64,000 bases of DNA from Deuterostichococcus epilithicus (lineage: Eukaryota; Chlorophyta; Trebouxiophyceae; Prasiolales; Stichococcaceae). Numbering within the stretch: position 1 is the first letter of the stretch; the number at the start of each line of letters is the position of its first letter. Positions 1-64,000 of this stretch are shown here, one piece after another. A model generated the notes under the pieces. It ran no database searches. It saw only the letters and a list, made by a program, of their open reading frames with translations, and was not told the origin of the DNA. The stretch is from the NCBI GenBank assembly GCA_033439295.1, contig JAVTLE010000008.1, positions 2,542,001-2,606,000 of the forward strand, read 5' to 3'. The translations under genes were made by a program, and so were the position numbers.

Positions 1-84
1 ACAGCCCACCGCCCTGATGCAGGGCCACGTTGTGACAAACCCCGAACTGTAACCCCTTTGCTAATAGTCTTACAACGACTTCAC

Positions 85-1053
85 CTGGCCCCTCCGCCGC
101 AGGCGTCCACAGCGCGCCGGCCTGGTACAGCAGCTCGAATAGGTCCAGCGCCTCGGCGCCCTCTGTCGTGAGCGGCAGCGCCGGCGGGTGCAGCGCTGCC
201 ACGACAGCCTCGTGCACCAGGGGCGCCGCGCCCCCCGCCGGCTCGGCGGCGGAGCCGCTGTCGGCTGTCGGGCCGGGCCTGGAGGCCATGGCGGCAGTGT
301 CGGCCGCGGCATCGCCGGCTGCGTCCTGGAAAAACGCCGCCGGGAGGCGCAGCTGCAGCTGGACAACGTACGGCGCCCACCGCTCGGCGGTGCCAGAGCC
401 GTAGTGTCGGTAGTTGGGCATCGCGCGGGCGACCCCCACCAGCTGCGAGACGCGGAGTCAGCAACGTTGCAGTCTGTTGGAAGAGACGATTGTGTTTGGC
501 GGAGGAGACTGCACGGATATGGATGCATTCCCTTGCAGGCCATTGGAGTGTTGCGCGATGACGTGAGCTGGTCTGGGATATGGCGAAACCGCATTCCCTG
601 GCAGCTGTGTCCCACCATGCCTGATGTCACTGGCTGCGCAACCAAGCCCTGCTGTCACGTGCTGGATGTGCATGCCGACGCAATGCGCACCTCCACAGCG
701 AGCTTGCCGGCGCGTGCCATCTGCGCAATGGCATGCCAGAGCCCATGCCGAATTGCGCCATGCCGTGCCACCCTCCAGCGGCCCTCAAGGAGATAAGCGT
801 GAGCGTGTGGCAAATCTGACAGGTCTGCCTCGGTGGTCTGCGCCTGCACCACCGCAGGAATGGCGATTCGAGCAGCAGCTGCACACACGGGAATCAGGAC
901 TAGAAACGACATTCCCCAGGCTTGCACTGGCGGCGTGCAGATGCACAGCGGCGTGCCCACCTGCGTCAGCGTGAAACTTGTCTCATCGACCCTGAGCGTG
1001 TAGTCACCGAGGCCGCGGGGCGCGCCCAGAAAATCGAGGGGGAGGAGCCCACC
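85..1053 (-). CDS. unidentified protein, two exons of a minus-strand gene (partial)
   Basis: I do not recognise this gene. Two minus-strand exons join in phase: 961-1053 (31 codons, including LGDYTLRVDETSF) and 85-442 (starting LVGVARAMPNYRHYG, then a Pro/Ala/Gly-rich stretch, then ALDLFELLYQAGALW). Both are flanked by good acceptor (cag) and donor (gtgggc, gtgaag) sites. The chain continues past base 1, so the C-terminus is missing. The 518-base gap between the exons shows no other exon I can support. The alternation of hydrophobic and charged residues and the phase match support coding, but I see no catalytic motif. Confidence 0.45.
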
Positions 1054-1190
1054 CTGCCCAAGCGTCCTGCACGCATGCACGATTTTTTCAGTCGGCCAAT
1101 CGCCGCATTTGACAGCTGGACGTCTCTAGCATTCGCCAGGATGGTCTTCGGAGTCTGATGCATCAATATTGGAGGCTGCAGACAGACAGC

Positions 1191-1312
1191 CTCACTCGAG
1201 GCTCAGCTGCAGCGGTCCAATGACAATATCAACCGCCGCAGCTGCGGATGGGCGTGCGGCCTGCGTGGCCTCCCCCGGGCTGCCGGAGAAGATGGTCTGG
1301 TGGCTGCCCATG
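1191..1312 (-). CDS. possible upstream coding exon of the same unidentified gene
   Basis: A minus-strand open stretch reads AMGSHQTIFSGSPGEATQ and continues to DIVIGPLQLSLE. It is bounded by an acceptor-like aag and a gtgagg donor. Its phase does not connect simply to the exon at 961-1053, so it may belong to another isoform, end its own gene at the overlapping TGA, or not be coding. From here to about 2040 I find no other supportable gene. Confidence 0.2.
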
Positions 1313-2048
1313 GCCTTGCCAGACCTTTGGGGTCACGTCCGTCAAGGCTGGGCTTCAGCAGCATCCATTTTGACCATGTTGAGGCTCACTCCCAAGTCAA
1401 TGTCATTCATGTGGAATGCAGTGAGGCCGAAACCGCATAGACATACTGAGCTGAATGTTTTACGGCCTCCGGCTCAGCTTAGCATGCCATATTCAGTTGC
1501 AAGACTTGCCAAATGAATCCGAGGTCGAAACATCTCGCAGCACGCGACGCAGCTGCGGACTGCATACAGGGCGGTGCACATGGTACACGTGCTTTCTCGG
1601 CTTCTTGGCTGCGTGCAGCTGTGTACCCCCTGGTACGTACTCGGCTTCACGCCTCAAAGAACTCAGTCAAAAGCAAACTGCAAGACAGTGTCGCAAGTCG
1701 CCTGGCAGACCCGATTGCAGACTCCGGATCACGCGTCACGAGCAGTAGCGACGAACACCGTCACCAGCTGCACCGTCTTGTGTTTTGTCAATCAACCTCG
1801 CAGATTTGAACCACAGACCGATCTGTGACCCCCGAGCTGTGCCCCGGCGAGCAGGTGACGCCGCACAGTCCATGTTGAAGGCCCCACCAGTCGTGCCCGA
1901 GCCAGCGCCACAGCATGAATTGACCCGCAGGTGACCTTGCAGATGCGCGATCGCGCTCAAATGGCGGATTATCAGCTCTTGCAGAACTTGAGGCCTCCTC
2001 CCACATGCTTGCGTGTAGCCGCGGTTCACTTTGTATCAGTCCTGAGCT

Positions 2049-5000
2049 GTGTCTCTCACATGCAGTCAGGACAGCCCCGTGAGCGTACTGCCCCCAACGG
2101 GCAGTGCGCCGTCCGAAACCGAGCCACTCGTTGAGACCGAGCCACTCGTCGAAGGACGTGTGCTTGGAAGTGTCACGCCGCTCCAGCGCTTCAAGGCGTC
2201 GCCATGGTTCCCGCACATCATTCTCATGTGCTGCCAGGTGCTTGATCACCTGTAAAAGCTTCATTTTGAGTTCCCGCACCTCATTGTCATGTGCTGTCAG
2301 GTGCTTGATCATCTGCAAAAGCATTGATTTTGACTCGAAAGGTCAAGTCGACAAGTCTGCCGTGGTGATGCAGAATTGCACCTGCCTTATGCTAGTTTCA
2401 AGCACAGTGCGTGCTGATCCTGTCATCCGGCAGCTGGCTTCCTGTCAACGCTCTTGTGAATCCTCGCAGCTGGCGTTTGCGTCGATGCACGTGACCAGCC
2501 ATGCGGCGCTGGACTACATTCCGCCAACAGTGTACTCGGCATTCCGCATCGGGATGGCGGTGCCGCTGCTGTTTGCATCGGCACGCCTTCAGGTGAGCGA
2601 CATTTCATCCTGCACGCATCCGAGGTCAGCTGGGCATCGCTGCAACGTGTATCACCATCGCTGCAACGTGTATCACCACCGACTGAGTATATTGAGCAAG
2701 TGTACCTGTGTGTCTGTGCACAGGAGGCGAGTTTCCGGCCGCAGCTGAACGACCTGCCGTGGTTTGTGGTCCTGGGGATCATCGGAGTGGCCACGCCGCA
2801 GTGCCTGGTCTACATCGGCAACAAAGTGCGGGAGACATGAGCCAGACGAGCTGCCTGTATATATAGGCTTGCAGGTTCCACCCGGCTTGAGACCCTGCAC
2901 GAGCTGCTGCAAACATTGCACAGCACCCCTGCACAACGCACCTGAGTCCTGCATGGGGTCAGCAAGGCGTACACAGCAGCGATTGTGTCTTGACTCATGC
3001 AGCTGGCCGGAGCCGCATACGTGGGCATCTTCACTCCGATGGTGCCGGTGTACGTCGCAGTGCTGTCGGCGCTGCTGCGCATAGAGCGCTTCACGCTGCT
3101 CAAGGTGAGACGGTGCAAACCCTGAAGTACACACAGCTGCAGGCACTCGATGGTAATCAGCGGGCTCCCGCCGTGCCGGTCGCAACCTTCGTCTCTCTCA
3201 CGTCGCCAGAGAGCGCTGTCATCCAAAGGCCGTTACGTGCCTCAGCATTGGCTGCCGTTGCAGCAAGACTGCACCAGCATCTGACCTTTCAGACTTGCGC
3301 AGGGCGTCGGCATCTGCTTCTCCATATCGGGCGCCTTCATCCTGGTCCACATCGAGAAGCTTGACATTCACAAGTGCGCCCCCCTTGAGCGCGCAAGTTT
3401 CGAGCTTTTACCAATGTGTCTGCAAGAGTGCGCTCAGCGCCTGTGCACGCTGCCCATACAGTCTCGTGCAAGTGCGCCAGAGGCGACTCGACGCATTCGA
3501 AGCTGGCACGGCATCTAGACATCATTGCAGCCTGCTGCTTGCGCTCCGCCGAGCCTTGAATAAATCCTATTACCTGTAGGGCCAACACGAAGGGGCTGCT
3601 GGCACTCATGACCCTGAACGCCAGCTACGCAGTATACCTGGTAAGCCTGCAGCGCTACCTGTCGCGCCGGCCTTATCCCTTCTCCTTCTTCGCATGCGCC
3701 TCCGCCTGCGGCTGCGCCGCCGTGACCGCCGTCGCCCTGCCAGAGTTTGCCAAGGTGCGCTTTGGATAGTTCCCTGCCTTGCCAGGCTTTGTGCCGAATA
3801 CACCGGTCTGAGCAAACCTTGAAATTCATGTATGTTGCAAAGCTTGGCGTGCGTAGCTTCCAAATTGCAGCAGGACGGGAGTTTCCACCGGTCACACCGT
3901 GCTCGCCGAGTCCCGTCTTGGATTGCACCTGCGGCTGCTATTTGAGGTAGTATCCTGTGTTGCAGATCGACTGGAGCGCAGTGCCCTGGTCTGCCTGGGC
4001 CGCCCTCGCGTGGGCTGGCTGCGGCACCTCTTTCCTGGCGCACTCGGCCGTCAGCTGGGCCGTCGGGCGCTGCGCCGCCGTCATCCCCTCCATCTACAGC
4101 TGCATGCAGGCAGGTTCAATGCTGTGTGTTGCCATGGGCGGCTCCGAAATGTTTCCACTCATACTTGCGCCGCTGAGCTCGTAGTGCAGCCCGCGTCAGC
4201 TCAGGCGCCTGCACAGCTGGGAAGGCTCTGACGGGGCCACCTTCGAGGTCAATGCTGGCCCTGTGAAGGCCACGCATATTCCCTTGATGCTGGCACGTCT
4301 CTGCTCCGTTAATGCTCACAACTGTCCCCGCCTGCGCAGCTAGTGCACTGTGGTAATCATTACTCTTGCGACGTGACGCCTGGGCCAGAATCTTAAACCC
4401 TGCAGGCCTCACTGGTCTGGAACCTCCCTTGCTGTGGCAGCTGGTGCTGACCGTCATGCTGGCAGCATTAGACCCTGACACTGTTCGTGAAACCACTGAC
4501 CCTTGTTGTGCAGCCGGTGCTGACGGTCACGCTGGCAGCATGGTACTTGGGGCAGACGCTGGCGGGACGCGACCTGGCCGCCATGGGCCTGGTTCTCGTC
4601 GGTGTTGGGTTTGTCATCTACTCCAAGGTCTCGGAGGATGCCCGCCGGTGCGATTGCAGTGCGCTGCCAAATTCAAGCTTGCTGTTCCTTAGTGCGTTGG
4701 CGTGCGCTGCCCTTTGCAGCAGATCTTGCCTCGGGCCAGCCCGTGCCTGCTTGTGCGAGCTCGGTTCCGAAAGCTGCACCGGGACTTTGCCAAGCTGGGA
4801 GTCTGACGCTAGTCCCCACAGCGAGCAGCTTGCGGTGCCAGGACCCATACCTGCACAGGCTCTGCCATGCTGCAGGGCAAGGCCTGTTGTGCGCCGCTCT
4901 GTGGTCGCTGCCGCACCTGTCCGTGGCGTCTAGGATAGGTGTGAATTGGCAATCGTCTCCATGCACAGGCGGGCGGAGCGTACGGCAGAGTACCAGCTCG

Positions 5001-5637
5001 TCAGCCTGGGCGGCGACAAGGGCAGTGCGGACGCGCCGCCGCTGCGACGCGTGCCCAGCCACTGGGAGGTGCCCGACCTGGGCAGCGCAGGTACGCGGCT
5101 TTGCAAACATCGTTCCGTCCTCGGCAGTACAGCCGCCAAACTCAAGCAACTACTCGAGCAATAAGAACAATACATGGCCTGATTTGGTCCCTGGGCTTGA
5201 GAGCTCTGGGCGAGCAGAGATTGCATGGTGGTTGCACACGAGGTGCTTGTTGATGCTTTTTTGAACTGTGTTGATGCTTTTGAACTTCTCCCCAGCACAT
5301 GCGGACCTGGACTCGATGTCATGCTCCCTATGTGAAATGTGACCTCGGCTTTCTGACCGGTTTGCTGCGTGGTGATGCAGGCCACGTGCTGGCTCGGGCG
5401 CCCTGCTACAACATCAACAACCTGCAAATGCTGTCGCCGCCGCCGGGCCGTGGCTCGAGCGGCACAATTAAGCTGACGCCACACCTTGCAAAGGGCTCGA
5501 GTGATGTTCACCTGGCTGGCCCCAGTGCCGAGGAAACTGTGAAGTCTGATGGTGGGGTCAATGCCGCAAGGGGCGAGTTGCGTCTAGACATCCTTTCTAG
5601 CGGCAGCAACATTGAGCGCCGTGCCGATGCCGGCTAG
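2049..5637 (+). CDS. EamA-family (plant WAT1-like) drug/metabolite transporter
   Basis: The predicted product is a membrane exporter of about 470 residues. Exons: up to 2237, 2470-2592, 2724-2825, 3003-3104, 3303-3373, 3580-3754, 3966-4109, 4514-4647, 4969-5090 and 5381-5637. The helices follow the two-repeat EamA pattern: a first helix spanning WFPHIILMCCQ/LAFASMHV, the I-P-P motif before AFRIGMAVPLLF, YVGIFTPMVPVYVAVLSALL, SISGAFILVHIEKL, then a second repeat ending PVLTVTLAAWYLG and LAAMGLVLVGVGFVIYSK. The long hydrophilic C-terminus is unusual for length. Substrate cannot be read from sequence; plant relatives carry auxin or amino acids. The start is unresolved: exon 1 is open from a GTG at 2049, so a small upstream exon with the ATG is likely. 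The intron after 4109 uses a GC donor. Confidence 0.82.
2208..2333 (+). repeat. 63-bp tandem duplication covering the end of transporter exon 1 and its splice donor
   Basis: Two adjacent 63-bp copies (2208-2270 and 2271-2333) differ at a handful of bases. Each contains the last 30 bases of exon 1 followed by the same cag/gtgctt donor. The first copy supplies the donor used in the reconstructed protein. The second lies inside the intron as a decoy or alternative donor. Confidence 0.85.
2639..2683 (+). repeat. 21-bp tandem duplication in a transporter intron
   Basis: GCTGCAACGTGTATCACCAT is present twice in succession with one difference. It lies between exons 2 and 3 of the EamA-type transporter. 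Confidence 0.8.
4434..4545 (+). repeat. partial duplicate of the start of transporter exon 8 inside the preceding intron
   Basis: The intron carries a copy of the following acceptor and exon start. After cag at 4440 it reads LVLTVMLAAL, against PVLTVTLAAWYLG in the real exon starting at 4514. The copies lie 73 bases apart. The upstream copy keeps a usable-looking acceptor but has diverged. Confidence 0.8.
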
Positions 5638-6289
5638 CCGGGGACGGCGCGGCCGTGTGTTGCAGATCGTCAAGAGCTGTCACTGGTGGCCGCCATCAGC
5701 CCGAGGAAAGCAACAAAGACGAGCGCAGGTAGCATGATGAAGGTCGAGAAGGGCTGTGGCCCAGGCCCGACGCGACTCACAAAGCCAACAATAAGCTGGT
5801 AGTGACGCTACACTGATTACTCATGGAGTTCAGATTAAGAACTGTGGATTGGTTGTTCCACACTGACTTGTGATGGGAAACGTCAGGGTCTAGTAAAGTG
5901 TTGTTCTGCTGGCTTTTCTTGAGTCATAGGTTGAAGCCCGCAGACGCCTTTTGCATCTGTGTCATTCACATACCAACTCAATTGCGAATCTTTCAAACCA
6001 GCTGCCCGGCGCCGTCTGCTGATCATTATCTCCCGGCTACACCGCCTGCAAGTCCGCCATGGCCCGAGGGTTTCTCTGAGGTGACTGTATACCGGCGCAG
6101 GATTTGTCATGTCCAATAGTCAGGTTTGCTGGCGTTATTGGCAGTGGTCTAGGGCAAACATGAGGCAGCAGAACATCTATGACCGTGAGCGCCGCCGCTG
6201 CCGCACTGCGGCAAGGCAAGCAACAGGCCGGGCTAGCGCTTGTCAGAGCCTGCCTGCGCGGCGAATGTTTGTCGCCCTTTGGTCAGATT
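5638..6289. other. gene-free stretch downstream of the transporter
   Basis: I see no coding exon, RNA gene or clear repeat in these 650 bases. They probably contain the 3' untranslated region of the transporter; the nearest downstream TGTAA motif is near 6337. Confidence 0.5.
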
Positions 6290-6510
6290 CAGTGGCAGCG
6301 AGGGCACAGGACCACACGAAAATGGGGGACGAGCCCCTGTAACATCAGCGAACCGCACAGGTACATGTCTGGCGCCCGCAGCGAGGCCCGCGGGCCCGGG
6401 TGCCACAGGAGCACGTACAACGACCAGTCTATAGGGGCTCAATGACAAAGTAACAACATGGACACAACAAAGCAAACCGCATGAACCACAATGAACCAAA
6501 TCCGCGCCAG
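6290..6510 (+). repeat. flank element A, left copy of the inverted duplication
   Basis: This segment aligns, with gaps and many substitutions, to the reverse complement of 18480-18710. Shared landmarks in order are CAGGACCA, ACGAGCC, CTGTAAC, CAGGT, ATGTC, ACGACCAG and a CAACA-rich end. I see no coding capacity conserved between the copies. It lies outside the tRNA in both arms, which shows that the tRNA was duplicated together with its surroundings. Confidence 0.65.
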
Positions 6511-6825
6511 CTACTGCTAGATACTCTAGGCGCCGCCTGCCGATCGGACGCCGAAGTCGATGAAGGGCCCCATAGTCCTTTATTTGCATGGCATTACTAC
6601 ATCCCGGGCTCAGCGATGCAAGACCAACCTTTTGGGGGTCAGGTGTGAGCGGTGAGGCAGCGAAGATGAGCAAACGAGCTGCAAACCACCGGGGCACAAC
6701 AAAGGGCAGCAGCGATCTTGGGCGGTCAGGCGGAATAGTCAATCCGTGAAACAGTTGATACGTGGCGCTTTCAAGATTGTAACCGCCAAATTTGACCACC
6801 GAGCACCCCATCACACACGGCAGCT

Positions 6826-6896
6826 TGCTTTGTAGTGTAGTGGTTAGCACTGGGGACTCTGAATCCCCCAACCTGGGTTCGACTCCCAGCAAGGCA
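6826..6896 (+). tRNA. trnQ-CUG: tRNA-Gln (anticodon CTG), left copy
   Basis: The 71-base sequence folds as a cloverleaf. The acceptor TGCTTTG pairs with CAAGGCA with one wobble and a T1-A72 end. The D arm is GTGTAGTGGTTAGCAC. The anticodon stem GGGGA/TCCCC encloses loop CTCTGAA, giving anticodon CTG for codon CAG. The T arm is CTGGG-TTCGACT-CCCAG. The D arm and loop match plant tRNA-Gln closely. A T5 run at 6905-6909 is a good polymerase III terminator. It is intron-less, and CCA is not encoded. Confidence 0.93.
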
Positions 6897-6904
6897 AAGC
6901 TTTG

Positions 6905-6957
6905 TTTTTGGCGCAACCGCTTGCGTTTTTGGCGCGGACATGCACATTTGCGCCAAA
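6905..6957 (+). promoter_or_regulatory. cluster of three E2F-like motifs downstream of tRNA-Gln
   Basis: TTTGGCGC occurs at 6907-6914 and 6928-6935, and its complement GCGCCAAA at 6950-6957. This matches the E2F/DP consensus TTTSSCGC. The outer two also form a 10-base inverted repeat, TTTGGCGCAA and TTGCGCCAAA, able to make a hairpin. All three are conserved in the other cassette. A regulatory role is inference; they could instead be parts of a structured RNA. Confidence 0.4.
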
Positions 6958-6996
6958 CATAACACAAGCTCGCGTTCTGAACCGGTTGATGGCTTG

Positions 6997-7866
6997 ATGT
7001 TTGGTCCTCTGTGCCTTCGATCCCACTTACTTTGCCTGGTCGTTGTTTGTGCACGCCGATTCATTATCTATCTGTAGTGCGTGCATCCCTTCCGGTATTG
7101 GCCTAGCTGACGCACTGTCGCCAGCATTATTCATAATGTTCAACCTTTTTTGATCATTTGAAGAGCGGCTTGATTAGCTAGCTGCACGCACGGTACACAA
7201 AGCCTCCGGCAACTATGATTAGATGGCTCACAAGATATATTTCCGACGCGCCGGCCTCACTTACGTAGGCTGGTAAGGCATCAAACCACCAATTCAAACG
7301 TCGCATGCTTTTCATCCCCAATCTGTATGAAGCGACCACTCGTGGCCAGCTGCAATGATGAGGCCCACCATTTACCGCAAGCATCAAACGCACATTCTAT
7401 CTCCACACAATGCAAAACAACTGTTGCATGTACGTATGTATGGCGGCGGCGCCGGGCCGCGCTACCCTCTGTATCACTGCCGCACAGCACCCATTGCCTC
7501 GCACACATTGCCTCGCCATTGCCTCGCACTCCATCAACAGGCAATCCCTCCCATTGGCCACAAAGCCGCCGTCATAAACGTGCAGATGCGCGCCAGCCTC
7601 GCTCGGCATGTGCCAAACCTACCGGTCTTCACCGGCGGCATGTGCGATTCAAGTCTGAGCCTCATGATAACACGCAACTGAGGGTACGCAAACTTGAGCT
7701 GCCAGAAGTCGTCTCCCCAAATATCGTGCGCACATTCTGAGCGCGACAACCCGAGCGAACATCTCGTCTGCCTGCGTGGCGCCCCTTTTATGGCCCTGTA
7801 GTACGAGACTGGTAAACTGTGTGCCGCTGCCACTTGAGCGCTCCCGCTGCTGTGTCGTCATCGTCG
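6997..7866. other. no gene supported
   Basis: Several open frames occur here, but none shows splice-linked continuity or family similarity. The right part is probably the 3' untranslated region of the F-box/LRR gene on the minus strand. Confidence 0.45.
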
Positions 7867-10800
7867 TCAGCCAAGCCTGCCTACCATCTGGCGCCACAAG
7901 CTGCATGCCAGTCTTTTCAGCAAACTCAGCAGCCCAGCCGCCCAGTTGCAAACCTCAGACAGCTGCGCCGGTGCCGGGCGTTCGTAAACCCTCGTCAGGC
8001 GGATGAAGGGGTAGGCAAATGCGTCGCGGCGCCGCCAGTCATGGCCAGTCATGGGCACGTATGGGGCTGCAGTTGCCCCCGTCAAGTCGACCTGTCGCAG
8101 CTGCGGCAGGCAGCACAGCGCCTGCATGCCCCTGCAGCGTGAACGATCAAAGTCAGTGTCTGGCGCGCGCCTGGACGTTACTCAGAGGCAGCTGACAGCA
8201 CAGCGCATTCTGCAGCCTGGCCAGCACCGCCGAGCGCAGCAGGGTCTGTGCGCTCCGGCACCTGCTCCGTGGCTGGCAATGCAGAAGTCGAATGGTTTCT
8301 CACAGGATAGCAAATTTATCTATTTAAATAGGACACCACTGTCACAGCCGTGACCCAAGACGTCAGTCTGGCCAATGCAATGAAGGCATGCCTGGGGGTG
8401 ACATGGTGGCACCATGACAGGTCCAGCTTCCGCAGCCGCTGCAGGCGCGTCAGCTGCTGCAGACCATCGTCTGTCACCTCAAAACCCATGATGTTCAGCT
8501 TAGTGAGACCGGTCAGCGCTGCGACTGCCGCCATGGCCTCCACCGGCAGATGCTTTTGGGCGAGGCATAGCCTTTGCAGACGCCGTGCTGCAGTCAGCGA
8601 CTCCAGCCCCTCTACCAGCGCCTGATTGCAAGCGTTTCAAGTCATGGTCAACCTCCCTCAATCTCGCACTGCTCCCAGGTGTTCCCTGACAGCATACTTT
8701 CACCCATAAGTTGAAGGCTTGTGATTCGTGTGCTGAGGCACTTGCATTTATGCTCAGTGGAATGCCGGCGCCTTGGAACTGGCGCTTGCGCTCGCTGCCA
8801 TCAGTTCTAAACAGCAAAGAACTGGTGCAGTTGCAATGGCAAGAGCTGATTGGCATATCCTCACCGGTGTCACGTGGACGGTCTTGTCTGTGGCGTTGCT
8901 GATGCGGGACAGGTTGAGGCGCGTCAGCCCCGTCGCCGCCGCCGCTAGCGCCGCCATGCCGGCGGCATCAAAGCCATCGGAACACCGTGCATCAAAATCC
9001 TCCAGGGCCGGCAGCGATGCCAGGCTGGCGAGCACATCAAGGGGCAGACCGATTCTGCCGGCACGCAGCGATTTGAGCGCCGTGAGGCGCTGCCGCATCT
9101 CACTGCAGCTGCTGCAATGCAGCAATCGCGTCATCTGTTCATGGGGCTTGCCAGTTTCCTGAACATCAAGGACGCCATACACAGTGGCCAGTTGGCTTGT
9201 GAAGCTTCCATCATAAACCCACCGTCCCACTCCAACTCCGCAGTACTATTTCCTTGAGCATAAAGTTTGCAGTCTGAAAGTTTGCAGTCTGAAAACTGGT
9301 GGCATGCAGAGAGCCTAAAGGGGGCATCTGCATGACCACATGTCACACTGATGGGTGTGTTGCGACAACCTACCGCTCCGTCACAGCGTCTCGGCACCCA
9401 CTGATGTCGAGGCTGGTCAGCGCAGGGAAACGGCGTACAATGTCCAGCAAGCCGCCTTCCGACAGAGACACTGGCGCCTCCTGGAAACTCGGTTTTCCCG
9501 GGGCGCTGCAGTCGAGGCGCTGCAAGCGGTCAGGAGGCCAGTGCATCGTGAAAGGATGCAGGTCCTGCACCTGCAGCGAGAAGCAAAGCAGGTCTTGCAT
9601 CTGCCACCTCGCTGCCGGGTTCTGAGCATACTTGCAGCGCATTGCAGACGAATTTGCCAAGCACAACTCCGAGACTTCCCTCCCAGAGTGCAAGACAAAC
9701 ATCACTCATAACAGATTGCTGTTGGCACAACCAGCTGGCGGGACACACAGCATGCATGGCCTCCTCAGAGCGCATGCAATTAGGCGCCAGAGGGTCTGCT
9801 GCGGCACCGCGAGTCCGGCGAAATCTACGGCAGTGAGGGCGGTCAGGCCGGCGGCGCCAACAAGCCAATTCAGCTTCGGCCGTGCAATACTGGAGAAGAA
9901 CTGGCCAGGATTGGCCGACAGCTCCTCCAGGCTGGTCAAGCGCCTGATTGCAACAGCGCCGGCGCCTGCAGAGAGGTCTGAAATCTGGCAGTGGTCCACA
10001 ACATCGGACATGTGTTCCAATCATCATCCAGTATCGAAATGCACTTTTACAGCCCAAATCTGAAATACTGTTGTCAGCGCCACCCCCCCGGGGGGGGACA
10101 ACAAGTGGCAGAAGAGACAATCAGGGAACGTATGAGAGATTGCTTGCAAAACCGTGTTTGTACCGTCTGAGGTCGACAGCGCCGATCCAATCAGGTGCAG
10201 CACCCGCAGCTGCGTCATCCCCGCCAGTGCCGCGGCAAGTGACGCCGGCTGCATGTCGCAGCAGCCGGCCAGCACCAGCCGCGTCATTGCCGTCAGGCCC
10301 GAAAGTCCTTCACCCGTCAGGCTTGTGGAGTCTGACAGATCCAGGTCGGCAAGCAATGAACACGCTTGCCCAATGTGCTGGATTAATTCTGCATGCACGA
10401 ATACACCTTTGGTAACAGCGTGATGTCTTGGAGTGCGGCAAACCAGCTGATCAGTGCAGGATGCGCAAACCAAGCACATGCATGTTATTGAGGGTTGAGG
10501 CATGGACAAGAGACCAGGAAGCGCACGCCCATTAGTGACGACTGCCTACCTTTCCCTGGACCATGAGACCCGCGCAGTCGCAGCTTGCGCAGCGATATCA
10601 GCCCACAAATAAGATAACGCAGCCTGCTGGAGGACAGGAACGTCAAGCGAGGAGGGCCAAGGTCCAGGCTTGTTAACAGCGGCTGCAGCGGAACCAGCTG
10701 CGCCAGGTGTTTCTCTGTAAGGCTGTAGTGCATCTCAACTGACAGCTCCTGCAACCAGGGCACATAAACCGATCAGGCGCTGCCTGGTGCCTTTGTTCAC

Positions 10801-11577
10801 TCCTGCTTGACTCCAACCAATCAGCTGCTGCCAGAACGCAGCGCCTTCACCCAGGCCTGCGAGACTAAAACTTGTAGTTGCACCCTCTGCCACACCGCAA
10901 AGAGGCGCACCTGCAGCGCCGTCAGGGCCGCAACACTAGCAAGACATGCATCCTCCATCGTGGACGACAGACACCTGTACTCGAGATGCTCCTTGTGTCA
11001 TCTCTGCAAGATCGTGCTGGGATGAAAGATGAGTTGTCGTGGGTGAAATGCAAACGATGCCCCATGTTGACTGAAAGGAACTCGGACAGGCTGGAACCAA
11101 GCACTTATGTGCGATAATACCTCAGGGTGCCGAGGTGCAACCGCGTCAGGCCGGGTAGGCGCTGCGGCAGCCGTTGCAAGGCGGCCGCATAGACCTGGTC
11201 GTACCGAGCCGCATAGCCCAAGTCGACCACTTGCAGTGCTGGGAACGCTGCAGCGGGCTCCGCTGTTTGCAGGCTGCTCGGCTGCAGCGGGCCTTGCCAG
11301 CTCTCTCCTACGGCGTCGCAGAAGCTGCGGCTGACCAGCCGCAGAGATGCCAGATCTTGAGACTGCGACTCCGTCTGGTCCCTGAGCGCCAGCAAGTGTG
11401 CGTACTTCATTGAAGGACAGTTGCGATGATTCTGACGACTGTGACTGTAGGGTAGCGGTACATTAGGTTCAACGTTCACCCGACAAATGCCCGCATGATG
11501 AGCAGCTGAACGTCCGCCGGCAAATCCCGGAACTCTGCTGAAGGCGTGAGTTTCGCGTTCGGCCCCAGATCAGCCAT
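7867..11577 (-). CDS. F-box and leucine-rich-repeat protein
   Basis: This is a probable substrate receptor of an SCF ubiquitin ligase. Exon 1 (11480-11577) starts MADLGPNAKLTPSAEF and carries the F-box core FRDLPADVQLLIMRAFVG. Exon 2 (11121-11381) completes it with QDLASLRLVSRSFCDAV. Repeat exons follow at 10550-10748, 10164-10388, about 9752-9984, 9374-9570, 8865-9134 and about 8350-8621, with the last at 7867-8131. A further exon near 10910-11000 is likely. The repeats show the LxxLxLxxC-type spacing of cysteine-containing LRRs, for example LRKLDLSWCHHVT and LTSLDISGCRDAVTER. The C-terminus WRRRDAFAYPFIRLTRV is not a repeat and is shared with the plus-strand gene at 15.9-17.4 kb. The target cannot be read from the sequence. 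Some exon joins remain uncertain. Confidence 0.78.
10083..10097. repeat. C7G8 palindromic homopolymer tract
   Basis: Seven C residues are followed directly by eight G residues inside an F-box/LRR intron. The tract is self-complementary. Confidence 0.8.
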
Positions 11578-12290
11578 GCTTGTGGGTAGTTACTTCGAGG
11601 GTCGTGGGACGGGCAGCACGAGCCCTAGAGCAGTTTTGCGGAGACGCTTGCCGCCATCGTTGCACGAGTTCAGCAGCGTGCAGCACAAGAAGGCGAGCGT
11701 GATTGTGCGGGCGTTTGCCTGCATGCAAATAATCGGACAGCATGCTCATGGGGAACCTGGGAACAACGCATTTCAGGGCATCCCGGAGCACCAGCAAAGC
11801 TATACCCGTTACAAGCTCGAATTTGAGCATTGCAGCAGTGCGCCATTTAATCTGCCAGCGGCTGTGTCAAAGCCGTCCTGACCTCCCAACTACACTGAAA
11901 AGCTGGCAATTCAGTGCAGTCTGGCCTCTTGCTGGACACAAGCTGAAGCTAGTCGATCCTATGGTTCGGCGTGGCAGCGGCCTACAGTCCATGCACTGCA
12001 CGCCTTGTACACATGCGACAAAAATCGCTCCACCAGACGGCAAGGAAAATGTAGTGAGCAACTTCTCCAGTATGGGCGAGTTGCATCTCATGACAGCCCA
12101 GGCGGCCGCAAGCTTGCAGGCCGCATTGCGGCCTCCGGCTGTGGCGGCTCCCGCTGCTGCAACTCGGAGGCAGCCGCCAGCCTCACTGCTCCGCGCCGCT
12201 CAGCGTGTGGAAAGTCAACAGGAACATCAACAACAGCACCGGCTGAAGCAGCGGGGGCAGGCTGAGCAGCAGCGTGGCTCACAAAACTTC
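11578..12290. other. upstream region of the F-box/LRR gene; no secure gene
   Basis: This stretch lies between the minus-strand F-box start and a plus-strand candidate. Long open frames cross it, but composition and splice signals do not select one. It probably holds promoter sequence for one or both neighbours. Confidence 0.35.
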
Positions 12291-12604
12291 AATGGCGGGC
12301 ATCAACGTGCAGCAAGCCTCGGTGCTGGTGTTTGGAGCTGTGTCAGACGCCGCGGCGGCCAGTGGCATGCCCCTCGGACGCACATGACCAAGATTGCCAG
12401 GGCATTCCAGGCAGTTTTCAGACCCGCAAGTCGATGTGCTACTGCACTACCCGTGTATGGCAGCTGCGCCGCCAGCCTGGCCAAAGCCCGCACATGCGGG
12501 TTCTGGAGGACAAGAACCTTGTGCGGCAGAAGATGCGGGCGCAGCAATCTGAGAACCTGCGGACAGTCGTCAATCAAACTCGAGGCAACAACCCCGTCGC
12601 TTAA
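12291..12604 (+). CDS. small hypothetical protein, possibly two exons
   Basis: An ATG at 12291 opens MAGINVQQASVLVFGAVSDA and continues to a conserved-looking SGMPLGRT. A second frame ending at 12604 reads VLEDKNLVRQKMRAQQSENL and finishes VVNQTRGNNPVA. The two halves could be joined by a short intron near 12385-12420, but I could not fix its borders. The C-terminal part is charged and unlike the surrounding shadow frames. I do not recognise the family. Confidence 0.3.
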
Positions 12605-12684
12605 ACACCTTCAACCCCGTGGGCAGCTTGTAGCCCTCTATCTAGGGCCCTATGCTTGTGGCTCTTCCCAGGGTCCATGCGCAG

Positions 12685-13767
12685 CTACACAGGGTTGATG
12701 CAGCCGACGATGACATGAGGCGACGTGCCTTGCACCGGCGCGGGCACAAGCGTGGGTTGCAAGGCAATCACATCGGAGAAGGCCTGATCCCATAAGGTTT
12801 TGTAGAGCGCCCTGACCCCCGCCGCCTGCAAAGTCTGTCTGAAAGACAGCGCCGGTTGGTCGGACAGGCTTTGAACTGGCTAGCATGTTCATGGATTTTT
12901 GGCAGAGCCTGATGTTCTACGCTACTGCTTCTGTCGCATGGCAAATCGGCCCGGCAGGCGCCATGATGGCAGTGTGTCCCGCGAGCAGGGTCGCCGCCAG
13001 ACTGTCAATGCTGGAGAGCGTGCATGAGAGGAATGCATGACATGCTCTGCAGCGGATGTGGTCCATCACAGGTGCCATGGCTCAAGAGTGTCAGAGTGCC
13101 AGAAAGAGAGCGCTCGACGGCAGTGCATGCCATGTGCATGAGCAGACACAAGACAGCCAGGCAGTGGGAGTTATGCTACAAGCTATATCTGTGGCAGGCG
13201 GCCCCCATTAAAGGTATCTCAGGTTGTCTCTTGTCAGCAATGGCTGTTCGCTGCCCATCCTGCATTTGGCAGGGCATGCGCATCCGTGACTGGACCAGAT
13301 CCGGGCATCTGCGCAACGCAATTGGAGACGTACGTTCAGCGTGCAGCTGCCGTTGAACTCCTTGGGGGTGCCGTTTGGCACCGGCATCCTGGCGTCAGTG
13401 ATGCCGACGATGTCGCCAGTGGCATGCACCGTCAGGTTCTGGAACTTGGCCATTGATTCAGAAGCGGCGCTCTCCCCGCCGGGGAACAGCTCTTGCTGGT
13501 GCACGGCAGCACACAGATTTGTGATTGCGCGTGGATCGTGGGTAATTTGTACTACAGCTTGGTCAGGCACATCAAATCACTGGCTCGAAGCGGCGCGCTC
13601 ACCGTGCAAACGCAATTGGAGACGTCCACTCACCGGCACCACGGGGGAGATGGTGCGGCCGCCCTTGTGCAGGCCACTTGGTGCCAGCAGTACAACCAAG
13701 CAGTCCCAGAAGAAGCCGAGCTTCTCCAGCTTGTCAACTGGGTTCTCTAGCACCGCCCATGGCATGT
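12685..13767 (-). CDS. unidentified protein, 3' copy of a tandemly repeated exon pair
   Basis: Three phase-compatible exons are visible. Exon a (13634-13767) reads LGFFWDCLVVLLAPSG and HKGGRTISPVVP. Exon b (13334-13495) reads QELFPGGESAASESMAKFQN and TGDIVGITDARMPVPNGT. Exon c (12685-12825) reads ALYKTLWDQAFSDVIALQPT and ends GCINPV before TAG. Another exon could lie in the 508 bases between b and c. Two N-x-S/T sites (N-L-T, N-G-S) and cysteines are compatible with a secreted or lumenal protein, but I see no signal peptide. I do not recognise the family. Confidence 0.5.
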
Positions 13768-14099
13768 CTGCAGGACACAGCCACCGGCAGCGATCATGGC
13801 ATATCCGCAATGCTCGGCAGCGTGTTCATCGTGCACAAACAAAGCACTGGAAGGCACTGGCAAGCACTTTCGTGTGCACGAAACATGCACTGGAAAGGCA
13901 CCTTTCGTGATGCAGGTCCTTGTAGGCGGGGGGTAGCTTTGGGGCGTAGGGGACTTCCAGGTGCTCTGGCCTCTCTGATGGCACCCTCGCTCGTTTAAAC
14001 TACCATCTTCGGAGCGACATCTGCGACCATCAAAGGCGCAGGCGGCCTCAGTTTGTTGCAGTGCCGGGCACTTGCATCTGCATCTGTACTTTTGCCGTG

Positions 14100-14990
14100 A
14101 TATCTGCATTATGCGATCGCAAACCTCCACGAGCGCGCACGAGCTGTTGAACTGCCGGGGGGTCCCCCTAGGCGGGGCTTTCCCAGCGCTTGTGTTGCCC
14201 AAGATGCCGCAGCCGGTGTGCACCGTCAGGCATCGGAGTTTGGTCAGCAATGGTGCTGTCCCAACCGGCGAGCACGTCTTGTTGGTGCACTGCAGCACGT
14301 AGAACTATAATTGCGCCTAGATTGTGAGCCATCCGTTTCAACGGTCAGGCACGTCACAACATTGGCTTGGAGCGGAGCACTCACTGTGCAAGAGCAGTAA
14401 TGACGACCACTCACCGGGAAGACGAACGAAACGGTCCTTCCCCCAATGCCCAGGCGGGATGGCACGATGATCACTGACTCGCAGACGCAGGAGAAGCCGA
14501 GGGATAACTGCTCCCCAATGGTTCGCTCCAGCTCATCACCGATGCCTGCAAGGGACAGACCCCGGCCAGTAGTTGCAGCATGGCCCCAGTGCTCGGCAGC
14601 CCGTCAATTGTGCATAAAGTGGCCGTGGAAGGCACGGTGCACGCATCACGACCCGCTCGGGTGCATGACCGCCTTGGATACAATTGGCAGGATTGAGGCA
14701 TGGGTGCCCAGGTCTGCAGCTTTGTCCCTTGGGCGGCCCTTCAGGTTGAACATCAAGGTCCATAGCCGCTCATGTGTTTGGCTATACAGGGGTGAATATG
14801 CCGGCAATGAGGAAACGTGCCTCGCGCCGCCACATGCACAAACATGGTTAGCAAGGCAGCTACATGGTAGCCCAATGCGGCATGCTATCACCAAGATGCG
14901 CCATCTATGTGAGTTAGGCCTACTTCAGTGGACCAGTTTGCATGTTGCCATAGGACATGAATCTAGAGTTGAAAGATGTACCCTTTGGAT
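14100..14990 (-). CDS. 5' copy of the same exon pair (repeated domain or decaying gene copy)
   Basis: Exon a' (14415-14545) reads LGFSCVCESVIIVPSRLG and GIGGRTVSFVFP, aligned to exon a downstream with the same phases. Exon b' (about 14105-14285) aligns to exon b but lacks its CAG acceptor and is about 8 bases shorter before the LTVH motif. A more upstream acceptor gives an open exon, CTNKTCSPVG through QFNSSCALVE. Sequence resembling exon c occurs near 14790-14860 but carries in-frame stops. It may be an internal domain duplication of one gene or an old tandem gene copy losing function. Confidence 0.4.
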
Positions 14991-15249
14991 ATCCAGTCAA
15001 TGTATGATGTCCGACAGACATCGATACCTGATATCCCTCATCGTGTGAAGGCCTGCATGGGCAAGACAAACTGCACCAGGACACTCAGTTGCAAGCCTAC
15101 CCTGCTGACACCCCTACTGTGTTCTGTGCGTTGTTGCTGATTCCGTGGGACAGGATTTCTGTGGAGATCGTTGCCAAGCAAGTACAATGTCATTATTGAA
15201 AGTTTTGATGTGCTACCATTGAGAGGAATGATTGTTGAGTGTTTAAGGG

Positions 15250-15560
15250 TGTGTGATGCTTGACACTGGCTCAACCGGTGACATCTTGAGCAGGAACCTC
15301 GTGCAACGAACCAGGACGAAGCTGGACTTGGCCCGGTCTACAATGAGAAGGTCAAGATGCCCAACGGCAGCTTTATTCCAGTCACTGGTATGGGCAAAAG
15401 CTTCACGATTTAGCAATCAAGAGGTCAGGCAATGCATATGTATATTGCTCACAGAGAGAGAGAGAGGGTTTTACACCTTTCCAGCCTCACTCAAGCTGAT
15501 TGGGGTTGAGGCAGCGGGGGGAAAATGATGGTTTCGTCCAAACTTGTTGCAAGCGTTGAC
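15250..15560 (+). mobile_element. LTR-retrotransposon protease fragment (fossil)
   Basis: The short frame LDTGSTGDILSRNLV carries the D-T-G-S active-site signature of a retropepsin, followed by residues with the spacing of retroelement proteases. No reverse transcriptase, integrase or long terminal repeats are visible nearby. The copy is short and broken in more than one place, so it is an old remnant. The Ty1/copia versus Ty3/gypsy assignment is not possible from this piece. Confidence 0.4.
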
Positions 15561-15617
15561 ACTAGATCGCCATATGATATGTTGAAGCGCTGCAAACCCT
15601 ACAACAGCCACCAAAAT

Positions 15618-15710
15618 GTGTGCGGCGGCAGCGGCAGATGGCACTCAACAGTGGTCACTAAGAAAAATAGTGGTCAATGTTGAGTGCCATCCGCCGCTGC
15701 CGCCGCACGC
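15618..15710. ncRNA. long near-perfect hairpin, candidate small-RNA precursor
   Basis: Bases 15620-15660 and 15668-15708 are reverse complements over 41 positions with two mismatches (15636/15692 and 15651/15677) and two G-U pairs, closing a 7-base loop AGAAAAA. A G-C pair and a wobble extend the base. It could be a microRNA-type or siRNA-generating precursor, or a miniature inverted-repeat element. No target-site duplication is obvious. Transcription is not shown by the sequence. Confidence 0.5.
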
Positions 15711-15949
15711 CATCTATAACTATCATTGCATCGCCATCCGATGTCCACAGCCTCATCGTCCCCAATGCCCGTTGCTGACGCGGCCAGCCGCTACCATGGC
15801 CGTACCGCGGCACGCGGCGTAATCACCCATGCGGCTGCAATCGCCCATAGCCTTGATGTCCCGCGCTGCATCCGAAAACCAGAACCAACGGCCTAGTGCA
15901 ACTGTATGTCTTGCAGTAGCCTCATGCATGCCAGCATGGCATTCATGAC

Positions 15950-17416
15950 ACGTTGCAGCAATGCACGGAAGTCCGCTGGCAATATGCTGCAGCTCCTTTT
16001 ACAGTGCCCTTCGCGGATCTGCTGGTGGGATCAGGCCCATTGCAGGCTAACATTGCAGAGCGCGAGTGCGCGCACTTTCACCTGCCCTTGCCAGGCTCAG
16101 GGCTTGGGTCGCAATGGCGGTGCGGCCAGAGCCCGGGGCCAGAGCCCGAGGTACTTGCGCTGCACCGACGGCGGTAGAGCATTGTTGCCTCCTCTTCATG
16201 CCCCTTTGACGCCTGGTTTTGTGGCTTTTGACACGTTGTAATACGCCCACGTTGCAGCACTTCGACCTGCTGACGCCGCACTTCGCTGCCACTGACCTTG
16301 AGGCACATCCATTTGCTACAACGGGGAGCCAGGCCGTGCGCACGACACCATGGGGAACTGCAGATCTGATAGGTAGATTTCGGAAGCTGCTGTGTCAGAG
16401 AGTGCGCTCATGCAGGTGTCTGTCACATGAATGCGTAGCGGCAGTGGCCGCCCTGACAGCCTTGCAGGTAAGCGACAGCTCTCAACGGTTCATGACGAAT
16501 GAATTCAATCGGAGCCAACCCTGTGTGCACCCAATTCATCAGCAGCTTAGGCGGCATCTAAGTCGCATAAAGCTGACTGACTGATGGGTGGTGGCTGCAT
16601 GCACCACAACCAGGAAATGCTGGAGGGTCTGCGGACGCCAAACTCTCTGCCGCGTCTGCGGGCGCTGTGCCTGCCCGACAATGTGCTGCTGCCAAGCGTC
16701 ATGCATGCCATTGGCATGTTAACGAACCTCGCCGAGCTGGACATTGAGTACTCTAGCCTGTCTGACGTGGGCCTGCAGTCGTTGACACGCCTGTGGCAAC
16801 TGCAGATTCTGGATTTGGGGTTTTGCAGGAAATTCACCACCATGAGGTGCGAATGCAAAGTGATGGCTCAGCTCCGGCCTGTCGAGGGGAGCAAAGATGA
16901 TACGAAGCAGGGACATACAGGAACCTGTGCTGCCTCTGTGAACAGTGTTATGACAGGGCCTCAGCCTGTCTCTGAACTTGTGCCGCTCGCCCGCACTGGC
17001 AAGGCACGTGCTGCTGCCTGCCGGAAGCCGCATGAACTCGCTGCTGGGGTTGCGACAGTCGCCGTCAATCCCTAGCAATTAATAGCAGTAGCCTCGCCAT
17101 GTCAGCATTGTCAGGCCATCATTCTTGCCGCAGAGTCTTGGAGGCGCTCTAATGCCTGCCGCAGCTGCGGAAGATCAGACTGACGGTTGGCGCCGGCGAC
17201 TCTGCGACGCGGGGCCATTGGCTGAGACGTAACATCTTCGCCTACCCCTACATCCGGCTGGAACGCGAGGAGTGCGAGGAGGATTACGTAGGACCCTCGA
17301 TTAGCCGGGAAGCATGTGCACTGTATAGCAACTTGTCGCAACCGCCTTCGGAAACGATAGTTTACTGTCCTATTGTCGTAGCGGTAGTGGTTGATGCCTT
17401 CGTGCCACCCCTGTAA
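15950..17416 (+). CDS. leucine-rich-repeat protein, inverted paralogue of the minus-strand F-box/LRR gene
   Basis: Exons: about 15960-16150 (FADLLVGSGPLQANIAE), 16258-16372 (HFDLLTPHFAATDLEAH), about 16430-16467 (ECVAAVAALTALQ), 16614-16846 (two repeats, including LAELDIEYSSLSDVGLQSL and LQILDLGFC) and 17165-17416 (LRKIRLTVGAGDS, then WLRRNIFAYPYIRLEREEC to TAA). The repeat exon matches the other gene's GLTKLNIMGFEVTDDGLQQL position for position, and the FAYPYIRL tail matches FAYPFIRL. No F-box is visible; its 5' end is unresolved or lost. The last exon begins later than in its paralogue, whose extra codons here would include a TAA. It is probably functional but shortened. Confidence 0.6.
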
Positions 17417-18217
17417 GGCTTGCTAGTGAGGTTGGCCAGTATAACAAAACTGCTCATGCAACGGTGCCGCCATGTGTAGTGCCACTCTTCCTATTGGCGA
17501 CGGCCATCGCGGTGCCAGCCCTGGAGCTGCATTTTATGGCTTACTTGCTTTGGGCCCTTTTCTTCTGCTCGTTGCGTCGCCGTCCTGCCAGGAGCATCAC
17601 ACGCCACATCGGGGCGCCGCGCTTGTCGCCAGCAGAGTATCAGCCGCCAGCGCCGCGCCATGTCCTGCGGCACCTGGGCAGCCACTGCGACCGGCAGCTG
17701 GGCAGCCACCAGCAGCTGGCGCTGTGCAGCTCTACGCCGCATATGTGAAAACCTGAAGCGCGCGGAGCATCTCCTGAAGAAGAGCCGGCGGCTGCTGGCG
17801 CACAAGCTGTACGAGCAGCGCGGCCTCAACATGGTGCAACGAGCTCTGCTACAACGAGGGCGAGTACCTCAAGTCATATGACTGCAGCATGCCAGGCCAA
17901 TCGAAGGCGTCCGTCTGAATGGCGGCTGCCAGTGCAGCCTCCTTCTCCTTTAATGCAGCGGCCACCATTGCGCCGCCGCTGACGCCCGCCCCTGTCAACC
18001 CCACTGCCGCCGCTGCCCAAGGCAGCCCAGGCGGCCGCAGCCCCGTTGGCCACAGCCCAGCCTCCACCCGCAGCTGGGAGGCAGCCGCACCCCGCATCGC
18101 CTTCTCATGCGGAAAATTCGTCAGCGGTAAATTTACCAACGACACCGTTGAGGCAATGCTGCAACCCTAAAGCTGACGATGCAAAGTCGGATCAAAAGAG
18201 ATGATAAAAAATCTACG
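17417..18217. other. no secure gene; short cysteine-containing frame on the plus strand
   Basis: A plus-strand frame near 17830-17920 ends CNELCYNEGEYLKSYDCSMP and then stops. It looks protein-like, and an ATG at 17472 lies in a hydrophobic frame upstream, but I could not link the two by splice sites. An alanine-rich minus-strand frame overlaps at 17849-18145. I leave the region unassigned. Confidence 0.25.
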
Positions 18218-18427
18218 CAAGCCATCAACCGGTTCAGAACGCGAGCTTGTGTTGTGTTTGGCGCAAATGTGCATGTCCGCGCCAAAAACGCAAGCGGTTG
18301 CGCCAAAAACAAAGCATTGCCTTGCTGGGAGTCGAACCCAGGTTGGGGGATTCAGAGTCCCCAGTGCTAACCACTACACTACAAAGCAAGCTGCCGTGTG
18401 ATGAGGTGCTCGGCAGCCAAATTTGGC
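18218..18427 (-). repeat. tRNA-Gln cassette, right copy (inverted)
   Basis: This is the reverse complement of 6785-6996 with identical tRNA and almost identical body, including the T5 runs and all three TTTGGCGC motifs. Flanking similarity outside the cassette is much weaker. Confidence 0.85.
18318..18388 (-). tRNA. trnQ-CUG: tRNA-Gln (anticodon CTG), right copy
   Basis: This copy is identical over all 71 bases to the one at 6826-6896, in the opposite orientation, with the same cloverleaf, anticodon CTG and downstream T5 terminator. It sits about 0.9 kb past the end of the plus-strand LRR gene. The other copy likewise sits about 1 kb past the end of the minus-strand F-box/LRR gene. Confidence 0.92.
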
Positions 18428-18479
18428 ATATAGTTCGCCAGAAATGCCACGGATCACATATTGCACGTGTCGACTGTTC

Positions 18480-18710
18480 CAGCTCTAGCTAGCGTGGGTC
18501 TGGTTCGTTTGCGTGTGGTGTGTTTTGTTGTGGTCTTGTCAATGCCTTGGTCTGCATCAGGTCTTGCATCCTGGTCGTTCGTGGTGCGCGCTCCCGCGAG
18601 CCTGACATACACCTGCGAGTGCGAACTGCTGAGGTTACAGGCATACAGAGGCTCGTACCTCCTTTTGTATGGTCCTGGGGCTGCGCCACCCCTACTAACG
18701 AGTTTGAGGG
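18480..18710 (-). repeat. flank element A, right copy of the inverted duplication
   Basis: Read on the minus strand, this aligns to 6290-6510 with shared blocks CAGGACCA, ACGAGCC, CTGTAAC, CAGGT, ATGTC, CACGAACGACCAG and a CAACA-rich end. It is clearly more diverged than the tRNA cassette. The spacer to the cassette is about 50 bases here against about 275 in the left arm. Confidence 0.65.
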
Positions 18711-18860
18711 GTTGCACACCCTCGCCACGCAGGCGGAATACGCTGGCAGCGGCGGCGCTCGCTGATATTCTGGATGGCCCGTTGCCCCCTACCTTGAATG
18801 CGGCTCTACCCACGCTGCAGATAACGCCAGATCTGGCATCTGATTATGGTGAGTGGTCAG

Positions 18861-19094
18861 ATACCAGCCCTTTGGTGGGCACACAGTAATGCAAATTGCA
18901 CTCTTGGCCCACAGCGGGCCTTTGCTGCAGCATCTCCACCACTTGCCGCCGTGCCTCGAAGCTTCACAACAGCCCGTATACCAGCCCTTGCGCATGTGGT
19001 AATTCATGTTGCAACCCTCGGCCCACGGCGAGCTTTCTGTCTGGCAGCTTCTCCAGCGCATGCCGCCGCGCCCTCGCCACTCCACTCAAGTGAA
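18861..19094 (+). repeat. tandem duplication, 117-bp unit, two copies
   Basis: Both units (from 18861 and 18978) start ATACCAGCCCTT and share a GGCCCAC core, a CAGC-TCTCCA block and a GCCGCCG-GCC-TCG end. The copies are diverged. They do not encode a conserved frame that I can trust. Confidence 0.6.
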
Positions 19095-19467
19095 ACAGCA
19101 GGCAAGGACCAGAATATAGAATGCATGAAGTCGTAGCATTTGGTCTTGCAAACGACATCACTTACTAACTACAATCTGCCAATGGTCATCCATCTGCATC
19201 TGGCGCTGGAAAGGCCGCGGCTGCTTGCGGCATTTGTGCTCAAGTAAATATCGTCCAATTCAATTGTTCCTAGGACTGGACCAGCTGCAAGTCTCACAGC
19301 AGCAAGAAGTCAAACACACAGGCTTCACTGTGGTCGGCTGAAAGCCTGCACACGATTGTGCAACTTGCATCGACAGCCTCAAGCCACAAGGCACTTCAGC
19401 TCCAACCGCTCCGCCAACTCCAAGCGAGATCCGGTGCCACACATACGACCGCGCCGAGGCGCTCATA

Positions 19468-22400
19468 CTAGCTCCCGCTATGCACAACGTCCATGCGCGC
19501 ATACAGCCACTGGAAGATGGTGCTGATGGCGTCATCCTGTGGTGAATCAATACGCACCAGTGACATCTACGCAACTGAACAAGCCCCCATGCCAAGACCG
19601 GGCTGAGAAAAGCAACGCATCCGCAAGCGTGTGTGCTTGTTGGTGTGGACTGTCCACAGGCAGTGCACATGGCTGAACGTTGGGCCGCCACCAGACATGG
19701 GAAAACACGCAGCGCAATGGGGCCATCGTCGCAACTCCGACCACGATGCACGGCAGCATGCACTCGCTGGTAGACAACGCGTACCTGGGTGCCGTTGCCA
19801 GCGAACGGCGCCGGCAGCGACTTGTAGTGCGTGCCCGGGTCGGCGTGCTCCATGCGCTGCGCGTTGTCGGCGCGGCGCTCCGCCAGCTCCTCCCGCAGCA
19901 GCGGCAGCGCCCACACGAAGCTGCCAGGTTGGCAGCGCGAATCTGTCAAGCTTCTTGTGTTTCGTCTCGCTGCTGGAAAGGTTGGAGCATGCGCATCAAA
20001 TTGTCATTGCGCGGAAGGGTGCCCTGTCAGCTCCTCCCGGACCACCGGCAGCGCCCACACCAAGCTGACCGGCAGGTTTTGCTGGCTCTATTTATCAATA
20101 GGACACTGTCTGTTCTAAAGGTGTAAATTCTGCCACAGCGACCATGACCTTTTGCGCAGCATGTGCGCGAAGGCCAGGTCTTGCCAGGGCGCAAGCTCAT
20201 TCCGCCCTGGCACTGGCCGACATATCGACGGATCTAGCAAAGGGGGACTTCGATCGAGCCGGAGGATGAAAGATACACGACAAGCACGTACCGATGCCAA
20301 ATGCGCCCGATCGCGGCCTGCATCTCCTTCCGCCGCTGGTCCGGCACCGCCAGCAGGATCTCCGGCACCTTTGGACACCGGAGAGACACGATCAACAAAC
20401 GGAAACGATCAGGTGCAACGTCCAACATTGGCAGGCGGCTGCTGCTCAGCTGTCCAGTTGCGCAGCGTAGAGCTTTGCAATGCCAGGCACAGCCCTTCTG
20501 CACCTCGGCCACTGACATGCTAAAAACTGTACAGCAGGTCAGACATGCTTCCCAACCGAAAAAAGGTCTGCAAGGCGTCACACCCCAGGCCCAGGGCGTA
20601 TGAGAGGCACGCGCAGTGGCGACCGGCGGTCAGCTGCCTCACATGGGCACCCGGAGGGCTTTGCTGGGCTGCCGGGCCAGGATCGTCAAACAGCCGATGG
20701 GCAGGAGGCGCCAAGTTTTGATTCCAGATGCCCGCATTCCCATTTACACCTGCTCGATGTCGGCCTCCGGAATGCGCAGAGAGAAGGCGGCATAGTCCAC
20801 GACGCCGGAGAACTTCTCCTCAACGCCGTCCATGATGAGCACAGGGATGCAGCCGTGCAGGACAGCGTCCTCGGCGCGGCGCGCCCAGCCGTCGCCTGGA
20901 GGCATAGGGTTTGTTCACTGTTCATGTTTTGTTCATGAGATACATGGTTCGACTGCCACGCAATGCGCGCCACTCATTGACGAGCACGGGATGCGGACAT
21001 GCCAGACGGTGTCGTCCGCGCGCGCTGCGCCCAGCCATCGCCTCACAACTGCAAAAAGAGACCTGCATCAAAGGGAATCATCTGAGATGGGTCAGCGAGG
21101 CGGGGCGGTGCGGGATGCGACCTTTACAAGCCGTGCCCAGCAAAAACCTGTGAGAAGCAGCATAGTTCTTTCTCTATCTGGGGGTTGCCAGGCGTTCTGA
21201 CGAGCAGCAGAGAGGCGGGGCTTTTGCGACAGCTGCCCAGGGTCGGCGTCCTCGGCCCGCAGCGCCGAATTCTCTGCTGGCAGGCATGTGTGAGGAGAAA
21301 GATATCTACATGGCTCTGGAAGCATGGAGCATCGGAGGCGAGGTGACAATATGTCCAACCTCGGTCAATGGCGCCGTGTTGGCGGCGGGTGCAGCCCTGC
21401 ACTGCACCTTGCCAGCAACCCACGTGGCAGCACTGGCCACCACCAGGTCTATCTAATCTGGTTTTGGCGACACCTAATTTTGGCGAGACCTAGTTTTGGG
21501 AAGACCCAACCCTCCCTCAGACATGCCTCCTGCCAGCATCGGAGCGACAAGTGCCAACAGCCAACCGAGGCTCCAACGCTCCCAAAGAGTAGGTGCTACG
21601 CATGCTGGCAGCCAGGAGCACAAGTGATCTATTCATCACAGCCCTTATCGTAGCAAACTGCCGCCTTAAGTCCTGCGCGCACCCGGCAGCACAAAGCAGA
21701 AGACGCTGGTCGCAAGGAGGTCGGTGTACGGGATGTCGCTGTCCTCGTGGTGGTGGTCCACGCGGATGTCGTGCAGGCGGCGCCAGTCACCAGCGTCGGC
21801 GGCCGCCTTGAGGCGCTGCCGGATGCCGCGACTGAAGCGTGGCGCCCTGTACGGAGTTGTTGGAGCAGATAGGACCTTGTTTGTTGTGGATGGCTGCTCG
21901 TCCACAGCAGTCGCACCCAAGAAGAGGGCGGTTGCAACAGCAACAGGGTTTTGGTGGCAGCCGCGGCACCTGAGAAAACCGCGAGGTGCTTGCCGCCCAT
22001 CAAACAGGGCAAGGCCGTTGCTAACAAGACATCAGTCACTCGTGTCACCGAGCGAGGATATACGACAGGTGATTGGTGCTGTTCAGTGCCTGCAACTGCT
22101 GTTCGTGCCGGAGTTCGCACATGCAAATTACAACAGCTAAAACAACACAAACGGCAAAGATACGTGGCGACCGCGCCTGTGGTCGCCCGTCTCTCCGCGG
22201 AAGAATGCGAGGATATGGCGGTGCATTGGCGGCCGGCCCTGCAGCGGGCTTGCCGCAAACTCCGCGGCAATGTGAATCGTCGGCAGCAGCAGGTCCTGCG
22301 CAGGGCGCCAAGTGGACAGCTCTGCAATGAGGTGACCTCAGCACAGCGTGCTGCAGCAGCGGCTAACGGTGCAGAGGGCCCCATCGGACTGCCACCCCTT

Positions 22401-25400
22401 GGCGAGCATGATGACGCTGTCAGCTCCCTTGAGTGACCACAGGCACTCCGGTATCAAAGGAGCAAAATCAGCCCCCGCCAAATGGGGCACGACCAGACAT
22501 GATCGGCTGGCATCTTGCTCGCAAACCTCCTGGCAGTCGTGCTGCGGTGTGCTGTTCACGACCAACTCGCCGCAGTCGTTGATAAAAGCTGACATCAGCA
22601 GGCAGCACCTACCTTTTCCGGATCGAAGCACGGGTGCGGCGGCGAGCTGTACACCTCCCGCCAGTCGCGCTGCAGCTTCTCGTCCATGAAGGGTTTGGAG
22701 TAGTCGTCCGAGTCGTAGCCCGTGGCGCTGGAGTGGTTGGCGTCGGTGCGGCCCCAGTGCGAGAAGATGATGCCCGGCCAGATCGCGCTGGGCATCCAGC
22801 AGCCGCCTGCGGCGCAGCAAGTTGCAGCAGTTGCCAGCATGCAGATGGGGGACAGCCAAGCATCCTATTGTGGTAACCCCGGAGAGGCTTGAACGGTCGA
22901 AGCTGCAGGGCTGAAATTCCGTCAGCGTGGGTGAGACAAGGCGCGCTGACACGAATGCCTCACAACCTGGCCATAGGGTTTCAGGGTTTGGGTCTAGCGG
23001 CTTGGGTGCAGCTGCAGGGGGCACACAGGGCGTTCCTGCTGCAACCACATAACCGAACAGAAGGCTTTTGGTGACCAGCCAGAGGCAGGGGCACAGGTAC
23101 GGAGTCCCTTGCACGTGCCTTCGTCGTTGACATTGGTCCAGATGTGGTCGCGGCCGCCGCGCCGCTGCCAGTAGTGCGGGTGCGTGGCCGCGATCCACTG
23201 TTGCGCTTTCTCCATGAGTTGTGCTGCATGCATCACTCGCGGCCCTGCAGCATGACAGCCAAAACGTGGAGTCGTCTGGTTTAGCATCAACAGCTCAGCA
23301 CAAAGAGCCTCGATTTTAAGTCTACAGAACGGCATGCTGTGTGGCTGACAGGCTGCTAGCAGGTCCCGCACAGCTCAACTGTGCGCATGGGCATGCAACA
23401 TAAACGTCCCAAAGAGTGCATCATGCTGCAGCAGACACTGGTAAGTGCTGGCGCCGCTGCCGGCAACTCGATCCAGCAAGCAGCAGCCCGGCTGCGCAGG
23501 TGCATGCTTGATCGTCCGCACGTGCACGGGCGACAATAAGCGGGGCCACGATCCATGCAGAACTCTGTGCAACTGATGCTGCTGGCGCAGCCTCGACCTG
23601 TGTAGAGTCACACTGGTGCCAGGCCAAAGCGCTGAGCGGATATGAAGACAGCAACGTCCTGCTGCTGGCCACCAGCCAAGGGGCCGGCTGTGCGGGCAAA
23701 ACTTGACGCTGATAGGTTGGCATAGATGTGATACACCCTCGCCTTCGACCGAGGTGCTGGCAAGCACGTTGCTGACCCAGAGAAGAGGGTATTGCAGGCT
23801 GCTGCAAGTAGTTCAGGACGCTGCGGAAACCAGGGCTGTATCATTGTCCACTCTCAAGTCGAACCGCTCAGCCGATAGGGAGCCCCGCAGGAGATATATG
23901 GTTGACTGAGGGCTCTGCCGCACCCCAGATGCTGTGGTACCAAGGCCCGTCCGCCCAGCCCCACACCGGCCACACGTACACGTTGACATAGACGGGCACG
24001 TAAAAGAAATCTGCCTCCTCTGGGTCCAGTGTGCGGTGCTCGCTCTGCGACAGGACGGTGAGGACATGGCTCTTCATGCTGCCCTTCATATTCCGCTTGC
24101 TACAAGGCCACGTCTGCTGAGGAAGTGTCCCCGTGCAGCTTGCGAGCCTTGCTTCTTTCACGAAGACGGTGGCACTGCCAACTGCAGAGATGACGGCTTG
24201 CCCGTAAGGTGCTGTCCCTTGTCTTGTTATGTCTCTTCCATCGTGTCGAATGGTGGCGCCTTGTGTGCCTGGCGCAGAGATTGGCAGACAAGGGCCGCAG
24301 GACCGCCGGCACTCCCAACGATACCGTGCACATTTCGCCAGCACACCGGGACACCGTCAAGATCTGCCAGAGTGACGAGCTGCACAGTCTGCGTGCCTGC
24401 AGCATCATCTCGTGCACAGCGGTCTCCGCCATGTAGAGGCCCTTGAGCGCGTGGCTGACGTTCTGCTCGTTGAACTTGCGCCAGAAGCCGTACTGCGCAT
24501 CGTTGCGGTACTGCGCGGCAGAGAGGTAAGGCATCAGGCGGATTTCTCGGGCTGCAGCCACAGCAGTATTGCAAGTAAGGTGCGCCTCTTCCAGCTTACA
24601 GCGGAGGCAAAGAAGCAGCATCAGTCATGAAGCATCACATGCTACCCGCCCTGCTTGTAAGGACCCTGCAGCATTCTTGTCAACAGGCCGACAGCGATGA
24701 CCGCCGGGGGGTGGGCAGAAGACCAGATGAGCGTGGCTGAACGAACTGTGATGCCATCCTCGAGGGCGAGCTTTAGCAGCTCTTGCTAAGCCAACCTGGA
24801 TCATGCGGCCGTTGAACTCCGGCGGCAGGTCGTAGACATAGATCAATGGCCGCCGCCGCTCGCGCAGCGCCGCCGTCTGCAAAGCCACGTGCTGCGCAAT
24901 GTGCGGCCGGCTCGCCTCCAGGCCTGCAGTGCAACCGTTCCGTGTCAGATGCACTGCACCGACCTTGCGTCGAGGCAGTGTTCAGCCGAGGCATTGAAAC
25001 ACCTGCAGGAGCTGTCGGGCATGCCGCTGGCGTCACCTCTGTGGCAAACAGTAGGATCCAGTCGGCTGTATGGTGACTCGACGTCGAATGCTTCCCATGA
25101 TGTGTGATTCCACAGCCCACGGACCATCACTGCATTGGCGAAAGTGTCTCATCAGCTCACCCGGGGTGGGTGGGGCGTCAGGCCGCCGCTGTGCGCAGTC
25201 GTGGCCGTACCACCCTTCGTGGCAGGCGCAGAAGCCGCGACGGCACTCGCCCCGCCCGCTGCACTGGTTGGCACACGTCATCTCGTACGGCACGTCGCAG
25301 CCCCAGCCGCCCAGGCCGTCCACCATGCAGTCCCACCTGCAAGGTGCAGCACCGTGTTCTTGGATTCTCATTACAAAAGAGCTCCAGACTCGCGAGGCTG

Positions 25401-28400
25401 ACGACCTGCAATGCCGGCCACGAGCGCAGCAGGGACCCATGAAAACCTCGGCCCAGGGGACAGACTGAACCTGTGTCCTCTGCCTCGTGGCACCCAGCGG
25501 AGCAGTCAAATGCCGCTTCCTTCTTAGGACTGGATCGGGGCCTGCCGCAACATCTGAGGCTGGGCGGCTGCGCCCATGCCGCCGGAACGCCCTGCTGTTG
25601 CGCTCCGACGTCGGCAACAGCTGGCGATGCAGAGTGGCTCGGAAGCGGGGGAGGCAAGGGTTTGGAGGCGACGCACGTGAGCTTGGGTGACGCCGCCTCG
25701 CACCAGCCCTCTGGCCCCCAGATGTCTTCGTTGGGGGTGCCATCCCCCGCCCATGTGGTTCTGTTGCCGTTCTCGTCCTGCGCCTCAAAACGCCGCATCA
25801 GCAGCAGGTCGCCGTCGCACCAGCAGGCCGTTGCATTAGCAGGTGACAAGGCTTAGGGTGCTGCCCACATGGTCCTGTCCATCCCATGCTGCGCCGAAGC
25901 AGGCGATGGCAATGCATGGACTGATTGGGCAGTGAGAAGTCCCTGAGAGTACGTGGGGGACTCGCGACTGCCGCGAGTGGAGGCAGTCTCGGTGGCAGAC
26001 TGCGGCGTTGTGGCATGACAGGGTTGCGCAACCAAGCTACACGGACTGTCAGTCCGGCAGCCAGGCGCTGGCACGCCTTTGCATGCCTCCGCAGCTGTGG
26101 CGGAAACCCTCGCCGCAGCTGCGAGCGCACTCAGCCATGCAGGCGTGCCTGGCACGAGCCGGACTTGCGCAAGTGTCAGCCCCCGATTTTGACAAGTGCA
26201 GGATTTGGGGGAAGCGCACGTAGCGGGGGCGGACGTGGAGCACCATCGGCCGCCCCTCCCGAATGGGCGCCGTCCCTGCCATGTGACAGAGCACGAATTC
26301 GGCAGGCTCGAAGGGCAACCCAAAGTTACTGACGACTCTCGCAGGAGGCAGCAGGCGACTGCCGATATGCAGGTTAGAGCCCTAAAAAGCGGCACAGCGG
26401 TGAAGCGGTGGGCCCGGTGAATGCTGGAGTGGTGCAGCAAATGTCACGTGAATGCATTGGCGCTGAACCCCTGAGCCCTCAATGCAGTGCAGTTGCGCGC
26501 TTACACACCCGGCAGTGCATCCAGTGGCCCATTGATGCGCCCAAACGTGCCGTTGCAGTAGCACGCAGCAATCTCGTCGTCACAAACGCCTGCGCGGCAC
26601 ATAGCACCGAGGACCTGGCCAAACATGAGTTGAAGCATGTCGCAACAACAGCAACTACAGTTGTCTCTTTGTCAAGGCTTGTGCTGCAGCTGTGATGTGG
26701 CTGTGCAGCTGCCAAGTTCTGCCGGTGTTCCACCAATCCAGGGGGGTTGACCTGCAGCGCTCAGACAACAAGTCTGCAGAACAGACAGGAATCTGGCTGC
26801 ATCAGCCGATTCGCTGGCGCCTGCTGCCACAGCGCTCTGCCGCCACTGCCGCTGCCGCCGCCACCGCTGCCGCTGCCGCGGCCGCCGCCCGCGGCGCCGT
26901 GAGCCCCCCCGCAGCTTCGGCTGCTGCCATGGCCCAGCGCCTCCAAGCCGCGGCTTTCCAGCACTCAAGATTGTCGTCCCTTGCCACACATCGCCTGGGG
27001 AACAAGAAAGCACCTGGGCACCTGGAGGCTGTCCACCCATCGGCGCTGAAGGGGTGTGACCCGTTTGCAGGCGGGTCGGTCCACAGCACCCGCATCCTGC
27101 GGCCAGGAATGTACATGTTTTCTTTTTTGTAAGGATTAGATGCATGTTCAGCGTGAAGCTCAGGGCAGGGGAGGTGTTTGGCTGCTCCGAGTCTGCCTCG
27201 TCTGCTGCAGCGAGGCCTTGAGGCAATGCTAAAGTCACATCGGGTTCAGGAAGCACAACTGGACGCAGTGCATGAGCCCATGACTGCTGGCTGGGCGTCA
27301 CTGCCAGGCACCCGGAGAGGCACGCATGCGTGGAAGCAGCCGGCTTCACCCGATTGAAGTCGGCTTCAGAGCAACATTCAGAGCAGAGCGCTGCCGCACT
27401 GGTACAGCCTCACTCTTTGGTGCAGGGCCGCCAGAACCGCTTCTCGCAGCCCTCTCCCTCCCACCCTGCAGCAAGACATGCCTTGCTTAAGCAGTCTCGC
27501 CAGCGCCTGCGCGGAGGTCGTGACTGTCATATCGCTGCCCCCACTCACAATCGCCTGGTGATCGCCTTTGCAGCTGTATGTATCAAACAGTCTACAGGTG
27601 TTGCTGCAGGCCAGCCACCGCTGCAGTGTCGTGTCCCACAGGTTCCCTGGTGCGCAGCATACGACGCAGCGCAACATGTTGCAGTGCAGTGCAACGTTAA
27701 CCAGGCTGTGACCCGCAGCACCTGCAGGGCACAGGCAGTAGCCGAAGTCGGCCTGGCAGACGCCGACGCCGCTGCAGTCGTGTGGGCACCGCTTGTCGCC
27801 CTGTGGATGCGCCTGCGCGGAATGGCAGGTGCCGAACTCTGGTTTTATTGGGACCGTCGGCGACTGGGTTCATTGGCAAGAGTCAGGTGCCAGCGGCACA
27901 GCAACAGGAGGCGGAGCAATTCGTCAATACGCTCAGCCGCAGGCAGTGCTGCCTGCTGGGCCGCGCACAAGCAGGCGAACGGCTCAGGATCAAGATGCAA
28001 AGGTGCCTGGTTGCCGCAGAGGTATCCAGAGGTGGTCCATGCATTTGCGGACCGTGAACCCAAGGCAGTCTTCACCATGCCTGATGACCCAGGAGGCAGA
28101 TGGCGGAGAGAGGAATGATCAAAGGTGGCACCTTTGACGGAATGGGCATCTGCATCAGGTAGCGCCCGCACCATTCCCCCGCTGTGCCCACACACCGCGC
28201 TGCAATGTCGGCTGGCAGGGTTTTCAGCCAGCCGTTCTTCTCCCCCCGTCGCCGCTTGCCGAGCCCCCAGCCACCATCCCCTCTGCCTGCCGACTTGCCA
28301 TGCTGCGCCGAGGCCGCCGCGTCACTTTTGGCCACCGCGGCGGCGATCGATTTTAACGCTGCACGGTCGGCGCTGGCCGCCGTGCCTTCTGCCTCAATCC

Positions 28401-28719
28401 ATTTCTCCAGCGCCCGCACCGCTGTCTGCGTTAGTGCACACGACATGCTAATGGCAGTGCCATTTGCGCCACTCAAAAAACTCTGATGCACGCTGTTGCA
28501 CATGCATGCAGAGTGGTGCTCCCAAACTTGCACCATCTTGCCAGATTTGGGTCCACTCGAGCGCATGGGCAGCGCCAACAGTCCATTCGGTGTCACCTGT
28601 GGGTGGCCTGATCCGCTGCGCCGCCCGGCATGGTACGCTGCCAACAGTCCGCCGAGCACCAATGCCGCCGAGAGCACCGCTGCGCATCGCCGACTGTTCG
28701 GGCATTCGTGAAAGCACAT
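19468..28719 (-). CDS. EGF-domain exostosin-family glycosyltransferase (GT47), type II membrane protein
   Basis: This is a Golgi-type glycosyltransferase of the plant EGF-plus-exostosin kind. Exon 1 (28597-28719) encodes a signal anchor, CAAVLSAALVLGGLLAAYHA. A stem exon follows (28132-28425), then cysteine-rich EGF-like exons: CPHDCSGVGVCQADFGYCLC (27722-27838), GVCDDEIAACYCNGTFGR (about 26535-26590), NRTTWAGDGTPNEDIWGPEG (about 25680-25800) and CSGRGECRRGFCACHEGWYG (25161-25336). The exostosin part runs through 24796-24923 (PLIYVYDLPPEFN), 24397-24510, 23924-24044 (EEADFFYVPVYVNVYVW), 23119-23244, 22613-22806, 22164-22295, 21683-21846, 20750-20895 (GDGWARRAEDAVLHGCIPVL), 20292-20368, 19785-19920 and 19468-19536. 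Phases agree at nearly every join. At least two introns use GC donors. The acceptor sugar and product cannot be inferred. Confidence 0.82.
19880..20081 (-). repeat. partial duplicate of a GT47 exon start in the upstream intron
   Basis: The start of exon 19785-19920 (FVWALPLLREELAER, behind a cag acceptor) is copied at 20028-20077 as LVWALPVVREELTG, also behind a cag acceptor, about 144 bases upstream in transcription order. The intronic copy has diverged. Confidence 0.8.
20832..21043 (-). repeat. partial duplicate of the GT47 catalytic exon start in the upstream intron
   Basis: The first about 65 bases of exon 20750-20895, encoding GDGWARRAEDAVLHGCIPVL, have a degenerate copy at 20979-21043. 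The copies are spaced about 147 bases apart and share most bases, but the intronic copy no longer reads through in frame. Confidence 0.7.
21458..21505 (+). repeat. three 16-bp tandem repeats with TTTTGG core
   Basis: Units begin at 21458, 21474 and 21490 (CTGGTTTTGGCGACAC, CTAATTTTGGCGAGAC, CTAGTTTTGGGAAGAC). They lie in a GT47 intron. The first two contain an E2F-like TTTTGGCGA. Confidence 0.7.
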
Positions 28720-29543
28720 GGGTAGGTGAGCAGCATGGGTAGTGGGATTGAAGCTCGAAACCTCGAGAATGTTGATTTGCGTTTGAAGGGACGCATTTGG
28801 AAGCGGTAGCGGTCAAAACGCCAGTTACATGTCCGGGAGACATGTGCTCACTTCCGCAACGGGCGCGGCCGAAGTGTGGGAGGCTTGTCACCCTTCTCAG
28901 GCTGCCACCGCCGCATCGCTGTCCGAATGCCACTGATGCGCCGTATGAGCGGTGCATACGATCAGTGTGCGACGGCACAACTCAGGCAGCCGTATCTGTC
29001 GATCTAGCTCATTTCAGCATGTCTAGGCGACACGGCTCCCACTGGACCGCGTATACGGATCGCTGCGTGAACTCCAAGGAAGTTCAGGATCCGAAAATCA
29101 AGGGCCAAATTTCATTGGGATGTTGTGTAAGTCCAGATCCTGATGCACACCTGAGAAAGGATGCGTTTTCACGCTTTGCAATGTCTGATCTGCCTTGCTG
29201 AGCGCGACAATCTGGCATGAAAATGCATGCCTAACGCGATTTGCTAGTGTGACTAGCACAGCACCGCTGCCGTCAAGGTGGCGCGCGCAATGTTGCCAAG
29301 CCATTGTGTAATCAGCCGACAGGATCAGCAGTTGATCACCGCGTAGAAATCGGAAATATGCATGTTTTGACATCGCAAGGGATCAGCACCATACAGGTGC
29401 CGGATGCATTGCCGAGCCTGCTGAGGACTTCATAAACTAAGGACGTCGTACGCATACAGGTACTCCCTCAATTGCCAGCTGCCTGTCATCGTTGATGTGC
29501 AGGCGTGTTTCATGCAGTGCAAGCAGCAAAAGCAACCGGCCGG
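28720..29543. promoter_or_regulatory. divergent intergenic region between GT47 (-) and EF-hand (+) genes
   Basis: These 824 bases separate two predicted start codons in head-to-head orientation, so they should contain both promoters. I see no convincing TATA box, repeat or coding exon. Confidence 0.4.
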
Positions 29544-31610
29544 ATGTCTCAGAAAATCAAGAAGCCGCACTGCGTGAGCAATATGTAAGCAACATGCGGC
29601 AGTCACACCCTCAAAACAACTATCGGCTGATCACCTGATAGTGATGCTTCGTGACCACCCAGCGAGCATAACAGCAGACGGCATGCAGGCTGGTCTCCAG
29701 CCAGCTTGACCTGGCAGGCCTTCATCAAGTCAGCCTGTGCGCAAAGGCCTACTATTCGGTGGTTCTGCTGTTCCGGCGACGTTTTTGCAGCCATACGTGG
29801 GTGGCCCCGTGGTGCCTGCAGGCCTGTTTGCGGCTGCGGACGCCAACGGCAGTGGCGCACTGGACCGGAAGGAGCTCCGCAACGTGATACGCAGCGTGGA
29901 GCTGGGCGTGTCCACCGCGTGCGTTTTTGTTTGAACACAAAACGCTAGCAACGAGGATGCACAGCCATATCGAGGGGCTTTGGCGGCGGCAACATTTCTG
30001 GGCGCAATCATAAGAAGAGCAGGCGTTGCAGCGGGGCACCCCACTCAACGACTCCAATCCCAGATCTCCTTTCGGCATCTGATCTCCTTTTGCCGTCTAC
30101 AGGGAGGTGCGAGCGCTGATGGCAGAGGCGGACGAGAACGAGGACGGCTTCATCGACTGGCGCGAGTTCCTGCCGGCACTGCTGCCGCTGCTGCGCACCC
30201 TGCAGGCATGTGATCGGGATCGGACTGCCGCTGGCTTTCATTAGTGTTTCATTGCTGCATCTGCATGGCTGCATAATGCAGTTTGTCATTCCTCTGGTGG
30301 GCAGCTGTTGGCTTCCATGCTCGGGTGTACCCCTGCCAGGCAGCCGCAGCAGGTCGCATCTGACCTTTCACCAAACGACCAGGTGAAAGTGCTGTCTGGC
30401 ATTCAGCTCTGCCACTGCGCATCTCACTGGATGTCCTCCATCCTCAAAAAGCAGTGGTTTTGCACAGTGGACGATTCTGCAGGTCGAAACCAGCCAGGCA
30501 AAACATTCGCCTTGTCTGGCTGGTGCGTGGCTGCAGTGTTAGTTCCGCCAGTGCAACCATGGATGGTGCCACAGGTGCCACAGGCGCCACAAGCATCAGC
30601 CCACCAGCAGCGCCAACCTTCGAGCAGATGCATCAAACGTCTTGCACCTGCAAAAATTGCATGCGCCGCAGGCAGCCAAGGAGGCGCAGGTGGGGCAGCA
30701 GGGAGCACAGCGCGCCCGGGCCGAGGAAACGCTGCGTGCGGGCATGTCGCAGGAGGCTCTCGAGGCACTCATGCGGGCACTGTTCCACGCCGCCGACGCG
30801 GACGGCTCCAGCGCCTTGAGCCGAGCGGTGCGCATGTTCATGCGTCGCTTCGGCCAGCGCTTTTGGCATCTTCATGACCTGAATTCACATGACAGCGCAT
30901 GCATATGACAGCGCGAGCCCAAAGCCTTGCACACTGCAGCCCAGAACACGACGTGCGCACTGTGCAGCCATGGGCTGTAGAGCTCGAAGTCTGCAGCAAT
31001 GGTGCAGTGCAGCCACTCAGGTAATGGCTGAGCCATGAGCAAACACAAGGAGCATCGCAGCAGCAACATGAGGAGCTTGACTCGCTGAGTCTCGCAAACC
31101 CTGCTTGACGCGTGTGCCACAGGAGTTCAAGGCGTGCCTGCGATCGGAGACGGCCGCCGGGCTACGCCTGACACGGCAGGACATCAAAGGCTGCTGACAG
31201 AAGTGGACACAGACGGCGACGGCCTCATCGACTATGAGGGTGGTTCATTTCGTGACGCAGATGCATGCACACATAAAATCCCTTTCCTTAATTTCTAAAA
31301 TGAGGCGGTTCAAGGGGCAAGAGCCAACCACAGTGAGTCAGACGGGTGAGTTTCACCATGTACGGCATGCGACTGATGTTGCCAATCAGTGATGGCGGTG
31401 CTGGAGGTGACTGCCAGACTGTATGGCAGTCTGGAAATGGCACATGCGCGTCTGGCCGTACGTCATCTATTGTTCTTGAGAAGTTGTGTCTCCGACGCGC
31501 AGGAGTTCATTCCGGTGGCGTTCAATCTCCTTGCGGAAAGACTCACCAGCGCCTACCTTGCCGAAGATCCGGCGTCATCGGATGAAAAGACCTTCGCACC
31601 TGAGTACTAG
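29544..31610 (+). CDS. calcium-binding protein with four EF-hands
   Basis: This is a soluble calcium sensor or buffer of about 190 residues. Exons: 29544-29573 (MSQKIKKPHC), 29791-29918, 30103-30205, 30672-30827, 31123-31239 and 31503-31610. Loops in order are DANGSGALDRKE, DENEDGFIDWRE, DADGSSALSRAE (completed across a splice) and DTDGDGLIDYEE (completed across a splice), each with acidic residues at positions 1, 3 and 12. The C-terminus is EKTFAPEY. The intron after 30205 uses a GC donor. Exon 5 is odd: its first part (EFKACLRSETAAGLRLTRQ) and second part (LLTEVDTDGDG) are in different frames, so one base is apparently missing near 31189. This could be a sequence error or a real lesion. A TGTAA at 31961 is a candidate polyadenylation signal. 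The specific subfamily is not clear. Confidence 0.75.
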
Positions 31611-32194
31611 TCTACCTTTTGAACAGAACGTGGCCTGACACCCGATGATATCTAGGCGTGAAGTCGATAGGTCGTTGCAGGGGTAGAAATAAAATGTGCA
31701 CAGCGGCAGCCACCCCCTGGAGATGGTTTGAGCTGAGGGAACAAAGGCAGTTCACGCATGGTCACCGGTGGGAGGGAAGAAGGTATTTTAATCAAGTCGA
31801 CAGAGAGCTGCATACCCTGATGATCCACTAACGAATGTCCTGGACTCAGATTTCACAAACTTGAGTTCAACAGACTTTTATTCCCGCCGGGAACTTGGCA
31901 CATATTCAAAACGGTGCAGAGACGACCCGACAACACCATTAGCGGCAACATTCCATGCCGTGTAAGACATGTGCACTTGTGATCTACCCTTCACCGGAAA
32001 CCAAACGCGTGCAGTCCGACCCGAGTTTGAAAGCGCTACGGTTTCACCAAGCTTGTGTTCATTTGTTCATTATTTGCCTGCGGGCCGTATTAGTCGCGCA
32101 TCATGCGACCAGCCGTCCGTTAAGGCAGGGTGATCCCCTCCGCCGACACATTAGTGTTCTTCCCTTGCCAGCGTCAAAGGGCTCTGCACGGCCT
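31611..32194. terminator. 3' region of the EF-hand gene with TGTAA signal at 31961-31965
   Basis: TGTAA, the usual chlorophyte polyadenylation element, lies 351 bases past the stop. The rest holds nothing I can assign. The minus-strand gene to the right ends near 32150-32195, so the two genes converge here. Confidence 0.4.
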
Positions 32195-33258
32195 TTAACG
32201 CCCTGTCCTCGATGCGGTGGGTCTGGAAGTACCGGAGGATGAGTTGGTCTCCCGCGTCGGTGTCGCTGATGGTGTTGAGCCTGACGCCGGGGGAACACCG
32301 CTGCTAGATAGGCCACCGCCTGCGTACGACGTGGGTGCCCCACCACCTGCAGCACGGACCTGAAATGTCAGTGATCTGCATATACTCGCTCTCCAACAAG
32401 CTTGAAGTTCCTCCAGAACTTCCTCCAGTGTAACACAAAGTTGACACCCTGGATTGTGCAATCCCATTCCGATCATGCCGCCCATAATGAGTGAGGTGCA
32501 TTGCAGCTCGTGAATGTCTGCAGCGGCACGAACCTGTGGTGCCAGCAGCCGGCGGCGCGCCAGCGCCGGTTGTAAAGATGAAGCCCTGCGAGTTTTGGTT
32601 CAGCGTCAGCCCGCCGGTCAGCGAGAGACCGCTGCCGGAGCTGTCCTGCGTGCTTCTGCCAGGACCGCTGCCACCGCCGTTCTCGCTCCCGCTTCCGCTG
32701 CCGCTGCTTGAGGAAGTCGCGGAAGCTGAGGAGCTGCTGCCGCTAGATGCGGAGGCGCTGCCGCTGCTGCCCAGCAGCTGCCGCCCTGCGCACATTGTGA
32801 CGGACGCGATTGTGACGGACCGCAGCACTCTCAGGACCAGTCGTTGCAGAACGTGGCAATGGGGATTCCTGAGGCGCAGAGATGGTTGTGTTGCACAACC
32901 TCTATGCGTGTTGAATCGAATTCTGCTTCTGATGTCGATCGGCAACGCTCAGCCTTGTACAAAGGTATGCCCTGCAAAGGGCGCCCTTTTCGCCCTTTTC
33001 GGCACAACAAGTGCAACTGTAGCCACAGAGGCTGGACGGATAGTCACCTCCATCGTGGGGCCCCAATTGTCCCTGCAGGCAGCGCGTGCTGCGGAGTCTT
33101 GTGTCCGCCGGCAGGAGGCGGCAGTCTGCCACAGGCGCCAGTGCCGCCGCAAGCACGCCAGCGAGCAGTAGCAGGCTGATCTGGGCACCGGCTGGCGAAC
33201 GGCTGCTGTTGCGGGCTGATGATGCCGCCGGCTGCTGCTCTTGCCGCTGAGGCTCCAT
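32195..33258 (-). CDS. secreted or anchored Ser/Gly-rich low-complexity protein
   Basis: Exon 1 (33048-33258) starts MEPQRQEQQPAASSARN, then a hydrophobic stretch ISLLLLAGVLAAALAPVADC that could be a signal peptide or anchor. Exon 2 (32534-32785) joins in phase and is dominated by Ser and Gly, then GLSLTGGLTLNQNSQGFIFT. The last exon is ambiguous. One acceptor gives a Ser/Thr/Gly/Pro-rich tail ending at 32195. Another frame (RLNTISDTDAGDQLILRYF) ends near 32150 and also looks protein-like. Composition suggests a wall or extracellular-matrix protein. I do not recognise a family. Confidence 0.5.
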
Positions 33259-33717
33259 TATTGCAGTGCCGCTGCAGGGACGGGATCCGCCATTGCGGAA
33301 GCTAGTGCCCGGAAACGGCATGCTGCAGGCTAGCCTCAGGCAGTTTCCCGCGACAAGGACGGCTGGCGAGCTGAGCAGCGTGTCGGGCAGCGCTTGTTGA
33401 TGCTGAAGAAGCCCTCCGTGCCTGGTCCGACAAGTCACCTCCGCTTTGGGCCGGGGAACTCCCTGCAAGACGTGATTCGAGACCATGATTTCCAGCGCAA
33501 GAGACAATAAGCTTCGGAGCACCGCAGAGCGTGTACAAGACATAAGCGCCGAAGGCCCCAGTTGACCTGGTGCTAAGCTGTGATGGATGTCACTAACCTA
33601 TCTGCCCTTTCTGTCACCAAGCCGCCAAGAGGTGCCGCCGAGCAAGCCGCTGCTCCTGTGTCAGTTTCATCTCGTCGAAGCCTGAGGCTCGCTGTGATGC
33701 GGCAGAAAGGAGGCTGG

Positions 33718-34760
33718 CTATTCTGTGTCCAACGCGTGATCCCAGAATACGTCGGCTGGCCTGTTCACGCTGACAAACTCACGATGGACGTTGACCAGCG
33801 GTATTGAGACGCTGCGAAGATGTGGGCGAAATAGCGAAACGGCGGCAGCCACGAGAGGTGTCAGTCGCCGATACTCCGGCTGGCAGTCACCCCCGAGTTG
33901 CCCGGCAAGCCGCCACGTGGGGTCAAAGCAACCCAGGTTGTCGAACGTCCAGCTGCCACGCGTCCATGCGTACAAGGGTGTCCAGGACATATCACCACAA
34001 TATCTGCAAAGGCATGTGTGCCAACAACCTTCAAACCCAGCTGAGATGGGTACCTGGACTGTGGGCGATCGGAAAAACCACACGCTGTCCAGCAAAAGCA
34101 GTCCCGAGTACTTTATCTGGGCTCCATACCCCGCCGCCTCACCTTGCGAGAGCGTCCGCAGCCACACCTGTGTCAGCCACTCCGCCCGTTTCCGCCGCAC
34201 GCCCTTCGCCGGCGCCTACTGCCGGGCCCTTAGCGCCGGCGCTGCTCGCTGACTGCGTCGCTGCTGCTTTGCCACCCCGAGCCGCCTGCAGACACACTCT
34301 GCTGCTTCCCTTCTGCAGACGCACCGGCTGCCGCCTGTCCGTCCGCCGCCCCCTTGCCGGCCGCTGATTGGACCCTTGCAGCCTGGGTTTGCGGCGGGCG
34401 GTGCAGTGTCTGAAAGTGCCACCGCAACCGCAGGTCTGTTGCGTGCCTTGCCTGAGCTGTTGCCGGCCCCCGCCCCCAGGTCCTGTGCGCCTGCAGCGGC
34501 CGGAGCACACGTCAACATCACGCCAGACACGTTGGCGCGGCGTGAGCAAGCTTGCAGGTCCGAGCTGCCTGCAGCTTGTCTTCGTGTTTGACATTTTCGG
34601 AGCATGAGTGAGCAGGTCCGTGGGGAGCTGTAGCAGTGTGAGTGTGCCCTTCATCGCCGTTGTTGAAACCGGTGCAGGTCGTTTGACGCGCTGCAGAAGC
34701 TGAGAGATAGACGACATAGCTAATGAGAAGGACCATGACTATGTAATGATTCGATTTCAT
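33718..34760 (-). CDS. secreted protein of unknown function
   Basis: An ATG at 34760 opens a strong signal peptide, MKSNHYIVMVLLISYVVYLS, followed by ASAARQTTC. A 90-odd-base intron from a gtttca donor to an aag acceptor joins in phase to CSRRANVSGVMLTCAPAAAG and a Gly/Ala-rich segment. A C-terminal exon ending at 33718 reads RGSWTFDNLGCFDPTWRLAG, DCQPEYRRLTPLVAA and VNVHREFVSVNRPADVFWDH. One small exon (about 34050-34112, YSGLLLLDSVWFFRSPTVQ) probably lies between. Not all phases close, so the middle is uncertain. The aromatic-rich end hints at a carbohydrate-active or esterase-like secreted enzyme, but no motif proves it. Confidence 0.45.
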
Positions 34761-35509
34761 CTACGTGAAGCGGGTGAACACCGTCGCTCGAGACTACTGC
34801 CTGGGTTTTTGAGGGATGCTCCAGGACCGCTGCAAATTTCCGCCGCCTGGTCCGCGGGTTATAAGCACGAAGCGTCGAGCGAGGCACTCGGGCAGCACGA
34901 CTCTGCTCAGCTATGCATGCCCCACCAGCGCCGCCGCTGGCGCCGACGCTGGCGTGTTCACATGGATTCAGTGGCAATACAAAGTTTTTTCATCTGTTTG
35001 CCAGCTTTACATCGAAATCGAAGCTGAGTTCCGAATGTCAGCGCTTAACGTCCTGCCCTTTGCACACCTGGCGGCTGGCCACCTGCCATCGCTTAACGTC
35101 CTGCCCTTTGCCGCCTGGCGGCTCGCTCAGCAATCCTTGAGGCTCAAGCCGCGCCGTTATCACTCGGCAAAATTTCCACACGATCTGAGCTGCATGTAAC
35201 GTGCGTGCGGGTTGCATTCAGCCCGTTCTGAGCATGTAGTGCGCTCCGGAGGTCAGCCACTGCAGCTCCTGCAGCTCTCCCCAACCAGAAGCGAGCCCTG
35301 CGGAATCAGTTTGGTGCACATGGATTGAAACCAATGCGAAGCCGACTTGCAAGCATGTGTATCCTGCAGGATGTCAGGTCTGGACGAGTCTGTGCATGAG
35401 CGTCTTCAATCATTGTGGAGCAGCAACGATGACCCTGCAGCATGAACACAAGGGTTTCAAGGGGCACATATGTCTTTGCAGCAGTCCGCAGCATACCTGC
35501 AGCAGGTGG
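34761..35509. other. no gene; contains a 51-bp tandem duplication
   Basis: At 35039-35126 the sequence CGCTTAACGTCCTGCCCTTT followed by a GGCGGCT block is repeated with about 51-base spacing. Otherwise the stretch is unassigned and lies downstream of the second F-box/LRR gene. Confidence 0.5.
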
Positions 35510-37723
35510 TCAACTGGCCGCGGGCATGGCAGCTGTGACCTCAGCCATGAAATCGTGCTTGCCCTGCCGCATCATGCGTGTCACCACCAGACCCCCCAGA
35601 GCGCGGCCCATCAAAATGGCAGGCGCGTCACAGTTGCTGATCTCGAGGACCTGCACATGGCTAGTCACATCAGACGGATGACACTACTACCGCCATCTGT
35701 GCGATGCGGCGGGTTTATGCTGTCTATCTGCTGTCCATCTGCTGTCGTTCTGCGCCTGCGCAGTCATGAGCGAGCATGTTGGAGACGCGAGGAGGTTCGG
35801 CAAGGCACAGGCAAGTCTGCCTCATCTGGCTCACCTTGAGACGCGGGCAGAGTGTGCTGAGCGCCGGCGGCTGTGCACGCGTCGGCCATTGCAGGACCGC
35901 GCCAGCGGACACCGCAGCAGCGCTCAGGCCGATGCTCAGCCTGGTGAGCCATGGCAGTGCCCCCAGCGGCGCGAGAGCATCCTCCTGCTGCGCATCATAG
36001 GCGATTTCGAGGCAGCGCAGCTTCTGCGACGCCAGGCAGCCGCTGCACAGGTGGCAGTTTGCCAGCTGCAGACTGGTGAGGGCGGCCAGAGCGCCCGGAG
36101 CAATTGTCAGCGGCAGGTCGTCCTGCAAGAGCAAAAACAAGTAAGTCATGATGATCACAGGTTGGGTTTCATGGTTCTTGGAGACGGCATTTATAGCCAG
36201 GCAAGGAAACCTGCGCATACTGCACCATCACACATACTGCTGCACACGCGCAGGTGGTCCGACAAGTGTGCGGGCGGGCTGACCGATTCGGGGTTGTCAG
36301 CGTCGAAGCAGGAGTCCATGGCCAGCTTGGACAGCGCAGGCATCGACGACAGTGCGGTTGGGAGAGTTTTGATGTTGCACTGCGTGATGGAAAACACCTG
36401 CAGCCTGTGTCCATGAATGTCTCGATGGTGAGTGATGACTTGTTGGCCAGACACTGCGCTTCATATGCACGCAAAGGATCTTTGCGCACTGCATTCCAGA
36501 TAGGCAAGTAAAGCAAGCCACTTGCCGTTGCAGCGCCGTGAAAGCTTGCGGCAGGGCTGAAAGGCGCGGGTGGGTACTCAGATGCAAAATCTCGAGCTGG
36601 CGCAGCTCGGTGAGGGGCGTCATGTCATCGATGCCAATTTGTGCTTCTACGTTCGAGTCGTATGCTTCCAACGCCGCGGCACGCAAGACGTCGTACCACG
36701 AATTCTGTGCCGTCAGACCACTTGCATGTAGCCGCAGCTCTTTCAGCAGCCGCAGCTGGCACACCACCTGCACACATATGGGAGCAGATGGCATCATCCG
36801 CACCTTTGCATGTGCTTGCTACCACTGCTGCAGCCTGTCATGTCGATCGCATGTCCCATGCAGCAGAAGCAGAGACAAACTCTTGGAGAAGATGCTGGCA
36901 CGCGGGCTCATCTGCAGCTGCCGGCGCCCTATGCACAGGAAGTTTGGGTTGTCGTTGTCAGGGTCCGATGGGTGTGTCGTGAGCGTCAGGCTGCTTATGC
37001 TGCGCTGCATCCGCCGCAGAACAGCTGTTCTGAAGAAGGTCTTGGCTTCGAAAGGGTCGCTACCCCTCAGTGTCAGCTTCAGCTGGGGGCTGCCGTCAAA
37101 CATCGTGGCCAGCAGAGGCACAAGCTTGTCGAGCAGGGTGAGCTGCGGCTCCTGCGGTTGGTACTCCTCGCTCTCAAGATTCAGGAACAGGTGCAGCGAA
37201 TCGATCCCTGCAGATGAACAGCAACAAGCTCGTCGAGGCATGGGAAGAAACGGCAAACCCAAGAAACGCACGGGTTGCAGCCACCGTGTCACACAACATC
37301 TAACTTGCCATGCAGCAGGTCGAAAGCTGTTGTGCATGTCATCAGACCAAGGCACAAGATTGCATGCCGGCAGTCAGTGCTGCAAGTGTTCGTATGAGGC
37401 AGGACTTGATCTTGTGTCAGCACATGACGGAGCGCATCCTTGCCTGCCCGACGCTGGCATAGCCACCGCACAAACTCCAGCTCCTTGAGAGTGTGGGCCT
37501 CCGCCCAGCGATCTCGCTGTCGCTCTGCATATGGGAATTCATCCTCAAACGTTGGCGTGTAGGACAGGTCGCCCCAGGCTCCCGGTTGCGGATGAGCGAG
37601 GGCATCCCGCAGGGCTCGGGAGACTTGTGCTGCCTGAATCTTGCTTGGTGCATGCAGCCCCCGCAGGATCAGCGTCAGCAGGTCGGAGGGCAGCTGCTGC
37701 AGGTGCACTAGTCTGTCTGTCAT
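35510..37723 (-). CDS. F-box and leucine-rich-repeat protein (second, diverged)
   Basis: This is a predicted SCF substrate receptor of about 500 residues. Exon 1 (37429-37723) starts MTDRLVHLQQLPSDLLTLIL and contains the F-box through KIQAAQVSRALRDAL. It joins in phase to exon 2 (about 36818-37207, IDSLHLFLNLESEEYQ), then 36526-36767 (LRLLKELRLHASGL and LRQLEILHLSTHPRLSALP), about 36248-36397 (CNIKTLPTALSSMPALSKLA), 35836-36122 (ALAALTSLQLANCHLCSG) and 35510-35650 (VLEISNCDAPAILMGRALGG, ending AAMPAAS). The intron after 36526 uses a GC donor. Apart from the F-box it is not obviously a close paralogue of the gene at 7.9-11.6 kb. The target is unknown. Confidence 0.75.
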
Positions 37724-38524
37724 CTTGGCGCGCAAAGCAACGAATCGCCTCGCTGAATGAAATGAATGCCGCTCGCGAGAAGCAATTTGGCTGGCAACGC
37801 AAACGCTTTTCGATGCAGTAAGGACATAGGGAGCAGGGGACTGGCAACGCGCTTTCGACTTGGCTGGGGTCCATATCGACAGCAAGTTCCGCAGCATAAC
37901 CCGCCAGTTCGCACTGGAAACTTCTGTACATCTGTCTGGCGGCACACCTAGACAAAAGGGCTACGGCAGAATCCTTAGAACTCCAGGTGTGTCGAAACAC
38001 CTGATCGCTCTTCCTCACAGTACATGTGTGCAACTACAATGCCGCATGTTTGCAGCGTTTCTCCTCGTACTCTACACTCCACCATGTCCGGCTGCCGCCC
38101 GCCCAGCCTTGCAAGCCCACGCTTCCATCTGCTCGCTGGCTGGCTGGTCGGGCAGTGCACACGGCCCGGGCAGGGCCAGCCAGTGTCGTGCCTAATATTA
38201 CCAGAAACCTGCTGACAAACGCAGCCCTGAAAGCGAGCCCCCTGGAAGCAAGGGGGCGAAAGTTCTGGCCATGCTGGACCCGAGGCCGCCAGTTGGCCGC
38301 TGCAGTGCCCAGGCCGGCTGTGCTGCCACCAAACTGCTGCCGGCCCTGCATGCCTGGTAGGAGGCGCACGCTGCTGGGGCCGGCCAAGCCCCTGCCAAGA
38401 TCCCAAGCGCTGCCAGGCGGCCGGCAGCCCGGCACTACCCTGCCAATTGGCGCTGCGCCTCCTGCGCCGGCCGCCGTCAGCTGACGCGGCACTCGATTGG
38501 CGCGGCGCCGGCCCATGCACAGCG
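37724..38524. other. upstream of the second F-box/LRR gene; no secure gene
   Basis: The promoter of the minus-strand gene should lie here. A GC-rich stretch at 38190-38520 has overlapping long frames on both strands with repetitive Gly/Arg/Ala composition. I treat these as compositional artefacts. Confidence 0.35.
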
Positions 38525-38653
38525 TCATGTTATGCGGCACTCGAGGGGCGCAACAGCGGCGCCGCCGGCCCCCTCCCCATCGTCCAGCGCCACGAAATTC
38601 GTGCCGGCACACAGCACCAGCGCCTCCAGCAGCTCCGGATCGTCCCGGAACGC
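38525..38653 (-). CDS. C-terminal exon of an unidentified minus-strand gene
   Basis: A clean acceptor (ttcacag) at 38654 opens exactly 42 codons and a stop: AFRDDPELLEALVLCAGTNF, then VALDDGEGAGG and ending LECRIT. The regular phase and acidic helical character support coding. The upstream exons are not resolved; the open frame at 38840-39307 is a candidate. Confidence 0.4.
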   Translation of the reverse strand, partial: AFRDDPELLEALVLCAGTNFVALDDGEGAGGAAVAPLECRIT

Positions 38654-38839
38654 CTGTGAACAGCAACCTGGGTGTTGCAGCTGCTGAGGCTGCGAGCAGG
38701 CATCGCCACGACCTGATGGATCGCTCTGCAAGACTGCAACATATGCATGAAGCATGTGCCAAACTGCTGGCCGACGGTTGTCGCGATTGGTCCTAGCAAC
38801 AGTCCCCCAATCTCGTGGACTCGAAATCAGCAAGTGATT

Positions 38840-39307
38840 TCAGCTGCAGCTAGCTGCTCTGACAATGCCCCTTTGTGCATCGTCCCTGCTCTGTGCATCT
38901 GTGCTGACTTTAATGTCATGGATGCAGGCGCGCATGCTGCCAGCAAACATGGCATGCATACTTAAGAGCTGGTACAGCGAAGGATCCAGCAGGTGATCGG
39001 CGCAGGCGAACCAGCACAAGGTTTTGCGGCAGGCCCTTTCAATTTCGAAGTGGTGGTACCACTGTGTTTTTGTAATCGATCCGAGCTCATTCTTCTGCGC
39101 CAAGACGGAGTTGTGACGCATGATATTGCGCATGTGCTCTGCCTCACATGGAATGCTTCGAACAACCATTCGCTTTGGTTGATGGTCTTGCCGGCGATTC
39201 GGTGTTTCGATCTTCATCGTGGCCCTCAAGAAGAGATCCTTGATGCTGTGAGATGGTGAATGACACCAATAGACTCCACATGTATACTGTGAAGCACAGG
39301 AAATCAC
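38840..39307 (-). CDS. 155-residue open frame, unidentified
   Basis: This frame is less GC-rich than its neighbours and has a balanced composition rich in His, Met, Lys and Glu, for example MKIETPNRRQDHQPKRMVV and FEIERACRKTLCWFACADHL. That argues against a chance shadow frame. An 88-codon plus-strand frame overlaps it (38993-39259). It may be an exon of the gene ending at 38525 or part of an old mobile element. I find no diagnostic motif. Confidence 0.3.
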   Translation of the reverse strand: MISCASQYTCGVYWCHSPSHSIKDLFLRATMKIETPNRRQDHQPKRMVVRSIPCEAEHMRNIMRHNSVLAQKNELGSITKTQWYHHFEIERACRKTLCWFACADHLLDPSLYQLLSMHAMFAGSMRACIHDIKVSTDAQSRDDAQRGIVRAASCS

Positions 39308-39685
39308 AAGGGCTTGTTTGCATCAGTCCCTATTGCATCAGTTCCATCAGTCCCCCTAGGCATCAGCCCTAGCGACATCACGGCGCAGTACCAGCCCAGT
39401 GGCTGGGCGGCATGGGCGGCCACCTTGCCCTGGTTCGTCAACTGCACGTGGCAGGCGTCATCTAGGCCCATCAGGAAGCCGCTGGATCTTCCTCGTGAAC
39501 GGTGCCAGCGATGCGTTCCCCCATCCTGTGCCCTGCGCCAGCGGCAGCAGTAGAGGTCTGGACAGGTACATGCCTACGAGTGCGGGCCAACAGCACTGGC
39601 ATGGTCCGCTCACTTTTAGGTGCAGGTGATGCACAAGCCACATGCAGGGGTCCGGCGCCCGTAGCAATTATTGTGTCCCACTCAC
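39308..39685. other. unresolved stretch with protein-like frames on both strands
   Basis: A minus-strand frame reads DDACHVQLTNQGKVAAHAAQ and PLGWYCAVMSLGLMPR. A plus-strand frame reads YQPSGWAAWAATLPWFVNC. Both look plausible and I cannot choose. The last exon of the primase gene may be here. Confidence 0.2.
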
Positions 39686-40641
39686 CTTGCCGCCACCGCT
39701 GCCGCTGCTGTTGGCGCTGAGCTCGCTGAGCAGGCTGCCGACCGTGGGCGCCACTCCCGGATCACACTCGTCCACAGCAGCCGGGCCCAGGAGCACGCAC
39801 ACCTGTGCCAGGCCAGGGCATGCATGAATGTTTGTGGTCGTTGCCTGGCAGAGGCCTGGTTGCGCGCTGCATCGAGCACACGCTGCAGCGCCCCTGGACT
39901 GCACGGCCACAGCCATCTCAACGCCTGCTCCTGCAGGAATTCCAGAGGAACTTGGTACCGGCGCCCGATTGCTGTCGAGCAGCTTAGAACAACAACCTTC
40001 CTGCCGAACAGCGGGGGCGGAAGGGTAGGGAGGCTGCAGGAGGGCAGCACCTTGCCAGTCTTGGGGCGCACGCTGAAGGACGCCTTGAGCAGGTGGTCTA
40101 TCTTCTTGGAGGCCTCAAAGCCGAGGCTCGGGCAAGTGTACGCCAGCAGGATGCGCTTGGGTGCACCCTTGACGCCCTCTATCGGCCGCGCTGAGGCCCC
40201 CCTTGCCGCTCTTCAGCGCCCGGCCCCCGCCTGCGCCACGGCACAAGAGGCGTATTGAGGCCTGGTCTGTGTACTGCTCTTCTCAGGCTGCGCCTCCACC
40301 TGACAGCCGACAGCTCAAACACTTCTGCTGCGATTCTGGTACAGGGACCACAGTCGAGAGACCAGCGACCTCCAATGCGCTGCACCATGCAGCGCTGCTG
40401 TCAAGACAGCGATATTCGGGCAGCCCTTTGCTTTGACAGACAGGGCGCTGCAGCTGGCACCGCAGGGGCTGAGTGCACTCAGAGGCAGCAAGTCGACAGG
40501 TGTCCTCGCCGAGTCGCATGCTTGCTCCAGCGCCTCCCAGCGCTGCAGTTTGGCGTCGTCCCCCGGGCGCGCCCTTTTCTGCCATACTGCCCGCACCTCG
40601 GTGCGCATGGTGACGCAAGGGATGTCGCGCAGCAGCTGCTC
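39686..40641 (-). CDS. DNA primase small (catalytic) subunit, C-terminal half only
   Basis: The family is PriS/PRIM1, which makes RNA primers with the large subunit and polymerase alpha. The exon from 40641 reads LLRDIPCVTMRTEVRAVWQK and DDAKLQRWEALEQACDS, matching the helical region before the conserved block. The exon ending at 40051 carries the signature ILLAYTCPSLGFEASKKIDH and LLKASFSVRPKTGK, closely matching the family's YPRLD-VSK-NHLLKSPFSVHPKTGR. The exon 39686-39802 reads VDECDPGVAPTVGSLLSELS, matching the following FDPFTVPTI segment. The N-terminal half with the FDIDLTDYDDVR metal site and the SGRRGVHCWV motif is not found upstream. This may be a truncated copy, or the N-terminal exons may be displaced. 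Confidence 0.6.
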
Positions 40642-41091
40642 CTGCTATTTTGGCTGCATCAGCAGCCCCTGCTCCGGCTGCACCCGCTGCACCTGCGGCC
40701 ATACATGGTGTGTCAGCTGCTGGACAGAAGTTCTGCCACTGGCAGCCTTGCCATCGGCAGCGGCAGCGACTGTTGTGCTGTTGCCGGAGCTGCAGCTCCC
40801 ACAGCCTGCAGAGGTGCACATAGAGATCTGGAAGGCACTCTGAGAAAAACCACGATGCTGTTCGACTCTCAAGGGGATTCCACTCGGGCTGCTTACGTCG
40901 AGTTTTGTTTCAATCGCTGTTGTACCTTGGCGGGCGCTACTACCAATCTGCTGTCAATTCTGTTCCCGCCGCCACTACGAGAGCGCTGCTCGCACGGCGC
41001 TGCATCCGCCGGTGCTTTGCCTGTGAGGCCGCGCCCATGTTGCTGCGTCAGCGAGACGCTGCAGAGACTTTGGCTTTCAGCCCTGCCGCCA

Positions 41092-41871
41092 TCAGAGCTG
41101 CCTTGCCCTGGGCTCTGCTGCCGCCAATTTGCCGTCAGGAGCGGTTCCGGCACCGCCTGCTGCTCTTGCCGGCGCAGGTTGCAGCACAGGCAGCGTCAGT
41201 GTTGCCTCAGCCGATGCCAGCGCTGCTGCTGCCGCCGCCGCCGCTGCGGGCTGCTGCGAGTCCACTGCTGCGCGTTCACTTCTGTGCCCTGCTGCCGCGC
41301 CGCTGCTCTCGGCATTCGTGGAGGCGCCTCCGCTGTCTGCTGCTGTTGCTGCAGCGCTGCCACCCGAGTTGGCCACCGCAGCGCTGCCTTTCAATTTTGC
41401 AGCCGCCACCCGATTTATCGGATCCGCCACTACGGCAGCGTTCCCGGTCGCTGCACCTTCATCTCGTCTGCTACTGGGGCCGCCTTGCGGCAGCTGCAGC
41501 CGTGCACTCAGGCTCCCGCCTGCGGCAGCAGACTGGGCGACGCTGGCCATGTCTCCAGGCAGCTGTCCGCCCGAGCCACGGTCCGCTGCGCCTATCACGC
41601 TGCTATATGCAGAGCCTCTGTCCCCACTGCCAATCTCTGAGTCGGCCGCCGCCGCCGCATTGATCAGGTCCTCAAAGTTTTCCGCCTGCCCGACGCTGCC
41701 GCTTGTGAGGCCGTGGGACGCCAGCTGCCGGTGCCGCGGCGCCGGCTGCGACGGGCTTGCCGACCATCCGATGAATGCTGCGACGCTCATGAGCAGGCCG
41801 AAGGCTATGACCAGGCGCGGCGCAGCGGCGGAGCCGCCGCTGAGGGCCCTGGGACGGGCGCCGCCCCGCAT
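41092..41871 (-). CDS. type II membrane protein with Ala/Ser-rich lumenal stem
   Basis: A single 259-codon frame starts MRGGARPRALSGGSAAAPRL and has one transmembrane segment at about residues 22-40 (LVIAFGLLMSVAAFIGWSA). A long low-complexity Ala/Ser/Gly region with scattered charges follows. The topology resembles the anchor and stem of Golgi glycosyltransferases, but no catalytic domain follows before the stop. It may continue through a donor such as the gtgccg near 41150, which I cannot confirm. Confidence 0.45.
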   Translation of the reverse strand: MRGGARPRALSGGSAAAPRLVIAFGLLMSVAAFIGWSASPSQPAPRHRQLASHGLTSGSVGQAENFEDLINAAAAADSEIGSGDRGSAYSSVIGAADRGSGGQLPGDMASVAQSAAAGGSLSARLQLPQGGPSSRRDEGAATGNAAVVADPINRVAAAKLKGSAAVANSGGSAAATAADSGGASTNAESSGAAAGHRSERAAVDSQQPAAAAAAAAALASAEATLTLPVLQPAPARAAGGAGTAPDGKLAAAEPRARQL

Positions 41872-42419
41872 CTGTGATCGCGGATTGGAGAGTCTACACC
41901 CAATCAGAACTTTCGCAGAAGACGCACGATTTGTTAAACCAGCCTGCAAGGCAAAGTAGCAGCAACGTAGCTCCGGTCCGATGGTGTTGACGTCACAAGG
42001 ATGAACAGGATGGGAGTATGCGTCCACAGAGTACGCGGGTATGCTTCACAATAGCGCTCGAGCGGTGAAGAGCAGGAAAAGGAGCGAAAAGGAGCACCGT
42101 ACCAAGCGGTCAGGAGAGCTGTCGGCACTTGATTGCCGGGCAGATAGGCATATGTGCTTGTGCTGACCTGTGTGTAGCCTCTTAAATATCGCGCGAGTCT
42201 CTGATGCAACTTCGATAGCACGACAGGGCTCTTCGCACTGGTGATATCAGCTGCACCAGAAAAACGGGGTTTGTATCTCCGCTTCACTCCCCTCCTTGGT
42301 GAGCTAATCCTGCACGGTTTCCCACGTGGTTGTTCACGTTTTTGAGAGCGCTCATGCGCAGTTGTTGTACCTGCCGAACCAGCTTGTAGTGCCGCGCCCA
42401 GATAGACTGTGAGTCGAAT
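41872..42419. promoter_or_regulatory. divergent intergenic region, membrane protein (-) and TSUP transporter (+)
   Basis: These 548 bases separate two head-to-head start codons. A TTAAATAT stretch near 42182 is a weak TATA-like element for the plus-strand gene. Purine-rich GAAAAGGAGC repeats occur near 42075-42095. Confidence 0.35.
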
Positions 42420-45400
42420 ATGGGCAGATTTCTGAGCGGGCACGGCCTGCGGCCCTGGACTGCGGCTTCCCCCGCAGCCCTCGCTGTCGCCGCGCTGTTC
42501 GTCGAGAGGATCGCTCGAGAGGGGCTGGTGCCGCACAAGGATATCTTACCACTAAACGGCCGGGATGCTGCGGGTCTCACGCTCGCCGCGCTGTCGCTGC
42601 TCATTGCTGCTGGAGGCGGCATCGGTAGGTCACGTGCCCGAACATTATCACCGTTTCCCGACTGTTCAGCGCATTCCAGAGGCCTTCTTTGGCGTAGCTC
42701 AGACTTGGTGGTATGGCGCAATCTCTGGTGCCGTCCCATCCAATGCTAAGTGCTCCTGCACGCACAAGCACGCTTTGTTTGCGTGCGTGCATGCCACAGG
42801 TAGTCATCCTGCAGCAAATGCTTGTGCGCCATGCATGGTGGATGGCGTTCACTGATCAGTGACGTCCTACTCCAGCAAGCCATGTCATATGCCCCTTCAA
42901 CAGACGTCCGGATCGTGAGTTTGTGCCAATTCTGACCCGCTGCAGGTGGCGGCGCCCTCCTCGTCCCAGTGCTGATACTCATTCTCGGTGCGTGGCTCGC
43001 ATGCGCAGCAAGGGAAATTTTGCCGCTGATTGACCTCACCAGCCCATACGACGGCAGGCTTGCGTCGGCACGCGTCATACACCAAGCCACACTAGCATGG
43101 ACATGCCCTGCGCGGTGGAATCATCGACAGCAGAACCTTTCCCACGTGGCATTTCTTGAGACATGCCTGCTACTCATGGCTCTTAAACTCGCCGCTCACA
43201 ATGGTACTCGCACCTGCAGGCTTCAGGCCGAACAATGCGGTGGCGCTGTCCAATGTCACGATCGTGGGTGGTGCGCTGGCAAACTTCACATTTAACCTCA
43301 ACCGGCGGCATCCCTCCGGCACGAGGAGCCTCATCGACTGGTAGGTGCAAATCATGAGGTGGTGAACGAGCTCAGCGATTTTTACTGCACGAGCAGATGT
43401 ATGCATCGTATATACTCTATCTGCGCACACAAATGATGAGTCTTGCCAAAGCGGGAACGGAATGGCGATTAACAACACCTTCAAACATGGAACACACATG
43501 ACATGGAACGATTGCGGGTGCAGGGACTTGATCCTTGTCATGGAGCCGAGCACAATACTGGGTGCCCTCGTCGGCTCCTATTTGAACAAGGTGTGTCCTG
43601 CGACATTTGCACTGTAGCAGTGACACCGTCAGCCAGAGCCTGCACACTCTGATGCGAGCTATAGGTTCAGGCTAGGGTCACTCGGTCTATCTGAGCTGTA
43701 CTCAAATGCGGTTCTGCGCTGCTGCTGCCGCTACCACCACGATGCACCAATGGCGACGCCCTCATCGCAACCTGGCTCTTGGTGTCTAGGTGCTGAGGGG
43801 CACACCCAACCCACTGCTCCACGCAGGTGCTGCCGCCGTGGCTGACGACGGTGCTGCTGTCGGCACTACTGGCGCTGCTTTCTTCCAAGCTCATCCACCG
43901 CGGCGTGCTCACCTACCGTTCGGAATCGAAGGCAATGGCGCTGGCGGCGCATGAAGCCGCAGAACTGAATGCTGCGCTGGAGGCGCCGCTATTGCTCGAA
44001 GGTGAGCCGACAGACTGGACCTCACACCCCAACGGAGCAGCTTTCCTAGAGCGATTTCACTCTCCACGTACATGCTTGGTGATGATTGGCATCTGCACGC
44101 AGCAGTGACCTTACTGTTGAACCTTGCGGACGACGTCGAGTGCAGCATCACGGTCCGTCAAACGGAGCTGACAGTAGTGCGCGATCCTCCTTGGCATTCG
44201 AAACGGACTGCGACATATCCATGACCGGCATCTTTGCAACCTGTGCTGCCCTGCCCACCCTGCACAGCAGCCCAGCTACCCTAGCCAGCGCCGGCTTCAG
44301 TCAATCAGCCCAGAACCCGCGTGCTCCGTATTCCTGCAAACCCCTCTGCAGTGCCCTGTCATGCAGATGCGGGTGACGGCCCGCTGCGCACCCCCTCGAC
44401 TGGGTCACTGCGCAACAGCAGCGTCGACACCACCCCGGCCCGTCGGCGCGCCTTCCGGCGCCTGGTCAGCAGTGCCTCTGCGTCCGAGGACACAAGTTTC
44501 TTCGAGAGCCCCGACCGTGGGGAGGGCACCAATGACAGAGGTGGGCTGCCCTGGAATCGAAGACCGTTGCAAGCAGACAACGAGATGCAACGCTCGGGTC
44601 TTGTGTACACAGCCTCCAGCCATTCGTGCTCTTGTCGACAGGTGCTGGCGCGTTCCCCAAGGCGGCGTCCGCGATGTCGCGGCCGGGGCAAGCAGCCCGC
44701 CGTCAGTCAGCCGCAGCCAGTCCCTCCGCTCTTGAGGTCTGTGTGGATGGCCAGTCTTTCTTTCAGGACTTAGCGTTTGTCTGGCGGCGCAGTCCAGCAG
44801 ACAAGTGTTGCGTGGCCGTGTCACATCCATGCCTCACGTTGTGCAGCCATGTGCGTGTGCAGCCATGTGTCGTGGGTGCACGCACATGCGCCAGTGACAA
44901 GAGGGAAGTAGGGACACCCATCCACCTCGACCTGAAGCGCATCAGGCATGCCTGCTCTGCCGAACGTCACAGCGCTTTCCCCGAGCTGCTCGCAGCAGAG
45001 AGAGGCGCAGCGCTCGCAGCTCGAGAGGGTGCTGGAACGGGAGGGGCGGCAGATTCCATGGGAACACATCACGCTGCTCGTCTTCCTGACGATAGGTGTG
45101 CCATTGCGGCGGGCGGCTGGATCTCAATAACGCTCAATCAGGACTTGAGTGCTTGGCGACCTGTGGTCGCCATGCAGCCGTCACGAGTTGTCCTGGCAGA
45201 GTGCAGCAGATGGCTAGGTGTGGCAGCCGGCAGCAGCGCTGCTCGTTTGCGTGCAGCGACGTCTCCCCACCACCAGAAAATTCGGGTTGCAGCACGAGCT
45301 CAAGCGCATTGGCCTGGCTACTCGCGGTCAGCACCCCATTTGGCTGCCATGCAGCCGTGATCGCAGCGGATACGCTGAAGGGCAGCGTGCGCTGCGGCAG

Positions 45401-47104
45401 CGCGCTGTACTGGGTCATCAGCGCCAGCCTCGTTCCGCTCATCCTCGTGGTGTCCATCGCCGTTGCGATGTGGCTGGTGTGGAAGAATAACATCAAGAGC
45501 ACGGCCGGCTACGAGCTGCCTGACGGCGAGGTGATGCGTGCGCACCTGACCTCGGCTCAGCAGTGTTTGTGTTGTTCAAGCAATGCCTCTCCACCTTTGC
45601 AGGCACACTGTGCTGATGTGAAGGATGCCCTGGCCGGAGCGCCTGCTAGGCTGATGAACACAGCACGATTTGCAAGAGCTGATCGATGGGGTCAAGCTCG
45701 CTCAGGGCCTCACGAAATGCCCAGTTTATTTGCCTGCAGGTGGCGTGGACACCGCGAAACACTGTGCTCTACCCTGCCATTTGCAGCCTGGCGGGCCTGG
45801 TCGCCGGCATGTTCGGCGTTGGCGGCGGCATTGTCAAGGCAAGTTGCGACACTCCCCAAAGACATCGTGACTATGAATTGAGATATCAATATATATCATT
45901 ATGTGTCTGGCGAACACGTTGCGTCAGCGCACAGTCTCTCGCTGGCCAGCTTGTCGCTGGCCAGCTTACGAAGGCTTTGGCTGGCAGCGATGTGTTCAAC
46001 TTTCTTACCTGTGTCCATCTGCAATGTGGCGAAGAATAAGCACTGTCTCTGCTCGACAGGGGCCGCTCATGCTGGAAATGGGGGTGCTGCCTGACGTGGC
46101 AGCGGCAACCAGCGCCACCATGATCATGTGAGGACACCTGCTATTAGGGCTCTATCAGCCGGTGTTTCTGTCGAGAGATTATCAATGAAATCTGCTTGAG
46201 AACATGCCTCGCTTGCAGAATTTCAAGACAGCTCCAAACGAACCAGAACCCCTTCTGGTGCACCTTCCTGCAGGTTCACAGCCGCATCGGCCTCCGCCGT
46301 CTACATCAGTTTCGGCACAGTCAAGTAGGATTTGCGCCCCTCAGACACCACCTTGACCGTTTTGCTGCAGTGCGATCACCCTCAGTGATGTGCAACGCTG
46401 CTCATCGGCTGCATTAAAGTTGCAATCCCACGTAGTGCTGACACATCAAGTCACTCAAGTGCTCCCGTGCGTCTGGTGGCGCCAGGTATGACTATGGGCT
46501 CGTGCTGTTCGTGCTGGGCTTTGCCGCAACGCTGGGCGGGCAGCTGGGCGCCCACTGGCTGATGATGCGGCTGCAGCGGCGCTCGGTGGTCGTCTTTTTC
46601 ATGGCAGCGCTGCTGTGAGTAACGTCGTATCATGCTGTCTACGGCTGGCATCGTGTCAATGGTTTGCATTGAAGAGCATCTTGGAAAACTGGGCGACACC
46701 TGCTGTCCTCTCAAGTGCCTTTCCTACAGCACACAGCGAGGCGATACACTCGTGCGAAATGGAAGCGCCGCGGCGACCAGGGTTCATGCAGTGTGGTTAA
46801 TGCGTGCCGCACAGGTCGCTGGCCACGGTCGTAATGACCTCGGAGGCGGCAGTGCGCACAGTGCAGGTCCGCAAGCGAGCTTGCGCCTATGCTGCGTCTC
46901 TTCTCAACGAGACACAACAATTTGGTGTGCAGGAGTGGCACCAGCCGAGCGCGTAACAGATAGTTGCCCGGTAATGTTCGTGATCAGTGAATCGACCTCA
47001 CATGCATGTGCACCTGCCACATATTAACGCGTAGGTATGCGCTGCAGGCGGCCAAGCACCACGATCTGTGGGACTGGCGCAACATCTGCTCAGCGTCGAC
47101 CTGA
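42420..47104 (+). CDS. TauE/SafE-family (TSUP) anion transporter, copy 1
   Basis: This is a multi-pass membrane permease of about 540 residues. The family moves sulfite, sulfonates or related anions. Exons: 42420-42624, 42946-42987, 43220-43340, 43524-43590, 43827-44001, 44367-44540, 44642-44736, 44996-45095, 45355-45530, 45740-45838, 46060-46127, 46274-46324, 46486-46615, about 46815-46866 and about 47035-47104. Family hallmarks are the glycine motif AAGGGIG/GGALLVPVLILILG near the N-terminus and its repeat GLVAGMFGVGGGIVK/GPLMLEMGVLPDVAAATSA in the second half. VALSNVTIVGGALANF and MEPSTILGALVGSYLNK are further helices. A hydrophilic loop (44367-45050) divides the halves. The intron after 45838 has a GC donor. 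The last join is not phase-perfect. TGTAA at 47438 may end the transcript. Confidence 0.87.
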
Positions 47105-47873
47105 CCGGCGCACAGCATAGCAACATGTACTCCGCTCGCACGAGGTGTGGAGCTTGGAACTTGTATCACAGAGGCAGCGGCCTGCTATCGGTGAACGGCC
47201 TCAGCAGTGGACGTTGGCCGTCGCCGGCTTCAGAGACTGAAAGCGGCCGTCCGGCATGGGAGGGACCTCAGCAGCGGCGGCGGCGGCGACTGCGGGGGCG
47301 GCTGCGGCGGCTGAGTTGTAGTCTTTGCCCACGCCGCCGCCAGCACGTCTTCCTCCATAACTTTATCAAGCCTTCATCGCTAGCGGCAGGCGAAGCGTGG
47401 GCACGTGCTGGCTTTCGGCCACCATGAGCCCTGCTGCTGTAAACCAGCCCTGTAGCGCATGTCACTCCAATGAGCACAAGGGGTTTTCTGTCTTCCATGG
47501 CAGCCAAACCCAGCTTGATTGAACTCCGAGTGAAATCGCGAGCGATTTGCTGCTGCCAGTGGGCGCTAACACAGCATCCGCGTGCCAATCGACTTGAGCA
47601 TCACTGTGTAGGTTTACAATACGAGTAACTTCGACAACTGCAATCAGCATCCGACCTGATTGAGCAGCAAAAATCTTTCGTCCTGATAGCTGTATCTGCT
47701 GGCGTCGGGGTTCACCCCGGGGCACCTAGTAAACCCCGCTCCGACCTGGCCTTGCCTCGTCGCTCAGCAAACGCAAGCAGTGCCGCTAACCACAGGCTGA
47801 GACCGCCCTTTGGACAACCTTGAGGACCCAGCCTACCTCACTTGCCGGAAGCGTACACAAAACATCGCCCACG
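47105..47873. other. spacer between the tandem TSUP genes
   Basis: It contains the TGTAA candidate of copy 1 (47438-47442), a CGG-rich stretch near 47270-47320 and presumably the promoter of copy 2. I see no coding exon. Confidence 0.45.
47438..47442 (+). terminator. TGTAA polyadenylation signal candidate of TSUP copy 1
   Basis: It lies 334 bases past the stop, a distance similar to that seen for the EF-hand (351) and HSP90 (about 350) genes. Confidence 0.35.
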
Positions 47874-50800
47874 ATGCGGCACCTCATGGAGGGCAACCCC
47901 GCGGCAGGCATGCTTGTTGGGGCGCTGCTGCTGGGGGTGTCGCAGCGGTACCTGGGCGTCAGCACGCACAAGAACCTGCTACCACCCAACGGCAGGGACC
48001 TAGGGGGCCTGCTGCTCGCCGCCGGGAGCCTGTTTGTGGCGGCCGGCGGCGGCATCGGGTGCGCAAATGCTGCGGGCAAGCTCAGGATTCTGTGCTTGAT
48101 GTTGCAGCGGAAATCGCACATGTACCAATTCTCGTGCGTGCTGCGTTTGACAGCTCAAAGGGACCTGCTCTTCAGAAGCCGCATACCATTGACTGTAAGC
48201 GGCTCAAATGTTGCCCTGAAAAATCTCACGCACTGACACCCGCAGGGGAGGAGCTCTGCTGGTGCCGATACTGCTCATCGTCATGAGTGCGTTCAGCGCC
48301 CCCCCCTCCCCGTTCTGTAGTAAAGCAAAGCAGGATGCTGCAGGGTGTTCAGGGCAGCCGCACGGGCCGCTGTAGCATACCCTGCTGACTCAACCTGCTG
48401 TCCTATATGCAGACTTCCAGCCAAACAATGCTGTTGCCCTCAGCAACGTGACAATTGTGGGAGGTGCGGTTTGCTCCCTGCAGCACTTGATGGATCCTTC
48501 GAATTCTCAGAAGAACAGGGTCTCTGTACACTGTCATCATGATTCCAAGGAATCTCTGATTCAGCTGCGCAGGGGCAATAGCAAACTTCCTGTACAATGT
48601 GCGAAGGCGTCACCCCTCTGGCGACAAGGCCCTTGTGGACTGGTGAGCATGACACATGTCCTGGTAATCATCAGTCAAGCGCTGCGCTGTCGCCACAACT
48701 GCTCATGCATGGTGGTGCTCGAGCCGGGGCATGTGTTATCTCCAATTCTCTGGCCAAAGTTGCCTTGCGATTTTCCAGCGCCTGACAAAATGCTCACGGT
48801 GAGCATCGCAGGGACCTAATACTGGTGCGTCAAAGGACAGTCAACAAATGCCCCTGTTTCCGTTTGCGTGCAGCGTCGAGGCCTGTGAATGACTGCATGG
48901 GGTTGCCTCGAGAGCGGTTTCCGTGCCTGTGGTGCTGCCACGTCAGAACCGCAACCAGCTTGTGAAGTCCGGGACATCAGTGGCATGGCTGCTAACCAGG
49001 TGATGGAGCCTACCACCATCCTCGGAGCACTGGCGGGCAGCTACGCAAATAAGGCGAGCTGCCCTGTCGTGTCCGCCTGGCACAGGCGCCACCGGCTGCC
49101 GGGTTTGTTCCGTCGTGCACGGTTCAGGCCCGGCTGCTGTGCGTCCCAGCCGCCAAATGGGTCGGATGGGTCAGCGGCGCCATGGCACCGCCCTCCTGGC
49201 ATCTTTCGTGATTCTGCCCAGGCTGATGTGCCAAGCGACTTATTGTTCGATTGATGTTCGAGCCTCAAGGCGACTGGCTTTTGCGGCTGACTTCTGCACT
49301 TCCAATCGCGCTGCGCAGCTGCTGCCGGCATGGACGACGACGGTGCTGCTGGCGCTGCTGCTGCTGTTCCTGTCGTCAAAGCTAATCGTCCGGGGCGTGC
49401 ACACCTACCGTGCGGAGACCGCGGAACTCAAGGAGGAGGCGTCGCACGGGGACGCGGGGGATGCAGGAAGCGCCAATGACGGCCCCGACGAACCGCCGCC
49501 GAGTGGGTCCATTTGCCTCGACACCGCTGCTGACCGGCGGGACCGGGGCAAAGCTGCGCGAGGGGGGCGGGATTGCGCTGGCGTCCTCCAGCGCACCTGT
49601 GCTGTTGCCTGGGTGCCGCGGCGCGGGTCGGGGCGGCCCTGTGCCGGCATGGCGCATGAGACCGGGCACAGCCCATGTGTTTGAGGCGTCCGAGTGCTCC
49701 TGCATGCGCGGCGCTGGACGCGAAAGCGCACCCCTTGCAGCTGGACCACGCGGCAGCATTCGGAACAACAAAACGAGTCTACAGGCCAGACGTCCAACCA
49801 CACCTTGAGCCGCCGTTGCCTGTCGCGCAGGCGCGCTGACGGAAGCAAAGCGGACCTCGCTAAAGCTGGGCCGCATCGCGTCCTTTGCCAGCGCCTCGGA
49901 GCACACTACGCTCTTCGAGACGCTGCACGACCGTGTGGCACAGCTGGCAGGTGCGGCAAACACTGTTCTGGCTCATTGCTGTCAGGTATGTCGGAGGATG
50001 TGAGATGTGTAGCAGCGGCAGATGTGCGCCGTCCAGAGGTCGCCTCAGCGGCCGCGCTGGTGGACTCGGATGCACAGGCGCCGCAGGATCCGATGTTGAC
50101 GTGCTTACTTGCGCGGACTTGCTCAAGGGTGACAGGCCAAAGCACGGTTGCCGTTTCAGTTGTGCCGCCTTATTCTGCTGCAGCCCCGAGAAAAGTGGGA
50201 GAAGTGAAACCGTAATTGGTTGCGGGCACACTGTGACACAGTGCCGCCCTCCTGACGCACGTCAAACTGGTGCAACCGCAGACACCGTGGTGGAGACAGC
50301 AGCCGAGCTGGCACAGCCGCTGCTGGGGCGCACCACTGGCAATGGGCATGGCAGCAGTGACGGTGTTGGCGCAGCGGCGGACGCTGCACAGCCGCACCTC
50401 GATGCCGAGCAGCAGGTACGAAGTCTGCACTCTCGTTATTTCATCAAGAGACACACTGTGGAAAAGAGGAGGGAATGGAACGCTGCACTACTGCGCCAGA
50501 AGCGGCGACTCCACTGCCAGGCAGCAGCTCAGTATATGAACATCAGAAAGTGTTGGGGAGCTGAAAGGCACTGGTTGCGGCGCTGGGACCTGGTGCATGC
50601 AAACCAGCCAGCCTGTCAGCCTGTCAGCATTCCTCTTGTGTGTGTGGGAGTCCAGAGTCTATGAATGAGCGGTTCTCGCGGAACCTCCAGGGCAGTTCTG
50701 GCATAATCCATTGACACACGGGCCTGCAAACGATGCATGATGCACTCGTGCCGTCACATGGCAGGAAAAGCTGGATGCGATTCTCAGGGCGGAGGGCCGT

Positions 50801-53062
50801 CAGCTGCCGTGGCAACATCTCACCACGCTCGGCCTGCTGACCCTGGGTTAGTTTGCGCCGCCCAGGGTGCTCATGGATCTAACGCCTGCGGCACATGTGC
50901 CTGCCGGTGCTGTGCGTTTAGGTTTTTCTGCCTGCTTGATCTGCTGCAGGCATTGCCAGTGCCCCGCTTCTGCTGCGCTCGCTCGGCGACTTGCTGCACA
51001 TTGTCGCCGACTGCCACCGAGACCTTTGTGTCATGAAGGACGCTTCATGCACATGCGCTGGGGGTCGTATGCTGCTGCCAGACTGACCGTGCCTCCTGTG
51101 CCCTGCGCCGCAGCCGTCATTGCAAGCGACACTGGAAAGCAGTACGTGGCCTGCGGCGGACCGGCGTACTGGGGCATCGCGCTAGCCCTGGTGCCGCTCA
51201 CGGCTGCGGTGTCAGCTACAGCGGCTGTGTGGCTCACGCGCAAGTACACGCTCAAGATGGCAGCCGGGCGGCAGCTGCCCAAGGGCGAGGTGCGGTTGAT
51301 CGAGGCGTTGGTTTTGGTCAAAGGTACATGAGGAGTGCGAATGGACTTGTTGTGCAGTGATTGAGGAATGCCGCCAAGAGCTGCCATGCAGCCTTGGCAG
51401 GGTGCACAAGGGTGTAGGTGCCAGATGGCCGGCCCGCTGCTTTCGCTGCTGCTTTTGGGCGTAGATGCCATCATTCGTCGCCGCCCTGCCTTGGCTGGCG
51501 CGGCCTGCGGTGCTATTGGCGCGCGAGGCTGCTGAGGCGGGCGTCCTTGCTGACTCGTCACCCAGGTGGCGTGGACGAAGCGCAACACGATCGTGTACCC
51601 GGCGGTGTGCAGCATCGCTGGCCTCGTGGCCGGCATGTTTGGCGTTGGTGGCGGCATTGTCAAGGTGCGGCCTCCGCCGCCCAGCCCTGCATGCCGTGAT
51701 TGCGAGCACACGAGTCGAGATGCAAACTTCTGGCCTCGCTGAAATGCAGAGCATCCTGCTGCGTGCCCAGTGCCTGTTCGTCCTGGAGCGGCTGCAGGCC
51801 AGGCAGCAGGAATGCAGGCTGATGCGCCCTCGCCACGATGCGACGCCAGGACAGCATCAGCGCATATGCCCGGGGCTGAATGTCGGGCCTGTGGCTGCTC
51901 TCATGGCCTCGGTCGCAGGCTCATGGCACCCTGCTCAGCACTGTTGCCGGTGCCCTGCCGCAGGGGCCGCTCATGCTGGAAATGGGTGTGCTCCCCGATG
52001 TCGCCGCAGCCACCAGCGCAACTATGATCATGTGAGGCTCAGACCTCTCGTGAAGCATATGCAATGCTCTCCCGTCTGCATTCTGAGACAGTGCCAATTG
52101 CACATGCGCCACTGCCTGAAAGCTGAGGCTGGCGCGAGCGATGCTCTACATCGGTCGCGAGTGCGCGACAAAGCTCCGGTGCGATGTGACATGCACAGGT
52201 TCACGGCCGCATCTGCCTCGGCCGTCTACGTTGGCTTTGGCACCGTCAAGTGGGTGGCTCCTGCACAGTCTGCGCTCACATGCACTTGCCATGTTCAGTC
52301 AAGGCCGGTCGCCCTGGTTGCGAACAGCCAGGCTGGCCCTTGCCATGCACATGGCATATGGATGGTGTTGGCATATGGATTCTGAGGAGGTAGTGACACG
52401 GAGGCATCATGGCCCTGGCGCCTTGCGATGTCAGCAACCTCAGAATTCTGAGCTGACATGGCGCCCTGGTTGTGCCCAGGGCAGACTACGGCACCGCGCT
52501 GTTCATCATCGGGCTGACGGTGACCTTTGCCGGCCAGTGGGCCGCCCACTTCCTCATGCAGCGGCTGCACCGCCGCTCGGTCGTCATCTTCAGCATGGCT
52601 GCGCTTATGTGCGCATTGCCCTGTCGCCTCTGTATCTGCCCCTTGCCCCTTCCCTTGCCAGCAGCAGGGCAATTCGCCTGTTTCATCGTAGGAATGCGCA
52701 CAGCCATCTGCTTTGGCCTCACACTGAGTATTTGTGGCGGTTGCGCCTGCATTACTGCAGTGGCAAACGCCACCTTGTGTGTGCCGCAAAACATGTGTTC
52801 AAACCTGCACTGGAGGCAGCGGTGCGGTCTGGCAGCGCGTGCAATGGCTGCAACGATGCACCGTCCCGCTTCCAGGTGGCCGGCATGCATTCCGATTATG
52901 CGGTCCACTTTCGATTTCACGTGAGGTGACCTCCTACTCAGAAACGTGTGCCTGTGTCTTTACAGGAGCCTGGCGGCGGTCGTAATGACTGTGGAAAGTA
53001 TCTTCCGTACCATAACGGCGGTGCGGCACCATCAGCTGGCCGGTTGGGGGAGCATCTGTTGA
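47874..53062 (+). CDS. TauE/SafE-family (TSUP) anion transporter, copy 2
   Basis: This is the tandem paralogue of copy 1, with the same 15-exon plan and about 520 residues. Exons: 47874-48058, 48246-48286, 48413-48463, 48573-48642, about 48981-49053, 49319-49502, 49831-49950, 50282-50415, 50765-50846, 51114-51289, 51566-51664, 51964-52031, 52199-52249, 52480-52608 and 52966-53062. The start is MRHLMEGNPAAGMLVGALLL. Conserved blocks are FVAAGGGIGGGALLVPILLI, NNAVALSNVTIVGGAIANF, MEPTTILGALAGSYANK, GLVAGMFGVGGGIVK and GPLMLEMGVLPDVAAATSA. The last two are identical between copies, while the central hydrophilic loop has diverged strongly. The intron after 49053 uses GC where copy 1 uses GT. Exon 5's left edge is uncertain. 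Confidence 0.87.
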
Positions 53063-53910
53063 GGCGGCAACAGAATGCCCGCAAGTTCCAGCGGCGCCAG
53101 TCATGGGTGCCGCGGGAGAGGGCGGCAAAGAGAGGGTGTGGAGCTGTGGGCCAGGGTGTATCATGTTCAATGGGCGCAGACTGACATCCAGCAGTGACCA
53201 TTCGCAAATGCGTCAGCACTGTTGCAGGTCTTGTACTGATGTGAAAGGCGGCAGTGATTGAGAGACTGGCAACCGCTGGCCGGGATTGCAGCTAGTGCGT
53301 TTTGTGCAGAACATAACGCTTTGGTACTGCCTTTCGCTGCGAGCAGGTGCTAGGACCAGGCTTTGATGTGCTTCCGGTGCAGCAAGGAGAGCAACAGGGC
53401 GTGAGTCGCACTTTGTTGGGTTTTAGGCTCGTTCTGGCTTCCAGTCAAATGCTTTCCTGTATTGTCGGAGGAGCCAGCGTGAGTCGCAATGTTCGTTTTT
53501 ACTCTACCCGCTGGTACGGCAAGCGACGACCTAGGTACTTCACCTACGAGTAGACCACACGCCACCAGTGGAATACAGTCCACGGTCTGCAACCAACACA
53601 TCAGCGACATGCAGCGGGCAACAGCGGCAGCAGTGGGTGTTGAAGAGTCACAGCGCATACCCATCCAACACTTGGAGAATGAGTCGAATGTTCTGTACTT
53701 GGGAACGACACTTTCCAAGTTGTCGGCAGAAGCATTGCGATCATCTGCCCAGCGGCTTTTCAATCATGCATGGCGCTTTGCCATGGCCAGCAACCTGACG
53801 CCAGCGGCCTTTGAATTAGTCGTATATCAGATAGGCGTGTGCGCTGGCAGCCGCTTCATCAGGTAGTCTCATCACACAGATTCCTGCGATGCATCATAGG
53901 TATGTTGTGT
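53063..53910. other. convergent intergenic region; no secure gene
   Basis: The plus-strand TSUP gene and the minus-strand gene to the right end toward each other here. A plus-strand frame at 53489-53866 (VLYLGTTLSKLSAEALRSSA) is not implausible but has no supporting signals. Confidence 0.35.
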
Positions 53911-56900
53911 TATGGCTTTCGAAGTAGCGTCATCACATCGACACGGCTGGCGGCACCTCCAAGTAGCAGCCAGAGGGGGCTTGTGGCAGACCCCTCTCCT
54001 CTCACAATACTGTCTCGCATGTCCAAGACATTTGCACCTGGCCCTACCTGCGTGAGCGGGCAGCGCATCGAGGCTTGATGCCGCGGGGCTGCATGCTGGG
54101 GCATTGCGGGACCTGCGCCGCCAGACTCGGGGCGCTGCGCCGCCGAGCTGCCGGATGGGCCGCTGCGCAGCAGTGGCTCGGCACCAGAACGGGCCGTCGC
54201 CCTCCTGCTGCGCGCAGACCTTTGCGGCCTGCCCTGACGTGACTGCTGCGCTCCACTGGCCGCAGCTGCGTCCTCCTCTTCCTGCAACTCAGCATTTCAC
54301 TTTCACTGCGCCACCTTGCACCTGGTGTATGCTGGCGGCATGCGAAGGCGCAGATCGTGGAGTATCCCTATGTTGCTCGTGCCGTCTGCGCCGCCGGTGC
54401 TCGCAACATCTGCGCTGGTGTGTTGTGCCGCATTCGCCGTCACAGCCATACACGTCACTTCAAGTGTGCAGGCATGCAGCCACTCACCAGCAGCGCCTGT
54501 GCTGCCGCCTCTGCGCTGGCGGCCGAGCGCGCGGCAGCAGCAGCCGGCGCGGCGGCAGGCGGTCGCCCGAGGCGGGCGTCCTCCACCAGCTGCAGGCTTG
54601 CCCGGAACTTGGCTCGCAGAGCACGTGGCACCGTGACCACAGCTGCCGATACTTTCTGCCACATGCGCGCATCGTCTGCCGGTGCATCATCCACGGCAGC
54701 GCGTGCGACAGGATCGCCCTCCTTCCGCAGGCTTGCCGCCAGCGTCTCGCAGACGGCCTGAAAAGGCTGTGCCGCTGCCGCACCGGGGCGCTCGCCAGTA
54801 AGCAGGTGGAAGAGGGCCGTGCAGAGGGCTGTGCGGCAAGCCATGCAGCAGGCCATGCGCGCCGCTGCGGCGCTGCTGGCCTCGAACTCGGCCATCAGTC
54901 GGGCCGCTTGCAGCAGGGTCTTGTGCTCCTCGTGTGCCGGGCCCTGGCGCCATTTGGATGCGAGGTCTGCTGCCTGTCCTTGCTTCCGCGACAGCTGCAA
55001 CAGCGCAAGGATGGCGGCGCAAGCGCTGGCGAGGGGCTGCTCCTCCTGCTGCGGCTGCTGCAGGACGCACTCGACTGTCAGCACGACGGCGTCGCCTGCT
55101 TGTCTGTAGAGCATCACGAATTCTTCAATGTCCTCCGCTGACTGCAACTCTAGCTGGGCCAGGCCGAGACCGAACGCCCACTCGTTGACGCACAGGTGTG
55201 CAGATAGCGCTGTCAGGATATGCCCCAGGGTGGCCAGGTGCACACGCTCGGGGCCAAGCAGGTGCAGGGCATTCAACGTGCGTATTGCAGCCAAGCACAG
55301 CTCCGTAACGGCTGCCAGGGCATTCGTGGCGCAGGATTCCGGAGCTGGAGACGTAAGCGACACCGGAGCGATGGACTGCCCCTCTGCATCCCATGTAACC
55401 TCCGAGCTGCAATAGCGCCGCAGGTAGTGCTGACAAAAGATTGCAGCGGCTGCCAGTGAGTCAGCCCAGGCAGGCAGCAGGTGCGCCGCGGTTGCTGCAA
55501 AGCCAGGGCCGCCAATGCCGCTGCCTGCGCACCGCATCAGCTTGGCGGTGACAGCCAGCAGCGACACGTGATATTTCGCTCGCACAGTCCCCACCAGACT
55601 GACAGCGGCCCTGGCCGCGTCCAGCACAGACTGCAGGAATGCGACAGCTGCACCGGGGGGCACCCTATCGAGGGTGCAGAGCAGCAGCCCGGCATAGCTG
55701 TAGGCGACCTGCAAGCGGTGCCAGTAGTGCTCGTCTGCGCTGCGCTTGACAGCGGGGCCGGATGCCGCCAGGTGCTGCAGGACAGCCAACAGTGCAGGGG
55801 CTGCCAGGTCCTGCAGCGAGACAGCGCCCGCTTCCGGCGCCTGCAGCTGCTGCAGCATGCCTTCCAGAGCGGCCAGCGCTGCCTCGACTGCGATGATGCA
55901 GTGCCCTGCAGGCCAGCCTACCCAGGAGCACCCCGCCGCCTTTTCCAGTCTGTCACGGTCGATGGACACGAGGTGGGCCAGAAGCATCGTTGCTGCCCGC
56001 TGCGTCGAGTGCTGCGACAGCTGCGAGCTCATGGCCTCGCTCCCTGCCACCATGCCGCCACACGCCGCTCGCACCAGGCGACAGGTGAAGACAGCATTGC
56101 CAACGCTGACCTCAGTGCTGAAGTCGCCAGAGGTGAGCTGGAACTCCGTCCACCTGCCAATGAAGGCAATAACGTTGAGCGGACACGTGCGAGCTCATGT
56201 AAGTCTGGGGTGATGCCATACGCAGACAGGTCGACAGCGGACCTGAGCAGCAAGCCCATTGCGGGTGCAAGCTGTGCTGCCAGACGACCGAAGCTTGTGT
56301 TTGGACTGTTGCTGAAAGTAACGGCCGTCATGTACACAAAGCGACCTGCCCCGCCTGCGGCCGCATGCGCAGAGCTGTCGTGTCAGGACGGCGCTAATGA
56401 ACTAAGTCTGCAGCATGTTCGCCAATTGGTGTTTGCTTGCAACGAGTGCACCTGTGACGACGGCAGCCATGCAACTCATGTTTTGCTTGTAATTCTACAG
56501 TTAAGCAACAGAAGCGATCGCCTGCAGCGAGCTTGCTGAACCCTCCACAACAGCAAACATGTTTCGAGCTGCACCCACCTTCTGACTCAGCGTCGATTGC
56601 CGCAGCAAGCTCAGGACGCCTGGCAACGGCTGAGGCTGCTGCCAGCATGATCTCAGTGAACACAAAAAATGTATTTTGTGCTGCGAACATTGTCATGTCC
56701 TGCGAGTAGCATGCAACCATGCACTCAGAAGACATATATTCATAAGATAAAAGCGCTGCTTACAGGTGCAGGCAGTTGCTGTTACATTAGCCAAGTCGTG
56801 GCAGCTGGTCGTGATGAGCAGCGGCTGGCGCTCATTGTGTCTGAATCGATTTTCATTGGGCATAGTGCTTCCCCTCACCTCCAGCACCCCGACCAATTGC

Positions 56901-57408
56901 AGCAGCGCCAGTGCGCAGGTGGCGGCAAAGCGGAGGCAGTCCCCTCGCAGCTGAGCTGCCAGGAAGCGCATGACGCCCAGCTGCAGCACGGGATCCTTGC
57001 CAGCAAATGCCGCGCTGACAGCCTCAGGCGTAGTCCAATCCTCCCTGCAGCGGCGCCAGCAGTACTGCTTATATCTGGCTCACGAAAAACTTGGAGATCA
57101 AATCGCATCGTCTCGGCACAGCGCAGGTAGTGGGACTCTTCCTCTTGTTTTGGATGCAATGCATGCCGTCAACGTTGCCATCGCCAGCATCATCACCAGC
57201 CGATGCTGGGCGCCGATGGTGGCGCAAGCAGGCCGGCCAGCAGTTCAGTATGCACGGGGCAGCAGGGCTGCTTCTCGATATGCTGCAGTATAGTATCCAC
57301 GGCGGATGTGCCCAGCTCCTGATCCGGAGCATCCATCACCGCAGTCTGCAGCGTCCGAGAGCAAAACTCGTCGCCAGACATCCCACCTGCAGATCCCCCG
57401 CGAAACAT
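53911..57408 (-). CDS. large unidentified alpha-helical (possibly HEAT/ARM-like) protein
   Basis: The proposed start MFRGGSAGGMSGDEFCSR at 57408 leads through exons about 57188-57408, 56878-57055 (LQLGVMRFLAAQLRGDCLRF), 56572-56692 (MTMFAAQNTFFVFTEIMLAA), about 56270-56380 (TAVTFSNSPNTSFGRLAAQL), a very long exon 54490-56166 and 54055-54286, probably reading on to a stop at 53911. The long exon is over 500 codons without interruption and is rich in Ala and Leu helices (EAALAALEGMLQQLQAPEAG). A short intron between about 56265 and 56167 restores phase (GLLLR/WTEFQLTSGDF). The basic, Ser/Arg-rich tail (RSARSRRATARSGAEPLLRS) looks disordered. The overall look recalls karyopherin- or nucleoporin-type solenoids, but I cannot place it. 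Confidence 0.55.
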
Positions 57409-57898
57409 GCAGCCGAGTGACGAGCGAGCTGCAGCTTGGAGAAGTCAACTGCTGGGTGAATTGCTTGTGTAGGATCGGACAGTGGAAGTTGTGTGTTTGA
57501 CCTTTCTGCAATAAAATAAAATTGAGAATCACCGTCGGAATTCCCGCCCCGACACCTTTCCCCCTCTTGTCGCTTACCAACGGATAGCGCTGGCAGGCAC
57601 CTGCATGTGCGAACTGTCGACGTGCCGACACGCTCGAGAAGACGGGCATTGCTGGTGACTGTATCCGCCTGGTTGAGATGGGGGCCGCACATCAGGCATG
57701 CCAGACCGTGCTGCATGCTGGACACTTATCAGAGCAGTGTTCTGCATGCCTCCAGGGATGTCGGGTTGTCATCTCTCTCAGAGGGCAGAATGCACTGCAA
57801 TCACCATGAATTGTATCCATAGCCTTGGCCTGCGGCACGTCCCTGCCGCTGACCTGGAATGTCATCGCCCATTGCAGATGGCTCACCAGCGACAATCT
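57409..57898. promoter_or_regulatory. divergent region upstream of the large helical protein
   Basis: It lies between the minus-strand start at 57408 and a plus-strand candidate gene. It has an A/T-rich stretch near 57505-57530. No exon is supported, although an upstream exon of the plus-strand gene could be here. Confidence 0.3.
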
Positions 57899-58445
57899 GC
57901 TGGGCGATGAGGCGCCCGTGCCGCCCAAGCCCGTCGACGCGGACGTCATGGCGGCCCTGATTGCGCTGCTCAGGTTGCACTGCGGCGAGACTGTCTGGGC
58001 CTGGCTGCTCGGCAGGGGCTACATTGCAGCAGGAGCCTGCAGCAGCTCCTGCTGCGCAAGCGGCATTGCGGCTCCACGGCGGCACCCTCACCCCAGCCAG
58101 GTGCATAGCTTGAGTGGTTGCTTTCTCAAAAGCAGCACCTTGTAACGGCTGCAGAGCTTCGATGGCGCGTAGGCTCGAGGTGGGTTTGTAAGGTTGATGC
58201 GAGCGACTCATTTGCTGCAACGTAGTATCTCCTTCACACTGCAATGATGTGAATATTTGCCCGACTCGAAGTGTGTGCTCTGCAGTGTAGTGGCAGCGAC
58301 ACCGCTCGCCTGGGCGGACTGGCTGGAGGGTCCTGCAAACAGCATCAGCAGGCACCGGAACCTGCAGCAGCCGCTCCAGAGGCGCTGCACCCAGCTTGCA
58401 GTGTCACCAGCCTGCGGGCAAGTGGCACGCCACTGGGCCAGCTAG
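57899..58445 (+). CDS. hypothetical protein, three exons (partial)
   Basis: Three plus-strand exons join in phase. The first (about 57880-57975) reads WLTSDNLLGDEAPVPPKPVD and DADVMAALIALL. The second (about 58029-58099) reads SRSLQQLLLRKRHCGSTAAP. The third (about 58290-58445) reads PLAWADWLEGPANSISRHRN and stops after VARHWAS. Acceptors and donors are good and all three phases agree, but the opposite strand is also open in places. The N-terminus is unresolved. I do not recognise the product. Confidence 0.35.
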
Positions 58446-58911
58446 GAGCAGACTGCTTCCATGGAGGCTGCCAGCTGGGTGACGGCAGAGCGGCCAGAAG
58501 ACAGGGACCAGCAGCAGGCTGCAAACGTCATTACCGTCTTTGACATGTTGCTGTTGCCGAAGTAAACTGGGCCAGCAGGCAGGCTGTGTCATGCGCGCGA
58601 TATGTTGCTCGTCTAGGTATGCTATGGTGGAAATGTATTAAACATCCGCTGCCGAGGCGGTGCTTCGTACGCACCAGGTGCCGTCGACGCGCTCACTGCC
58701 ATGATGCCCAGCACATGTATGCAGGCGTGCTGTGTCATTCAGTTGCGGAGTTGCTCAGGGGTATATAGGTCTCTTGGTGGCTTAAAGCAAACCTGGTGTA
58801 GTTCTCAAACCTGGTTGAAACCTGCCAGTTGCAGATGTCGGGGTGAGACTGCCTCTACTACCCCCACAACACTGAAAATGCCTTGTTACTGGGCTTGCCT
58901 GATTACTGCAA

Positions 58912-58916
58912 TTACA
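58912..58916 (-). terminator. TGTAA polyadenylation signal candidate of the HSP90C gene
   Basis: TGTAA on the minus strand lies about 350 bases past the HSP90C stop at 59268. The interval between them shows no other gene that I can support. Confidence 0.35.
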
Positions 58917-59267
58917 CATCGATGAGCATACTGAGTCCGAAAATGATCCCTATCTACGCAACGGGCACGCAGCGGCGTGGCAAAGGCAACGATCCGGTAC
59001 GAAAAGGACACGGGGACAAACAGTGAGACATGGGGTCATCACAAGCACATTAACCGCCTGGCGGACGATTTGACCACGGCAGCTCCGGGGAGACGTCAAA
59101 GAGACGCTACGGCAGCATCGAGGTGCGTCGTCTGTCAACTGTTCGATGCCGCCTGCGGCCGACCGTCAGATGCGTTGAGTCTGAAAGACCGCCGGAGTTT
59201 GCCCTCTGGAAAGTGCTCCCCAGCTCCAGCTGCGTTTCCCGTCCGTCACCGGCTGCCGCAGCCGCGC

Positions 59268-62200
59268 TCATGCGCGCCAGGGGTCACCGCCCTCGTTGTC
59301 GTTGTCTGCCATCACCTCCGGCGTCACCTGTGCGAGGCAGCACCCTCACGTCAGGCGCGAGTACCCACCATCGGAGCAAGTCGCCCCACTGACCCCACAA
59401 GGTCGGAACAGGACCAGAGAGGCCCCTGCGCAGCAGCTGGCAGGTCTGCCGCCGTTGGTGGGCGAAATTTTGCAGAATAGCTGAGACGAAAGCACCGGGG
59501 CCGAGAAGCCATGGCGTATCGACAGTCGCGCACCTCTTCCCGGGAGGGAGTGGGTGCTGCCTTCGAAGCGCTGCCGCTGCCGCTGCTGCCGCCGGCGGCC
59601 GGGGCGCCGCCGCTGCTGCTGATCAAGCTGTAGATCCTGCAGGCGGCACAGGAACAGTCTGTCAGCACGACGCACGACTCGCCGTACGAGTAGAGCTCGA
59701 CACATACGACTGCGTAAGGTTGAATACTTATGCTATTGGAGGTAGTGACACGACGCCAGCCCCTCGACACAAGTGCTGCTGTGGGGAAGATGGATGCTGT
59801 CTTGACAGCCGGCTGGGCAGCGGATCCTGCAGAGCAGCGATGCCTGTATGGCGCAACTCTGTGCAGAGCCCCGGGCAGCTTGGGCCAGCGCTCACCGAGC
59901 ATGCTGCGATGCGCCGCCGCCTGGCGCAGCAGCAGCTGCCACCAGCGGCCGCACCCTGGCGGCGGTCACGGCAGATGACAAGCCCAACACAGCTCACGTG
60001 ACGGCAGACCAGCAACCGCCACACCCCAGCCCCCATACCCCACAACCTCCACAGCAGCAAGCTGTTGCTGATCACGCCCCCAAGCCAAGCAGCGCAAGAC
60101 TGCTTGGCCCACAACACTTTCCCGCCGCACCTGCCGGCAAATTCCTTGGGCGACTCCACATTGAAGCCGCTGGTGAGCAGCGCCGTCTCGTACAGCAGCT
60201 CGGCGGTCGCGCCGGCCTGCAGAATGCAAGGTCCTTTCCTGAAAGCCGCTCGAAAGAGGGCAAGGTCGTCCTGGGTGACACTCACAGCTTGCAGGTGTGC
60301 TCAAAGAACATTCAGCAACTGCAGCTTGCCTGGCCGCCGGCAGGGTCTGCCTCGAACTGCGCCCGGAGGGAGGCGATGACAGGGGAGTCGGGGTTGACCT
60401 CCATGATGCGGCGGCCGCGCATGTACTCCATCGCCCGCGAGTCCGCCATGGTCTGCACAGGAAGCAGGAAGCCGGAATCAGGCTTTGCATGTGATTTTCA
60501 TTTGGTGCTCAGTGTCTCCGTGTGATGCGGCACACACGCATGTCTCAACCGCCCATGGGACCGCCATTGTCTGCGCAGGGGGAAGGAATTGGTTTTGAGG
60601 AAACGAAGCTGTTTTCGTGACATACGATGCAGCACTCGCGCACGCAATGCATGAGACGTCGAAACAAGGCTGCAGGGTCATGAAAGAGACTGGATGGCAG
60701 TTTCTGATTGCGCGCGGGCAAGAATTGGTTGTGAGTGTTTGAGCGTGCTGTCAGAGCAGGGCAGTCACGGGCCAGCGCAAGGGGCAGGCTGCCAATGCTG
60801 CAGCGCTGCTGAGGCGCAGCACGCAGTCACGCACAACCCGCTATACAAAAAAGATGAGCACAATGCTGTCACCCGGATAACAAATCACAGCGTCAGACAC
60901 GGAGGCTGGTCGCCAACACAGGCGCTTAAATAGCCCACTGGTTGCTGTGGGCTCTGCTGTCGTTGTTTGGAATCGACTGCCTCTCAGACGTCTCCACCAA
61001 AGCAGCATGCTCATCGGCTGCGTGCTAGGTGAATGCCCGCCCGCGTGAGCAGGCGCCGGCACCGCCCCCCACGGGGCTGACACACAAGCCCCCCCCCCTC
61101 CCCCGGATGCACCCGGCTCGTCAAGGCGCGCTCCCCTGGGTGCCAGGCCCCTGCCGCTCGCCAAGGAGCCCCAGCAGAAGACACAGCCTCAACACAGGGC
61201 GGCAGGGAAGCTCGCCTGGCTCTTCATGATGCGCTCCATGTTGGCGGACCAGCCGAACTTGGAGGTGACGAGCGCGACGGGGGAGTCCGCCAGCCGGCTG
61301 CTGACCACCACCTTTTCGACCCTGTCGCCAAGCGTGCGCTTGATGAAGTCCGTGACCGGCTTCAGCTCCTTCTCGGCCTCCTCCGTCTGCAGCGGTGAAA
61401 GGAGAACTTTCAGGGCCACGCCAGGGAGCACAGCCCGACACGGCTTTCGATCTCCGCGTGCTCGTCTGCCTGATCTTTTACAAAAGAGTGCGATGGAGGA
61501 ACGTCTCTGTGAGCTGCCAGACCCAAGAACCCTGAGATGCACAGCGCTTTCGAAACCTGCAACCCCCGCTCCGGCGCTCCTGTCCGACTGCCGCTGCCGG
61601 CCGCGAGCCCCTGGGCCTGCTGCTGCCAGACGTGCTGCCAGAGCAGCCCACACAGGCGCGACTCCTGCCGGCCTTGTGTGTTTGACACGTTTTGCTCACC
61701 TTGGCCGTGTCCTCCTCCTCATTGCCCATCTGCAGGTCTTCTTGTGACATCCACCAGGCGTCTTTGCAAGGCAGCTTTCAGATGCTCCTGTCTGTCTGTA
61801 TCGGAGTCGTGTGCTCATCCTCACCTTGGCCTCCCTCCTCGTTGCCCAGCTGGCCTCCTTCAGTACGTCCACCAGGTTTCTTCACCAAAACCCAATATGC
61901 GTTGAGGCTTTTGCCTGATTTGTTGTGATTCCACACACCTTGGCCTTGTCCTCCTCCTCGTCTCCCAGCTGCAGGTCCTCCTTCGTCACATCCACCAGGT
62001 CGTGGCCGTCGAACTTCGCCAGGTTGGTGGCCACCACCTCGTCGATGGGCTCCGTCAGGTACAGCACCTGCGAATTGGAGCCTGGAGGCATTACGATCGC
62101 TGTAGTTGCCTCACCACGAGGGCGCAAAACGTCAAGTGCAGAGTGCAGCTGTCGCTTCGACATGAGGTGCTGCATGCTTCTGCCTTGTATAGCTGCGCCG

Positions 62201-63659
62201 CATTCCTCTGCAAGGTGTGAGGTGGGAGCGGGCTGTCTGGAGTGCGTGGCACAACAGTGCACAAGGCGCCAAGGGTGGAGGCTGGACAAAGGCCACTGTC
62301 CAGCGCCAGCCCATTGCCGACGCCAGCCGCTGCCAAAACCCTGAAACAACATCTGGGTTTTGGAATCACGTACCTCATAGCCCTTGCGGACCAGCTGCTC
62401 GGTGAAGGGCGCTGACTCGGCGGCCTGCTTGGAGTCCGCCGCCAGGTAGTAGATTCCCTTCTGCCCCTCCTTCATCCTGTGTGCGCAGGGCGGGCAGACG
62501 GGTCATGCGCGGCTGGCACCGCTGCCTGGCTGCCGGCCGCAGGCGCGGACGGCCAGCAGCAATTAGGCGGCTCGAAGGACTGAGGCGCGGGAGTAGAGAA
62601 CGACCGGCGTCAGCCACTGCAGAGCGACATGGTGCATCGAAATTGGCGCCGCCGCTGCCGTCGCCGCTTGCCGGAGCGCGTGAGCGTGACACCCCGGCCA
62701 GCAGGCGCCGCGCAGCCGCTGTGCAGTCGGGAGGCATTGCACGACTACGTTGGTAGGAAGTGAAAGGCGCACCGGCTGACGTAGTCGGCGAAGCTGGTGG
62801 AGTCCTCGCCGGACTTAGAGGACGGGAAGCGCAGCAGGGCGGCCAGCGTGCTGCGGTTGGGCTCGTCCTCGATCACACCCATCTTCAGGTTCCTGTTTCC
62901 AAGCGCAGAGGAGCTTAATGGCAAGGGCAAGGAGGCCATCAGCAGCTTGCTCGACCGTCAATGTCGCGCGTGTCCTCGGTGTCGGCTGGCCGCCGTGTTT
63001 CGCAGCTCTGACCAACTGAGCGCAGTACAAGGGTATCTTTGTCCCCTGCCATGTCCCTCACCGGCCAAAGGCCTCCCAGAAGGTGTCGTAGTCGCGCTTG
63101 CCCTCGGCGTTGGCAGGCCGGTTCGCAACCTCCTTGAGCATGTCCAGCGACCGCTTGACGAGCTGCTTGCGGATGACGCGCACCACGCGCGACTCCTGCA
63201 GTTGTGCATGTTGTGACGCTCAGGTTTCGCAATACTTAGGGATCCGCAGGGGCTGCAGGAGTCGGCAGCAGAGCCGCCTGCTCCCGCTGTAGAGAATGCC
63301 AGCCGTGACACGCTCAATGAGCTGGCCTGCGGCTGATGCGCTGTTGCTGCTTCCTGTCTGCAGGGCCGGGTGACCTGCAGCGCCATGACGAGCGCTCTGC
63401 ACGGACAAGCATTCACGGATGCTCTGGCTGCCTGTCGGTACAAGGCGCATCGCTGAGAACGGAGCCAGCGGAAAAGGTTGGTGTTCTAGGGTTTCCGCGC
63501 CTGCAGGATCTCGCGGGACACGTTGAGCGGCAGGTCCGAGGAGTCGACGATGCCCTTCACGAAGTTGAGGTAGCGTGGCATCAGCGCCTCGTCGAACTCG
63601 TCGGAGATGAAGACGCGCTTGACGTACAGCCGGATGCTGCGGCTCTTGGCCATCCAGTC
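59268..63659 (-). CDS. HSP90C: HSP90C, plastid-type Hsp90 chaperone (C-terminal half)
   Basis: This is an ATP-dependent chaperone of the chloroplast stroma. Ten exons give 395 residues: 63501-63659 ([20 protein letters not shown]), 63062-63195, 62773-62892 ([20 protein letters not shown]), 62374-62476 ([20 protein letters not shown]), 61939-62067 ([20 protein letters not shown]), 61216-61386 ([16 protein letters not shown]), 60330-60452, 60131-60216 ([17 protein letters not shown]), 59534-59636 and 59268-59327. Every phase closes. The middle and C-terminal domains are complete, but the ATPase domain lies beyond 64000. The end is a Ser/Gly/Ala linker then [14 protein letters not shown]; this D-P-W tail, instead of EEVD or KDEL, fits plastid members. 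Three introns (after 63501, 61216 and 60330) use GC donors. Confidence 0.93.
61697..61999 (-). repeat. three tandem copies of an HSP90C exon end with its splice donor
   Basis: The end of exon 61939-62067 ([19 protein letters not shown] plus gtgtgt) has two degenerate copies inside the downstream intron, at 61822-61876 (donor gtgagg) and 61697-61758 ([16 protein letters not shown], donor gtgagc). Unit spacing is about 115-125 bases. Both intronic copies keep consensus donors. Confidence 0.85.
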
Positions 63660-64000
63660 CTGCGCGGAAGACCACCAGCGGACATGAAAAAGGCGGCACT
63701 GAGTCGTGCAGCCGGTTGCTGCAGCTCTTGGAGAATCAGACCTGCAGCAACACTCGGAAGAAAAGGTAGGCCCAGCCATCATTGACGCCTCCACGCAGCA
63801 TCCATCAAATGCAATGCATCATTGAACCCACTGCCTACTGGCGGCCTTCGAAGGTCCCACCATCAGCAGACCTGAGGCAGTGGCATAGGGTGCTGATGCA
63901 CACAGGGTTGCAGCTGTCGCACTCGGGGAGGCTGTCTGACAGCCCAACACAAGAAGCCCCCTCGTCAGTCGTACATGCTTGTACTGCTGTTGCATCGACA
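63660..64000. other. intron sequence of HSP90C to the window edge
   Basis: The exon before 63659 should encode the start of the Hsp90 middle domain, and I find no trace of it here, so this stretch is intronic. The 5' part of the gene lies outside the window. Confidence 0.6.

Follow-up and report, generated by a model that had tools for sequence, protein, structure and literature searches.

The window analysed here is a 64-kb stretch of DNA from the green alga Deuterostichococcus epilithicus, whose genes under study are assigned by Pfam to the EamA, Exostosin_GT47 and HSP90 families. Five cases of an intron containing a degenerate copy of the adjoining exon end had been reported in these three genes in the initial annotation, and all five were recovered by alignment.

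The EamA transporter lies on the plus strand. The end of one of its exons (to 2237) and the donor that follows form the first unit of a 63-nt tandem pair (2207-2269), and the exon end, donor and approximately 32 nt of intron are repeated at 2270-2333 (offset 63, 89% identity over 64 columns). The exonic and intronic halves of this pair are similarly well kept (89%). By eye, an in-frame TAA would be read if the second donor, after 2300, were used. On the acceptor side in this gene, the working acceptor region and exon start (4474-4541, exon starting at 4514) have an aligned copy at 4407-4468 (offset 67, 80%). The exon placed by the gene finder at 4406-4443 is probably a wrong call.

Both GT47 cases are on the minus strand and involve acceptors. 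The working acceptor and exon start at 19874-19930 (model exon 19785-19920) are copied in the intron at 20018-20078 (offset 144, 80%), and those at 20824-20897 (model exon 20750-20895) are copied at 20968-21043 (offset 144, 77%). HSP90 is also encoded on the minus strand. The last 60 nt of its exon 61939-62067 (61939-61998), which are followed by the donor, have two intronic copies: one at 61825-61875 (gapped, 77%), 123 nt from the exon edge, and one at 61700-61757 (85%), 241 nt from it. These two copies are 73% alike, and their spacers are near random against one another. The spacing of 63-147 nt given in the initial annotation therefore holds for every reported copy except the farther of these two. 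HSP90 also contains a sixth case, absent from that annotation: the working acceptor and exon start at 60404-60470 (model exon 60330-60452) are copied in the intron at 60523-60588 (offset 119, 76%).

Frequency and properties of exon-edge copies

The initial annotation had suggested that the process is general and had proposed comparing introns with their flanking exons across the genome. A scan of this kind, with controls, covered 214 kb of the 46.8 Mb assembly, made up of the 64-kb window and two further stretches (C1 and C9), with exon and intron coordinates from home-made gene models. An exon edge was scored positive if a copy occurred in its own intron at p<=1/301, with a minimum model exon of 25 nt. 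Such copies were found at 47 of 735 exon edges, where 2.4 were expected, and 45 of 399 introns were affected; about 6% of the sampled edges and 11% of the introns thus carry a readable relic. Copies are present in the window (8/180 edges) and beyond it, in C1 (32/386) and C9 (7/169). Both controls were near chance: edges matched their own intron in reversed orientation in 3/724 cases, and matched the intron two places away in only 2/724, so that the copies resemble their own exon and hardly ever a non-adjacent intron (a point that bears on introners or transposon-made introns, for which one shared sequence would be expected across many unrelated introns). Exon-edge copies in introns are therefore real and general.

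Several entries in these counts need to be read with the gene models in mind. Two of the window's eight positive rows flank the 38-nt model exon 4406-4443, which is probably the copy itself. The donor cases of the transporter and of HSP90 were not fairly scored in the edge test (in the transporter the model exon is 12 nt, below the minimum of 25, and in HSP90 the gene finder made both copies exons); these two cases rest on separate pairwise alignments outside that test.

The copies are in direct orientation and lie beside their source exon, with intron on both sides of them. The median unit is 129 nt (quartiles 112-167 nt), and identity to the source ranges from 64 to 93%. Among the 47 followed-up copies, 26 reach within 1 nt of the junction, at which the query stops; the splice dinucleotide is present in 6/8 of the donor copies in this group (GT) and in 6/18 of the acceptor copies (AG). 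Donor-edge copies are nearer the intron start in 14 of 16 instances, and acceptor-edge copies are nearer the intron end in 26 of 31. Introns containing a copy are longer, as expected if such copies contribute to intron growth as the initial annotation had proposed: 46 copy-bearing introns have a median of 380 nt, which falls to 256 nt once the units are subtracted, compared with 245 nt for 310 introns of at least 100 nt that lack a copy. Copy-bearing introns thus exceed the others by about one unit.

The copies are non-coding now, because their substitutions are blind to codon position (mismatch rates of 0.194, 0.193 and 0.198 at the three positions) and 42 of the 47 contain a frameshift gap or a stop. 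Only 17 of 189 gaps have a length that is a multiple of three. The same disrupted frames count against the cassette-exon role raised in the initial annotation. The idea that the copies once served as coding exons is not supported either, as codon positions are hit equally and frames are broken, although stops are somewhat scarce (3, compared with 9.2 expected; P 0.02). A slight excess of synonymous changes (95, compared with 74.6 +- 8.4 expected) would, like the stop deficit and the GT kept in six of eight donor copies, suit retention for a function, for example as splicing decoys or as exons used alternatively. Judged from the sequences, such retention is very unlikely, given the broken frames, the even distribution of mismatches among codon positions and the loss of AG from 12/18 acceptor copies. 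An assembly artefact in which reads were collapsed or expanded, named in the initial annotation as a possible refutation, is less credible still, and nothing was found in its favour: identity between copies and sources is only 64-93%, there are more mismatches (541) than gaps (189), the copies track exon edges in a single direction, and the assembly does contain young repeats, as in C9, where matches over 500 nt are 93-96% identical.

Origin and age of the copies

We propose, with a probability of about 0.65, that each copy is what remains of a short tandem duplication spanning a splice junction, absorbed by the intron and decaying there since. Such a duplication would begin on one side of the junction and end on the other. 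With the outer junction still spliced, the extra copy would become intronic, leaving the protein unchanged even though coding sequence was carried along; the copy would then decay as intron sequence while selection held the source exon still. The orientation and adjacency of the copies, their extent up to the junction, their decay irrespective of codon position and the one-unit excess in intron length all speak for this explanation. Tolerated duplications would be those after which the working splice site retained at least about 36 nt of intron of its own, and selection may silence upstream acceptor copies. Several observations sit uneasily with this explanation: a constant rate fails, young copies are missing, a single old age fits marginally, stops are scarce, and intronic halves are unlike in HSP90 and in the otherwise well-kept C1 intron at 35503-35968.

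Whether the exon edge was duplicated together with the intronic half of the unit bears directly on a rival account. In it, some 30-90 nt of exon edge and at most the splice consensus were pasted into the adjacent intron at a distance of 40-100 nt, possibly by an error-prone process, so that copies were born diverged and the intronic half was left uncopied. Some observations lean this way. Unanchored, the intronic halves are similar at p<0.05 in only 3/44 pairs; anchored, their mean z is 0.83 over 28 pairs, where the exon halves taken at face value predict 4.29. The C1 intron at 35503-35968 keeps 50/54 exon bases with no similar intronic half, HSP90 likewise lacks similar intronic halves, young copies are lacking, and only three intron-only pairs were found. 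However, the observed z lies above all models of exon-only copying, which fall short of it at every age tried (P<=0.0008), and below or at the edge of models in which both halves were copied. Pure exon-only copying was rejected on this residual intronic similarity, and on the behaviour of paralogous genes, in which introns decay much faster than synonymous sites (one pair, L029/L032, was excluded from this comparison since one exon was out of register). Units of two halves also exist: both halves are clearly copied in EamA at 2207-2333 and in an array at 19.4 kb in C1, where exon-derived copies agree at 37/46 positions and intron-derived parts at 47/61 columns, with the third spacer unlike either of the other two. 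In a further C1 array, at 79.4 kb, the intron parts reach z 4.2. The splice dinucleotide, moreover, is often included in the copies. Copying of the intronic half is thus partly shown, and exon-bounded copying is rejected as the only process and unlikely as the main one.

The remaining alternative is constant-rate random tandem duplication, in which short introns and an unchanging exon copy keep edge pairs visible longest. Both of these visibility effects are real in simulation, but they yield only 1.5-1.7 edge pairs per intron-only pair, compared with the 35 to 3 observed (P ~4e-5). Random duplication combined with better visibility beside exons, put forward as a full account, therefore failed its own simulation. 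Young pairs are also missing (one of 35 edge pairs is at 90% identity or more, where 19% would be expected at uniform ages; P 0.005), and a single intergenic pair lies outside the C9 array, compared with about 11-12 expected. A constant rate is accordingly improbable. The initial annotation had held that a frequency no higher than expected from random tandem duplication would undermine a general process; simulated in this way, the constant-rate form of that expectation does not match the data, whereas duplications that are all old would, giving ratios of 8 to 1 at d=0.25 and 33 to 1 at d=0.3. Since old duplications would fit the 35:3 ratio, no exon-specific process is proved. A single old age fits only marginally: at d=0.3 the joint P is about 0.006, and d=0.15 is favoured when the identity histogram is taken by itself. 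From these comparisons we infer that the junction-crossing duplications are mostly old, reflecting either a past wave or a rate that has since fallen. A more far-reaching version, which we regard as possible but doubtful, is that copies of exon edges were pasted into a large proportion of the introns, in a past wave or by a process linked to splice sites. The copies would then stem from one episode or have been born diverged and often bounded by the exon edge, and decayed duplications would make up much of the intron sequence.

Relation to known duplications and significance

Internal gene duplications are reportedly common and sometimes intron-carrying (Gao and Lynch in 2009, as cited by others), and the copies described here resemble them in being duplications within genes. 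In a potato RdRp gene, tandem duplication over an intron-exon boundary copied the intron end and exon start, and one recent event created a new intron (PMC4974935). The alga shares the crossing of the intron-exon boundary; unlike the potato gene, it has a large stock of decayed copies in existing introns, at donors as well as acceptors, and shows no sign of newly made introns. The Drosophila cases similarly involve local tandem duplication with splice-site motifs, but there the new intron is modelled between two exonic copies (PMC2891723), whereas the alga's copies lie inside the intron near their own edge. Tandem or mutually exclusive exons likewise place similar exon sequences side by side (PMC9013439); the alga's copies differ in being exon edges that are mostly out of frame (42/47 with a frameshift or stop). 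In the open-access literature searched, no title describing a genome-wide stock of intronic exon-edge copies was among the matches listed. The kind of duplication is thus already known, from one potato gene, and its abundance in the alga is new.

Intron growth and the origin of spare splice sites have often been argued from single cases. The relics described here have a simple geometry and allow junction-crossing duplications to be counted, and the scarcity of young copies raises a sharp question of rate, selection or mechanism. If the reading of an old wave is true, a sizeable share of this alga's intron sequence would come from such events. Most likely, junction-crossing duplications hidden within the intron are a route of intron growth.

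Frequency of edge copies and gene models

Decayed same-direction copies of exon edges inside the adjoining introns (edge copies) are probably relics of short tandem duplications that crossed splice junctions, a reading that we hold at odds of roughly two in three. The DNA studied is 214 kb of the 46.8-Mb genome (21 contigs): the window, placed at C7:2542001-2606000, with C1:500001-600000 and C9:500001-550000. All counts refer to these 214 kb of one genome and to home-made gene models from a small hidden Markov gene finder trained on the same 214 kb, which returned 31 genes and 399 introns (median 242 nt) with the splice consensus CAG|GTGCG at donors and TGCAG|G at acceptors. The gene finder merged two TauE-type genes, made the first transporter exon too short and took some copies as exons; zero stops occur in the 772 exon codons beneath the followed-up copies, so the phases are correct where needed. 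The merged genes form a TauE/SafE-type tandem of two at 42420-53062 (+) of the window, with seven exon-sized stretches 74-87% alike and introns without detectable similarity.

Exon edges (up to 100 nt, at least 25 nt of exon) were aligned with their own introns, and the scores were ranked against those of 300 length-matched intron fragments drawn at random from other genes. By this test 47 of 735 edges reached p≤1/301, where 2.4 are expected: 8/180 in the window (two of these rows adjoin a doubtful 38-nt model exon, 4406-4443), 32/386 in C1 and 7/169 in C9. At least one significant copy lies in 45 of the 399 introns. All five pairs reported in the initial annotation were recovered, in genes that Pfam names as EamA transporter, exostosin GT47 protein and HSP90, and a sixth window pair is found at the start of the HSP90 model exon 60330-60452. 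Matches were rare when edges were compared with the intron two places off (2/724) or with their own intron reversed (3/724); the similarity is therefore local and direct. The transporter also has a possible GC-AG intron, read by eye, at about 4110-4513 (+) of the window: a splice from CAG|GCAGGT to the exon that starts at 4514 would bypass the 38-nt model exon, which is probably the copy itself.

Anatomy and decay of the copies

A set of 47 edges from 46 introns (p≤0.0067, introns of at least 100 nt), not identical with the 47 at p≤1/301, was followed up, comprising 16 donor and 31 acceptor copies (Fisher p=0.034). Matches extend to 1 nt or less from the junction in 26/47; as the query stops at the junction, they show that the copy gets that far and are no proof that copying ended there. 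The copy's near end lies at least 36 nt from the junction in 16/16 donor and 28/31 acceptor cases; with random breakpoints, 20-30% would fall closer (P 0.02 and 0.07, respectively). Unit lengths (near gap plus exon part) have quartiles of 112, 129 and 167 nt. Copy-bearing introns have a median of 380 nt, versus 245 nt in 310 others of at least 100 nt, and 256 nt once units are subtracted. Subtracting the exon copy only leaves 308 nt, near the length-biased median of 297, so intron length alone cannot tell the models apart.

The 541 mismatches between exon and copy are spread equally over codon positions (rates 0.194, 0.193 and 0.198), only 17 of 189 gaps are multiples of three, and 42/47 copies have a frameshift gap or stop. 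Synonymous changes number 95, against 74.6 ± 8.4 expected from random change in the copy alone, and stops number 3, against 9.2 ± 3.2 (P 0.02). Together these counts indicate that the copies are non-coding now and that their source exons have changed little; the copies may retain a trace of past constraint. Among the copies that reach the junction to within 1 nt, AG is kept in 6/18 at acceptors, where neutral decay would leave 65% (P 0.006), and GT in 6/8 at donors.

Paralogs served to judge whether it is unusual for an exon to stay unchanged next to a copy that has decayed. Chlorophyll a/b-binding exons are many elsewhere in the genome and indicate a green alga; LHC paralogs L029 and L030 (on C19 and C18) have nearly identical exons and strongly diverged introns. 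They show 1, 0 and 11 differences at codon positions 1, 2 and 3 (206 each), and their introns align poorly (mean z of 3.7 for six anchored ends). The alpha-tubulin loci L020 and L021 show 5, 1 and 29 differences (112 each), with an anchored intron mean z of 1.1. The decay of introns thus runs at several times the rate of synonymous sites, at least in these genes. LHC and alpha-tubulin genes are usually highly expressed, and exon conversion may occur in them.

Random duplication and the intronic half

Pieces of 60 nt were searched against the 800 nt that follow each of them; after merging, 111 pairs remained. At offsets of 50-300 these include 35 edge pairs (exon edge and copy in its own intron), 3 intron-only pairs (one within an edge array), 7 intergenic, 15 exon-exon and 11 others. 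Of the 7 intergenic pairs, 6 fall between 41 and 46 kb in the C9 stretch. The 38.5-49.8 kb part of that stretch (L015-L016) is a repeat array with matches of >500 nt at 93-96%; it looks like a non-LTR retrotransposon cluster, and one model in it has a YADD-type motif, as in reverse transcriptases. The sole intergenic tandem pair of this offset class outside the array is at window 18861-19085 (offset 117, 72%). The window also carries a local duplication of ~400 nt (13349-13751/14143-14532, 66% alike, one side within a predicted gene) and two tRNA-Gln genes with anticodon CTG, at 6825-6898 (+) and 18316-18389 (-).

The initial annotation had set the edge copies against random tandem duplication. 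We simulated 40000 random duplications in the same sequence (38318 kept), with decay of intron parts in both copies and exons still or slow. All simulations here draw unit lengths from a log-uniform distribution and use simple sizes for indels. A constant rate misfits: it predicts edge/intron-only ratios of 1.5-1.7 and edge/intergenic ratios of ~3, versus 35:3 (P about 4e-5) and, outside the C9 array, 35:1. Uniform ages would also put 19% of edge pairs at identity ≥0.9, versus 1/35 seen (P 0.005; identity measured alike). If all duplications were old, the edge/intron-only ratio would rise to 8 at d=0.25 (substitutions per site) and 33 at d=0.3; the identity histogram alone favours d=0.15, where the simulated ratio is only 1.5, so this model is strained.

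If the units have two halves, intron sequence next to the working site should match that next to the junction of the copy. In the unanchored comparison, 3/44 pairs reach p<0.05; with anchoring, the mean z is 0.83 (28 pairs within 2 nt of the junction), versus 4.29 ± 0.27 expected from doubling the exon-half divergence as it stands. In a fuller simulation, which includes selection of detectable cases, the nearest approach to the data comes from one old age of about d=0.3 (joint P 0.006). Copying without an intronic half gives a simulated z of 0.09-0.17 and is rejected (P≤0.0008). Some units do have both halves, as at window 2207-2333. In the triple array at 19.4 kb of C1, the two exon-derived copies match at 37/46 and two spacers at 47/61 columns, the third spacer being unlike both; at 79.4 kb two spacers are similar (z 4.2) and the third exon copy is hardly readable. 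Other cases speak against two halves: C1 intron 35503-35968 keeps 50/54 of its exon copy, yet has no similar intron half, and HSP90 has two intronic copies 73% alike, with the three spacers near random (z 0.6-2.3).

Probable junction-crossing duplication

Junction-crossing duplication does not explain why young copies are scarce, nor why the intronic halves of well-kept cases are weak; there may have been a past wave of duplication, or copying may often be bounded by the exon edge. Under junction-crossing duplication, a short tandem duplication would span the splice junction, the extra copy would be taken up by the intron, the working site would retain ~36 nt of its own intron, and selection would presumably silence acceptor copies upstream of it. 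This uptake of the extra copy would be what makes such duplications tolerable. The kind of mutation is known: it has been described in one potato gene (PMC4974935), whereas the alga would hold a large stock of its relics.
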